Shown one piece after another: positions 1 through 64,000 of a stretch of 64,000 nucleotides of DNA. A program made the translations under genes and the position numbers. This DNA is from Muricea muricata (taxonomy: Eukaryota > Cnidaria > Anthozoa > Malacalcyonacea > Plexauridae), in assembly GCA_963855995.1 (NCBI GenBank), contig OY979723.1, forward strand, positions 13,716,713-13,780,712, written 5' to 3'. The stretch's first letter is position 1; the number at the start of each line of letters is the position of its first letter. The notes below the pieces were generated by a model. It was not told where the DNA came from. It did no database searches and saw only the letters and a list, made by a program, of their open reading frames with translations.

Positions 1-2155
1 CATTATATCAAAAAAGCTACCACCATACTAAACTAAGACAAAAAGAAAACCCTATTAACCTAATAGCATTTTATTAAAGTCTATCTGCTCATGCTGTTTA
101 TAAAAGAAGAACTATTATGAAAAAATAATGGAATAAACATCATAATAACGTTAAATTTTAAATACATAAGATTATATATTACATAATTTTTACATTTACC
201 TGATAATCAAACAGTAAACGGCAAGGAAATGGCCTATTTATTATCAGTCACTGAAAACTACACTTTCGCACATTCCGTTGGCCGCCATATTGAGTTGGAC
301 CGAGCAAGGGCCTGGTATCTTTCTTTTGTAATCTATCTATATTTTATCCATATTACATTATATATAATTTATATATTATATTAGTAGAATCATACTGGTA
401 TACTATTGCAAATGCTGTAATTTGATTGGTTACTCTACTCGCTATCTATTCCTCGATAGATACCAAGTAGCGAAACAATCATCTTCCTATAGAGATTTCT
501 GTTAAAAAAATTGCTTTAAAAATCAAATTTTTTGTTGAATATTCCATGTTTGACCTTTGATTCTACTAAAACAGTTAGATTACGAGCTCGAGATTTCTAT
601 CAACTATCACCGCATAGAAATCGAGAGCGAGTATGTAATTGGATAAGAGATGGGCTTGGTTATGTGTTACAATGTAGTCTATGGCGACCTAATTTTTCCG
701 TTTGGCATTATGATACCTTCATTAATCATTACCTTGTATATCGGGTTCAATTTCACTATAAAATAGAGCTCTTATTAGACTCTTTTGCATTCTATCATTT
801 TAGCCTTATGGCTACCATAAATGGTACCATGTATAACGGGTCAATCAGTTTCTAAAGACGAAACATAGACGAATTTCAATGGTGAAAGAGTAACCTTGTG
901 TTTACAAAGGGTAGCGTTTTGAGGAGAGGGGAACATTGTACACGCTTATTGGCCAATTGGAATTGGAAACATTTAGAATTGTCTGTTGTCAAATGAATAC
1001 AACAGATTGATGGCTAGTTTGAATTGCAAAGAGTCAACTTTTTTTATACATCCTGTATATTTACCTGTATAACAATAACAATAACATGACAGGGCTGCAT
1101 GCTGTGTACAATAACCTGAACCCGATTGTATGTTCTCCCCACTCCCCCTCACACGTGTACATTAGATCCCATACCTTAGAGTAGGAATATTATAGGATAC
1201 ATTCTATATGCAGTCGATAGGCATTCACGAAACGCTCAAGCCATCTGTTTCGCGCTCATTTAAACTTGGCCTTATAAGTCAACCCCTTGCTTCAACTGGC
1301 TATTGTCCTCATTGTCCTAATTCCATTGTGCTCCTATTGTGCGCGAGGCATCGACGTTTCAATGAATGCTTCCAGATGTGGCACTACTACCATTAAACTG
1401 TTCATATATGTGCGTCTATACCCCAGGTCTGTGGTATTTCATGCCAGGTGAGTTCCTGGAGCTGACTTCCCTGTGCTTCGAGGATTTTTCTCCGGGCACA
1501 CCGGTTTCCATCCCTCTAGGCCTCTCTAAAATCAACACGTTGTAGGTGTAATATACGCAAGACAATGTAAAGCGTGTAATTGTGTATGGAGAAATTGTAA
1601 AATGGGTGACATCATGCTTTTCCTTTTAAGGAATGTGTGCATACCTTAAATACATGCTCCGAATATCCAGTAGGGTAGTCAGCCTGACAATTTGGTCATC
1701 TCATGCAAATATTGCTGTGTTTATAGCGATAGAATGAAGATGAAGAAAATGATTTGGTTAAAAGTTGCATAACATGACCAAATTGTCAGGCTGCTTTCAT
1801 CACATCGAACATGTATACTACTGTAAGTAAGTAAGTTATTTAGCTTAAATCGCAGGTACACTCTGTCTGCATGCTTTTTTTTTCGCTGACGTATAAGTCA
1901 TCGTGATATGCTTTTCCTAAGTGCAAGTAATCTTTCCATTTGTCAGTATCCCACTGTGATAATTGGCAGTTAACTAAGTCATATGCCAACGGGATAACAC
2001 ATAAATAATCGTGTGGTTCTGGTTGTCTCTTAAACGCTGCTTGACTAGAAAGTTTGATTAGTTTCGCGTATACATGCTCAAGAGAAATATTGTCATTGCA
2101 CCCTGCAGGAAATATCTTTCAGGAAAGATAAGGAACAAGAAGAGAACTGGACGAA
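1..2155. other. Intergenic region upstream of the EAR-collagen gene
   Basis: No convincing exon is seen on either strand. The open frames here (for example 532-855 and 1208-1396 on the plus strand) have no recognisable domain and no splice context. The one structured element is the hairpin at 1680-1793, listed separately. The promoter of the gene starting at 2156 should lie near the right end, but no specific motif could be assigned. Confidence 0.5.
1680..1793. repeat. Short inverted-repeat (hairpin) element
   Basis: The arms are near-perfect inverted copies of about 29 bases. The left arm begins CAGCCTGACAATTTGGTCAT at 1680 and its complement ends at 1793, with a loop of about 55 bases. Size and shape fit a small MITE or foldback element. 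No coding capacity. Confidence 0.75.
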
Positions 2156-5100
2156 ATGGCACGAATTTCAAATAAAATCACGCTTTTCTTTGTTTTTCAT
2201 TTCTTGCTGTTCAATGTGGTCTTCACACAAAAGGTATTGGTTACATTCTTGCGGGTTTTAATCGCAGGATAATTTATTTCATGTAGGCGCCATTTAAACT
2301 GGTAGTCCGGCTATGTCTTCTTTTACTGGTAATTTCAGCAAAAACGGTGTTGATAAGCGCCTGAGAGAATTTCTCCATTAGCTTTTTTGCAACATAACTA
2401 TACGATGCACGATTTTGTCAATCAGTTCATAGAATCTCGTCCTAAATATGGCCACAACACGAGTGTATCAGCAACAATCCATTTGCAAATCTAAAAAGAC
2501 TCGATCATAAACATGTGCGAAAGGAGAAAATCGAAGAAAAAGTTAAAGTTTATACAAAACAAGAGAAATTTGTCTCACATGTACAAACCCATTCACGCTC
2601 ATTATTTCTTTTGCGTTTTCTTCATTCATTATTTCACAATTCTAAATGCAGTCTAGCAGGACAAAAACACGTGGCTAACCCAACTATAGAAAATCTGTTA
2701 TCCAGTTTGTCTGTATTTAGGAGTAAGAGAAGAACACTGACAATTTGTGAGCTTCGTATACCCGACAAAATCTGTTCTCGAATATTTGAGGTTTTTTATA
2801 TCAAGCAGAGTTGAATTGTGCATGTATATGCGTTTGAAGTTTACCGCCTGGTTACTTAACCATGCATGCATGTTTAACCAATAGTTTTGAAAATGCTACT
2901 GTTCTCAATACATTCACTGCCAGTTAATACATTCTTGCACACATTTGTAAAAAGCGTTTGCATGAACGTAAGCATAGACGGAACGAGGAATCAAACTTAA
3001 TGAAACTAGTTTTTTCCCCAGAAGCATATTGCTTTGCCTTATCTTTTACGTTAACTGATACCGAGCAGTCTATCACGTACGAGGTAACTCCTTGCTTATA
3101 GAGTAAACGTTTTATCACATGGCGTTTCCTGGCTCTGTTTGGCTTAACATACTTTGGCAACTTTGAGGTTGTTTTTCTTAAAGAAAAAGCGTAAAAGAAT
3201 GCCTATCCATATTGAAAGAAGGGAAGAGAGAAATAGAGATAGCGGAGGGGAGGGGCAATGGGTTATAATCTTTCCACATCAAAGAAGAGAATCCTTTAGA
3301 AATGATGGGGAATAAATTGGTTTTATGTAATGTATCAAATTGCGTGTTAAATGAACATATCAGATCACCATACACCACTTAGTGGTTTCACATTATCTTG
3401 GCATGCATATTGAACAAGCGAAGAGTACTTAAAACTGAGACAATGTTGTCTTATCGAGTTACGGTGTGTGTCAAGACAATTCCTATAAATTAATTACTTT
3501 TATCTATTCATCTGATAGCTATCTTTCTTTCAACCAAATCCACATATGATGTTGCAACAATGCATTTATAAGAGGGATTATGGGACACTTAATTATCGGA
3601 CCTCCGAAGTAGAAACATTTGATAATAAAACATTTTCGCACAAGTTCTTAATTTCTATAAATTAATTACTTTTATCTATTCATCTGATAGCTATCTTTAT
3701 TTCAACCAAATCCACATATGATGTTGCAACAATGCATTTATAACAGGGATTATGGGACACTTAATTATCGGACCTCCAAAGCAGAAACATTTGATGATAA
3801 AACATTTTTGCACAAATTCTTATTACTGTCTCTCCCTCCGACCCTTGATATGTCGACTCATAAATCAACAAACTGATTAACAAAAGCACATCTTCTTAGA
3901 AGGGGGAGGTGAGGGTATTACAAAGTTAGTTTGAACTTTTATACTCTCATGATCTAGAACCCATTGAATAATGGTTACGAATAGATAAATAAATAAATAG
4001 CTGTTTTAGTTTATGTTACTTCCTGCATGTATTAATCTTGGATGTAATTATACTGGTTTTGCTTATAGATTAATTCCTCTTCAACAAATCTATTAGACGA
4101 ATGCTACCAAGAAATAGAGAGATGGCTAATTAATCTAGGATGAAATTTTTCCCAGCCCTAATCAAAACTTGCTGCTGTGCGAGAAATGCAGAGATAAACA
4201 CGACCTCCACTCAATAGCATGCCATGCGAAAGTCTATCTTGCTAAATTTAATTTAGGCAATGTTAGCTCTGCTTTGTGTTACAATACAAGTATCAAATAC
4301 AAACGCGTTATCGACACGTATGAATTGATACAGTTTAAATCGAGTTATCGCATATTAATTACGGAAACACCGGCATATTCAGCCGATTTCATTTGGCTGA
4401 TCTTGCTAAGAATGTTGATGGATCACTACTCTGACTGCTGTGACAATAAACTCATGTTAATTATCGATCAACTTGCCGCTATTTATATCGAGTCTCAATT
4501 ACTTTACATCAAATTGATCCAAACCGTGTTCCTGCTGTGTTGGCTGTTTTTAGCAACCATTTTCTGCTTTAGGAAACGATCGGAGCAAATTTGCAGGGTA
4601 ACTGTGCTGCCAGAGATGGTCGTGATGGTAGGTGAATGTATTCAAATACTTTCTCAGTTTAGGAGGAAACACCAGGAACTCTTACATGCCCTGGGAATCC
4701 ATGAGAAATATTCGTAGGGAATCATAATTTAACCAATGGCAATGCTAGCTTAACACGTTTTTCAGTATCAAAAAACCAAGGAACATTTTTAAGAGCAACA
4801 AAGACTAGTGTTTTCATGAAGGAATTTCTATCTTTTACAAAAATATTTGCCTTTATATTTTTGCTTGTTTCTCATCACCTGTGTTTACTGGAAGGAATGA
4901 ATAATGGAAGTAAAGTAAAAAAAAAATACTGGAAGTAAAAAAATAGGCCTTACGCAAATTCATAGACTTGGTATAAGTTTAAATATTTTCTTGTTGAATA
5001 ATGTAGGTGCTCCTGGCCCCCCTGGAGTGCCGGGCCGTCCAGGTAGCCCAGGAAGAGACGGAAGAGATTGCACTGTGAACTGGTCTCTTAATAGGGTGAG

Positions 5101-7568
5101 AGTTAATGGAAGACTTGATTCAACCAGCGTACACTTATTTAATTCAGGCGACTTATATAATCCCTAATGTGTTAGTAACATATTCTTGATTTTTTGTGAA
5201 GGTATTTGAGATGGAGAAAAGACTTCGTGAGCTCGATTCAAAATGTCAATTTGTGGTGAAAGAGGCGGAGGAGATGAAAAAAGAACTGGGAATCAGCAAA
5301 CAAAAAACACAAGAATTGTTTCGAATTTTAGCAGCCAAGAATATCTTAGATACCGGTAATATTATCATTAAGAATACATAGGCACTTTTTTACTACCTTG
5401 GAACGATATAAACAGAATTCGACATTTCGAATTTACGACCATTCTCTTATTGTTATATTGCATCCTTTAAGAGCATAGTTCAGATTTGACATCTAGAACC
5501 ACTGCAAAGAACCTGATTAGTTAATAGGAAGGATGAAACACATTTGATTGGCTAAAGGATCATTAAATTTGATACAGTAGAAATCAAACATTAACTTTAC
5601 GTCGAACCTGAACCTGACGCATATAGCAGCAATGCGTCATATTAATTCAGGACCATTTTTAAACATATCGTAACAAAAAACTGCGAAGAAATCCGTATCT
5701 GTAATGCCTCAGACAATTTTTCTCATATTTTCCAGATACAGTTGTCGCACAAACAACGTACGACATAATCCCAACACCAGTTGAAGCCTTAACAAAACCT
5801 GATATTATGCCATCCTATCAAAAACCACCACCCACCACCCCCGTATTCATCCCATCTTCTGAGGCTACCAATGATCAAAACTGTCAGAAGCGACTAGTAT
5901 TCCACGTCCACGACAAGGTCGAAACCCGGGGGGCTGTGAACATGGAAATATTTAACATAAAAGGAACCATCTTCCTTGCTGTGGCAAACTTCCATCTTGC
6001 CAACAAAGGTTATAACATTGACTCTTTTGTTTACAAAATGAGCCCGAACACCGAAAAGTTTGAAATCCTTCAAACACTACCCACGATCGGCTGCCGTTCG
6101 ATGACGCACTTCTCCGACCGTGGAGATTTGTACCTTTTCGTTGCAAATCATTTTGATGGTACTTCGCATACGTTACACTCGGTCATCTATAAGTGGAATG
6201 GTACCAAGTTTGTAAATCACACGACAATCGAAACGCACGGAGCATCGACTGCGCAATTTTTCAAGATCAACGGAGAAAGTTTTTGTGTTGTTGCAAACTA
6301 TCGAAATGACACGAGCGTCTCGATATTTTCAATCATCTATAAATGGAACAAGGGCAGACTCGAGGCATTCCAGAAAATTCCAACGCACGGAGCCGTTGAT
6401 TGTAAATTCTACAACAGCAAAGGAGGACAAATGTTCTTGGTGTTTGCGAATTATTACGCGATCAGCGAAGGATTTAACGTAAAATCAGCGGTGTACAAAT
6501 GGGACGGACAGCGCTTCATTCTTGCACAGTACGTCGAAGCCTCGGCGGCCATTGGAGTGGATTTATTTGAAAGCGATGACGGGCTCTTTCTGGCTTTGGC
6601 CAGTCACAGAACGGCGAATTCTTGGCATTCGCATACAAATGTGTTTCGCTGGAATGGAACTGCGTTTCTCTTGTTTCAAGAATTGGAAACTACTGCAGCA
6701 ATAAAGGTAAAACCTGAGTTGTTTGCTTTCAAGATGACATTAATAATTAATGTCATTAATAATTAATGTCATTAATAATTAATGTCATTAATAATTAATA
6801 ATTAATGTCATGACATTAATAATTAATGTCATTAATGATTAATAATTAATACCATTAATAATTAATGTCATTAAATCAATTAGTAATTAATGTCATCTTG
6901 AAACCTGACAAAGACAAAGGCGTCGTTATAATCAGCAAAAATGGGGCACAAAAATAATTGTTTGTTTTCACCCCAGACAGCATTTTTCATAGTGCTTTGC
7001 ATTTATACATCTGGAAGAAAGTAGTACTGTATTAAAAATTAAGTTTGCGTCACCTCATATGTCATTTAAACCAGCTGATCTGACTTAAGTAAAAGGCCTG
7101 GAACTACCTACCAAATATAAGTCGATATAAAATGTCAATATAATAAGCCGATAAAATTTTTTTTGCTATTTTTCTATTTTCCTTCCTTTTCCTCGCAAAT
7201 GAGACAATTTTAGTTCGTATTGCAATCTTTGAACCCAAGTTTCGCAGAAAGACAGTAAATGCATTGCTTTTATTTTTAAGGTTCACCACTTCTTTGTCAA
7301 CGGAACACTCTATCTCGCTATCGCAAACTACTTCGACGAAATCACCAACTTTGAAACTGATTCCATGGTCTACAAATACACGACCGATCGATTTCGGAAA
7401 TTCCAAGGAATCTTGACGATGGGTGCTTACGATTTGCAACCGTTTACCTACCGAGGAGTTCCGTACCTGGCCGCTGCGTTCCGATTCAATGGCGAGCACG
7501 GAAATCTGAAGAGCAATATCTATAAGATGTACAAAGGTTGTGTTGCCGACAAAAACGCTTTGCCATGA
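2156..7568 (+). CDS. Secreted collagen-stalk EAR-repeat protein (collectin-like layout)
   Basis: Exons: 2156-2233, 4597-4627, 5007-5095, 5202-5355, 5736-6706, 7281-7568, with phases matching at every junction; 1611 nt, 536 residues. Exon 1 is a signal peptide (MARISNKITLFFVFHFLLF...). Exons 2-3 carry one Cys, then about eight Gly-X-Y triplets ending RDGRDC. Exon 4 is charged and heptad-like (coiled-coil neck). Exons 5-6 follow a Pro/Thr-rich linker with seven EAR repeats, each showing a G-x-x-[FY]-L-x-[VLF]-A-[NS] core (FLAVANF, LYLFVANH, FLVFANYY, LYLAIANYF and relatives), enough for a seven-bladed propeller. In the EAR family this fold mediates extracellular binding (LGI, TSPEAR); the ligand here is unknown. 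The collagen and neck imply trimers by analogy with collectins. AATAAA lies at 7679-7684. The 31-nt exon 2 rests on phase and Gly-X-Y continuity; the rest is firm. Confidence 0.85.
3480..3826. repeat. 173-bp tandem duplication in intron 1
   Basis: Two adjacent copies (about 3480-3652 and 3653-3826) share nearly all bases, from TATAAATTAATTACTTTTAT through the GGGACACTTAATTATCGGAC segment. Only a few substitutions separate them, so the duplication is recent. It lies in the first intron of the EAR gene and shows no coding potential. Confidence 0.85.
6733..6896. repeat. AT-rich microsatellite-like array
   Basis: About ten imperfect copies of ATTAATAATTAATGTC lie directly after the 5' splice site of the last intron of the EAR gene. 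The unit is itself nearly palindromic. It extends an open frame past the true exon end at 6706, which is an artefact. Confidence 0.9.
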
Positions 7569-7678
7569 AATGATTTTTAAATCTCACTTTTTACACATTT
7601 TAGTAAACATTTTATAACATCAACTGTATACTGTATTGGACTTTTTTACATATTGTACATTTTGAAAACATAGAATGA

Positions 7679-7684
7679 AATAAA
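7679..7684 (+). promoter_or_regulatory. Polyadenylation signal of the EAR-collagen gene
   Basis: AATAAA, 110 bases after the TGA stop. The convergent gene R1 ends at 7907, so the two 3' ends are only about 220 bases apart. Confidence 0.6.
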
Positions 7685-7715
7685 ACGTTTATAAACGCTC
7701 ATCCCCAACCTTTTA

Positions 7716-7860
7716 GTACAATCCAACATTATCCAACATCTTCCACCACCATCCAATCTCATCCAACATTATCCTATATCTTCCACCATCATCCAATCCC
7801 ATCCAATATTGTCCTGTATCTTCCACCACTATCCCATCTCATTCAACATTATCGGACACT
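7716..7860. repeat. 40-bp minisatellite between convergent genes
   Basis: About 3.5 imperfect copies of a 40-bp unit containing ATCCAACATTATCC and ATCTTCCACCA fill the gap between the 3' ends of the EAR gene and R1. Confidence 0.8.
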
Positions 7861-7906
7861 TCATAACATCTTACATTTCCAGGTACCTCTAGTTTGTCCT
7901 TATATA

Positions 7907-10900
7907 TTAACATTCTGAGTCATATCTTTTGGACAGCGGTTGCCGTTCATGATATTCCCGTTCAGGGAGAGGTGGCTTGGTATCTAGCAAAGCTCTGAAT
8001 GACGTGGCAGCATTGTCGACATCAACTTCCTCGTAATCTGGTTCGATACCGTCATCTGATGCTTCAAGCACTTCATACTTCGGTTTTTTAGGTGAGCGAG
8101 GTTTTGCGCTTTCTATGACGATTGCATCATCCTTCGTCAAATGACAACTGTATCTTGGTGCAGTGGACGAATCCATTGATTCTGCCGAAATTTCCAAGAG
8201 AAAGAAAAAATACAAATTGAGATACATGATTGAGATGAATGAAATACAGAATCTGAAAAATGTTGCTTCTCAAACCACCTCATATAGGGCGGAGCTTTAG
8301 ATTTGAGAACGAGTCCCAGATCGAATACAACTAGACGAGATTTTGAAAACCAGCTACTGCAAAGTTAATAATATCCTGTTTTTTTACACAGATGATCCAA
8401 AACGAAGGCGAATATGTGTGTGGAGGTCTGGAGGAGAGAATTATTAAAAAATAAAAATCTCGTAGTTGTACTCATTTTTGTGGAGGTAGTTGAATTTAAA
8501 GCCCCCAAATACTGCCTTAAAGATATCCCGGAGCAGAAAAGGCAAAAATTAATGCTATTTTGATTCTTACCCATCGAAACAGCGTCCTTTAGAATATTAT
8601 CAATAACATTCTGAAAAGGAAAATATTGTATAGAATGATTTGTTTGTGCACATTCTTTCAATAAAGGTTCTCCTTCCAAAAGCATAAACTGTAAGCTATG
8701 AGCGCGTAAGGGATGATGGGTTATTGCTTATTTTCACCAGACTCGGGATTATTTCTTTTAAACAACATCGAAGGCACGTAGAAGACTTATGCATGATGGC
8801 GGCAAAATTTGCTTGCCACCATTGATCTGAATAATACTGGATCACGCATACATATGCCTCAAGTGAAGCCAGCAGAAATGACGAATTTGGAGTACCAAGA
8901 TGGCGGACAATCAGCATTTTCAATAGATAAATAAACTTCCTTATTTTAAGGAAATTTACGGAAATTGAAAACGCTGCTTAAAAGATTACTCTTACACCCG
9001 CAAAGAACACTGGACCTGGAGTACCAAGATGGCGGCGATGACTTCAAAATTTTATTATGTATGCGCGATCCAGTATTATTCAGATCAATGCTTGCCACAA
9101 AGGTGATTATCACGGGTATCCTATCCCTGAGTATCCACGTTTTTGGAAAGACAACCTTAATTGTAACAGCTGTATCACTGTAAACGAGAGTGTGATCTAA
9201 ATTTGATCTATCCACTGTTCAAGATAGTAAACGGCATGCGAACGACCGCCATTGCAGTCTTATCCAGTATGAACAAAGCTAATTGTTATTTCATCTTCCT
9301 TACCAAGTCAACATCGTCTTTCTGCAGTGACCAATATGGTTCGTAACTTTCTCTTTTCTCATTCAAACTCGTGTAGTTTTCGTTGTCCGAGTCAACGACG
9401 GGAGCAGCTTCTTGAATCAAGCTAAATCTTGCTTCTGTCTTCAAATGAACTAAAACGAGTTCATTCAAATTTAAAGATTTGTTTATCAATGCACTAATTT
9501 GCCCAAGGGAGGGGTACCAGACAAGCCCACGGGATTTCACAGCCACGTCAGCGAAAATGTCAAATCCCGTTGACTAGTGCACATTTAAGTTTTCTTTCAT
9601 CAACGGCAGTTTTTTTTCTTATTTTCTACATTCTAGGTCAAATCTAAGTAATTTATACCTTCAGGTGGTGATTTAGGCGATGCTTCCTTGTTAACTATTT
9701 TAGGTTTGGCTTCATGTTGCTTTCTGTAAAAGAAGAGAAAAAATCCACCTTAAAGTTCGTGCATGATAAAAAGGCCTTTAAAGGGAAATGGCAACAAAAA
9801 ATTTTATTGTCTCATTTGAAAGAGACTCTAAAACAATAAACAGAAGTTTATTGCAAAATTTTCATATCTGTTTTACTTCGGGAGATATTCTCACCTAAAT
9901 CAACAAACTGTCCGCCATCTTGGATTAATTTTTCACCTCATTAACAATGTTTTGGTGACGTCACAACAGGGTAAGCCTGTCGAAAATCCTCCTAAATACC
10001 TACCAACAATCAAATATTGTTTGAAATCTTCTCAGTCCGTGCTGAAATCCGAAATACTTGCCGTACATGCGGTTATGAGAGCATATTAACCATTGTGTCG
10101 TAAGAAAAAAAATCGCGTGATCCCAGTTGTGACGTATCGTGCATATCCACAAATATCCAAGATGGCGGACAACTAAAGATTTCAAGTCAAAATATCTCAC
10201 CAAATAAGGCAGATATAAAAATTCTGTAATAGACTTCTATATATTGTTTTGGAGTCTCTTTCAAATGAGACGATAAAACATTTTGTTGCCATTTCCCTTT
10301 AACTCTAGGACAATCATTTAATCGTGAAATTTTTACTTTAGTAAAAATCGCCTCACGTTTTTGTGATTTAAACCATTTAGAAAACCCAACTTGTATCATT
10401 ATTCAATAATTTATTGAGTGAATCATAAATATCATGTTACTCTTTTCGATTCTAGCAAACTAAAAAGTTTCAATATTTCTTTGGGTGAAGTGCATTGAAA
10501 ATCTTATAGAGTAGGCCCTGGTTTTTCTTTGTTTTAAGCCAAAACATTCGCAAGATGTTAATCACAATATAAGCTTTAAATTTATAGCAAAGTCTTTACC
10601 ACAGGACAAAGCGTTCAAGTTTGAGCTTGCAATGCATGTAAATTGTTGACTGTAACCAATGTTTTTCTTTTTATTTTGAAACAAAATTTTTGCCAAAATA
10701 ATTCAGACAGATTTCATCCAGAATTTTACTGCTAATTCACATCCAATATGCTTTTACTATTCAGACCACTCGTTCGTGCTTGAGCATTGAATGCAAGTCA
10801 TGTATATATTATTGAAGTTAACCAGTTTCTGGTAACATTTTAAACTGAATTTTGGCCTAGAACATGATGAAAATTTATGATTTTAACAAAATTTTTGGTG

Positions 10901-13900
10901 CATTTTGAGCCACAATTGTTACAAATCACTTCAGCGAGATTTGAACCAAGCAGATTGACTGTCAATTTACACGCACCGCCTGTACCACTAGACCACTGCT
11001 TCAATCGTTGTCACACATGTGTTGTAAATTGATTTTAACAAATGTTTCACTACATTTTAACCCAAAATGTTTGCCATAACTTCAGGGACATTTGAACCTG
11101 AGTAAATGCCAATTTACACCAAAGACTGCACCCCCAACCCAAAGACTGCACCCCCAGCCCAAAGACTCAATCGTGAACGTTTGATATAAACTATTGATTT
11201 TAACCAATATTGTAGTGTATTTTAAGACAAAATTTTTCATGCCAATGAATTCAGCGAAGATTGAACTAAACTAAATGACAATTTACACCAAAGACTGTAT
11301 CACTCGACCACATGAGCATTCGTGATCTTCAATATAAGCAAAATCGTTCTCACAAAACTTCAGCTGGGAGATTTGACCAAACTAAATCATAATTTATCTG
11401 CACCAAAGCTTGAACCATTGGACCATACTCATATTTGAGCATGTTTTCTACGTTTCTTTACCAAGCTCTGATGCCAGCCTTGACATGAGCCCTAGTACTA
11501 GCTTTAGCCCTAGACCTAGCTTTACCGATAGCCACAGCCTGGTTTGAATCTCAATATATCTGTAAATGATTTTAGCGATATTTGAACGAGACTAACGGGT
11601 AATTTTACCACTATACGTCACATGCACGTTCATGCTTGACCATGTTGTTGCGAATATTCTGTCTTAAAATAAAGTAAAAATTGGTTAAAGCCATTAATTT
11701 ACCTCCCTGGCAAAAAGCATGAACGAGTGGTCTAGTGTACAGGCTCTGTGGGAATTGCCTGTTACGGTTAGTTCAAACCTCACCTCAGACACTGTTGTGA
11801 ATATTTTGTTTAAAACCAAGTGAAAAATTGGTTAAAGTCAATAATTCATCTCTCATGGCAGAAGTATTAATGAGTGGTCTAGTGGTTCAGGCTTTAGTGT
11901 GAATTATCAATTACGTTGGTTCAAATCTCACTCCATTAAGTTGGGAATATTTTGTTTAAAAATCAAGTTAAAAACTGGTTAAAGTCGATAATTCACCTCC
12001 CATTGAAAAAGTGTTAGTGAGTGGTCTAGTGGTTCAGGCTTTGGTGTGAATTATCAATTACGTTGGTTCAAATCTCACTCCATTCAGTTGTGAATATTTT
12101 GTTTTAAAATCAAGTAAAAAATTGATTAAAGTCAATAATTCATCGCTCATAGCAGAAGTGTTATTTAGTGGTCTAGTGGTTCAGGCTTTGGTGTAAATTA
12201 TCAATTACGTTGGTTCAAATCTCACTCCATTCAGTTGTGAATATTTTGTTTTAAAATCAAGTGAAAAATTGGTTAAAGTCAATAATTCACCTCCCATAGC
12301 AGAAGTGTTAATGAGTGGTCTAGTGGTTCAGGCTTTGGTGTGAATTATCAATTACAATGGTTCAAATCTCACTCCATTCAGTTGTGATTATTTTGTTTAA
12401 AATCAAGTAAAAAATTGGTTAAAATCAATAATTCACCTCTCACGGCAGAAGTGTTAGTGAGTGGTCTAATGGTTCAGGCTTTAGTGTAAATTATCAATTA
12501 CGTTGGTTCAAATCTCACTCCATTCAGTTGTGAATATTTTGTTTTAAAATCAAGTGAAAAATTGGTTAAAGTCAATAATTCATCTCTCATAGCAGAAGTG
12601 TTATTTAGTGGTCTAGTGGTTCAGGCTTTGGTGTAAATTATAAATTACGTTGGTTCAAATCTCACTCCATTGGGAATCTCACTCCGTTGGGAATATTTTG
12701 TTTAAAAATCAAGTTAAAAACTGGTTAAAGTCGATAATTCACCTCCCATTGCAAAAGTGTTAGTGAGTGGTCTAGTGGTTCAGGCTTTGGTGTGAATTAT
12801 CAATTACGTTGGTTCAAATCTCACTCCATTCAGTTGTGAATATTTTGTTTTAAAATCAAGTGAAAAATTGGTTAAAATCAATAATTCACCTCTCGCGGCA
12901 GAAGTATTAATGAGTGGTCTAGTGGTTCAGGCTTTGGTGTAAATTATCAATTACGTTGCTTCAAATCTCACTCCATTCAGTTGTGAATATTTTGTTTAAA
13001 ATCAAGTAAAAAATTGGTTAAAGTCAATAATTCACCTCTCGCGGCAGAAGTATTAGTGAGTGGTCTAGTGGTTCAGGCTTTGATGTGCATTATCAATTAC
13101 GTTGGTTCCAATCTCACTCCACTCAGTTGTGAATATTTTGTTTTAAAATCAAGTAAAAAATTGGTTAAAGTCAATAATTCACCTCTCCTAGCAGAAGTAT
13201 TAATGAATGGTCTAGTGGTTCAGGCTTTGGTGTGAATTATCAATTACATTGGTTTAAATCTCACTCCATTCAGTTGTGAATATTTTGTTTTAAAATCAAG
13301 TAAAAAATTGGTTAAAGTCAATAATTCACCTCTCGCGGCAGAAGTATTAGTGAGTGGTCTAGTGGTTCAGGCTTTGATGTGCATTATCAATTACGTTGGT
13401 TCCAATCTCACTCCACTCAGTTGTGAATATTTTGTTTTAAAATCAAGTAAAAAATTGGTTAAAGTCAATAATTCACCTCTCGCGGCAGAAGTATTAGTGA
13501 GTGGTCTAGTGGTTCAGGCTTTGATGTGCATTATCAATTACGTTGGTTCCAATCTCACTCCACTCAGTTGTGAATATTTTGTTTTAAAATCAAGTAAAAA
13601 ATTGGTTAAAGTCAATAATTCACCTCTCCTAGCAGAAGTATTAATGAATGGTCTAGTGGTTCAGGCTTTGGTGTGAATTATCAATTACATTGGTTTAAAT
13701 CTCACTCCATTCAGTTGTGAATATTTTGTTTTAAAATCAAGTGAAAAATTGGTTAAAGTCGATAATTCACCTCCCATTTCGAAAATATTAGTGAGTGGTC
13801 TCGTGGTTCAGGCTTTGGTGTGAATTATCAATTACGTTGGTTCCAATCTCACTCCACTCAGTTGTGAATATTTTGTTTTAAAATCAAGTAAAAAATTGGT

Positions 13901-16900
13901 TAAAGTCAATAATTCATCTCTCATAGCAGAAGTATTAATGAGTGGTCTGGTGGTTCAGGCTTTAGTGTGAATTATCAATTACGTTGGTTCAAATCGCACT
14001 CCATTTAGTTGTGAATATTTTGTTTTAAAATCAAGTGAAAAATTGGTTAAAGTCAATAATTCACCTCTCATAGCAGAAGTATTATTGAGTGGTCTAGTGG
14101 TACTGGCTTTTGAGTAGGTTATTAGCTTATTAGTTGGTCTGGTTCAAATCTCGCGGAAGTCTTTTGTAAAAATTTTGGCGTAAAATAAAGATGTGACATA
14201 TAAACATTTGAGATTTTTGCCTTGTTGTCACAGCGCTTGGTTCAGTAGTGCAATGATCAAATCAAGTGCCTTACACGTGTGAGGTCGTGGGTTACTTCAG
14301 GTGGGTTAACTTGCTCCACACTAGTGTGAAAGGATCAGTAACCTTATGCTCTCTTATCAGGTTGAGCACAATCCTTCGCAATGTAGCTTAACTCATAGTT
14401 GCAGGCAAGGATATGAGGACGAACAAATGTGTGCAGTTCCAGTTACGGATCTGGTACTGTTTCTAATTCAGCTGAAGACAATATTTTATAATTTCAGTTG
14501 GAGGTTGACTTGTTTGGCTTTACCATCTCATTTTTTTCACGAATATTTGTTATTACATACATGAGCACTGGAATTGTCTCTTTGAGGCTATGCAGTATAA
14601 ACTAAGCAATGCGTATCCTATAACCGGCTTGAAAAAACACAGAGAATGAGCAGGATCACAATTGGCATCACTTTTTCACATTTGGTAGGAATCTTTGTTT
14701 AGTTGAAATCAGGTTATAAATAGTGAAAAGTTGTTTGGAAGCCGCGATCAAGAGGGAGTAATACTTTACTCCGTTATTTTGAAACTCGGATTGAAGGAGA
14801 GTTGGCGGAACTGAGCCTTAAAAAACCAGATGCGCAGAGGACAGTAGTTTTAACGACGGATCATCAAGCTTAAGCCTGTCTTACCGTGAAATTTTAACGA
14901 AAGATCGCTTAGAAAATAATTCTTCAGAAACTCTTAGCCGGATCGATAGTGGTTTTTAGATAGAAAATATCGACTAACGTTTGTTTACACAGTTTCCACG
15001 CAGTTTCATTTTCGGATTATTCACATGATTGGATACCATTGGCATTGTTCTGGTTTGCGGATGAGTACATTAGGACAAAAGTAACCAGGCATACGAGTGA
15101 TAAATACGAATTATTCACCCATGTCATGCTTCTAAATGCGTAGTTACTTTTGTTCTCCGTTACGCTGCCGCAAGCTAATATAATACTAACTAGGTACGTG
15201 AGCGATCTTAAAATGTGAATTAGGTATAAACAAAAGTTAGCGATTGTGTCTATTGATGAGAATTATATTAAGAATGCATTAATTTCATTTTCAACTCTCA
15301 TGCAAACTCTCGTTACTGAGTTTTCGTAAGCTGTGAAACTCATCTTACGATTTACCATAGTTAATAGAGCTAGATGGTTTGGAAACTCATTAGAACTACA
15401 ATATAAGTCATTATCTATGTTTTTGTTCTGGTTTATGCAGGAATGAGGTCCTTCGTCGTCACGGGCGTATTGTATTTTCACCTAACTAACCAATAGCAAC
15501 GTTTTAGGAAATTTAGCCATCCGCGACTTGAACAATAGGGTAATTTAAGAACTCCTATTGGTGGATTTGGCGAAAACACAATACACACGTGACGATGAAG
15601 AACACATTTTTGAATAAACGTTGACCAACATAGATAATGAGTTATATTGTTATTCTAATGAGTTTCCAAACCATCTTCTCTATTAACTATGGATTCACAT
15701 ACCTGATTCGATGACGTACACAGCAGACGGCCAAGATGATGATGATTAGGATAACGAAGCCCACTCCAGAAGAAACTCCAATGATAACAGGCATAGAAAC
15801 ATTGTATGTGTAGTTTTTGTTTATAACACTTTTCTTTGTAGTTCTGAAAACTATTGTGGAACGAAGCGACGACCCAGTCTAAATAAAATGATTTCGTATA
15901 TAGTTAGTAACGTTGTATTTCTTATACTTCTAATGTTGATGTCAAGAGAATTAACGGGCTATCAATGCAATCAATGCACTATTCCCCTTTTAGACAAACC
16001 TTTAAATTAGGAATTTTCATTAGCACAGCTGGAAAGAACATCCTAAATTTAAAAAAAACATGGTGACGTTTGGTTGCAAAATATTGTAAAATGTAGAAAG
16101 TATAGCCCTGTGAAGTTTGCAAATTCTGTATACTTTCATATTATGCGCGAGAAAGTGTGATCACATTTCGAATTCTGAATACACTTCTCCGCGCATAATA
16201 CAAAAATATACAAAATTCGCAAACTTCACAGGACTATATTTTCCATATTTTACAACGTTTTGCACCCAAACTTCACAATTTTACTAAATTCAGGATGCTC
16301 TTTCCAGCTGTGCTAATAAATATTCTCAATTCCAAAGTTTGTCTAAAAGGGGAATCGTCCATTGTAAAAGAAATTGAAATAAATAATAAAGTTGAAACTG
16401 GACTAAGTTTTCGGGTTAGCTACGCCTCTGGGCACTTCTAAGTGTACATCATACAGGTTAAAAAGTACCTCTGGTTTAGAAGATGGACGATTACTTTGTT
16501 TCGTTGTAGCCATTATTGTAGTTGTTGAAGTTACATCAGCTGAAACAACGATAAATGACGGAATTACCATTGCTGAGCTAATACGGGGTAGTTTTTGCCA
16601 AGAGATCTACGCAACTGTGAAATTTTAACCAAAATCTGATGGTAAACTACTGAAAACGTATCCCATAACAACAAGAGTGCTTTCTCTAAGTTTATTTTCT
16701 TACCAAGAATTTGATGGCCTTTACTTTTAAACAGGAAACAGCCAGTCTGCTCGTGAGGATCTATTTTTGTACGACAAGAAATCTGTAATTTTATTATTCG
16801 TCCATAATAGAAATCGCCCACATTTTCCCACTAAAAAAGGCAGAAAAGAATAGATAAAGGAGAGAGGGATAGAGCTTCCCTGCTGACAGAGGTCTAGATA

Positions 16901-19900
16901 GAGCAAGTGTACTAAGAAATTAAATGAGAAATTTCTCTATGTGCTCGAGAACATTTTTAACCAAATATTTCAATGGCATTTGAGGAATAATCAAAACCGT
17001 TCTACGCACTTCAAAAACAAAATTCAGTGATATTGCAATGAAAAATCAATGCGAGAGATATCTGTCCTCCAATCCTTTTCTCTTTCGGTGGAAGTCTACG
17101 ATTCTTGCTTTTAAAGACAAACATACACACGTGCCCATAACTGAAATTTCAGTGGTGAAGCCGAGCCGACAATTTCGTCATGCCATGCCTATTCGTTTCT
17201 TTATAAATCAATCGTAGAAATATTTGCATGCAGTCCGGCAAAAAGAAGGAAAAATTCTATTTCAGAACCATCCTCAGAGATATGAAAAACTAGATTCATA
17301 TTAATCTGACACTGCAGAGAACAACGAAAAATTCGTTGTCTCGAGCAGGATTCGAACTCGCATCTTCGGGTTTCTAGACCGCCGCTCTACCAATTGAGCT
17401 ATCGAGCTAACTGGGATTGGTAGCGAGTCTTATCCGATTTAAGTGCACGAAATATTTTTGTGACGACTTAACGCTTGTCTTTGAGGACGCGCAGTGTTTC
17501 AATTCTATCTCAGAACCATCCTCAGAGATACGAAAAACTAAATTCACATTAAATTAGCCTTTTTCGTGTGCCTTTAGGCCTATCAAGTCTATATCTGGAT
17601 GTTGGCCATACTCAAATTGCTTGTGTACTCTTGCCAACACTTTTTTTCTTCCGTTGTAAAATAAGGTGGAATTTCATGTTCATTTTTTGAAAAATAACTT
17701 ATGTCATAAGAAAGTTCATATGAAACTACATATAAGACAATTAAATAGTTAACTTGATTTTTCACGCGGTTTGCAAGTTATTCCTGCTTCAAAGTGCCCA
17801 AAAAGGATAAAATGTCGCGAAATTCCTGGGAACTAATATCCTCAACAAGAAAAACTTATAAACTCAACAAGAAAAATCGACCTTGCTGTTGAATGGTCTT
17901 ATTACTCTAATATGTAGTTTTTATAAACTTTCTGTAAACATAAGTTATTTTTGACATAAATTAGCATCAAATGTTATCTTTTTTGACAGTATACGAGTTT
18001 TACAGGAATATTTAAAAAAAATCTTGTTGGCAGGAGCCCACAAGTAATTTAAACGCGTCCAACATCCGGAAATGCAATTGCTAAGCCTAAAGGTACAAGT
18101 AAAAGGAAAAATGCAATTGTCCTGTGAGAAAATTCTTTTCTTGCCTTATCTGCCAGACTAACAGCATGATTGTCAGGTTAGCATCGATACCGATAACTTT
18201 AGCGACTAAAATAGATGTATTGTTCTCTTACATTTACAGAAAGGTAACGACGGATAGCCCAACCCTCGTCAACGTCGTGAACTCGAGGAAGTAGTACATC
18301 AGTAATGTTTGGGACAGCAACCCATTTCCCTTGACTGTCAAACAAGCTTGTTGTGTTCTGGATCTCACAGATAAGTTCACCTTGTGGAAGCTGGCCTAGG
18401 AAATCCTTTGAATCAGTCACACTGAAATCCAACGTCGGCAATTCCGTGTCCACGTAGCCATCATATGCATCTAATATACCTTTGTAACGACAATCTGAAA
18501 ACGGAGGAAAATTAATGTTTTATGTTGTAGGTTTCCAGTTTTTGCAGGCGACGAGTGATGACTAACCAGTAATTATATATAGATCAAAAGAATAACAGAT
18601 ATTTCAATCACGTGATGCATTTATGGTGTTTGGGGGGCTAGGCAGGAGTTCAAAGGTTACTGAGGTCAAGAACATGCTTAGCTTTTGAACATATTTTCTA
18701 AATTTATAAGATAAATATTAATAATAAAGAAGTGGATGGAAGATGATGAAAGCTCGAATCTTAACCTAGGTAAGCGTTGTTTGTTTTGGTAAAACTAGAG
18801 CTTTTAAAGCGTGTGTTTGCAAGCTCCTAGGGCGGCATTAACATGTTCATTATCAGATCAAGTGACAATTTAGGTCTGTTTCAAACGTCTAATTTTGCAT
18901 GCATCGAATGGATTTCAAACAATAGATAATGAGATGCTAACATCATGCAAAATTCGACGCTTGAAACAGACCTTAGTCTTATTAATGCTTATTGTGTTTA
19001 GTTTCTTATTATTATAAGATAAACTAGTTTGTTGTGGAGGTCATAAAAGCACACACAAGCAAGTGTATTTCCATGATACAAGCAGCACTAAGAGGGAAGG
19101 ACCTGCCCTTGCAGAGCAAGGCCCTTGCTTTGGTTTCATTAAACAATGAACATACACTCTGTATAATAATGACGTCTTATGAAGTCAAGGTATAAGTTAC
19201 TGAAATGAAGCAAGACCCAAAATGACCCTAAATAGAGTCAATATATCACCATTATGTAGCATTTGTGTCTTCTTTTATTCAAGTAACTCATCTTGAGTTT
19301 ACAAGAGGTCATTATTATTGAGAGTATGTTTTTCCTTATATTCCTTAAAATGTCTGCTGGTAAAAGATATTGAACAATGAAGTTCCTGAACGTTACAAAA
19401 ATGCACAAAAATATGTGAGTGTCGGACAACAGGTGATTCAACCATTGCAATGTGAACTAAACTACGTCGGTTATATCGATAATTAAGGTAGATATATCAA
19501 CATGGCGAATTATTTAGAAGTAATATTTGCAAGTGATATCTTCCACCACCTAGCGCAGTTGTTTAACAAGCAAGTGATATTGCTTTTAACTTCCACTTGA
19601 ATGTTATTGACATTGATGAAGATGGGGTAAAATGCCACACAGATTATGTAAGAGAGAAATTTTGCAAGCGACCTCTCGATAGTAGTGATATTTTGATAGT
19701 GATGAAGGCAGTGTAAGATGTTGCCCAGATTATGAGAAGGACATTTAGAAAGCGATGTAAGACACACCCAGTACAGCTGTTTGTCAACCACACCTTTCTT
19801 AAATTGCTCTATTGTTGTGGACTTCCCATCAGAGTGTTATAGATAAACTCATGTGGGTGTATGTGTGGGTGGCAACACAATCCTTGTGTACCAGAAATAT

Positions 19901-22900
19901 GTCCCATCATCACATTTGTTAGCTATTTCATTTAATTTGCAATTGTTCATGAAATGTTTGTGATTTGTCTTGGTCTTTGTGAAGATTAAAACCATAGGGG
20001 GGGGGGGGGGGGGGGTAGGTGGCATAGGCAGCTGGCAGCAGAGGGAATTGGTGCTAGCTTTGACCCCTTTTTATTTAAAACATTCCTCAAGAAAGTAGTG
20101 TGAATGAAAAACCCAACAAGTTTTAGCAGGCACTTGACTCCATGATATAACATAAATGTTCTGCAACTGTGGTTAGTTACCATCCTAAACCACCAATGAT
20201 GAAAAATGCTTTTTCTCTTCAAGTGTTTGTGTCAAGCCTTAAGAATTAGTGCAAAAGTGTCATAAGTATCCTGACGATGACTGTAGATTAGTTGAAACAT
20301 TGATATTAAACTCACAATGAAACTGTTTGTAGTTTCCATTACTTTGTTCTTTGTCAAAATACATGGTCTATGAAGCTGTGACAAAATGGGCAACCTCCTT
20401 AAACCATTCTCTGAAATCTTTTAGCTCCCAGAAAATTTTTCTATTCTTTAATTTTTTTAAAATGTGTTTAATTTTTTACTCTTTCACAAAGTGTCATACC
20501 CTTGACACACCTAAAATATTAATGCTCTTATTCACAAAACCTAGTCCAATTAGAATATGTTCTTTTTGGCATGGACTTTTGTCTGCACTAAGCAAGCACA
20601 ACAGCACCAAAATAGTCCTTACATAATCATTCATAGAATAAAGTAATCAAAAATCAGTAGATGATAGTATGCATTATAAATCACTTAACAGTGAAAAAAC
20701 AACAGGAAAAGCATTATTTTTTAATAGCATTATACCTTGAGAAGGTTTGAAATCTAATTGAATGAAATAGTCAGAACTAAATTTGGCATTTAAATTCTTA
20801 AGCTTTTGCTTGTGATGGTGTGAACTTTTGTGATTAACAAAATCTTTAAATTATGAAAAATGAAAACATATCAGCGGTATTTGTCATACTTGACAAATTC
20901 AAAAACACAACATAGACACATTAGTGTAAGGTTTCAGTCTATGGTATTCAAATTGCATATGTCCATATCTCCTCGTGTGTCTTTTTGATATATAACTATT
21001 AGTCATAGTCGGAAGTCCTGGCGTTTTCGGAAGGCGGCAAGGGAAATCCGCGAGCAGTTATTGTTTTTATCTCAACAAATATATCAGTTTAACTCAAGTG
21101 TTGTGATAAACACTTAAACGTATCGTCTGGCAGACTGATGACTTGTCTTTGGGACTTGTTAAGTAAACTTGGTATATTCAGCAGGTTTTATTGGGTGGAG
21201 CTATACTTGAATAATGTCACGAGAGCATTCTCAGAAAACAGAAATGTTTCACGCTGTCTTGTTTTATTGCACTCGTTATCTGGGCAGTTGCAAAGACATT
21301 TTGTAGTTGACTGAAGTAAATATGCATGACAAAATAATACAAGAAATTTAACTGTGTCTGTAAGCGTAAATTAAAATAATAAATGAAGGTGAATTTATTA
21401 CATGAAAAATTCACTGCCTAACGTGAAACTCAGAATAACTTTCTAACGCTTGTCAATATAACGCGCATCTATAATGATCACCCAAATGTACCATTAAACG
21501 TGCGGTTTCTGTTCTGTGGTCTGAAGATTATCTAGAATTTAACACCATTGATAGACGGACAATTATAGGAAACAAATATTTGATTAAATACGCCCGAAAC
21601 TAATGAATGCCATTATGACAAAAATTATGCTCGACATCGCTATGATCTTAAAGCTGATAATCCCGGACGAGATGAGCTTGAGAAGATTTACTCACCCACC
21701 TGTATGAACTGTCCTGGCAATTGTTTCATGACAAGTCTTTGTGAACTTATCGTTGAGAGAAATTATAAGAAATTCCTCCCGTCTGTATGGCGGTGATGAC
21801 CAAAGAAAATTTGACATAGTTTGAAAATAGGCCTTTTGCTATCTTGTTTGTTTTGTTTTTACTTTGTTCATTAAACGAGGACATTGCTTGAAAGCAAACA
21901 AAGATTATTGGCTAATATTGTATTCTACTTGGCCTTGAGTTCGCCTTAATTTGAGCATAAAGTGTGGTTAACTAGACGTATGCAGGATTAATATCAGTTG
22001 AAGACGTTCGGAATGTTTTACCATGTTTTTTTACTAGTGTCTGAAATCTCGTGTGTTCCTTGATTGACTGTGCTGTCTGCATTTGACAGTTTTTTTTTAC
22101 AATGACAATGTGTGCATGAAAATGCTCGTCGGAATACGAATAATATAATGGTTCATTGTGTTTGAGCTGAGGAACTAAGCGACGTCAAATGCTTAAGAGT
22201 TTGTTACTCGTGTCTTTGCAAGTCCCGTAACTTGATATTTCTTTGCCAGCATGAATCAATGTTTAACCACCAAATTTGCGAAATATTTATAAGTTACTAA
22301 CCTCCTCGACAAGAGTATAACCATTATAGATGTAGATGATGAAGTTAACCGTGTTAGATGAAAAAGTCAAAAAGATTAACTGTATCGCACAAGTCTTTTA
22401 CCATACTCAGTTTTTATGTTGTTAACTGCACTATCTACAATACTTCAAGATTAACTTTACAGCTGCATGGAAGTAAAGTTTTTAAGACAGGGTTTGTAGT
22501 CTCTCGTTTGTCTCATGACATTGAAAGCTTGTGTCTCTGCTCATTATGACATTAAATCCTTAGCACATGTACATGATTCTAGTCAAGAGCAAGCTAGAGT
22601 AGAAATGTCTTTTCCCACCTAACGATGGAGAACAGTCATCAATAATAATATTCAGATATTCGTAGATATCATCCACAAAAACGTGCAATTGTAAAGAAAG
22701 TAGCGTAAAATCGACCTAGCATGTATAATATATGCTTTGTTTCGGCTAATTTGCCAGGATAAAAAAGACATAGGATATTGTTGCAAGCAAGGTCGCTGAT
22801 TGTTCCACTTTTGTGTATTCAAATTATTTGATAAAATTCGTAAACATTTATTTGTAAAACTTTTTTTATCTAATTATAACGATATTTTTAACAAGTTTTA

Positions 22901-24194
22901 AAAAATCAAGTGTGCGAAATAAGCAAGTGACGATATTGAACAAAAATTGCAATAACAGATGTTAATGTATGAATATATACAAGCAAGCATTCAGTCAAAT
23001 ATCGCAACAGCTGCGAACATTCACATTGCTTTCAAATTGCTGGGCGGTTCTTCGTGGCCAGAGGTATGTAAATGTACCGATCAGCAAATCAAAACAGGGA
23101 AAACGAAATTTTAAACCAGTGCAAGTTTAGTGAGCCAAAAACTGCCACGTCTTATTCGTGACGTCTTCTTGATGAAATCAAAACGCACTTAGCACGTAAA
23201 TTGCGTAAAGTACGCAAGTTAAATATTTTCGCAAAGCACTTTCGCATTAAAAATAGAACTGAAGACGATAATTCTCTGCTTCCCGCCTTCCTAACGTACC
23301 CTTCAATACATATATGCACGCTGAATGCTTGCAGTTTATTGTTTGCAAGACTCGATTCATGTATCTGCTGCTACCAGAGGAAAATTTGGTAGAAAGTTGC
23401 CAATATATCTGAAGGGCAAATGTTCAAGGTTTGACACCTAAATTTGGCAGTAAATCATTTTAACCTGTAGACCACCGCGCATGTTTTGATGCACTCGGAT
23501 GTAAAATCATACAGTCGTTAATACGGCTGAGCTATCTGTTGAAACGCACCAGTCCTTAATCAGCTGCATAAAGCCTCGTTCATGTTGTATTTGTGGCAGG
23601 GCATTATTCACATCCTAGTGGGTACAAACAAATGAATTTGTCAAGCAAAGTATAAAATTGCAGCGAAACGTAAGAAATCTTGAGCCTTTTTTACGATCAT
23701 AACTCTAGCAGGACTCCATGCAGGAGAAAATCGACAGAAGTGACGCAAGTCCGTGTGAAATCTGAAGATTATCGACGTGTAGCCGTGTAATTCAATAAAC
23801 TGTTTGTGTGCGCAGAAATGATTATTATATTTTGCTTTTAATTTCCAACGTTCTACTCGCACTCACCTGTGGAATTAGGCAGGTTTTCTTTTGAAACGCA
23901 TTTCTTGATATCAGCACGATAGGTCTTGGTGGCTTTGTTACATTTACATTCACTGCATTGCAGCAAACCCTTGACGCATTGCGCGGAGATGTTTGCGCAA
24001 TTCTTCACTCCAACTCTATAGAACGGATTCGTAAATCTATCTCCGTGCTCTTGCCGATTCACAGCCGCCTCGCCTGTACAGTTCACCGTTTCTAGCGAGC
24101 AAAGCAGTGTGATCAAGAGATACCAGTATGTAAACAAACGGTGTAAATATGTCGACGAATGGGCGCAAGTCATTGTTGACGCACAGTTAACCAT
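7907..24194 (-). CDS. R1: single-pass receptor, CxxCxC module plus one C-W/W-C domain
   Basis: Exons in transcript order: 24194-23867, 18494-18232, 16830-16704, 16539-16469, 15878-15703, 9723-9659, 9449-9304, 8610-8571, 8181-7907; 1491 nt, 496 residues, all phases consistent. Exon 1 has a hydrophobic leader (YWYLLITLLCSL) and the CxxCxC module (CSECKC...Y...C). Exons 2-3 form one C-W/W-C domain; exon 3 starts with Trp at the splice site. Exon 4 is a short Thr/Ser stalk. Exon 5 has the membrane span (VIIGVSSGVGFVILIIIIL) followed by RHRIR. Exons 6-9 are the tail, with YTSL, YEPYWSL, YEVL, DYEEV, YHERQP and YDSEC, candidate SH2 sites. It is the simplest member with the full common core, having neither lectin nor WSC exon. 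It resembles the other minus-strand receptors, not a known named gene; ligand and role are unknown. Confidence 0.8.
8815..9100. repeat. Inverted-repeat (foldback) element in R1 intron
   Basis: The segment at about 8815-8856, containing GATCTGAATAATACTGGATC, recurs as its reverse complement at about 9056-9100. Short direct copies of GAGTACCAAGATGGCGG lie at about 8891 and 9018. The element sits between tail exons 7 and 8 of R1. Confidence 0.7.
9778..10302. repeat. Foldback element, ~525 bp
   Basis: The two ends are inverted copies over roughly 150 bases each. The left arm starts AAAGGGAAATGGCAACAAAA and the right arm ends with its complement at 10302. Both arms carry a CCAAGATGGCGGAC-type motif. 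It lies in the 6-kb R1 intron just upstream of tail exon 6. No transposase frame is seen, so it is probably non-autonomous. Confidence 0.8.
10700..11640 (-). repeat. Decayed inverted copies of the tRNA-derived repeat
   Basis: Reading the minus strand, degenerate versions of the unit found in the adjacent plus-strand array can be recognised: TGGTCTAGTGGTACAGGC near 10978-11000, and weaker copies near 10756, 11300 and 11410. Each has B-box-like sequence and the same AAAATTTTTG-rich linker. They are more diverged than the plus-strand copies, so they are older. A short tandem run of CCCAAAGACTGCACC lies near 11135-11165. Confidence 0.65.
11700..14135 (+). repeat. Tandem array (~17 x ~147 bp) of a tRNA-derived unit
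   Basis: Seventeen units are counted by the recurring TGGTCTAGTGG, first at about 11723 and last at about 14087, spaced close to 147 bases. This motif matches the pol III A box at all specified positions and resembles the D arm of tRNA-Glu. About 32 bases later GGTTCAAATCTC matches the B box with two changes. The flanks (TAATGAG, TCCATTC) pair at 4 of 7 positions plus one G-T wobble as a decayed acceptor stem. Units from about 13014 to 13735 are nearly identical, showing recent amplification. The array lies in an R1 intron, with its A/B boxes antisense to R1. Long open frames here (13014-13235, 13308-13676) are by-products of the repeat. Confidence 0.9.
15981..16355. repeat. Foldback element, 375 bp, almost fully palindromic
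   Basis: The left arm starts ATTCCCCTTTTAGACAAACC and the right arm ends with its complement (GTCTAAAAGGGGAAT) at 16355. Inverted identity continues through CAGCTGGAAAGA, the CTTCACAGGG-type block and GCGCGAGAAAGTG, so the arms meet near 16165. It lies between the stalk and membrane exons of R1. Confidence 0.85.
17254..17551 (-). repeat. tRNA-like element flanked by 50-bp direct repeats
   Basis: Near-identical 50-bp blocks (CAGAACCATCCTCAGAGATA core) at about 17254-17303 and 17502-17551 bracket a tRNA-like sequence at 17338-17408 on the minus strand. That has a perfect A box (TAGCTCAATTGG) and a near-perfect B box (AGTTCGAATCC). The acceptor stem pairs at 5 of 7 positions and the T stem is imperfect. 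The anticodon loop CTAGAAA would read AGA (Ser), but there is no long variable arm. A tRNA-derived SINE or tRNA pseudogene is more likely than a working tRNA. Confidence 0.65.
17555..18110. repeat. Foldback element, ~550 bp
   Basis: The left block at 17574-17650 (TATCTGGATGTTGGCC, then CTTGCCAACACTTTTTTT) recurs inverted at 18010-18095. Weaker inverted identity continues inward (AAATAACTTATGTCATAAG against CATAAGTTATTTTTGACATAA). It lies in the R1 intron between the two exons of the C-W/W-C domain. Confidence 0.75.
18233..18494 (-). other. First half of the C-W/W-C domain, R1
   Basis: This exon (18494-18232, phase 1 in, phase 0 out) encodes CRYKG..., then GELICEIQ..., GKWVAVPN and GWAIRRYLSVN. 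The conserved Cys and Trp are visible. The partner exon (16830-16704) begins WENVGDF and has KLQISC. Exon lengths 263 and 127 give about 130 residues. I do not recognise the domain from known families; a small disulphide-linked beta sandwich is possible. Confidence 0.7.
18495..23866. other. 5.4-kb first intron of R1
   Basis: No exon could be supported here on either strand. Contents seen: the 102-bp hairpin at 18872-18973, a run of about 20 G near 19997-20016, and otherwise AT-rich sequence with scattered meaningless open frames. Confidence 0.5.
18872..18973. repeat. 102-bp hairpin element
   Basis: AGGTCTGTTTCAAACGTCTA begins the left arm, and the right arm ends with its complement (GACGCTTGAAACAGACCT). 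Arms of about 30 bases, loop of about 40. Fits a small MITE. Confidence 0.8.
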
Positions 24195-24719
24195 ACGAGT
24201 AAATAAGTTCTAAACTTTGGTAGTTGATACTTTGACAATCTCCTGGGAGGCTTGAATCTGGTGCGTGTAACTTGCCCGTTTATTCCTTGGGTACTTTATA
24301 GAATAGTTCGCTATATGCCAAGAATAGTTTAATTCCAATGAAAGTATTTCCGCGAGAACCGCTTTTAAAGCTGCGCGAACACACCACACAACCCACACAT
24401 TAAAAGTACACTATCCTTGAATTGTCGTATTACCTGCTTCTCTGATGAGTGTGTTTTTATGCTGTTTCGTAGAGGTCCAAGTTAGGTCGATATCCCAGTG
24501 GTCCGAGTGTACTGACGCTTAAATTAAGACTGTGAAGCGTTTGACGCGCTTTTTTGTGTGCTTGAGTAAACAAGCAACACTTCGTGAACTTTGCTGTGTC
24601 GTTCTGTTGTATTTGAATGTGGTCGAAGGACGAATATAGTCTGCTATCTCCTCTGTTGTTTTATGGAGTAATCGAGATAACGATATTGGAGTTATCTGTC
24701 TAAGTATATTTTTATGAAT

Positions 24720-24928
24720 GCGAAGTATTATACTGATGCTCCCTTTTTTGGCTTGATTAAGTAAGCTGCTTTTTTCATACGTTGTCGACAATGCAATGTC
24801 GGTGTTGTATATATGTTTGAAGCTGGCTGATGTTTTCTTTGATGTGTTTTGGTGTATCCTGAGCCAGCACGTCGAGGTGGCCGTCTGTGTATATTTTGAT
24901 CACTCTGAAATATTTAGCAGGGCGAGGT
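24720..24928 (+). repeat. Dispersed repeat, copy lacking the LINE insertion
   Basis: From CGAAGTATTATACTGATGC to TTTAGCAGGGCGAGGT this closely matches 56279-56766 on the same strand. The copy here lacks the ~310-bp LINE fragment but has about 36 extra bases before AGCACGTCGAGGTGGCCGTC. The minus frame 24775-24969 covers it and is probably a remnant of the repeat's own coding sequence; family not recognised. Confidence 0.75.
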
Positions 24929-26101
24929 GAAGGTTTATCAAGCAAAGGAAATGACAATAATGAATTCAATCAACACCTCATGAACGAAATGAAACACGTG
25001 CTGGGTTTGGTCAGCCTAACTCATTCGTTACGCGGTTAATCGACTGATGCTTGTGATCCTGCGCTCTTGAACTGAAATTTACCCTAAAGTAATAATGAAA
25101 GACAAATTTAGACGGAAATCTATACTCACTTTCCTTATGCACCTATTACAGACACCCTCAGCATTTAAAAAGTGCACTTTACTTCTTGTCTGTTTTGGTG
25201 ATCTCTATATATTTTGGCGAATGGAAGGAATATTTTTAGAGTGATATTTAACTACTGAGTTGGCATTTAGATAATATGTGTTTTCATTTCCATAGAGACC
25301 AAGGGGCTTCTATAGTCAACATGGCTGCGACTATCTCTTTATGGAACTGTTGATATCCTTGCACGTTCACCCTTTACTGGCTTTTCTATATTCATCTAAT
25401 TTTAAACTTCCACCTGTTGTTCAATTAACAATTTTTTTTTCATTTCTTTGTTTGCGGTTTGTTGACAAGCGATCGGTGATATTCGCAATTAAAATTTGAT
25501 TGTTGTACTATACAGTATATACATTAAAAAACTTCAATATTAAAGCTCGACAGACTTAAGCAGCTGATATTATTCGCTGTCTTCTTGCTAGGTCTCTTAA
25601 ATATGATGTAGTTTTCAATAGAAATGTCATTCAAACGGATGGTATACGATAGAAACAATGTATAAAATACTATGTTTACTATACGCTTTGATATATCAAT
25701 CCAGGATATAAAGCCGCAATGAAGTTTAAGTTTATGAAAATCAAATGCAACATTTGTTTCACAAATACGACTGGTATTACTGCTGTCACAATACTACAAT
25801 ATCGCAAACTATTCGTGTGAATTCACTGAAATCCTGCGTGGATTTTGTTGGAAATAAAAATTTTATGTTGGCAATGGTAGTTTCGGTTGGTGGTCTTCAA
25901 TCATTGCCCACTTGTGATAAGATGTACTGTGTCCTCGTCGTGGCATGCTCGTTTTCTTTGAACTGGGCGTGCCCTCTATTAATCCTGCGGTTTTAAATTG
26001 ATTTCGCTCACAGACGTGTCATTACTTAGTGACATACATAATAGTCTATGCAGCCATCTCTGGATATTTCACCACAGATCATATTGCAATGCAGACTCCA
26101 A

Positions 26102-26326
26102 TCACTTTGGAGCGAAGATTTTTTGTCGGGATTTTAGCTCGTAGCGAAATGAATAAGGCCTTGAAAAATTGTCCAAGTTTGGGTCTTTGTAGTGACACTG
26201 TAATCTTTGTAAGTTTTCGTCGGTCGACATTCTGAGATCGCGATAGTAGCTGGAATGCCAGGCAATTTGTGAAGAGATCAATCCCAAAATTACGATATTT
26301 AGAATCATGATAATTTTATAAGACAA
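26102..26326 (-). CDS. Unassigned short frame with hydrophobic N-terminus
   Basis: 74 codons. Residues 7-20 are hydrophobic (MILNIVILGLISSQ), then come Tyr-rich and charged residues (SSYYRD, HYKDP, PYSFRYEL). It could be a small secreted peptide, a type II membrane start, or chance. A CAG acceptor inside it would allow the second half to be an exon, but its phase does not fit R2. Confidence 0.15.
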   Translation of the reverse strand: MSYKIIMILNIVILGLISSQIAWHSSYYRDLRMSTDENLQRLQCHYKDPNLDNFSRPYSFRYELKSRQKIFAPK

Positions 26327-27483
26327 TTAAAAAATTTCAGGTATATTTTTATTGCCGATACATGATCATCTATCGCACCTATTAATCCGCACTAAAAGTC
26401 CGAAAGATAAACTGGACAGTACAAAACACAATTGCAACAGAATGTATTTAACGTTACTTCTTGTTACATTACGTTAATTTTACAGTACTTTTATGGACAT
26501 TGTTTATGTCGTATATATTATCTCTTCTGCTCTAGCTGCTAATAAATAAATATATATGTATATATTGTACATTATCAATAACTTATAGTATTAGTATGTA
26601 CGAAGTTTTTTTATTTCACAACCTCAACTTGACTTTATATTCATGGTCAGAGGTGTAACAGGAGCAATAATTTGGGGGGTGGGGTGTATTTATAAATTCG
26701 CGGGCTGTCTAATGAATTCCTTTTAAAGTCCTATTGATTTCAAAAAGAATTCATCGAAACGTGAATATACAAATACTCCCCCACCCATTAACGCCCTAGT
26801 TACCGCCTTGTTCACGGTGACATTCGTTGGAGGAATCGAGAACGTCGCTCCTGAATGCCTTTGTTCTCTTTCGCTATATGAAAAGATAAAAGCATCACTT
26901 AGTTTTTTAAAATAGCAAGTTCGTCAGTTAGTACTTAATCACACTCAGTCTGTAAAGCTCTAGGTTCAGTATTCGCTATACTAACTTGCACTACGTCTGT
27001 TTTTCAAGCTGTCCTTTCAATTCTTAGGATTTTCTTTCGTTTCCAGCATAAAATACACCGGTTCATCTGCAATTTCTGCAAGGGAAAATGACTAAACATG
27101 ACGTAATGTTGGAGTGTTTTGTGTTTAGAGTTGTTGGAGTGCTGGGGTATTTATTGCTACGACTTCATGTCCGCCATGTTATTTACCAGGACAAGAATTT
27201 TAGATAAATTCTTTTGAAAGGTATACAAACCAATATGACCGTCAACTTCGTTGTGGTTTTAAAGTGAAAACGCTTTATATTCACATGTACCAAATTTCAT
27301 TGTGTTTGCGTACCTTCAAAATCGTGCTTTTTCGTGCAATCCTATAAAAGAATGGAGTACGTTTGTGAGATCGCTTGAATATTCATTATTATGGGTCCAG
27401 ATCGAAGTGTGCTTAGGTCACAGACGGCGGTAAAGACTGGAAACTCAGGAATTCTACCACGTCTTATTCTACGAAGGTCTTAC

Positions 27484-30400
27484 CATGTTGTTGTCACTCT
27501 CTGTTGGTTGCAACGTTTGATACGGTCTGTCTTCATCTTCATTGACTACTTCTGTAAGACAACGGTGTTGGAACATGAATTGTGATGTTATAACCATTTG
27601 ATGGGTAGTAGTAAGAGAAACATGCGTAAGCTTAGCAGTCGACACTTCAATCAATAGCTATACCTTCGAAGCAATGGTTTAAGTCCTCGGTACACTCCTA
27701 GAATAAATGAAATATTTAAAGTTAGGAGAAATGGGAAAACATTGGGTGGTGTGTCACTTCTCTCTTCTTTTCTTGTTTCCTTATAGAGTTGTAAGAGGGG
27801 TCAAATGCTCATATGTTTATCAAGTGCTCATTACATTTGTCGAGCCGTGTTTCTTCATGCGTGCAAAGTGTTGTCATGCCATGAATCAAGGCACGAACAT
27901 ACTCTTCAAACTTAGACTAAGTACGTATGTAGTACGACGAGGAACTGTAGCAGCGATGTGCTGCACTATCTCATCGTTGTTGTTTAGGGATGAGTAGTTT
28001 CTCAGTGTCATGAGTCAAGGCACGGACTTGGTCTTCAAACTTAGAGTAGGTATGCAGTACTACGAGGTACTGCTGCAGCGATGTGCTGCAATATCTCATA
28101 GTTATTGTTTTGGGATGAATAGTTTCGTCAGTGTCATGCATCGGGAGCAATGACATGCTTTTCAAACATTTGAGAGCATGCAGTACTTCCCTTGCAATGT
28201 AGCTACATTATCTCGTAGTTGTGTTTTCGGACGAATATTGTTTACCGAGCATTCAAAGAAGTTTATACCTTGTGAGCTCTTTTACATCTTGGTTGTAATT
28301 TCATGTATGGGTCTTCATCTGGGTTTCTTGCTGCGAGGAAAGTATAACCCGACGCGTCGCAAGCAACATTTGTTGAGAGATCAACAATACGATATGGCAC
28401 ACTGTCCTCTTCCTCTACAGAAGGAAAATAGATTATGTAGAATAATGCTTCAGCCGTTCTTTCAAACTTCGTTATTATCGCTGTATATGTTAGATAATGA
28501 TATAGAGAGTCAGAACAGGGGCTGGTTGTTCGAGTGTCGGATAGCGCTATCAATTAGATAGTAGTTTCAGCCGTTGTAAAATGCTCAAAAGACTGTAAGA
28601 TTGCAGATGTGGGTCTAAAAATTGGTGAAAAGAAGGTTCAATTTAAAAATATTACAAGGACTTATTTTGGGAAGCTTGTATACAGCCATGCATATACTTA
28701 CCGTCGATGTAACCAAATTCTGGGCTTTGTTCTGCTTCATCAGATTTTCTGTGGGAAATTTTGAAAAAGGTGTAATTTATTTTTATGAACGATGTACACA
28801 GATTAACACAAGTATAGTTTATACATTTTGCATAGTTTGCTCGTTTGATGCGCATTTTAGATCGTCGCAAAATTCACAAATGTAAACACGAGCTAAGAAT
28901 TCTCTCTACTTACTTTTTTGATCTTCTTCGTCGACAGCGAATCCAACCACACAAAGCAACAGCAAAAACCATAGTACCAAGAGCAATACTAAGGCCAAGA
29001 ACTAATCTGTTTGGTGACTGTTGTCTATTATCCTGATGTTTTTCTTTCTGAAACGAAGTGAAACGCGTATCAGATATGATTCAGTGCCGCACGAAGTGAT
29101 GACGTCAGTTTGGTTCCGGTTTCCCGCTGTGGCGACGCTATGTCACAAGCCTGAACGTCCGTCTCTTCTCCGAGAAATAAAATCCGACCTACCGACTCTA
29201 TTTTTCCATGAATTTAGTAGAATTTACTGTGGAATTTATCAAGGATATTACAATATTCACGATACAATACAAAAATTTACAATAAAATGTTATCTAAACT
29301 TAAAACCGGTGACAAGGAATTCTAATAAAGAAACCGTGTATTCACTCACACGTGTGAGAAGGAGAAAATCCCCGATTTTTACGACAACTGGGAATCAGGT
29401 ATTTAGTAAGAATTTGTCAACCAGCATGACTCACTTGACTTAATACAATACATGTAAGATTAATTAGCCACTGGGACATACTATCATACACCTATACATT
29501 TACTGCTGTGATGTACCACGCTTGAATTTATTCATTTGAAATTCCAAAAGACTTGAACAAGAAAAACACCATCAAATAACGACATAAAATCATATTGTCG
29601 CTTACTTGTTTCGATGGAGGAATCGTGAAGTGGCTATCTGTGATTCTCTGTGATGGTGACAATGTCGTTAATGTTAATGACGCTGATGACGATGTCGATG
29701 ATAATGACGGTGTAGAGTTGGAACCTGGTGTTAAATCTGAAATGAAAATATACAAGAGATGCGAGAAGTATAAATTAGGTATTGGCAGACAAAATTCTGA
29801 AAAGTCCAGACGATAATTATGGTAAACTTTCTGCTCTCTCAAGTAATAGAAGCTTCAAAATCAATTGATAAACACTACATGTAAAAGCACATGAAAAACC
29901 GCAAATCATAAAAATAACAAGAATTTCTTCCTCGAGAAATGACGTCATTTTAATTCGTAATTCTCTGTATGAAAATAGCGAAGCTGTTTGTGACGTCATT
30001 TTGTTAGCTACTCCAAATACGTTGAAAACAAAATCTAGCTTACGGAAACTGGCTGTCTGTATAGAATTTCAATAAATAGGTAAACTTCCTTGACTCCCAC
30101 GAGCATATTATTACTTTTGAAGTTTTTAAATGATTTATTAATGAGTATTCGAATACATATTTAATACTTACTTAAGCGTCTTTGACTTCGTTTATAAATA
30201 ACGTAATATCGGGTTTTTTTGCATACGAAGCTCACCAATACAGGATTTAAACTGTTTTTACGCACATTTTCATCACACTAGAGGCAGAAGGAAAAAAAAA
30301 AGTGAGGTGCATTTGTTAGTGTACGCAGCAGAAAAATCTCGAACTAACGTACGTTGCCATTGTAGGTAGTGCAGTAAATAGTACACGAAAAGTATAGTGT

Positions 30401-32347
30401 ATTCTTTTACTGCTCTAAAGTACTACTCTGGGAAAGATAGTTCGGAGGAAGGGCGTTCGCTCGAAACATCGATTTTAACTTAATCGTTTCAGGTAGTGAA
30501 AAAACCTGGGGCCGGTTGTTTGAAGCCAGTTTAGCGTAAACGATGGATAAGTCAAAATTAAATAACACCCTTACATCACTCGTTAAACAGCTAACTCAAA
30601 TATTTTGTAGTAAATATGTCGTTGTAAGCATTATCACTCTATTAAGGTTCAAAACTTTTAGTTTAGTTGTTGAATGAATCTATAAACTTGGCTTCTATCT
30701 TGAGCTTAACCACCGTTTAAGCTAAACGGGCTTCGAACAACCGGCCCCTGTATCTTTCGTATTCTATTAACTGCACTACCTACACTGGCAACGTTATGTC
30801 CCCCTGTTTATATCCAGCAGGACTTGATTTGACTACCATGTCAACAAGTGATCCGTCCCCGTCCTAAACTCTTAGAGTGAAGATAAACCAAGATCAGTGG
30901 GTAGCCTGGGTTTTAGAAATAGCCATGAAAAAACCTACCGAGAATTGTCCTGCTGATGGTGTCTTATTGAACCAAGAAAAAGATATAGTGTACTCAGTAA
31001 GTTTTCCTCTCCGATCAATTATGAAAGCTTTTTCTCTGCAGCCTTTCAAGGCAAGTTGTGAGACTCCTTGTGATTCTTTTTTACACTGACATTTGCCTGC
31101 ACAATAGGATAAACATTCAAAACACGTTCCATAACTACGTAATGATTATTTTCTTAGCCTGGGAGCCTCCTTGTAATGTGACAGTTACGTAATGTTATTA
31201 TTGGTTAAGAAATCGCGAAAATCAAGCTCTGCGGCCAAGTGACGTATCAAAAGTATTATATTATCAAGTGACGTATTATAGTTCTAGAGAATTAGAAGAA
31301 TATTGTTCTGGTGGCCTGTGAAAATCAGATTTGCAACTAACAATATTTGGGGAATGTAGCTACTGCCTCAGGGCAAAGAACCTCCCAGAGGCTTTAAATT
31401 TGTGCCAAACGCCCAACCTGGTTGCCACAAACTTGATGTATAACAATATAATAACATTCAGTAGCAATATTTCAGCAGTTTTTCTCTTTACTTTTATGGC
31501 GGGTTGGGCTTAATAAGGTACCCAGCGAAATTTGAAATAATACCAACGGGAACGTTCTCAACGCATGTTTGAGTTTTTCAAAGATCGTTAGAAAGAATCC
31601 TATTTCAGTTAGATGGTTCGTCTTGAAGGATAAATATAGCAGAACGAGGATATTTCGAGGCTATAATTTGTCCGTAAAGAAAGAAATAAAAAACCCAATC
31701 CCAATTATTTGAGCTTAATTAACTGCATGTAATGCGATACCCCCGTTTTGTCTGCCTAGCACTGCGCCATAAACAATGAATATGTTGATCGAGCAAGAAA
31801 GACGCTACTAGTTATAGCCAAGTTGAAATTTAGAACATTTGCTTGTATAATAATTCAACATATTTTGATGATACAATTTGTCAAATCCTCAATAGAAATG
31901 GCAGAACTCACTACAACTCAGTTAACTCTGAACGGTAAATTGCTACGTTTCTGTAATCTTAATCCAAATCATTGCCACGTACGATTCTCAAATTGCCTAA
32001 GCTTTTTCTGTTTGTATGTACATTTGAACTTTATAAAGTATGTCCACATGTCGATTTTTCTTCATTACACAATACATTGTTTATTTTGATTGCTATACTG
32101 CGACCTCTCTATGTGCTGTGTAATTTAGATAAAACAATTAATATTTAACACGACGAAACAATATCAATTAAATCAGGTCATAGTAAAAACGCATTGTCGG
32201 GCAAGATTCGCTCCATTTGGTATACTTACAACGAGCCAGCCATTTTGTTAGAGTCTTTTCGTTCTTTGGACTAGCAGCGGAACTACGGACAACGACCACA
32301 AACCAGAAATACGCTAGCAATAACAAAAGCCACTCGTGCGAGTGCAT
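27484..32347 (-). CDS. R2: mini-receptor with Ser/Thr stalk and ITIM-like tail
   Basis: Exons: 32347-32230 (signal peptide; MHSHEWLLLLLAYFWFVVVV), 29736-29606 (Ser/Thr-rich stalk), 29047-28914 (membrane span LGLSIALGTMVFAVALCGW, then IRCRRRRS), 28748-28702, 28414-28269 and 27551-27484. Phases fit if the signal exon joins the stalk directly; an ectodomain exon between them is possible but none was found. Exon 28414-28269 holds VPYRIV and SGYTFL, both matching the ITIM consensus, 16 residues apart. It aligns with the 146-nt tail exon of R1 (PYMKLQP against PYWSLQK). Exon 27551-27484 has the same phases and a similar PYQTLQP, so the two may be alternative exons. The terminal exon was not found; the start given is the end of the last exon seen. 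Confidence 0.6.
27845..28230. repeat. Three tandem ~128-bp units between R2 tail exons
   Basis: CTTCAAAC near 27904 and 28033 and TTTCAAAC near 28160, each in a context of CAGTACTACGAGG and GATGTGCTGCA-type sequence, mark three diverged copies. The units lie between the two similar tail exons of R2. Whether they contain a small exon could not be settled. Confidence 0.6.
30349..30797. repeat. Foldback element, ~450 bp
   Basis: Outer inverted arms contain TTGCCATTGTAGGTAGTGCA (about 30353) and its near-complement ending near 30793. Inner arms start GGGGCCGGTTGTTTGAAGCC (about 30508) and return inverted near 30700-30749. It lies between the first two R2 exons. Confidence 0.8.
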
Positions 32348-33698
32348 AATAAATTCTCTGGAACTGTACTTCTTTGTACTTTAAATTGTTTCCAATTTAA
32401 TTAAGTGTTTATCGATGTAGACGTGAGGAACAAAATGAATGTTCTCTGTGGTGTCTTGGTAGATCTTGCAGTGACTGATCCAAAGGCTTTCCACAATAAT
32501 ATACCTGCTTCCAAGTACTATAGTCCAAAAAGACGAGGAAATGAAATATATGTAATATATGGCACTTGAGACCATGCAACTTCTCGTGTGTCGCGAGTCG
32601 TGGGTATGATATCGTGTTTAGTGGAAAATATATACATGACGATTTTTAGAATGTCTCGCATTTATCAAGTGGTTAATAACGAACACTGCCTAATATGGTC
32701 ACAGTACCCTCCTGCGGGGTTGGGGGGGGGGGGGATTGTTCAAAAGCCGGTTAGCTTTGCCATGGGTTAACCCAATATTGAAAAGAAATTTCCTAGCAGT
32801 TTTTATAAACGTAAAAATGTTCCTCGAGAAACCTCGTCCAAATCAATAGTTGTTTTGATTTCTAAAGTTTTAAATTAGACGGATGTACAGGAATACAAAC
32901 GAAGACAGTGTGTGTTAAGTTATAACCCAGGTTACCGTAAATCCAGCTTTGAACAACAGCCCCCCCCCCCCCTTCCCCGCAAATTCATTCACATTTATAG
33001 CCAATGACGTTCTAGCCACGACGCACGACTCTCTACCAACACTCCAATTCAAGACGGCAAGATGACTCACTGAAGTGACCTGTTGCTAAAGCGAACAGCG
33101 GGAAGAGGCTTGGCTGCGTGGGTGATTTGTTTCCTTTGTGTCGTCATTTCGTGTTGTTTACCCTACGAACGCCAATTAATTTAATCAAACTGCCGTAATC
33201 ATAGAATTTGGCTCGAAATGCCATAAAAGGTCGTTTGAAATGAAGGCGTAATATCCCTTTCAGCACGCTATGTACCGTTCACTCATCCTGTATGGGAACA
33301 TAAATTGCATCAAAAACTCAACATGAGGTTCGTTTAGTCGACTTCTTAGTCATGGTGGATCTGCGCCTTGAAAACGCCAGAAAACTAAACGCTCTACCCA
33401 ATTAAAAACTCCAAAAAACATGAATCACGCTTGTGCTATATAACTATATTCCTTATATTGAAGGTTTAACGTGGTTAAGTGTTAAATTATTCTAAGGCAT
33501 TTCAAGTGTTACCTAATTTAACTGAGGCTTCACCTCAACGCCTCCACATGTTACGCTATTTCGTGCAAGTAATATTACATGTATACTTGACTTGTTTATG
33601 TACAGCTGAACAATTTGTGTAAGGCTTGTTAAATAAGTTGCTTTCGTAAAAAAATAGCATATACAACTAATTCCATTGATAAAGACTTTATCTGACGT
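32348..33698. other. Intergenic region between R2 and R3
   Basis: No exon supported. A run of about a dozen G near 32720-32733 and a C run near 32961-32972 are the only low-complexity features. Confidence 0.5.
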
Positions 33699-36600
33699 CT
33701 AAGGCAGTACCTCAAGGTACACACACTCAGGATCACAATAGTTATCAATACTTTCATAGGTTGAATTGGCCACAGTGTTGGTATACTCTAATTCCGGTGC
33801 CACACGAATATTTTCCGTTTCGGGTGGAAAATAATTGTTTTCAAGTGGAACGTTTTCGGTTATAGGGGAGTCGTAGTGGGATTGTGGTGGGGTATTTAAG
33901 GTTTGTTGTGGATGTTCTTTTGTTGATGTTGGTAACGAGGGAAGTCTTTCCTTGCGGCTCTTTCGTCTTGAGTCATTCGTGGTTTTCTTGGCTATCTCGT
34001 GCCAGACAGGGTTACCAAAGTCTAGTAGAGTAAGAAATCAGAAATCAATAACCAATTTGTTTGGTTTACTTACTTTACTTGTGGTGCTTAGTTTATAAAA
34101 ATATATACAGCGCTAAAACCAGCTATGCTGAATTGGATATGTCTGATTAAATATTGTCATCATCATTAACGGACTTTGACAGAGATAACCAACACAATGA
34201 CCATTACATGAGCACTGCAGAGCTAAGGCGTGCTGAGGCCATTTTCGGGAAAGGGGTATATCTCTACAGATACCGGACCAAATCAATCCTGAGATTTATA
34301 AAAACAAAGACAGTGTACTTACTGGTATTTTGCGCCTGTGTATTCAACACTATTTTTGCCCTTGTAATCTTTTTGAAATAAAGCGCAGCTAATACGCCAA
34401 ACGCAATAATACATAAGATACAAGCAAACGTCGTGAAAATGTACACTGGTATAATTTCTTTACGATCATTCTCTTTCTTGTTAGGGGCTTGATCTGATTC
34501 AGAACTGCTACTGGTCAACTGAGTTGGAAGACTTTTCGACGAAGAAGGTAGGTTGTTTGTATATCTGTTTCTTTGTGTACCACTTGAGGCAGAAACATGT
34601 GACATGGGTGTGGCTGTGGTGGGCTCATTTGTCAGTGTCATTGTATCACTCGGACATAATACCGATGTCTATAAAAATTGAAGAAAAGAATCGTTCTAAT
34701 GTTGTTACAAAACAATTTGTTAATTCCAAAGATAAGTAGCATCATATTTTCAAAATTTATTTCGACGTCTTGTCTAAGTTACAGCTATCATGAGGAAATG
34801 AATAATAATGATATTACATATACGTACAATTACATACAGAAGTAACAAGATATGATTAGTTAAAAATTAATAGGTCTTTCGAAGCTTTAGTTCCATGGTT
34901 AAGCGACGGTTTCTGTCTATTTGTAGCAATATATACTGTTGTTCAAAACGTATTAGAGACCAGTGGGTTCATTTATCAGTTATTTTAGTGTTAGTAAATT
35001 TGAATCTACTCACTACTACCAAGTCAACATTTTATACTAAATATTTTGCACGATTTTAACTCGACTTCAAAATGGCTTGTAATAAAATAAAGGCGGTAAA
35101 AAGAGAAGGGGCATTGAGGGTAGTTATAAACCAATCAAAGTTAATGTCTTTAAATTACGATAATTAAATGAAGGACCATTGCTCTTAAGAAAGGTAGTTT
35201 CTATCTTTGATGTATACCTATACGGCATCGCTCGGTGTTAAATGAAGGAACTCGCTATGTCGGAACATTTCTTTAATGTCTACCAAATTACTAATGTGGT
35301 AGCCAAGGAGCGTGTGAAAATATCAGTTGCTGGGTTACCATAATGTACAAATTGTATTCCTTCGTTAGTCTTTATAATTTTATAATCATTTTTATAATCA
35401 TATTGTTCACTCCGTGCCGTCAAATTCACTCGCGCTTTGCCATCCATAATAGCACTTATAAATTTCTCGCAAAGAATGCGATGTTCAGTTGACAAGTATG
35501 CTTACCATTGTTTTGTTTTCTTTTTCACGATCTATATGATTGAAAGTAGAACGAGAAACATATTTAGAAGATAAATATAGTGTAGTTCTCAAAATCTCTG
35601 CAATGTCATGGATTAGACACTACGATTCAAGTATTAATTAAGTATTGAATGTTCGTTAATCATTTCTGGACGTTGTACTGATCTCAAGCCTAAAGCCTCA
35701 TCATTATAGCGAAGATAGTTTTTGACTTGTGTTTATTTACCTGCACAAAGGTAACTATCCTCCCAACCAAGTGATTGCTCTGCTTCCATTCTCAGACACT
35801 TCTTTCCATAAATACTCCCAGAATGGGACCACATAAATCTTAAACCTACTTCTTTAGAGATACAAAGAAAATTATCCTTCCAAGAATACGAATTTCTTGT
35901 TTGATTGATCTCAATGCACCGTCGGTTAGCAAAACGTTTTTGTTCAGAGAACCATTTAAGATTTATGTTTCTTCCGTCTTTCTTGGCGCACAAATACGTG
36001 CTGTTCCAGGAAGTTGAAGGGTTAGGCTGGCTGATTGGAGTGCAGCGGTATTTCTTGGAATTCAGTGGTCCAGTTGCAGAAAATTGAAAATCTTCAGGCC
36101 ATTCTAGGAGAGTGAATAACAAAAAAAGTTAAATGGAAGAGTAGATTGATGGTCAAGGAAGGATGTATCGGTGAACTGAGAAACAAGAGTAGGGGCAACA
36201 CTCTTGTATGTCACTGCCTTTCCAGCAGATCCTTCGTTGGAAGTCCTTATAGTGCCACACAGTCCGTGCTATATATAGATCGGTTGCAGTGATAAACTGT
36301 CTGGCAATGTATGATGGGATATTGAAAGATGAGAAGCTGAGGCGCGCTTCTGAAAGAAATTTGCTGTTTTCCTCTCCTCCTGCTTGAAAGCGACTGGGGA
36401 CGAGGCATGGCATGTCATGGAGCCCATCGCTGATTGTACAATAACAACCGCAATCGCAGCAAAATAATAGCCTCCTGTACAATGTGTATGTAAACATATT
36501 TAAGCGTTGCACCTGGCATTGTTCTGTACGCAGAGTATGTTTCTTTTCCGCCACAGAACTTCTCTTCATTTCCGCTGCACGGTATGGAACATGAAAATCT

Positions 36601-38679
36601 TGATTCATTCCAGGACATAGCTTGAGAGTATTCTGAACAAAAACATTGCGTTCCTCGTTTTAACATGGCTACAGAATAACCATAACCTTGGCAGAATCGT
36701 TTGCACATCTCTGGTGTCATTGCACTGCACTGAAATGTGGTTTTTACTGAATCTGTTGTCTCGTTAGGGCTTAAACAACCAATGAAGTCTTTTTCGTTAT
36801 CTGAAAACGAAAAAAGGAAATTTCAAGTCAAATTTTCAGTACTTTTGTATTCAGTAATAAACAATAGTTCGTTACTCGGTACATATGTATTTGTCTAGTT
36901 TGATGCTCGTCGTTTTCAGGTAAATTCTTGCAGCAAAAATCTGCGTACTTACAGTTCTTTCTCGATTTGAAAATGATGGATGAGGTCATTCCTGTACATC
37001 GAATACGGAGGCGAAAAATACGTCCATGAAACCATGAATTTATTGTAGAATTGCTGTAAATCCACTACACAACAGGAATTAGAGGATGAGAAAAACATGA
37101 CTGATTTTAAAGTATTTATGGTGAAATTCTTTTTTTAAAAGAGTAGGGTCTGTGTTTTCAAGTCTATATGCGTACGACGATTTGTTTACCTGAAGACTGG
37201 TGTCATTTCTGATTGCGAACAATTTGTCATCTGACTTTTCCGACAGTGGTGTCCATTTCCCATCCAAACTATCTGACCAGTAGTAAGATGCCTTTGTTAT
37301 CACTTTACATTCTTTCAGCGCTAAGTTTCCTTCTATAGTCACAATCTCACCCAGGGATTTTGGATCAGTTAGTGTTCTTGCGGGTACATTTTTTTGAACA
37401 TCACCATTCCGAAAGAAACGAAATGCACTGCCTGGAAATAAAATCATATTTTGTCGTATTCTGAAGCGTTGGTAATGTCAAAATTGCACTGACTCTCTCA
37501 TCTTCGTAGATATCTCTGTGACGACTTCAACAAAGTTGTAAACAACTCAAATGATAAACTTTATCAGCTTTGATTTGGTTATATCTATCTAAGATTGTAT
37601 GTGATGTTACCCAGGCTGAGTTTTATGTATCGGAAAGGTCGTATGTTCGATCCACTACGTGATCAGACATATTGTTTGCATGTCTGGTGTGGATATAAAC
37701 TCAGAGTATATCATGAGCATATAACATCAGAAGAATCATGATGTCCATGACTATTTCAAGAATGTTTTTAGCAATTGAAATGCAAGATTGATCAACAAGT
37801 TTAATGATATATGTAATTACCATCATGTAGTTAATAATGTGTTATCATTGCGCAATTATTGATTTCATCATTGTCCATTAAAATTGCTAAATTACTGTTT
37901 ACACACAATTAATATTTGACAGCATAATAGAGATATTTCCACTTAAATCGGTATACCAAATATGCATACTTGTTTTGTAATCAGAACCGCTCCTATGCAT
38001 CATGTCAGACCACTATTGGGATGATTGGTATAGTTATAATAATTTAAAATGAATGTAATTCCGAATAAGGAGTGCATATTAATTATACACAAGTTTGAAT
38101 TAAACTGTATATTTCGAATCAAATCAGATTCATCTTCAGCAGAGTTTGCAAGATATCATATCTTGAAAAGGAAAAGGATTATAATAATTTCCCTGTCAAT
38201 ACATAGATATCCACGACTTTAATGGTAAATTATTAAGTTGTTTCAGGGGTCTAGGGCTCGTTTATTATTGATTGGGGGGTATCTGCTACATTGTATAATG
38301 TATAGGTGTGCATTATGTGCGTAAATATGGAATACATGCGTAATTAAACTGCAAATATGATGAGTCGTATGATTTATAGTAATTTACCTGCAAGTGTAGT
38401 TTTATCCGACATACATAACGCCTCAAATACGTTGTACGTGGAAAACTTGAAGTTACATCGGCACAAGCAACAATTTCCGTCGTTCAAACAGCTTGCTTGG
38501 TATTTTGTGCACGTGGCCACACCACAATCTGTGTATGAAGAATACTCTGGATTTTCAAACACATCTCTTGAGCTAAATCTGTACACTCGAGCTACAGTTT
38601 CTTCAGACTTTGTACTTGGAGTCACCATTGTTTGAAGAGTAAATACAATGATGAAGATATCCCAATTGAGCTGCTGCAT
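33699..38679 (-). CDS. R3: receptor with C-W/W-C domain, WSC domain and three-fold repeat
   Basis: Exons: 38679-38388, 37431-37190, 37064-36953, 36800-36513, 36103-35741, 34613-34323, 34021-33699; 1911 nt, 636 residues. Exon 1: leader (DIFIIVFTLQTMV) and CCLCRC...Y...C module. Exons 2-3: one C-W/W-C domain (KECKV, GKWTPL; then WIYSNS, RLRIRC). Exon 4: WSC domain (FIGCLSP, MCKRFCQGYGYSVAML, QCFC, FCGG). Exon 5: three repeats with LC ends. Exon 6: Ser/Thr stalk plus membrane span (VYIFTTFACILCIIAFGVLA). Exon 7: tail with YDSP, YFPP, STYESI (ITIM-like), YCDP and VYLEVL. The acceptor at 34613 (CCACCACAG) was chosen for phase; another at 34668 would need an additional exon. The 35.3-kb frame has the wrong phases. 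WSC domains are put forward as carbohydrate binders; ligand unknown. Confidence 0.78.
35741..36103 (-). other. R3 exon with three ~45-residue repeats
   Basis: Each repeat has a Cys followed by about 10-12 residues, a Trp, then [YF]LC: YRCTPI...SWNSTYLCA, RRCIEI...SWKDNFLCI, KKCLRM...GWEDSYLCA. Linkers carry LKWFSEQ and LRFMWSHSG. The three-fold plan could be a small trefoil-like unit, but I cannot name the family. Phase 1 on both sides. Confidence 0.7.
36513..36800 (-). other. WSC domain exon of R3
   Basis: A single exon, phase 1 on both sides, encodes nearly the whole WSC module: FIGCLSP start, eight cysteines, MTPEMCKRFCQGYGYSVAML, QCFCSEY, IPCSGNEEKFCGG and YSAYRT. It follows the W-C half of the preceding domain and precedes the three-fold repeat exon. 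Confidence 0.85.
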
Positions 38680-40377
38680 CTTCAGTTGAAACAACGAAAA
38701 CAAGTCTCACAGTAAATGAATTTGACAGTAAATGAAACTGACAATCTGTATCAGATCTTCCTTGCCAGTTACAACGCTCTAGTGGTTACCGTGTGATCAT
38801 CTAAACCTCCCTCCTTGTTTTTGAAAACATCGTTATATATGAAGCAGAGTGCTTATATAATTCATGTTAATTGCTTCCCGTGTCGGCCACTTTCCGGCTT
38901 GTCAAAATATTGTTGAGTAAAGAAAGACCAGTTTGTCGAACTAAGAGTAAATATATCAGAGTAAACTAAAAACTAGAGGGTATTTTTGCTTCTTTTGCTA
39001 CGCGGATTCTAAAAGAATGTCGAGGATTTTGACTTTTGTTGATAAATTTATGATTCTATGGAACGGTGTACTAAATGGCGATGTATGTAACAAACCGTTT
39101 CAGTAAAGATGAAACTGAAGCCAAAAATTACACCCACAATGCATACTTCACATGGATATTCGATCCAAAAACAGGGTTTAACATTAATAATTTCAAGTAA
39201 TTATATTCACGTTGCGCTGTGTATATTTTTGACGCTCTTGTTATATAATGAGACATACTTGAAATCACAAAGTGCTTCATTACTATGGTAAAGTAAATAA
39301 TGTCTCTATGGTCTGTACTTATAAAGGCAGGGAAAGTAAATCGTAAGTTGATCACACGCGATGTATAAAACTTGACGCACACGTCACTATATTTATAAAT
39401 TTTGATTTTATCCAGTTCACTAGTGCTAGGGGTGACTCCGGCCAATCGACGGTATCTTCATGAAATATGTACATCTTTTAGATCGTGTACTTAATAACAT
39501 AAAAGGCAACGCTACCACGTATTGCAAACATTTCAGTGACATTATTTATGCAAACGAAAATGAAATCACAGTTTTTCGTGCTTTAATTATTATTACTTCT
39601 GATTGTGAATTGTGATATAAGAGTTACTTTTGATTTGAATACAACATGTACACATCGGTTTACAGCTATACTATATACAAAGCAAACGTTAAGTACTAAT
39701 ATCTATATTATCAATATGTTAGAAGTGATGTATAATAACTAAAATCTCCAAGTTATATTATCATTATAATATTGATAACATACATATCACATGATTTGAA
39801 GTTTATACCAGGCTTTGTTATTTTTTCTAATCGTTGCCACAATTGACAGAAAAAAAAGCAAAGAAAAATATTGCTGAAGCTATATGTTTGTGGTCAACAC
39901 AACATTTTACTGTCGCCATTTATCGTAGCTTAAAATGCCATTTGAGTCACGCGATTAATAATTAACTTCATTTAAATTTTCACCGTAACTATGAAGTGAC
40001 ACAAATACAATAAGCTCGTTGCTTGTGCACATTTTGTTGAAACGTAATCTATATCTATTTAGTCTATATCTACTTAGTAAAACGTTCAGCCAAATAATAA
40101 ACTTCCCCGCAAATAAATATACACTTAACTTTCATGACATGATGATATTTTCTGTGGAACTCGAAATGCCCGTTTACACGGTGCGACATGTTGCATGCGA
40201 TGGTCATTGTGACGTATGAAATCGACTGCTAGCGCCATTATTTCTGTTTGCCAGTTACAGGCAAGATTTAAAATGTGAAAGCTTAACACTCATTTGCTCA
40301 ATTACATACGCCAAAATTAGGATCGCATGCGACATGTCGCACAGTGTAGCCTCAAATTTGACAAGCGAGCCGTAGAT
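38680..40377. other. Intergenic region between R3 and R4
   Basis: AT-rich; no exon or named element could be supported. It should contain the R3 promoter and the R4 3' untranslated region. Confidence 0.5.
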
Positions 40378-43300
40378 TTAGCTCATTTCTAGCACATCAT
40401 AATGTGGAGCATTGTTTAAAGAGCCATTCGAGGTCACACTTCCGCCATGTTGTCTCTCTCCCTTTGTCTCAAGCGGTTTCTCAGCTTCGCATCGCGTTGG
40501 TCCTAAAGGCAACTCTTCTCTTGTCGCATATTCATAGATACCGGGGACTGGTGGCGAGTCTGGCAGCGGTTTGTCGTATGTTGAATGAACTCTCGGTTCC
40601 TCGATCACTTGTAGAGGTATTTCGTCTTTTGTCTCGTCCGTGTCTTCATTCCTTCTTCGTCGTGGTATAAATGATAGCGGTTGATCATAAAGTTCGCCTT
40701 CGTCAGGGGGATGTATTACTTCCGGACTCTTGTATCGTGGGGGTGTGGGCGGTCTTTTCGCAGGCATGGGTTTTGGGATAGGCTTTTGAATGAGATTTGA
40801 GTTGGGCTCGACTTTAGTCTTTGGTGTTGGTCGTGGCGAATCCGGATCAAGATCAGCACTTGCGTAAAATTGGTTTTCACGAACTTTCGCTAATGGTTGT
40901 TCATAAAGATCTGAGTTTGACCTCGCGACTGCATTGCCGTTTGTACATTCGTATATCTTATTCCGAGCTGAAATATATGAAACGTGAGATACATGAGATA
41001 CATGAGTAATTCTTGTAACACTGGCCAGGATATGATTTACCAGGTTAAAGGAGCAGTGTCACATTTCACGCAAATTTTATTTCTTTATTTTCTTGCTATT
41101 TTACGAATTTCTTGTAGATTCAGCTTGATTAAAGCACATAAATTGCATTATTTTTACCTTCTTCTGTATGCAAGAGCAACAGATGTGCGGTGAAATCGCG
41201 GCAAATCCAACGGTTACATCCTGCCTCGATTTTTGCATTTTCCATGCTTTAAATACATTGCACACCAAATAAATTCCTTAGCGTTGATTTTCGTATAATT
41301 TCCATCGAAGTTTGTCACTCTGTTGCTTTTTTATCATCCAGAAATGTCGAATTTCAGACCATGCTCGCCCTCCATTGAGGACGCCATCTTGGATTCCGAA
41401 CTTGAAAACGTTGGCCCAACGCTTTCAAGTTTATTATGCGCAGAAGCATATGCGTGAAATATGACACTGCTCCAAGATTAACTGAATTATAATAAGATCA
41501 AACTTACCAATTGTAACTGTAGGATGTGCCACTGTAAGGCACTGTTCGTAAACCGGGTTATCTTCGCTCTAGAAGAACATTACATTATGTAAGGCATATT
41601 AAAACCTTCAGCTTGACTCAGGGGGTGGGTTGTACAGTATATTCGTATATTCGTGTTCTGCCAGACTTATTCTAATCGACCCTAATAATAACTGATTTCA
41701 AGAAAAAAATTAGTCGGGCATAACCTGAATATATATGATTATGCCATACATATAGAGATTTACGCGAGGTAAATGGGTGAAATAAAAATCGTATTTTCAC
41801 TGTGGAGAAGCGAATAAGCGTTTTCATTGGCCGTACGATTTTTTTCTCTAGTGAAAATTTATCGTATCAGCATTTTGATTGGCTATACGGTTTTTCTCAC
41901 TAGTGAAGAAAATCGGATTGTTATTTTGCTCACAACATGGCCGCCGTGTTGGGGAAGGAGCGAAAGGGTATTTGGCTTTTATGTCTAAAAGAAGAAGGGT
42001 TTCCTCACTGAAAAACATGAAACAGAAAGAAAAACAGCTTTGACTCACTATTTAGGCCAAATAACGGAGGAACAAATGGTATGATTCTGTTTTTAGAGTT
42101 CAATATTTTGTTTCGACATTGTTCGCCTTTGACAGGTTTCCAGTTTTAAAATAATCTCTATATGTTTGGCATAAACAAATTACTGCATGGTTGGCTCGTT
42201 TGTACGATTTTTATTATGCACTTGTTGTGAAAGATTGCTAAACTCACTCGTTCGCTGCGCTCACTCGTTTGTTTAGCAATCTTTCACAACTCGTGCATAA
42301 AAATCGTACGCACTCGCCAACCATGCAGTAATCTCTATATACGTACCACCAACCCCCACGTTTTACCTTTTTCAAAAGCACTGAAACTACCAGCTTCACA
42401 TTATTTCCTCAGGGAACAAACTATGTTGCATTATCCAGTCCTGTATATAGATCTGGTGGAGTCAACAGGAGTTTGACAAAAATAATGACGTCATTGTCAT
42501 CTTTGCAAAATTTTACTAGAATATAGACTTACTTTGTATTCATTCACGTGACCGTTTCCTGTGAGACCCAGGCTGTTGTTGGAGTATTGTTGTTCTACAG
42601 CATATTTTCTAAGATTATCTGCAAAGAATGGGAAATATTAACAATGGTATAAACTGAAATCGGTAGAATCAAAATAGATAGAGAGATAAATTAAAGGTTG
42701 GCGAAAATTTAAATTAAAAGCGAGCAAGGAACTCACCTCGGCTTGCTGATTGTTTTAGTCTAGAATATAAAAGATAAAAAACAGGAATATTGTTTTATTA
42801 AGCTTCCCCGCAAGGGCAGGGTCACCACAACAGCGTGAACCAATTACTGTGGGCTTGTATCACCTAACCCACCCTGTCAACTTCCCAGTGAGAACTTCTC
42901 ACATGAGAACTGGACTCTTCAATTCTTTACCGAGACCCATGACCTTAGAGGTGAAGAGCAAGTAGTCTTACCACTCCCCCACCGATGTTAATGCAGAAAG
43001 ATCGTAACTGTGGAGTTTCCAGCATGTTTGATGGCGAACAAGTGGCCCATTTAGATATTTATAAGTAACGAAACTAGTGATTTATTTATTGTTTCGCAAC
43101 TTACCTTTTTTTGCGACGTAAGAAGCATAAAATAAGAATAATGAGAGTGAGTAGCAAGACTGCTAGAGGTATGAAAATGGCCAGATACAGAGTGGTTTTA
43201 TCTGTACTGCTTTGTTCTGCTGGGGTGGATTCATCTGTTGTTGAATTGGTATCTATTGAAGGATTAGGATCTGTGGTTGAATTGTATTATATCGTTCAAT

Positions 43301-46300
43301 TAGAATCTATCGCTGGATTGTATTCTATCGTTCAATTAGAATCTGTCGTTGAATTGTATTCTATTGTTCAATTAGAATCTATCGTTGAATTGTATCATAT
43401 CGTTCAATTAGAATCTATCGTTGAATTGTATTGTATCGTTCAGTTAGAATCTATCATTGAATTGTATTCTGTCGTTCAATCAGAATCTATCGTTGAATTG
43501 TATTCTATCGTTGAATTAGAATCTATCGTTGAATTGTATTCTATCGTTGAATTAGAATCTATCGTTGAATTGTATTTTATCGTTCAATTAGAATCTATCA
43601 TTGAATTGTATTCTATCGTTCAGTTAGAATATCTGTCGTTTAAGCAGAATCTATATCTTGAATTAGAATCTATGGTAGAAATAGATTCTACAGTCAGTAT
43701 GGATAAACTGTAATCTGAATTCTAAAATCAATGCGAGTAATGTTACTCATTATGTTGCTATACGCCACGGATGTACACGTATAACTTAATCCCTTAAGAT
43801 CATTCAAATTCTCTACAATAAAAGTCCTGTAAACCTATAATCTCTGTCTATAATCTCTGTCTATAATCTCTTAAACCCTACTGATCGAAAAAATAAATCT
43901 GTTTCGTTATCTTGACTTGTATACTTACATTTGGTAAGAAACACCAATGAAGATTTTTCTACTGTGGTAGTTGTGCTGTTCTTGTCATTGTAACATAAAA
44001 TAGTTAACTTAAATGTAATGTTTGCAAGCAGAGAAACGTTCAGCAAAGGCCACTGAAAGACAAAAATCGTAATTTTAGATTAGTGACACACTGAGGAATT
44101 TACAATTATAGGAAATTTGAAAAATTTATTTCCCGCTCCTTTCTATGTCTATATGTTCTTGCGTATCTGGCAATGTTTATGTATGAATTAATCACTGATT
44201 ACAATAACCATATCAGGTCTGGTATCATTGAAAACAATAAAATATTATAGAATGATTTCGCTAACTGCTGGCGTTTGTTAACTAACTGATTAGGCTGTCT
44301 TCCTGACTTATTACGACGTTTATGTTTTAGGCGATTGAGTCTTTCAAATCACCCTGGATTGCGTCTTCACCACATTTCTTACCATGCATACAAGTGTTCG
44401 TAAATTAGTAATACCTCGAGCGCAAATGTTTCATCAACTTTTTTCAAAGACAGCAATTTTTGAATGTTTTCCGTAGCAACAGAAGTATTATCTCGTCTTG
44501 ACGCTGTTGATTCTTTCCATTGAATGGCACAAACTGTGGCCTTCATTTTTAAATTTGTTACCGCTGTACAAACATTCTCTTCACAATTTTTTCCTAGTTC
44601 CACGATGTCGACTTTCGACTGCTTTCCATTACCGTCTTGGACTATTTGATAGTTCTCTGTAAGATTTTGCAGTCATATGCAATTGAGCAATTCTATTTAG
44701 TTACGAAGCACATTAAAAAACCGTTCAACTTGATATGAAACCAGGCCAACACAAGTTAAATAGACCACGTTAGCCAACAAATTACAAGTAATAAAAACAC
44801 AAATAAGCAAACATAGATGAATGGAAGCATACATAAAGGCGTAAATGTTTAGTGTTTCTTCAACAAAATTGCATTGTAAAGAATATATGGGTGTTCGTTT
44901 TCTGTGAGCAAATTCGTAAAGTGGTACCAGACAACTTGCAAAAATTTGTATGTTGATTATATACCTTTTAATGTTTTGACTATAACGTTTTTGACTCGTA
45001 GGCGGAACAGGAACTCTTCAAACTTGGTATTGTTTCGTACACACTCTATGGTTAGATCCAAAGTTGTTCCTGCCAGTTTTGTATAAGGATTTGACTGCCA
45101 CTAAAATATTTCACGGTAAGAACTGAGAAAAAGTATTGTGCGCAAAAACCGTAACTTAAAGTTCGTTTAACATCATGCAGTGTCCCAAACATGTCGTGCT
45201 CCTGGAACTGTCTTATTTGCATAAGACTACTCATATAGAGTTAGGATTATAGACACAGCAGGTAAACAAAGAACTTTTGAAAAGATTGTGTAGTATGCTA
45301 TTCGTATTGAACCCTTCCTTCCATAGTGGTTGCTTTCTGAAAGGAAATTTCATTTCATCGTGGAAGTCCTGAGATGAATGTTGATATATTTGCCATATGT
45401 TGGTCATAAACTGTGGGTTAAAGCTGGTTATATGCATGGATCAGTAGTTATATATTGTAGCAACTCAGAAATATCGGTTATTTGTAGAAAAACTGTGATC
45501 GTTGATTTACTTACCATAAAGTAGATGCCATCTTCTCGATTCTGAACCATGAATGGCTCACTGTATGAAGAAAAATTCTTGTCCCATAAAAGTGAACAGT
45601 TTGACAGATTGTCGCTGCTCGGTGATGTAAATAGTTTCTTGGAACATCTGCCGTTAGTACACGAGGGTACCAAGTCAATCTGAGATGTTTCCATATTTTC
45701 ATCACTCAAGTGGAAAATACCTCAATAGATAGAAATAAGCGTAAATTATTTAGTAACCTTACATTCAACTAAACCCCGGATGAAATATGTGATGAAATAG
45801 TCTGACTGCAATGATTCAGTTTATTACCTTCATTGTCCCTGGCAGAGCAAACACTTTTGTTGTTTGTAGGAAAAACAGTCCAAGTGTTTGCCTTGCTCAC
45901 TGTTACTTTTACACTTCTTGCTAGGATAGCTTTCCTTCTGTCATATTTATAATATCTGGCTGCGTGAGTTATATTAGGTGAATCAAATGATACTCCCCAA
46001 AGTAATCTCCTCTCCTCACACCGCCATTTTTGCCGCAAATCTGATGAACTGCATTGTGTTAAGCTCATGGATAAAAATGTACCCTTCTTCTTGTTCGTTT
46101 GTATGCAGGTTGATGTTTCAGCATTCATAAGTAAGTTCCCAGGCGTCCACAGCCACACATTACGGAGATCATTAAAGTTGAAATCTTCGGTATGTTGGAT
46201 TATACCAGTTGTAGATGCTCGAACACACGGCACTGGTTTGTAGGTAGGATTGTGAATAAGAAATCTCTCACCAAATCCAGCTGCGAAATTAAAAAAAAAT

Positions 46301-47109
46301 ATTCTATTCCCAACAGTTCTGTTGACATAATGCACATATTGTTTTATCTCGTGCAAATCACGAGATGTACTTGAGGAAAGTACAGGGGGAAGTATGCACA
46401 TGATTTGCTTTGATCATTTTTAGTAAGGAACCAAATGGGTAAAATCATTAAAGTAGGCAGGATCAGTAATTACAGCAAAACGTTTTCCAGGAACTTTAGG
46501 TAATAAATGATCCGTTGTAGTGTTGTGTACATGCTAAGGATGCAACCACGGGCTTATCTATAGAGCGGTAATGTAATCCAATCGGTTTCAAAAGAAATTC
46601 GTCTGGCAAAACGATTATTAATATATTAATAACCCCCCCCCCCCCCATACGAGATATCTGTGCCTCCGCAATCAATTAACGCTCTACCTCGGCCTCTGGT
46701 TGCGACTATATGAACTGTGCATGTTGTGTATAATAATATCTTATATGCAATACCTACCGGCATTAAAGAGATTATTTGGACTCAAGCACAGCGCACCGTA
46801 TCGTTTCTTAATGTAAAATATTCTTGCTGAACCATTTAAACATGAACAGTTTGTGCAATTCTCAACATCAGCCTGCTGACATTCTCTGCCTAGATTCACA
46901 CATTTACAATCTATGCCATCAGCGGCCATCTTGCGACAATCTTTCAACATGTACGACTTTTGGTCTCCTTGCTCTATTTCAAACATGGCAGAGTTAATAG
47001 CCTGTCCATCACAGAAATTAATAAAAAATATTATAATTATGAATGTATTCCATAATAGCTTTTGTTTAGTAAGTAGTCCCAACCAGGAACTAAAGCTGGA
47101 ATTCCTCAT
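40378..47109 (-). CDS. R4: lectin receptor with two C-W/W-C domains and YxxP-rich tail
   Basis: Exons: 47109-46758, 46280-45828, 45720-45515, 45100-44965, 44656-44415, 44052-43929, 43270-43105, 42759-42737, 42618-42533, 41568-41508, 40967-40378; 2439 nt, 812 residues, phases consistent throughout. Leader FIIIIFFINFCDG; N-terminal module with CTNCSC...Y...C; ricin-B lectin of the mannose-receptor Cys-rich type; two C-W/W-C domains, each split just before a Trp; short Ser/Thr stalk; membrane span (LYLAIFIPLAVLLLTLIILIL) with RRKK after it. The tail has EDNPVYE (NPxY), YEQP, YASA, YKSP, YDQP, YDKP, YEYATREEL and YDVLEMS. These fit PTB or SH2 docking; YDxP suits Crk/Nck-type SH2 domains (family knowledge). 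In-frame ATGs at 47124 and 47139 are alternative starts. Strongly similar to R5 and R6. Ligand unknown. Confidence 0.82.
41044..41474. repeat. TIR element, ~430 bp
   Basis: Terminal inverted repeats of about 28 bases: GGAGCAGTGTCACATTTCAC at about 41048 and its near-complement ending GACACTGCTCC at 41474. It lies in the last R4 intron. No transposase frame. Confidence 0.75.
41742..42345. repeat. Composite foldback region with perfect hairpin
   Basis: TATGCCATACATATAGAGAT near 41742 recurs inverted near 42152-42174. Directly to the right, 42181-42243 and 42270-42330 are inverted copies (TACTGCATGGTTGGC...GCCAACCATGCAGTA) around GATTGCTAAAC...GTTTAGCAATC. Two adjacent or nested MITEs in an R4 tail intron would explain this. 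Confidence 0.75.
43252..43700. repeat. 18/36-bp minisatellite at the R4 stalk acceptor
   Basis: About twelve copies of a 36-bp unit made of two related 18-mers (GTTGAATTGTATTCTATC and GTTCAATTAGAATCTATC). On the minus strand one version reads as Asn-Ser-Thr-rich sequence like the stalk exon beside it, while the TTCAAT version gives TGA. The stalk exon starts at 43270, so the array is mostly intronic but overlaps the exon. The 200-codon plus-strand frame here is an artefact. Confidence 0.85.
45828..46280 (-). other. Ricin-B lectin exon of R4 (mannose-receptor Cys-rich type)
   Basis: One 453-nt exon, phase 1 on both sides. The beta-trefoil signature is visible in three subdomains: GERFLIHNPTY...C, VWLWTPGNLLMNAETSTC with QKWRCEERRLLWGV, and NTWTVFPTNNKSVCSA. 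The QKWxC motif and spacing match the N-terminal Cys-rich lectin of mannose-receptor family proteins. If the downstream intron is retained, the frame stops within about 15-20 codons, giving a possible soluble form. Confidence 0.8.
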
Positions 47110-48229
47110 GTTTTGGAGAAACATGTTCAGCAGTTTCATACCCGATAGCTTCACTGTGTGGTCTTTATTTCGCAATGCTTCAAGACTTAACTTTGGACAC
47201 AAACAACAATTCTTCTTAATGTAACAATAGCATGTTGTCAAATGCAACAGAATATTAAACAGCGAACAGCTTTTCAACTGTCAACTTTTTGGAAATTTTC
47301 TAACTCTTGTTGTTCCCAACACTAGAACCATCGGGGTACAAAGTTCCGGCTTGTGATTAGGTGAACCAAAGTAATGAAGAAAATGTTTCCGTTGAAGACT
47401 GAGAATATCCAAATCCAATTCCTTGTTAAGCGATGACGAAACTGCACAGCTGAAACGCAGACTATGTCAATGTTTTCTTAAGAACCAAAATATCCACTTA
47501 TCTGCCAAGATTGTCACGATAATGGCTGAAAGATAAATATTCCAGAATAGGATCTTTAATACGGAGAGATTGATCACCGAAACCAAGTTAGTTTTTCCCT
47601 GTTTCCGCCACAAGTAAACAAAATTAATGAGTTTTCATACGTTTTACCAACACAGTAAATCTGTGTGTTTGCTGGGAATTCTTTGGAATTATTATGTGAA
47701 AAGCGTCAGTCAAGTGAACTTGTATAATAATATCACTGTGTTTAAATTGTCCGCCACCGTTTTCCCTTTGTAGTTTATCAGGTTCGTTGATTCACTTGGA
47801 AATATATTCTGTAAAATGAATGAAATATATTTGTTTAATTTCGGTTTACATTAATGAATGCTTTTCCTGAGTTGTCCCATGAAATGACAGTCGGTGACCT
47901 TCGTTTGCTTTCAATGACCTAAATTTCCGCCCAGCCAACAGTGTGTATCAAATTAATTACTGAATACCGATCGTTCCTTAATTAATTCTTCTTGCACAAT
48001 AATGGCCTGGGTCTATCATGCGACTTTTGTTGTCTGTATTCAATCGTGGAAACATGTATGTGCTTGTTAAGTGAAGCTTAGTTTTGTCACATTTTATTAA
48101 TCCAGGCTATAATCTTGTTTTCTTGTGGTGGTGTGCTGTAATATTACTTGTGGAGATGGTGTGGGTTGAGATGGATTGTTTATAATGCCTTGTTTGGGTG
48201 TTGTTTGCCAGTCTTGCGCTCAGTTTACT

Positions 48230-49600
48230 TTACCAACCGGCAAAGGAAGTATCGCGTTGCATTGCTGTGATGCATTTCCTGACCTGCTGGCGTTTTCAAG
48301 CACTTTCCATTGAACTTCCCCACATCATGACGCAGCTGAGTTGTCATAAGGAATATTCAATAATGATAGGGCAATTTTGTGGTCTTGACACGCCTTTGTA
48401 TTCCAGTTTTCAGTGTAAGTTTGTACTTTGTACTTTTCATAGCGACCGACATTTTTTGAACTTTGTTAAAGAACGCCTACAATTATGTGGCAAAAACTTA
48501 TTCTCGGTGCTTTATAATGCTTGATATCTCGAACTAACGTTCTCAGTAGGGCTAGTGCAATACACAGAAAACTACAGGCAAAGGATCAGTGACTACCTCG
48601 CGGTAAACAAAGTAAAAGTGAAGTTCTGTTTATAATATAACAATAGAGTTGACGTTGGCGGGCATAAATATGTTTTTGGCCCGACTCAGAATCATTTAGC
48701 CCGCTGATTTGTTTATTTTAGCCCGCAAAATACGTCACAATGCTCGCTAAAGTTATTATAATACATAATTTTTGTCGATTCAAAGTCATTATACACGGAC
48801 ATGTGACGTGTCATTTATTCACGTTTCGACTTGTGGTGTACACAAAACATTACGATCCCTTTCTTGATCACACGTTTGGTTTTGGATCACATGTTTGGTT
48901 TTGGATCACATGTTTGGTATCAAAGTCATTATACAGGGCCATGTGATTTGCCATATATTCACGTTTCGACTTGTCGTGTACACAAAACATTACGATCCAA
49001 GAGCTCCCTTTCTTAAATCAGAACACATGTTTGGTATTGAAGGCACATATCTCACAAAGCTAAAAACGTTGGGACCAATGCCTACTTATTTTGACTTTGA
49101 TATATAATGTCCAATCTCCCCAATGAAATCTGTTTTCAGCAAAACTAGGATTTATAAACCTGCTTGAACAATAAATTAATATAATAGATACAGGTTTTAG
49201 AATTCAATTTCTATTTTCGCTATACTCTTAGTTACATACACTTTCATTTAGCACTAATTAAACATGTCAAAAAAACAAATAATATACTTCCTTGCATTGC
49301 TGTCAGTTTATGCTCTGCGCAGGCTATGAAATACTAAAAGACAACAAAATCAAACTCCAATAATAGCTACTTCAAAAGTACCGTATCAGAAGCTCATGGT
49401 CGTAGCAAGCTCGCTCGATCGGATTGTTTTTATGGCGTTTTTATGGTCTTTGAACATGAACACATGAATAATAGTCCCGCCCCATTGTCAGGCTTGTTAC
49501 TACAGTCTTGAAGCTAGTAAGACGTTTGGTTGAGTTACATTAACCGGCCGTAGAATTTACTTTTATCGGGTATCGAGTATCCAACCTTCAATGAATAATT
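48230..49600 (+). repeat. Duplicated flank (partner of 56765-57650)
   Basis: Shared blocks in the same order include GGCAAAGGAAGTATCGCGTT, TGATGCATTTCCTGACCT, CAAGCACTTTCCATTGAACT, ATAGCGACCGACATTTTTTG, ACTACAGGCAAAGGATCAGT and ATCGGGTATCG. The copy here is longer, partly because of local tandem repeats. Both copies lie upstream of R4 or R5, as expected if gene and flank were duplicated together. Confidence 0.8.
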
Positions 49601-50055
49601 TCATGGCAATTTATGTTAGATTTAGAAAAAACTTTAGCTAAAAACTTTGGGACCAATCCCTTCTCATTTCGAATTTTATTAATATACAATGTCAGAACTC
49701 TTTTTAATTAGAACAGCAAACTACTTGAACAGTAAATTAAAATAATTCTCCGTACCAGTGCCTAAGTTAAGAACAAATTTGAGAACTGGATGTATATTTT
49801 TGCTATGCTCATAATTAATAAACATTCCATTTAGCACTAATTAAGGATGTCAAAAGAATTCTAATTCCTTGCATTGCTCTTAGTTTATTAGTTGATTTCT
49901 GCATAGGCTGTGAAATATTAAAAGATAATAAGATTAGGTAAATATGCTGAAAATCAGAGTACGGGCTATTGACCTTGGCTGATCTTTTAAAATTGGTAAG
50001 ATCAGCATGATAGCAATCAACACTAAGGTAAAAAATCGCTGAGCTCCAGATTATT

Positions 50056-50061
50056 TTTATT
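50056..50061 (-). promoter_or_regulatory. Polyadenylation signal of R5
   Basis: AATAAA on the minus strand, about 90 bases after the R5 stop codon. Confidence 0.5.
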
Positions 50062-50147
50062 TTCCCGGTAGTTACTACCTATATTTATAAACAGTATAAA
50101 TAAGATGAGTTGGATGTAGTGATGGTGTGGATGTCGAGATGTCCATT

Positions 50148-53100
50148 TTAGCTTATCACCGTGACGTACGACTCCTCAGGTACGACGACTGAATCAGTGG
50201 GTACGAGGTAACCATCATCTGTGTCCTCTTCTTGTGTTTCTGGTTCCGATTCTATCGCTGTGACGTCCAACTCCTCAGGTACGACGACTGAATCAGTGGG
50301 TACGAGGTAACCATCATCTGTGTCCTCTTCTTTTGCCTCTGGTTTCGATTCTATCCCTGTGAGGTACGACTCATCACGTATGACGTAATCATCATTTGTG
50401 TCCTCATCTTTTCCTTCTGGTTTCTCGTTCGCCGGGATGTTCGATGCTTCCATGAAATCATTTTTGATCACATAATCTTCTTCAATTTCATTTAGTTCTT
50501 CACGTGTTGTTTCGTTATTCGTCTCCGGTCCATCATAAGAAGCGTAATCATAATTGAGAGCTATTGCAGTTTTATCCACATATTCATATTCGTGTTCACA
50601 AGGTACTTCATATTGTTCATCAGGCTGGTTGTTGTGTGAAGGTTGAATTAAACTCAAGGGCACTAATGCTTCTTCATGTAGTCGATTTTGTTCTGTAATC
50701 AGATATTATACATAGTATAAACTGTATTGTTTTTGAAGATTAGTCTTCTTAATATTATCATGGATAGTTAATGAAATGGATAGGAAACTATAGCTGGCGT
50801 CAGTGATGAAACCTAGTTGCGATTCGTGATGTCACGAGTGATTGCGAATGTTTTATTTTGCTATCTCTTCCGATTTCAAACAGTAATATTGAAGCCTAAA
50901 TTCGTTTTATTGTTTTACAAACATGCCTATCCCACGACAAAGTATTTGAGGTAAATGCTTCACGTCTTTGTTTTGAATTTTGCTACTTTGGTAGCTACGA
51001 AAATGACGTCTCAACAACTACCGTTGATTGAACTGAAATTTGGAATGCAGTGTTAATTGTTTAGTTTTTGAAATATTTGCGAGAATAGACTAGAAATACT
51101 TAGATATTTCATAATAGAATGGCGTAGTCAAATTTATTTGTTTTTGATTTAAAATGTTCAGCTGTATTTTTGCTAAGTGTGTAGTTATTTGAGAACTTGG
51201 TGATGTCATAATTTGCAGCGAGGTTGAAACGCCATCAGCACACTGAAACCATCACACGCGACCACGAGTTTCCTATCCACTGACTTCTTTAAGTATCCAT
51301 GCATGATATTATATACCTCTGCTTCCTTCGTTTTCGTTCTTTGCACGCACATGTCTGTAAAGAATAACGTCCTAACATAACTATAAGCTATATGATTGTT
51401 AATCACGCACATCTTGTATAGCAGCAATACCAATATTAGGCAATAAGGTTTCCTCTTGTGGGAGAACATCACAAACGATTAACTCCTTTCACAATGAAAG
51501 TGGAACAGTATACTAGTAAAGATATAGGTAATAAATTGTTCTTCGATCCGACATAACGTTTTCCAAGTATCATCGTGTAAATAAAGTTGAAAGAAGCTTA
51601 CCTTCGTCTTTTGTAGCAGAACAGAGATCCCATTGCGAGTGCCAACAGCATTACTAGACTAACGCTAACAGCTATAGCCAAAATAGTGGTATTGCTGTCA
51701 ATGGTGCTGTTATCCTGTTATAAGAAGATTAGATGGTCACACAATGAGATTTTCGATGTTTTAAAAATTACTATCATAATTGTACTTTTTTAAACTACTT
51801 GAGTTTAATTGTACGGTTTTTGCTTGGTTAAATGCGGAATGAATATCGTATATACCTTTGGCAGGCTTGGTTTGGGATCATTTTCTTTAGAAGTTGAAAA
51901 TGAAATGTCTGTTGTGGGATCATTTTCTTTAGAAGTTAGAAATGAAATGTTTGTTGTGGGATCATTTTCTTTAGAAGTTGGAAATGAAATGTCTGTTGTG
52001 GGATTCTTTTGGTTGTTACAACCTGTGGGAAAATGTTCCATAATACGTGAGGATCGCTTCATCAAATCCATTTCAAAACAGTTTTGGCACTTAAAATAAT
52101 AGTCTCGTCGAGATTTCGTTACAGGATTTTGGTTCATTCATGCAATAATTTTTTGTAAATATATATACTTCTTTCATTGGTGCTTTAATTTCTGACAATC
52201 TTTGTCAAAATCGACGATGCGCATTTGGAATCCGTAGACAGTCGGTAGCATCATTGATCTCGATCTCAAGCCTATGTGTCTGATAAAACTAATAGATTTT
52301 TCGTTTTAAAATTTTAAATAATCTAATCCCTGACCCAAACCCTAAACCTAACCCTTACAAAAATCGTATAAAAGGGAAATAACCTAAGAAAAAAAGTTTG
52401 ACGAACTTTAAAAATAAAAAAGCCTCGGGTGGGATTCGAACCCCTGCCTATTCTATTAGAAATCGCACGCCTAAACGACTGATCTAACAACGAGCTAGCT
52501 GAAAATCTAGAAACTAGATCAATGATGCTACCGGCCGTTAAAGACGCTACCGACCGTCTACGGTTTCTAAATAAGCATCGACGATAGCAGCGGAAGACTG
52601 TTTAGTTCCAGTGTTTGTTTTGCTTTCTGCAAAAGTCTCGTGAACAAAAAACAATCGTGTGTAGTTTGAATGTACAGGCTCGTCGCTATCATGTCTATAA
52701 ATTTAATTTGTTGGTAGATTTTTCTTGAAAGATAAATTGTGATTGTAATTTAATCAATCAATGTGGTCAGTGGTGTTTTTTATTACTTGATTTTTTTTGA
52801 GAAAATAATGAACATGAAGTAGTATTAATATAAAGCACGCATTGCGAGTATTTTAAATAGCTTCAAAAACGATCCATTTTATACCCATCTTGTCAATTTG
52901 TTTGCGAAAGAATTTTCAATATAGATGTTGTATAAGCCGAGAAATTTGAGGCTAAAGGCTTCACGGCTATAGTTTCCTTTGTGTTTTGTTCATGAATTAT
53001 TAATGTTAGGTAAAGTTCACATCATCATTATAGTTTAAATACGTACATCTTGTTTGAAAGACTGAAACAGATTTTGCCACTGTAGTAGTCTTTTCGTTTT

Positions 53101-53357
53101 GGTCGTTATAACATAAAATTGTTAGGTTAAATGTAATGTTTCCAAGAACGGGACCGTCCGTCAAGTTGCACTAAAAGGAAAATGATTTAAATGAGTGTAA
53201 ATTTTACTATGTTGTAAAAAATAGTAAGCTTCAATGTCTTAACCATGAGTTTATATGCAATCACTAAACTGAACATTGTTACTTCAGTCTTTTCAGGGTT
53301 TGGTAAGAGGGCATATTGTATTTAATTTGGCAAGAGGGCATATTGTATTTAATTTAT

Positions 53358-53456
<99 letters not shown>

Positions 53457-56245
53457 TTATGATAGGTGATATGTAATACCGTAAGGATGAATTCGTCTTC
53501 AACTTTTCTGAAGGATAGCAATTCTGAGATGTTTTCGGTGGAAACGTCAGTGTTGTCTAGTCTAAACACTGTTGATTCTTCCCACTGAATGCGGCAAACT
53601 TTCGTTTTCTCGTCTGTTACGTCAGGTGTTTCAATTTTTGACACCAAACAAATATTTCCGTTACAATCTTTGTCCAAATCCACAATGGGGATCGGTGATC
53701 CAGTGTTCGGTTTCTTTTCTGTAAAAAAATTATTTTGAATCGTACAATTTGTTTTTCTTATTATAGTTGTTCAAAATATCAAAACTATCTAAAAATTCGA
53801 GAGAAAAAAATCGTCTGTATAGCTTCTTTGTAAGAGAGGTCGTCGCTGTTTAACACATTCCATATTGTCAGAAACACATAAGTTCCTGCAGTTGTTTTTC
53901 TATTCACGGCAAAGCCATGCAATGAGCTTCCATATAGCTTTGAGGATCAACATCCTATAAACAACCTTTGAAATTTAAAACCGATTATATAAATATATAC
54001 CTTTTATTCTTTTGATTGTAATATTTTTGACTCGAAGGTGGAACTGGAACTCTTCAAACTTTCCGTTGTTTTTTTCACACTCTACCGTTAGATCCAGTGT
54101 TTTTCCTGCCAGTCTTGTATGAGGATTTGACTGCCACTAAAATATTTCCGTGTAAGGACTCAGCGGGAAAAAAAGGATTATATGCAAAGAGTCTAGTAAC
54201 ATAAAGCACCAGCTGATCTGACCGTGAGTAAAAGGCCTGGAACTAGCCACCAAATAGAAATCCATTTTGCTGTTGTTAATCACTTATATCTTTTGTTTTC
54301 CTTTGTGAATCTTGTTGAAACTTAGTAACTGTCTTTAATGAAGAAAATTATAAGTCTGCCAGAAGTTTAGAATCAAAGTAAATTATATTTCATGAGAAAT
54401 TTGATAACTTGAATTTCTACTTGACAACTAGTGCCAGTACTTTTCCGTGTTTTCAGATCAACTAGACTATAGCTCCCTTATTTGTATCAGACTGTCTTCA
54501 TATGTGGATAGGATTAGACATAAGAGATAGACAAGTAAAGATTAGATAGCATATGCAATTAATATGGAACCATTCCTCTCATGCATAGTGAAGGTCTTCT
54601 GTAAGGAAATTTCCTTTCATTGTGGAGCTCTGAGATTAAGGTTGGGTCATAAGGGTATGGTCATATGTTGATCACAAGATTTGGGTTAAGGCAGATTATG
54701 GGTGGATCAGTAGTTATATATTGTAGCCATTCTAAAATATCGGTTGTCAATAAAAAATTACTGATTAATTATGTTCTTACCAGAAAGTACACGCCATCTT
54801 GTCGATTCTCAACCATGAATGGTTCACTGTAGGAAGAAAAATTATTGTCCCATAAAAGTGAACAGTTTGACAAATTGTCGCTGCTCGTCGATGTAAATAG
54901 TTTCCTGGAACATTTGCCATTAGTGCACAAGGGTACCAAGTCAATCTGAGATATTTCTTTATTTTCATCACTCAAGTAGAAAATACCTAAATGGTCAGAA
55001 TAAACGTAGGTTATTTAGTGGTTGTTAGTAACAAAAGGCAACCCCGCATTACAGACTAAAACCCGGGTTGATGTTTTATAAAAACTGATTTTAGATTATG
55101 GAAATATTCTGACTGCATGATTTAGTTTATTGCCTTTATTGTCCCTGGCAGAGCAAACACTTTTGTTGTTGGTCGGAAAAACTGTCCAAGTATTTTCATC
55201 ATTCACTTTTACTGCTACGCTTCTTGCAACTAATCTATGATCGTTTTCATCATATCTGACTGCGTAAGTTGTGTTTGGCGAATCAAATGATATTCCCCAA
55301 AGTAATGTCCTCTCCTCACACCGCCATTTTTGTCGCAAATCTGATGAACTGCATGGTTTCATGCTCAAAGGCAAATAATCTCCTCCTGTATTTGTTATTT
55401 GCAGACATCTTGATGTTCCAACATTCATAAGTAAGTTTCCTGGCGTCCACAGCCACACAATACGAGGATCATTAAAACTACAGAATCTGGTATATTGAAT
55501 GCTACTACTTGTGGTTGCTCGGGCACACCGTTTGTAAATAGGATTATAACTAAGAAATCTCTCGCCAAATCCAGCTGCGAAAACAAAAAAAATTATTGGT
55601 ATAAGTTCTGTTCGCACAAGTCTGAGTTTTGAAACGCGTTAAATGGAGTAGTTAAATTGTTTATCAAAGTTTCTTTTTATCAGATATTTTGGTCTAAAAC
55701 GGTCGACGTTGTTCTTCTTTTGTAACAAATTTCTAATGTAGAAGTTTCCTTAACCTTTTCCAGGAACTTTTGGTAATAAACAATCCGTTGTAGAGTTGTT
55801 GTTGTTGTACAAGCGTGGGATGCGACTATGTAGTGAACTGCACATGTTCCGCATGCACATATAAAAATAATACCTTACAATACTTACCGGCGTTAAAAAG
55901 ACTAGTTTGACTCAAGCACAGCGCACCATATTTTTTCTCGATATAGAATATTCTTGCTGGACTTTTTAAACATACACAGTTTTTGCAATTCTCAACATCA
56001 GCTTGCTGGCATTCCCTGCCAAGATTCACGCATTTACAATCCATGTCCCAATTATTTCGAGCCAATTTGCGACAATCTTTCAACATGTACATTTTTTTAT
56101 TTTTATACTTTATTTCAAACATGGCTCCGTTACTAGCCTGTCCATCGCAGAAATTAATAAAAAATATGGTAATTATGAATATAACTGGAGCTGCGGTTTG
56201 TCGACATGTTTTGTAAAGCTTTGGGCCAATATTGATATGATGCAT
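50148..56245 (-). CDS. R5: lectin receptor with two C-W/W-C domains, repeat stalk and acidic Tyr tail
   Basis: Exons: 56245-55888, 55574-55134, 54986-54781, 54136-54001, 53718-53480, 53170-53047, 52022-51856, 51714-51602, 51354-51317, 50692-50148; 2367 nt, 788 residues. Same order as R4: leader FIITIFFINFCDG, CKNCVC...Y...C module, lectin, two C-W/W-C domains. Its own exon encodes a stalk of three 15-residue repeats (SKENDPTTDISF type). Membrane span ILAIAVSVSLVMLLALAMG, then YKRRR. The acidic tail has YEVP, YEYV, YDYASYDG, EDYVIK, two DDGYLVPTDSVVVP copies and a terminal YVTVIS. The lectin exon must be spliced at a GC donor (55132-55133), where R4 and R6 have GT; all other junctions are GT-AG. 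Tail homology is to R6 rather than R4. Function inferred as a surface lectin receptor. Confidence 0.82.
50150..50370 (-). repeat. 99-bp coding repeat in the R5 tail
   Basis: Units begin near 50161, 50260 and 50359 (plus coordinates), the third partial. Each encodes 33 residues containing EEDTDDGYLVPTDSVVVPEE. The repeat multiplies a YLVP motif, so tail docking capacity can change by repeat number. Confidence 0.85.
51856..52022 (-). repeat. 45-bp coding repeat forming the R5 stalk
   Basis: Three copies of a 45-bp unit (DPTTDISFPTSKEN) make up most of this 167-nt exon, phase 1 in and phase 0 out. Ser, Thr and Pro content fits a glycosylated spacer above the membrane. Confidence 0.85.
52232..52563. 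mobile_element. TIR element with tRNA-like core
   Basis: Terminal inverted repeats of about 29 bases: CCGTAGACAGTCGGTAGCAT at 52232 and its near-complement, with an internal partial duplication, ending GACCGTCTACGG at 52563. Inside, 52427-52497 on the minus strand carries a perfect B box (GGTTCGAATCC) and a weak A box. Near 52327-52358 lies a run of CCCTAA-like motifs. Non-autonomous, in an R5 intron. Confidence 0.7.
53362..53451. repeat. (AT)n microsatellite
   Basis: About 90 bases of pure AT dinucleotide, 29 bases into the R5 intron after donor 53480. Frames through it reading YIYIYI are artefacts. Confidence 0.95.
55134..55574 (-). other. Ricin-B lectin exon of R5
   Basis: 441 nt, phase 1 on both sides, aligned with the R4 and R6 lectin exons: GERFLSYNPIY, VWLWTPGNLLMNVGTSRC, QKWRCEERTLLWG, NTWTVFPTNNKSVCSA. 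It is four codons shorter than in R4/R6. The donor reads AAAG|GCAATA, a non-canonical GC site. Confidence 0.8.
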
Positions 56246-56278
56246 TTCCTGACTTACTGGTGTTTCAAGCACTTTCCA

Positions 56279-56766
56279 TCGAAGTATTATACTGAATTAC
56301 TGATGCTCTCTTTTTGGGCTTGATTAATAAGTAGGCTGCTTTTTCCACACGTTGTCGACAATGCAATGTCGGTGTTGTGCTTCTGTTCATGGAAGAAACA
56401 CTAGAAATAGGAACAAGTTAGATATCCCTGCATTTAATACCGGTGCTGTATTTATATACCGAGCGCTGAAATGTTGGAACAGTCTCCCTGAAGAAATTAC
56501 TAAATGTGAAGACTTATGTAGTTTCAAATCTAAAGCTAAGAGTGATTTCTTTACAGTTTTTGCATGAAGTCATTATACCTTCTTACATTTATTACAATTC
56601 TTATGTCATTGTGCATATAGGTGTTTATTCACTTGTAAATTATTGCGGAAGAGCCCTTTGGGAGCGTTAATAAATTATTACCTTACCTTTGAAGCTGGCT
56701 GATAGCACGTCGAGGTGGCCGTCTGTGTATATTTTGAACACTCCGAAATATTTAGCAGGGCGAGGT
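56279..56766 (+). repeat. Dispersed repeat, copy interrupted by a LINE fragment
   Basis: Matches 24720-24928 on both sides of an insertion: left part to TGTCGGTGTTGT (about 56378), right part from TTTGAAGCTGGCTGAT (about 56690) to GCAGGGCGAGGT. Confidence 0.75.
56381..56690 (+). mobile_element. Non-LTR retrotransposon (LINE) 3'-end fragment
   Basis: The plus frame to the stop at 56567 encodes RNTRNRNKLDIPAF...FIYRALKCWNSLPEEI...FK, the typical C-terminal end of LINE reverse transcriptases (R-x-R-x-x-x, YRALxxWNxLP, FKxxL). A short 3' UTR ending AATAAATTATTACCTTACC follows. Only the last ~60 residues are present, as expected for a 5'-truncated insertion. Confidence 0.8.
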
Positions 56767-57650
56767 ACGGCAAAGGAAGTATCGCGTTGCATTGCTGTGA
56801 TGCATTTCCTGACCTACTGGTGTTTTCAAGCACTTTCCATTGAACTTTCCGACATCATGACGCAGACCTCTCAGATGAGTTGTCGTAAGTAGTATTCAAT
56901 ATTGATAGGACAATTTTGTGGTTTTAACACGCCTTTGTATTCCAGTTTTCAGTGTAAGTTTGTAATTTTTATAGCGACCGACATTTTTTGAACTTTGCCA
57001 CAGAACGCCTACAATTACGTGGCAAAAACTTATTCTCGGTGCTTATAATGCGTGATATCTACTACAGGCAAAGGATCAGTGACCACCTCGCAGTAAACTA
57101 AGTAAAAGTGAGGTTCTGTTTATAATGCATAATTTTGGTCGATTCAAAGTCATACATGGACATGTGACGTGTCATTTATTCTGTTTTCAGCAAAATTATT
57201 GATCTGCTTGAACAGTAATTATAATGGGCACAGGATTTGAATTTCTATTTTCGCTATACTCTTAGTTACATACACTTTCATTTAGCACTAATTAAACATG
57301 TCAAAAAAACAACAAATAATATAATTCCTTGCATTGCTGTCAGTTTCTGGTCTGCGCAGGCTATGAAATACTAAAAGACAACAAAATCAAACTCCAATAA
57401 TAGCTACTTCAAAAGTACCGTATTAGAAGCTCATGGTCGTAGAAAACTGGAATCGACTGTTTTTATGGCGTTTTATGGTCTCTGAGCATGATTACGTGAA
57501 TAATAGCAAACTCCCCGTCGCTAATTATCGAGCTTGTTACAGCCTTGAAGCAATAAGACGTTTGGCCTTAGTTATATTAACCGGCGGTAAAATTTACTTT
57601 TATCGGGTATCGGTTATCCAATCGTCAATGAATATAATTCCAAGGCAATT
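56765..57650 (+). repeat. Duplicated flank (partner of 48230-49600)
   Basis: Shares ordered blocks with 48230-49600. Relative to that copy it lacks the tandem GATCACATGTTTGGTTTTG section and has smaller deletions near 57060-57200. Confidence 0.8.
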
Positions 57651-57702
57651 AGTTTATGTTAGGTTTTGAGAGGTTTTTGTTAGATTTGGTCAATGTATGT
57701 AA

Positions 57703-57893
57703 ATGCAACATTGTTGGACCAACATCATCCAACACTTTTCAAATAGTGCTTTGTGCTATATCAATCTCTGTTATTTTAAGGCAAAAGTTCTCAACAACAA
57801 TAGATTGCCTTGGAATGTCAAGCAATACGCTAAGGAAGCGCTTTATTAACGTGCTTCAACATTGTTGCGTGTTGTTGGTCCAACAATGTTGCA
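57703..57893. repeat. MITE with CATTGTTGGACCAACA ends
   Basis: The left end ATGCAACATTGTTGGACCAA is mirrored at the right end by TTGGTCCAACAATGTTGCAT. About 190 bases, no coding capacity. Confidence 0.8.
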
Positions 57894-58567
57894 TCCGTTT
57901 GAACAGGCTTTAATGGTTACTCTTTCCACTACGTGTCTACGTCAGTACATTGAGATTTGCTTGACGGCCATTTCCAATTTCAAAGTTTGGGGGGTTACTC
58001 CGCTTTGAGCGCCAGCGTGGTGTTGAATATGTCACAAAATAATCTAATTCGCTGTAGTGCTTTCAGTTCGCTAGCTCATTCGTCGTAAGCTATGAAATGT
58101 TGAAAGAAAATTAAGTAAATATATGCTAAGAAACAACGCAGTTTTTGAACCTTCGCTCATCTTTGTGTATCACTCCTTTGTTTATGATTTGAAAATAATT
58201 TTTTTAATGGATGCCGCCTTTTTTTTGTGCGTCCTTGTATATTAATCAACAACGCTATAATTTAATGCCCGGTTCCCATGCTGCCGTAGCAAAGTCAATT
58301 ATATATGATGCAGTAATGTAGTCTTGATCTACCTTGTAGTTTGTGGACTGTATTTAAATTAGTCTTATTGAGTGGAGATTGGCGTACATACTATATCACA
58401 TCGGTCACTTTCATATATTCATAATGTAATCAAACTTATAATCAATTATTAAACATTGTAACACCTCAACAGGCACAGTCATTTGCTTAATTGTTGCATT
58501 AGATATGTTCGTGCAAATTATCTGGGTATGGTAAATTTGGTATGTCCGCGCACCCATGTATTATTAG

Positions 58568-58721
58568 AGAGGTTCAGATTTGACTTCCGAGACTTCTACC
58601 GCTATCTTAATCTATCTTTTAGCCAATCAGATTTGTCGTACCTACCTGATTAACCAATCAAATTGTTTAAAAATCGGGAAAAGGTAGCAGTAGTGGTAGA
58701 GGAAGTCAAATCTGAACCTCT
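58568..58721. repeat. 154-bp MITE
   Basis: Perfect terminal inverted repeats AGAGGTTCAGATTTGACTTC and its complement at 58702-58721, with further weak pairing inward. Confidence 0.85.
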
Positions 58722-58924
58722 GTATTATACATGTATTACTATATATTGATGTTTATTATGTTTCATACAGCCCAAATAAGATCACTTGGACGAATTTATG
58801 ATGCGAAAATCACGTGTCAATTTCTATATTCTTCCGCCAAGCAGGTCATGTTACTACAGCCGATTCGGACTTCGCTGCAATAAAATTACTGGTTACAAGT
58901 AGCTACGTAGTCGTCTTGCGTTTA

Positions 58925-59070
58925 CACTTGTGCTAATTTGTCGTATAGTGCTGGTTTATTATACTGCGTTCCCATTGCCCTCGCTTCAGGTTCACGTGCT
59001 ATATGATCATAATGTGTTTCCACTTTTGCTTCTGGTCGTGTGAATTTGTCGTACAGCTCATGATGACGTG
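58925..59070 (-). pseudogene. Orphaned tail-end coding sequence of R6
   Basis: Directly after the R6 stop, the minus strand stays open in another frame to a TAA near 58925. It encodes HHELYDKFTRPEAKVETHYD, then REPEARAMGTQYNKPALYDK. KVETHYE and KVETHYD form a repeat that starts upstream of the stop in this frame. Regular YDK/YNKP motifs show it was coding. Confidence 0.7.
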
Positions 59071-62000
59071 CTACCTTTTCATAGTGTGTTTCCACTTTGT
59101 TTCTTGTATTGTTGTGTCGTACGGCTCATTTTCGTAATTTGTTTTCACTACTGTTGTTTTTCCTCCATCATTTTTGATAACATAATCTTCATCGTCAACG
59201 CTTTCCAGTTCCACGCTTCTCTTCGAGTTATTTTGTCTTGGTCCATCGAAGGCTGCATAATCGTAAGTGGCGTTTTTTGGAGGAACCACCAAACTTTTGC
59301 TGATGTACTCGTACTGGCATTCATTAGGTTTTTGTTGCTGTTCAGCTTGCTCTTGACTGATGCTTGACGGATGAACGGGAGGCACTGGTGATTCGCCATG
59401 TGGTTCATTTTCATCTGTAAGTTATGATAAGACAAACTACAGTTGACTATAAGAGGTCGAAATCATTTACTAATCATGTTTCTTCGTCGACGGACCATGC
59501 TGTAAACCACCATTGAAGGGGCGTTAACCAACGAGCCAAAATCTGGGTTGTGTACTCAGATTTTAATTTGGTTCTAATTATGTGTAGATATAAACTTCTC
59601 TAGGCAAAATTGAAATTTTGTTTGAAAATTCAGTTGACGTTTGAATAACAACGAATGTCCTATTATTGTTTATATCTCTACATATTGTAGTGTTTTCCAT
59701 ACCTCTACTTTCTTCAGGATCCTGACCATTTGAACGAGCATGTACACGTCTATGGAAAAAGGTTGTAATTTGTATTGGCATATTTTATATGTGTGAACTT
59801 CATCATCTGAAACATTGCTCATGAAAAACCTACATTCTGAAACATTGTTTTTTTTGTTAAAATTTTAAATTACATTTAAAGCATCTAACAAATCTTTTTT
59901 TTCCTAATACACGATCTGGAAAGTTCCTGACTCGTGACGCTCCGAAATCCCTAAATGGTTATTCGTTTTGATTAGACGTACCCTGTTACTGACATACAAA
60001 AACTTACCTTCTCTGTCTTTTGTACCAGGCCAAAGCTAGTGTCAATATTATGAGAACACAAACACCAGCACTTCCACCTACCAACATTTCGTCGGTGTAA
60101 TTGTCATTATAGCGGGAAGATTTTATATTATTCATCTATAGGAAGATTTTATATTATTTACATTGTGAAATAGTCACTGCAACACGAAAACTGTTTGAAT
60201 TTACTTTATAAATCCGGCATGAAAGAGTTGCAAATGACCAATTGTATTAATATAAAACTATGCTTTACTCTTTATCTATTCAAAGACAATTTGCAGTATT
60301 TTTTTAACAACATAGCTCAAGAATCATTGAAAAATTTTGAAACATCAACTATTACGGCATGGTAATATAAACATACATACCTCTAAGGGTGTTGTCAGAT
60401 TTAACTGTAGACAATACGTCTTGCATCCACACTGAATAGAAATGTTTAACAGTGAACCACTCCAAACCTTAAAATCATCCATCGTAGCGAACTAGAGGGG
60501 AAATATGAAATGTGAAAACTACATTTTAATCATATGTCAACATATTTCAGGTACTCAGGTGAAAATCATGTTTGTGGTGTTACTTTGAGTCTATGTCCTC
60601 ACTTGCCAAGTTAATCTGCAACGTTTGAAATATGCTGCAGCCCATTTTCCTGCCAACTCAGTAATATACGCTGTCAGGTCAGTTCACGAATGCATGCATG
60701 ATATTTCTAGTTCCTTCAATGTTAACGTAATCTCAAGTGAAAATGATAAAAATCATTGTTTTAAAATTACGTTGCTGTCGAGGTAACTAGTTTCGAACTG
60801 TAGTTATGTCACATGCTCGAACCGACCTGACAGGCACGTAGCTTATTGGGGTGTGGCATTATATTCATTCCATTCCCATCACATTCGATTCCCACCGTAA
60901 TCAGACATATTTTTCAGCATGCCTGAAGTGGTACACTGAGTCCATAATACGTCTATAGTTCAGATCTTTGTAAATGTATTCGTATACCGTCAGTTCTATT
61001 ATACTGCTCGTTTTATTGCTGACATCAAGGATGTTGCCAGTTTCGTTTCTCCATTCTCCACCATCGCGCTTTGATTTAAATTCCTCGCTTACTTCACAAT
61101 CATTATTTTCTCCAGAAATTGGAATAAAAACGTTTATTTTGGATTTCTTTTGCTTGTTGTAAGAAAGTTGGTGCACCCAAGAGCAATCAGGAAAACGCAA
61201 CGGCTTACACTCTAGAAAATATTCGATAATGCTCCAGGTCTCCTAGTTGTGTAGTTTCAGTGATATTTGGAGATCAGTGCACACATAAACATTACCAAAA
61301 CTACACAATGAGTTGGCGACCAAGGATAACATGCCAGGATTACAACAGTCAAATTACTTTCAAAACAATTCTATCAAACATGCTATTAACATACTAATCA
61401 CCAAACAGACCTAACTAAAAGAGATTTCATCGACTATCTGTCTTCTCGAACAAACATTGCCCTATCGTATCGTGTTATCTATGGTTCGGTTAGGAATTTT
61501 TCCAGTGTAAAATTCTAGTGCTTATGAGAAGGAATTAATGCACCGTATATTGCTATCCTGTTCAACAGAAATTTGTTTTGAGCATTTGAACATATATGTG
61601 TTGTTCCAAAAATTGAATAAATGAATTGTATATTTATTCATTTCTAATGAAGTTTAATTTTATACAAAATGTACTAATTTATGTATATGAATATTCGTTG
61701 ATAAATTTGACCATCATTTTGCTGACATGCACGTTATACTTATTTCCAACAATTTGTGGCTGGCATTGTGTTGACACAAAAGCCAAAAGAGTTGGTAGGG
61801 AAAACTGTCCAAGTATTTCCATCATTCACTTTTATTTTGAAATCTCTTACTACTAGTTTATTTTTCTTTTATCATCTCTGACTACTTGAAAAAATTCGGA
61901 AAGTAACTTTAGGCAACTTGTATGCTCAATTGTATACCTTCCATTGTTCTGATTGTAATATTTTTGACTCGAAGGCGGAACAGGAACTCTTCAAACTTGG

Positions 62001-64000
62001 TATTGTTTCTTACACACTCTATGGTTAGATCCAAAGTTTTTCCTGCCAGTTTTGTATAGGGATTTGACTTCCACTAAAATATTCCAGTGTATATAAGAAC
62101 TGAGAAAAAGTTTTGCACAAAAAGCCTGGAACATAAAGCATTCCGTGCCACTGTAACTGTCTTATTTCAAAAAAACTGCCCTCCTGTGGATAGGATTAGA
62201 CCATGATTAGACATTAGAGATAGGAAAAGAGGTTTTGAAAAGACTGCATAATAAATAAGTAATATTGATCCTTTCTTCTCATAGTGGTGGTCTTCTGCAA
62301 GAAAATTTTCATCGATTGTGGAAGTTTTGGCTTATACGTCATATGTTGATCACAAAATCTGAGTTAACGACTATGCTTGGGACATTTTGAAATATGTTTT
62401 CGGTAGAAAATCATTGATCGTTGATTTACTTACCAAAAAGTAGATGCCATCTTCTCGATTCTGAACCATGAATGGTTCACTGTATGCAGAAAAGTTCTTG
62501 TCCCATAAAAGTGAACAGTTTGACAGATTGTCGCTGCTCGTCGATGTAAATAGTTTCTTGGAACATCTGCCATTAGTGCACGAGGGTACCAAGTCAATCT
62601 GAGATGTTTCCTTATTTTCATCACTCAAGTAAAAACTACCTAAACCAGTATAAGATTACAAGTTAATTTTTCTATGCACACAGATTATGTAGTGATTAGT
62701 AAGCGAGCTCACACTCAAACTAAAATCATTTTGTATTATGGAAATATTCTGACTGCATGATTCAGTTTATTACCTTCTCTAGGCCTGGCGGAACAAACAC
62801 TTTTGTTGTTTGTAGGAAAAACAGTCCATGTGTTGGCCTTGCTCACTTTTACTTTTACACTTCTTGCTTTGATAGCTTTCTCTGTGTCAGTCTTATAATA
62901 TCTGGCTGCGTGAGTTATATTAGGCGAATCAAATGATACTCCCCAGAGTAACCTCCTCTCCTCACACCGCCATTTTTGCCGCAAACCTGATGAACTGCAT
63001 TGTGTTAAGCTCATGTCTAAATAAGGACCCTTCTTGTTGTTCGTTTGTATGCAGGTTGATGTTTCAGCATTCATAAGTAAGTTCCCAGGCGTCCACAGCC
63101 ACACATTACGAAGATCATTAAAGTTGCAATCTTCGGTATGTTGGACTCTACCAGTTGTAGATGCTCGAGCACACGGCACTGGTTTGTAGGTAGGATTGTG
63201 AATAAGAAATCTCTCACCAAATCCAGCTGTGAAAACAAAAAAAGTCAGCTACTGATTCTCGTGTACTTAAACCCTCTGGCGGAAACGCTTTTGCGTGCAT
63301 GTACTTGTGTGAAAAATCTCCTCCTGTCTTAATGAAATAGAAATGTAACTGATATAGAAATATGCTTGAATGTATTTCGTTTTTAAAACACATATATAGG
63401 AGGCAATATTCGATGCTGTTCAGGATATTCTATAAACGTGCATGTATAGCATCAAAATTAAATTTTCTGCATCGGCAAAGAAACCTTTACGTGATGTGAA
63501 CGTTGATGTTTCGTTAATGTGTTCCAAGACGTTTAAAATTCACATGCTGCCATTTGGAATTTAATGTATTTGTAAAATTTGGTACATTTAAACACGGAAT
63601 ACAATATATTGTTTTAGAGATAAACTTCACCTTATGGGTTTTTGGCTTCTCGAGTTAGAGGAGCTGACGTCATTTAAGCCATTTTTGAAGCACGAAACAA
63701 TGGAAAGCTCATTTGCATTAATTTAAATGACAACAGGTCCAGTAACTTGAAGAGCCAAAAAGACCATAAAGATGGCTTTTTTCTCTTGGAATAAAACTTA
63801 CATTTCCTGAAATGTCTTAAATATCACAAATATGTCAAACTCCCCAAAGGCCGCATGTGCACTTCAGGATGGTGCTTATTAATTGATAAACTTCATGAGT
63901 TGTAGACTATATACCTGGCCGTATATTGACGAAGAAGTGTAATACTTATAGCTTACCAGCATTAAAGAGATTATTTGGACTCATGCACAGCGCACCATAT
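59071..64000 (-). CDS. R6: lectin receptor, 5' end outside window, tail truncated by frameshift
   Basis: Exons seen: 64000-63957 (end of the N-terminal module, YGALCMSPNNLFNA), 63226-62774 (lectin), 62639-62434 and 62073-61938 (first C-W/W-C domain), 61211-60937 and 60491-60381 (second, diverged: extra Cys in CGCKTYC), 60135-60008 (membrane span MLVGGSAGVCVLIILTLALA, then WYKRQRR), 59749-59703, 59414-59071. Phases fit throughout, with a weak donor at 60936. There is no separate stalk exon. The tail shares YEYISK, YDYAAFDGP and EDYVIKND with R5. It ends at a TAG (59071), but a one-base shift near 59095-59118 reopens a Tyr-motif frame of about 50 codons. The lectin exon is nearly identical to that of R4, so R4 and R6 are the closer pair in the ectodomain. 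Confidence 0.75.
62774..63226 (-). other. Ricin-B lectin exon of R6
   Basis: 453 nt, same length and phases as in R4. Carries GERFLIHNPTYKPVPCARAS, VWLWTPGNLLMNAETSTC, QKWRCEERRLLWGV and NTWTVFPTNNKSVCSA. Canonical GT donor. Confidence 0.8.

Follow-up and report, generated by a model that had tools for sequence, protein, structure and literature searches.

KIR and LILR are among the vertebrate paired receptors, whose activating members in many cases use a charged transmembrane residue to associate with adaptors. Near-identical ectodomains with different tails, together with gene conversion, are described for other such receptors, Siglec-11/16 and the CEA family, in the available text of PMC3533184, PMC5701461 and PMC2832619. 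In the cnidarian Hydractinia, the Alr proteins of the ARC are single-pass members of the immunoglobulin superfamily with variable ectodomains, encoded by clustered genes (PMC11067881, in its available text), and ARC candidate genes with ITAM or ITIM motifs are cited in the accessible part of PMC12065747. The latter text also describes the FcoR proteins of the Botryllus fuhc as type I receptors encoded in one locus, with long tails in which a core YxxI/L/V motif occurs alongside ITIM and hemITAM, and presents fester and uncle fester as having common 3′ exons and a distinct 5′ half.

The window examined in the present work, a stretch of 64,000 nucleotides, contains the left end of a larger receptor gene cluster located on C8 of Muricea muricata at ~13.725-13.916 Mb. 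The layout of these genes resembles that familiar from immune and self-recognition receptors, and their module set is unfamiliar: an earlier note on the window knew of no named family with this combination, and none was found in the domain libraries and literature searched, as far as the text of the latter was available. The same texts yielded no octocoral allorecognition or paired-receptor locus. The reading favoured here is that the left end of a tandem array of about two dozen genes for type I receptors lies in the window, and that these octocoral receptors likely form a paired system serving innate recognition; the cluster would then have an immune or allorecognition function.

Extent of the array and its host

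Family-profile searches of fetched DNA beyond the window bring the whole array to 24 family genes plus one further gene, R5, and extend it ~136 kb past the window, to about window coordinate 199,800. The cluster of six genes (R1 to R6) recognized in the earlier note is real, but it is the left end of an array about four times larger, and a lone six-gene cluster is ruled out. Its placement on a single strand was read correctly, R1 to R6 all lying on the minus strand, and the 24 family genes are co-oriented. The host, which had been taken for a cnidarian, is an octocoral by its mitochondrial genes: its mitochondrial contig shows the gene arrangement of octocorals and includes a mutS gene that has an HNH end. 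A medusozoan host, which the orientation of cox1 and cox2 would suggest, is rejected on these grounds.

A typical receptor of the family consists of a leader, a Sha_B_N-like cysteine module, a CysR lectin, one or two two-exon domains, a stalk, a transmembrane span and a multi-tyrosine tail. The exon joins in the gene models are drawn from splice signals, not transcripts. Mechanical splice-chain models were complete for 19 of the 22 genes tried (all except G23, R1 and G17), and in R2 and R3 the first junction which they place within the first of the two-exon domains was judged wrong. As had been claimed, each of the six window genes encodes one membrane span followed by basic residues, and a tyrosine-containing tail open reading frame was chosen for each, with an uncertain link in the case of R6. 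A charged residue is absent from all six spans.

Receptor genes in the window

All coordinates given here are window positions on the minus strand. The exon of R1 that encodes the leader and the CxxCxC (Sha_B_N-like) module has its 3′ end at 63958..64000; it straddles the window end, runs to ~64281 outside and was completed from fetched DNA. It is followed by the CysR/ricin-B lectin exon (62774..63226, phase 1 at both ends), by the exons of two-exon domain A (62434..62643, with an approximate start, and 61939..62073), by those of a second two-exon domain (60950..61115, which is divergent, G07-like, approximate and under the profile threshold, and 60381..60470), by the transmembrane exon (60007..60135, approximate) and by the cytoplasmic tail exon (59074..59421), with the motifs YEYI, YDYAAFDGP and YVIK. 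R2 comprises the leader and CxxCxC exon (55888..56245), the lectin exon (55132..55574, end approximate; CysR_MRC2_N E 6e-8), two-exon domains A (54781..54986 and 54001..54136) and B (53480..53718 and 53021..53170), the transmembrane exon (51602..51714) and a tail exon (50151..50705) bearing YEYVD, YDYASYDGP, YVIK, YVIR, YLVP twice and YVTV. The corresponding exons of R3 are those for the leader and CxxCxC module (46758..47109), the lectin (45828..46280), domain A (45515..45720, where the phase 0 donor, ATG followed by gtaagt, was chosen by hand and the script picked another, and 44965..45100), domain B (44415..44656 and 43929..44052), the stalk and transmembrane span (43105..43252) and a proline-rich tail (40381..41020) with YEQPL, YDQPL, YDKPL, YEYATR and YDVLE, which has no significant match to the tails of R1 and R2.

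The remaining three genes depart from this plan. In R4, the leader and CxxCxC exon (38377..38706) is followed by a weak, degenerate two-exon domain (36950..37432; exon 1 at 37151-37432, exon 2 at ~36950-37064) which is pattern-like only, with an iE of 2 for the first exon and 3.5 for the second. Next come a WSC domain exon (36520..36801, E 2e-15) and, adjoining it, the exon of a three-fold repeat (35736..36104) that has no match in Pfam and no significant match in PDB, and whose structure prediction is poor (pLDDT 45); a Ser/Thr stalk and transmembrane exon (34264..34668) and a tail exon with an ITIM-like STYESI (33699..34037) complete the gene. R5 (28266..32380) has a leader frame at 32171-32380, a Cys-rich frame near 31136, a transmembrane span at 29005 and a tail frame at 28266-28553. 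None of the shared modules is significant in it by profile search (Sha iE 2.2), and it has only the general layout in common with R1-R4 and R6; it is counted apart from the 24 family genes. R6 has a leader and CxxCxC exon (23853..24209; Sha_B_N E 1.8e-6, above the cut-off), a weak, degenerate two-exon domain (16700..18519; exon 1 at 18235-18519 with iE 14, exon 2 near 16803 with iE 0.022), a transmembrane exon (15690..15878) and a candidate tail exon (7910..8269) with YEVLE and YEEV, which lies 7.4 kb from the transmembrane exon and whose link to it is uncertain.

Identity of the ectodomain modules

The CxxCxC module, sought with a family profile at E <= 0.01 on both strands, occurs in R1, R2, R3, R4 and R6, and thus in five of the six genes as the earlier note had stated. 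It had been called unrecognised there, but Pfam Sha_B_N (PF23328) matches it, with 28.5 bits in R6, above the cut-off of 24.4, and 21.4 bits in R4, under it. A match at E <= 0.1 is present in 3 of the 16 members scanned, and the remaining members were joined to the module through the family profile, not Pfam. Drosophila Sha is tied to actin-based hair formation. Given the Sha_B_N match and the Shavenoid name, the cluster could be imagined to encode receptors for cell identity or morphogenesis, acting in adhesion or in nematocytes or sensory hair cells, and the literature on “shavenoid”, in the text available, deals mostly with insect trichomes, wing hairs and scales. Such a role is nevertheless highly improbable, since the N-terminal module alone is held in common with Sha, and local tandem expansion with mosaic tails is unusual among morphogenesis genes.

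The inserted modules are as previously described, a WSC domain with a three-fold repeat in R4 and a lectin in R1, R2 and R3, and the lectin can be named more exactly: judging by sequence homology, it corresponds to CysR, a domain of mannose receptors. The lectin profile finds the mannose receptor CysR structures 1FWU/1DQG in PDB (E 4e-11), and the R2 lectin exon is above the cut-off for PF24562. Among the 21 lectin exons found, 14 were scanned, with matches at E <= 0.1 to Ricin_B_lectin in all 14 and to CysR_MRC2_N in 9; the structure prediction is poor (pLDDT 36). The sole Pfam match of the spliced R3 ectodomain is Ricin_B_lectin (E 0.025), with no FNII or C-type lectin domain, and neither of these is found at E <= 0.1 in the models of G06, G10, G14, G16, G20 and G24 (6 of the 19 made). 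The Pfam results for these six models comprise 22 rows, none at cut-off; 6 of these rows are of lectin type, and among the other 16 all but one overlap the transmembrane region.

The cysteine-bearing two-exon domain had been assigned to five genes; this stands for R1, R2 and R3, in which it is significant by family profile, but the domain is weak in R6 and merely pattern-like in R4. Sequence searches assign it to no family in Pfam or PDB (best Pfam match MAM at 0.026, in 1 of 15; best PDB match at 0.57), and neither library supports its assignment to FN3 or Ig. No Ig match was obtained from Pfam for the Sha, lectin and two-exon members scanned, the spliced R3 ectodomain and the six further models, or from PDB. 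The Ig domains of Alr are known to escape sequence profiles.

Tyrosine motifs in the tails

The tail open reading frames are 96-702 aa long and contain 6 to 53 tyrosines each; a clear tyrosine tail frame is missing in 3 of the 25 genes (G08, G14 and G15). YxxI/L/V occurs 99 times in the 22 tails, compared with 42.8 +- 5.7 times in shuffled and 20 in reversed tails. ITAM-like pairs (YxxL/I-x6-12-YxxL/I) occur 15 times, compared with 1.33 in shuffled and none in reversed tails, and are spread over 7 of the 22 tails; 7 of them fall within the G06 repeats, with another 2 in G07 and 2 in G13, the last beginning within the first 30 residues of a frame which is possibly non-coding there. When G06, G07 and G10 are left out, 5 pairs remain versus 0.73 (p 0.0015), and when G13 and R5 are left out as well, 2 remain versus 0.59 (p 0.12), the significance against shuffles being overstated because genes that are related do not contribute independent tails. 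It follows from these leave-out counts that enrichment beyond chance holds for a few tails and not for the family at large. Strict ITIM (14 versus 9.9 shuffled), ITSM (2 versus 2.3), YxxM (1 versus 2.3) and YxN (10 versus 20.7) are not enriched in the 22 tails. The residues around tail tyrosines are acidic at -3 and +4 and hydrophobic at +3, with basic residues scarce, and acidic and hydrophobic surroundings are expected of SH2 ligands. The motifs YEYVD and YDYA..DGP recur among the tails, and G06 contains a YHTLE...YSYL unit.

The YxxL/I/V motif could equally be an endocytic signal. Mannose receptors are endocytic and have CysR as their N-terminal domain, and the enrichment of YxxL/I/V in the tails fits an AP-2 signal; the array might then encode receptors for endocytosis or scavenging, lectins akin to mannose receptors that remove glycoproteins or internalize symbionts and microbes, with tyrosine motifs that serve in AP-2 sorting. 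This is very unlikely, however, given that the length and tyrosine content of the tail frames, the ITAM-like pairs, YEYVD and YDYA..DGP are unlike AP-2 sorting, and that swapped tails are unexpected in a pure uptake receptor.

Mosaic genes and selection

The swapped modules and recent duplicates reported earlier are borne out, and the swapping is visible as breakpoints in the DNA. Homology stops between ectodomain and tail in 6 of 19 pairs: R1/R3, R2/R3, G22/G23, G10/G11, G18/G19 and G08/G16. The clearest of these breaks is that of G22/G23, which have 94.6% DNA identity up to the transmembrane exon, where homology stops and past which G22 resembles G21. Past its own breakpoint G08, which is without a clear tail frame, resembles G09, and in R1/R3, G10/G11 and G18/G19 homology breaks near the tail or ahead of it. 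For 8 of the 22 tails (G09, G10, G18, G19, G22, R1, R2 and R3), the nearest neighbour differs between ectodomain and tail. Inherited tails are not fast-evolving, and in G11/G12 the tails are 89% identical and the ectodomain modules 68-76%. Such a combination of similar ectodomains with unrelated tails is the anatomy of paired immune receptors. Copies with near-identical ectodomains bear unrelated tails and are therefore not two haplotypes of one gene, which rules out an unpurged-haplotype assembly artefact. The R2/R3 break is the oldest of the six.

The dN/dS of 11 ectodomain pairs ranges from 0.30 to 0.87 and is significantly above 1 in none of them; the intervals lie under 1 in 7 pairs and span 1 in 4, and there is therefore no demonstration of diversifying selection. 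At the level of exons, computed solely for pairs with at least 55% identity, the lectins of the three G10/G11/G12 pairs have values of 1.02-1.12 with intervals that span 1, so that positive selection on the lectins is not upheld, and the first exon of the G22/G23 two-exon domain has a value of 2.46 that involves one synonymous difference and an interval of 0.53-3.72.

Octocorals are mostly colonial, and the cluster might be an octocoral allorecognition complex of polymorphic self markers, or their readers, which act at colony contact on a lectin scaffold and would work like Hydractinia Alr or Botryllus fester/FcoR. The octocoral host, the dense single array, the mosaic genes and the tyrosine tails speak for this possibility, as does the fact that ARC (PMC11067881) and FuHC (PMC12065747) are, in the available text, clustered membrane receptors with tyrosine motifs; but the modules are lectin and Sha modules without an Ig match by sequence, ectodomain dN/dS is not above 1, and the R1-R3 pairs are constrained (0.30-0.35), which makes it unlikely.

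Discussion

The family grows through duplication in tandem and through recombination near the transmembrane exon, the latter placing different signalling tails on similar ectodomains. If the cluster is a paired-receptor system, as preferred here, and provided that the genes are expressed with the exon joins modelled, their outer modules would bind glycans or glycoproteins of microbes or of self, and their tail tyrosines would be phosphorylated by Src/Syk-type kinases. Different tails would then engage different SH2 proteins, some tails being ITAM-like and activating and others not, and through these partners a single ligand could give rise to outputs that are opposite or otherwise different. 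A more specific proposal, doubtful but deserving of consideration, is that of an octocoral self/non-self recognition complex which is built on a lectin rather than an Ig scaffold and diversifies by swapping its recognition and tyrosine-signalling halves. If true, the paired-receptor principle would have been invented independently outside vertebrates and tunicates, and receptors such as G06 would have seven ITAM-like units built into a single tail. The combination of one recognition surface with several signalling tails may be assembled from unrelated domains, lectin in this cluster and Ig in other systems, and this would suggest a design rule of general validity in innate recognition. The locus is a defined candidate that can be mapped and whose signalling motifs can be tested.

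Among known systems, Drosophila Shavenoid is alike in its N-terminal Sha_B_N domain, and the other octocoral modules have no match to the Shavenoid model. The mannose receptor family (MRC1, MRC2, PLA2R and LY75) likewise carries CysR near the N terminus, but the octocoral receptors differ in that R3 and the six models lack matches to FNII and C-type lectin domains, in their tyrosine-rich tails and in their clustered genes. Hydractinia Alr/ARC is alike in being cnidarian and in its clustered genes, single-pass proteins and variable ectodomains, whereas its immunoglobulin-superfamily proteins contrast with octocoral modules which, among those scanned, are CysR lectin and Sha_B_N-like without an Ig match by sequence. 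The FcoR receptors of Botryllus, with which the cluster has in common type I receptors in one locus and long tails, belong to a tunicate and have Ig and sushi ectodomains, and in the clearest octocoral cases the exchange is reversed, a similar ectodomain having a new tail. Near-identical ectodomains with different tails are also found in the vertebrate paired receptors; their ectodomain folds are other than those of the octocoral cluster, and, unlike many of the activating members among them, the six receptors of the window have uncharged membrane spans, while some tails of the array carry ITAM-like pairs themselves.

Extent and composition of the array

The window covers C8:13716713-13780712 in a genome of 453 Mb. 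The six receptor genes that the earlier note placed in it (R1-R6) are all present on the minus strand, and the core that it described is common to five of them, R5 having no significant shared module. The core includes the two-exon domain, a cysteine-bearing domain split over two exons, which in R4 and R6 is weak or only pattern-like. Mapping with iterated profiles on the DNA of C8:13657213-13920212 yields 23 leader-proximal CxxCxC modules of the Sha type (after the Pfam family Sha_B_N, which they resemble) and 21 lectin exons of the mannose receptor CysR/ricin type, both at E <= 0.01, together with 24 first exons (E <= 0.01) and 25 second exons of the two-exon domain. Both strands were searched, and every match to these profiles lies on the minus strand. 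The family comprises 24 genes over about 190 kb, with R5 interspersed: R1-R4 and R6, and to the right of the window G06-G24, of which G17 is counted on a weak Sha module (E 0.0093) and G14 has no lectin exon. A membrane span followed by basic residues occurs in all six window genes and in 25 of 25 genes over the array, where the script accepted uncharged spans only, and a tyrosine-rich cytoplasmic tail ORF could be chosen in 22 of the 25, none being clear in G08, G14 and G15.

The right edge of the array is probably at 13.916 Mb. When the whole genome was queried with the G23 lectin, none of the best candidates, which were the ones scored, lay on C8 to the right of this point; the corresponding Sha and two-exon queries overlooked even known right-hand array genes. 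Just to the left of the cluster, on the opposite (plus) strand, EPTP (EAR) repeats are found at 5705-7568 (Pfam, E 5e-47 and 2.5e-12). A 147-bp tandem repeat of 16.7 copies (11647-14110) separates the transmembrane (TM) exon of R6 from its candidate tail, a tRNA-Ser (AGA) is predicted inside R6 on the minus strand (17335-17409), and a minus-strand ORF of 395 amino acids, which by eye has the look of a SAP domain or a mobile element, lies outside the window between G16 and G15 (141926, in window coordinates continued to the right, as for all positions beyond 64000).

Splice signals link the exons mechanically into predicted models in 19 of the 22 genes tried. Since the chaining itself requires a phase match at each junction, the information lies only in how constant the phase is from gene to gene. 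Lectin donors are in phase 1 in all 18 lectin-bearing models. Of the 19 models, 17 have a phase 1 donor at the leader exon, 18 a phase 2 donor at the TM exon, and 17 a phase 0 junction within the first two-exon domain; in R2 and R3 the script places this last junction off phase 0, and examination by hand gives phase 0. The second-exon donor of the two-exon domain is mixed (12 in phase 0, 9 in phase 1).

Identity and distribution of the modules

Pfam detects Sha_B_N above the cut-off in R6 (E 1.8e-6) and below it in R4 (3e-4), WSC in R4 (2e-15), and the mannose receptor CysR domain in R2 (6e-8). When a lectin profile built from 14 of the 21 exons is compared with PDB, mannose receptor CysR structures are the top matches (E 4e-11), followed by mannose receptor 2, the PLA2 receptor and ricin-type lectins. 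The Sha-type modules, profiled from 16 of the 23, have no PDB match up to E 5, and the two-exon domain (15 spliced members), marked by conserved cysteines and the motif GxLxKLxIxC, has no convincing family in Pfam or PDB. In six further gene models, taken up to and including the TM exon, the ectodomain matches are ricin-type or CysR only, apart from weak Pfam rows, nearly all of which fall around the TM.

A fragment of a second lectin exon lies on the minus strand in an R1 intron (61776-61868); it shares 42% identity with a portion of the R3 lectin (E 3.5e-5) and is probably a relic of duplication. Directly upstream of the R3 TM exon, a 36-bp tandem array (43263-43630) translates as an N-S-T-I-D-S stalk, but in the frame of the TM it is broken up by stop codons; R2 has a comparable NSTIDSNT stretch ahead of its TM.

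Relatives of these modules are dispersed through the genome. Whole-genome queries find a paralogue on the plus strand of C3:37533500-37543499, with Sha and CysR exons at 1131 and 7949 of that stretch in the same order as in the array, as well as Sha and two-exon domain matches on C1 near 26.77 Mb. Further CysR exons occur elsewhere, and the three-fold repeat of R4, which has no match in Pfam and no significant one in PDB, recurs on C6 and C16. Near the C3 paralogue, at 9346 of the same stretch, is an ORF that by eye resembles a THAP domain.

Ancestry of ectodomains and tails

Sequence comparison indicates that ectodomain and tail differ in history. The Sha module, lectin and first two-exon domain of R1 are nearest to those of R3 (88-95%), and its tail is nearest to that of R2, which is itself nearest to G12/G11; the R3 tail has no good match among the tails (best E 0.01). 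Similarly, the ectodomain of G10 is nearest to G11/G12 and its tail to G06/G07/G13, that of G19 to G18 and its tail to G24/G23, and that of G09 to G16/G08 and its tail to G11/G12/R2, while the G18 tail is nearest to G20. The Sha module and lectin of G22 are nearest to G23 (88-92%) and its tail to G21. As a counterpoint, the first exon of the G22 two-exon domain is slightly nearer at the protein level to G21 (88%) than to G23 (85%), but this is reversed at the DNA level, where G22/G23 is far closer (dS 0.03, versus 0.25 for G22/G21). Ectodomain and tail neighbours are concordant for the G06/G07, G11/G12 and G23/G24 tails, and also for G20 with G18.

DNA homology stops between ectodomain and tail in six of the 19 gene pairs compared. 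G22 and G23 share 1,541 bases at 94.6% up to a break at 183779, 30 bases inside the TM exon, and the G22/G21 homology (69-77%) continues through the tail. The breaks in G10/G11 (74-91%) and G18/G19 (65-83%) lie 0.1 kb and 0.4 kb past the TM exon, at 94914 and 163182, and that in R1/R3 (80-81%) lies at 61915, past the first two-exon domain and well ahead of the TM exon. The G08/G16 homology (74-89%) breaks at 82283, ahead of the TM exon, beyond which G08, itself without a clear tail ORF, matches G09 across the TM exon and the G09 tail region. The R2/R3 break (70-79%), at 53039 past the second domain, is weaker evidence that leans on the unlike tails, because a loss of DNA similarity says less in this older pair. 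Homology is unbroken through the tail in G11/G12, G23/G24 and G06/G07. For R1/G07, R1/G06 and G10/G06 the DNA comparison returned nothing, and the protein-level links of the R1 second domain with G07 and of the G10 tail with G06 are therefore older.

Tyrosine motifs and selection

Motifs were counted in 22 tail ORFs containing 281 tyrosines and compared with shuffled and reversed tails, with the proviso that the shuffle figures overstate significance because neither the repeats nor the tails of related genes count as independent. YxxI/L/V occurs 99 times, versus 42.8 +- 5.7 in shuffled and 20 in reversed tails, and ITAM-like pairs occur 15 times, versus 1.33 and 0. The pairs are spread over seven of the 22 tails: seven in G06, two in G07, two in G13 (both beginning within the first 30 ORF residues, which are possibly intron), and one each in G10, G17, G19 and R5. 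Without G06, G07 and G10, five pairs remain versus 0.73 expected from shuffling (p 0.0015), and when G13 and R5 are also removed, two remain versus 0.59 (p 0.12). YxxP is enriched (39 versus 23.0 shuffled), as are YxYA (24 versus 1.0, nine of them outside G06, G07 and G10) and YxxLE (24 versus 1.5, six of them outside these three); strict ITIM, ITSM, YxxM and YxN show no enrichment over shuffles in the 22 tails. The analysis of tyrosine context left out the first 30 residues of every tail ORF. YEYV/I (or YQYVD) and YDYA occur together in R1, R2, G10, G11, G12 and G22; other tails have just one of the two. The G06 tail (66098-68203, outside the window) is an open ORF of 702 amino acids made of repeats, in which ITAM-like units and YTYAKD motifs each occur seven times.

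Nei-Gojobori dN/dS for concatenated ectodomain modules of 11 gene pairs ranges from 0.30 (R1/R3) to 0.87 (G10/G11), with bootstrap intervals below 1 in seven pairs and spanning 1 in four. The three lectin pairs among G10-G12 have values of 1.02-1.12 with intervals that span 1, and neither set of pairs demonstrates positive selection.

The mitochondrial genome

One strand of the mitochondrial contig (19.3 kb) carries cox2-atp8-atp6-cox3, and the other carries nad4, nad5, nad2, mutS, nad4L, nad3, nad6, cob, nad1 and cox1, names which, except for cox1 and mutS (both from Pfam), we presume from the translations. A minus-strand ORF of 190 amino acids lies between nad4 and nad5 (2842-3414 of this contig). 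A second cox1-like stretch, a strong match with one stop, is found at C1:38414782-38416095 and is possibly a nuclear copy of mitochondrial DNA. In a mitochondrial ORF of 985 amino acids Pfam recognises MutS I, III and V and an HNH domain, which marks the host as an octocoral: mitochondrial mutS is a hallmark of this group (PMC3166940).

Comparison with known receptor systems

The receptor architecture was not found in a limited search of the literature, mostly of papers outside subscription, and neither ricin nor mannose receptor turned up when PMC8260672 and PMC7563517 were searched for these terms. The anatomy of the array fits that of a paired-receptor cluster, in which one recognition half is joined to several signalling halves among tandem copies and mosaic genes. 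This anatomy, together with parallels to the Hydractinia allorecognition complex (ARC), with its Alr genes, and to the Botryllus FuHC locus, with its fester genes, suggests that the receptors may have a role in immunity or allorecognition.
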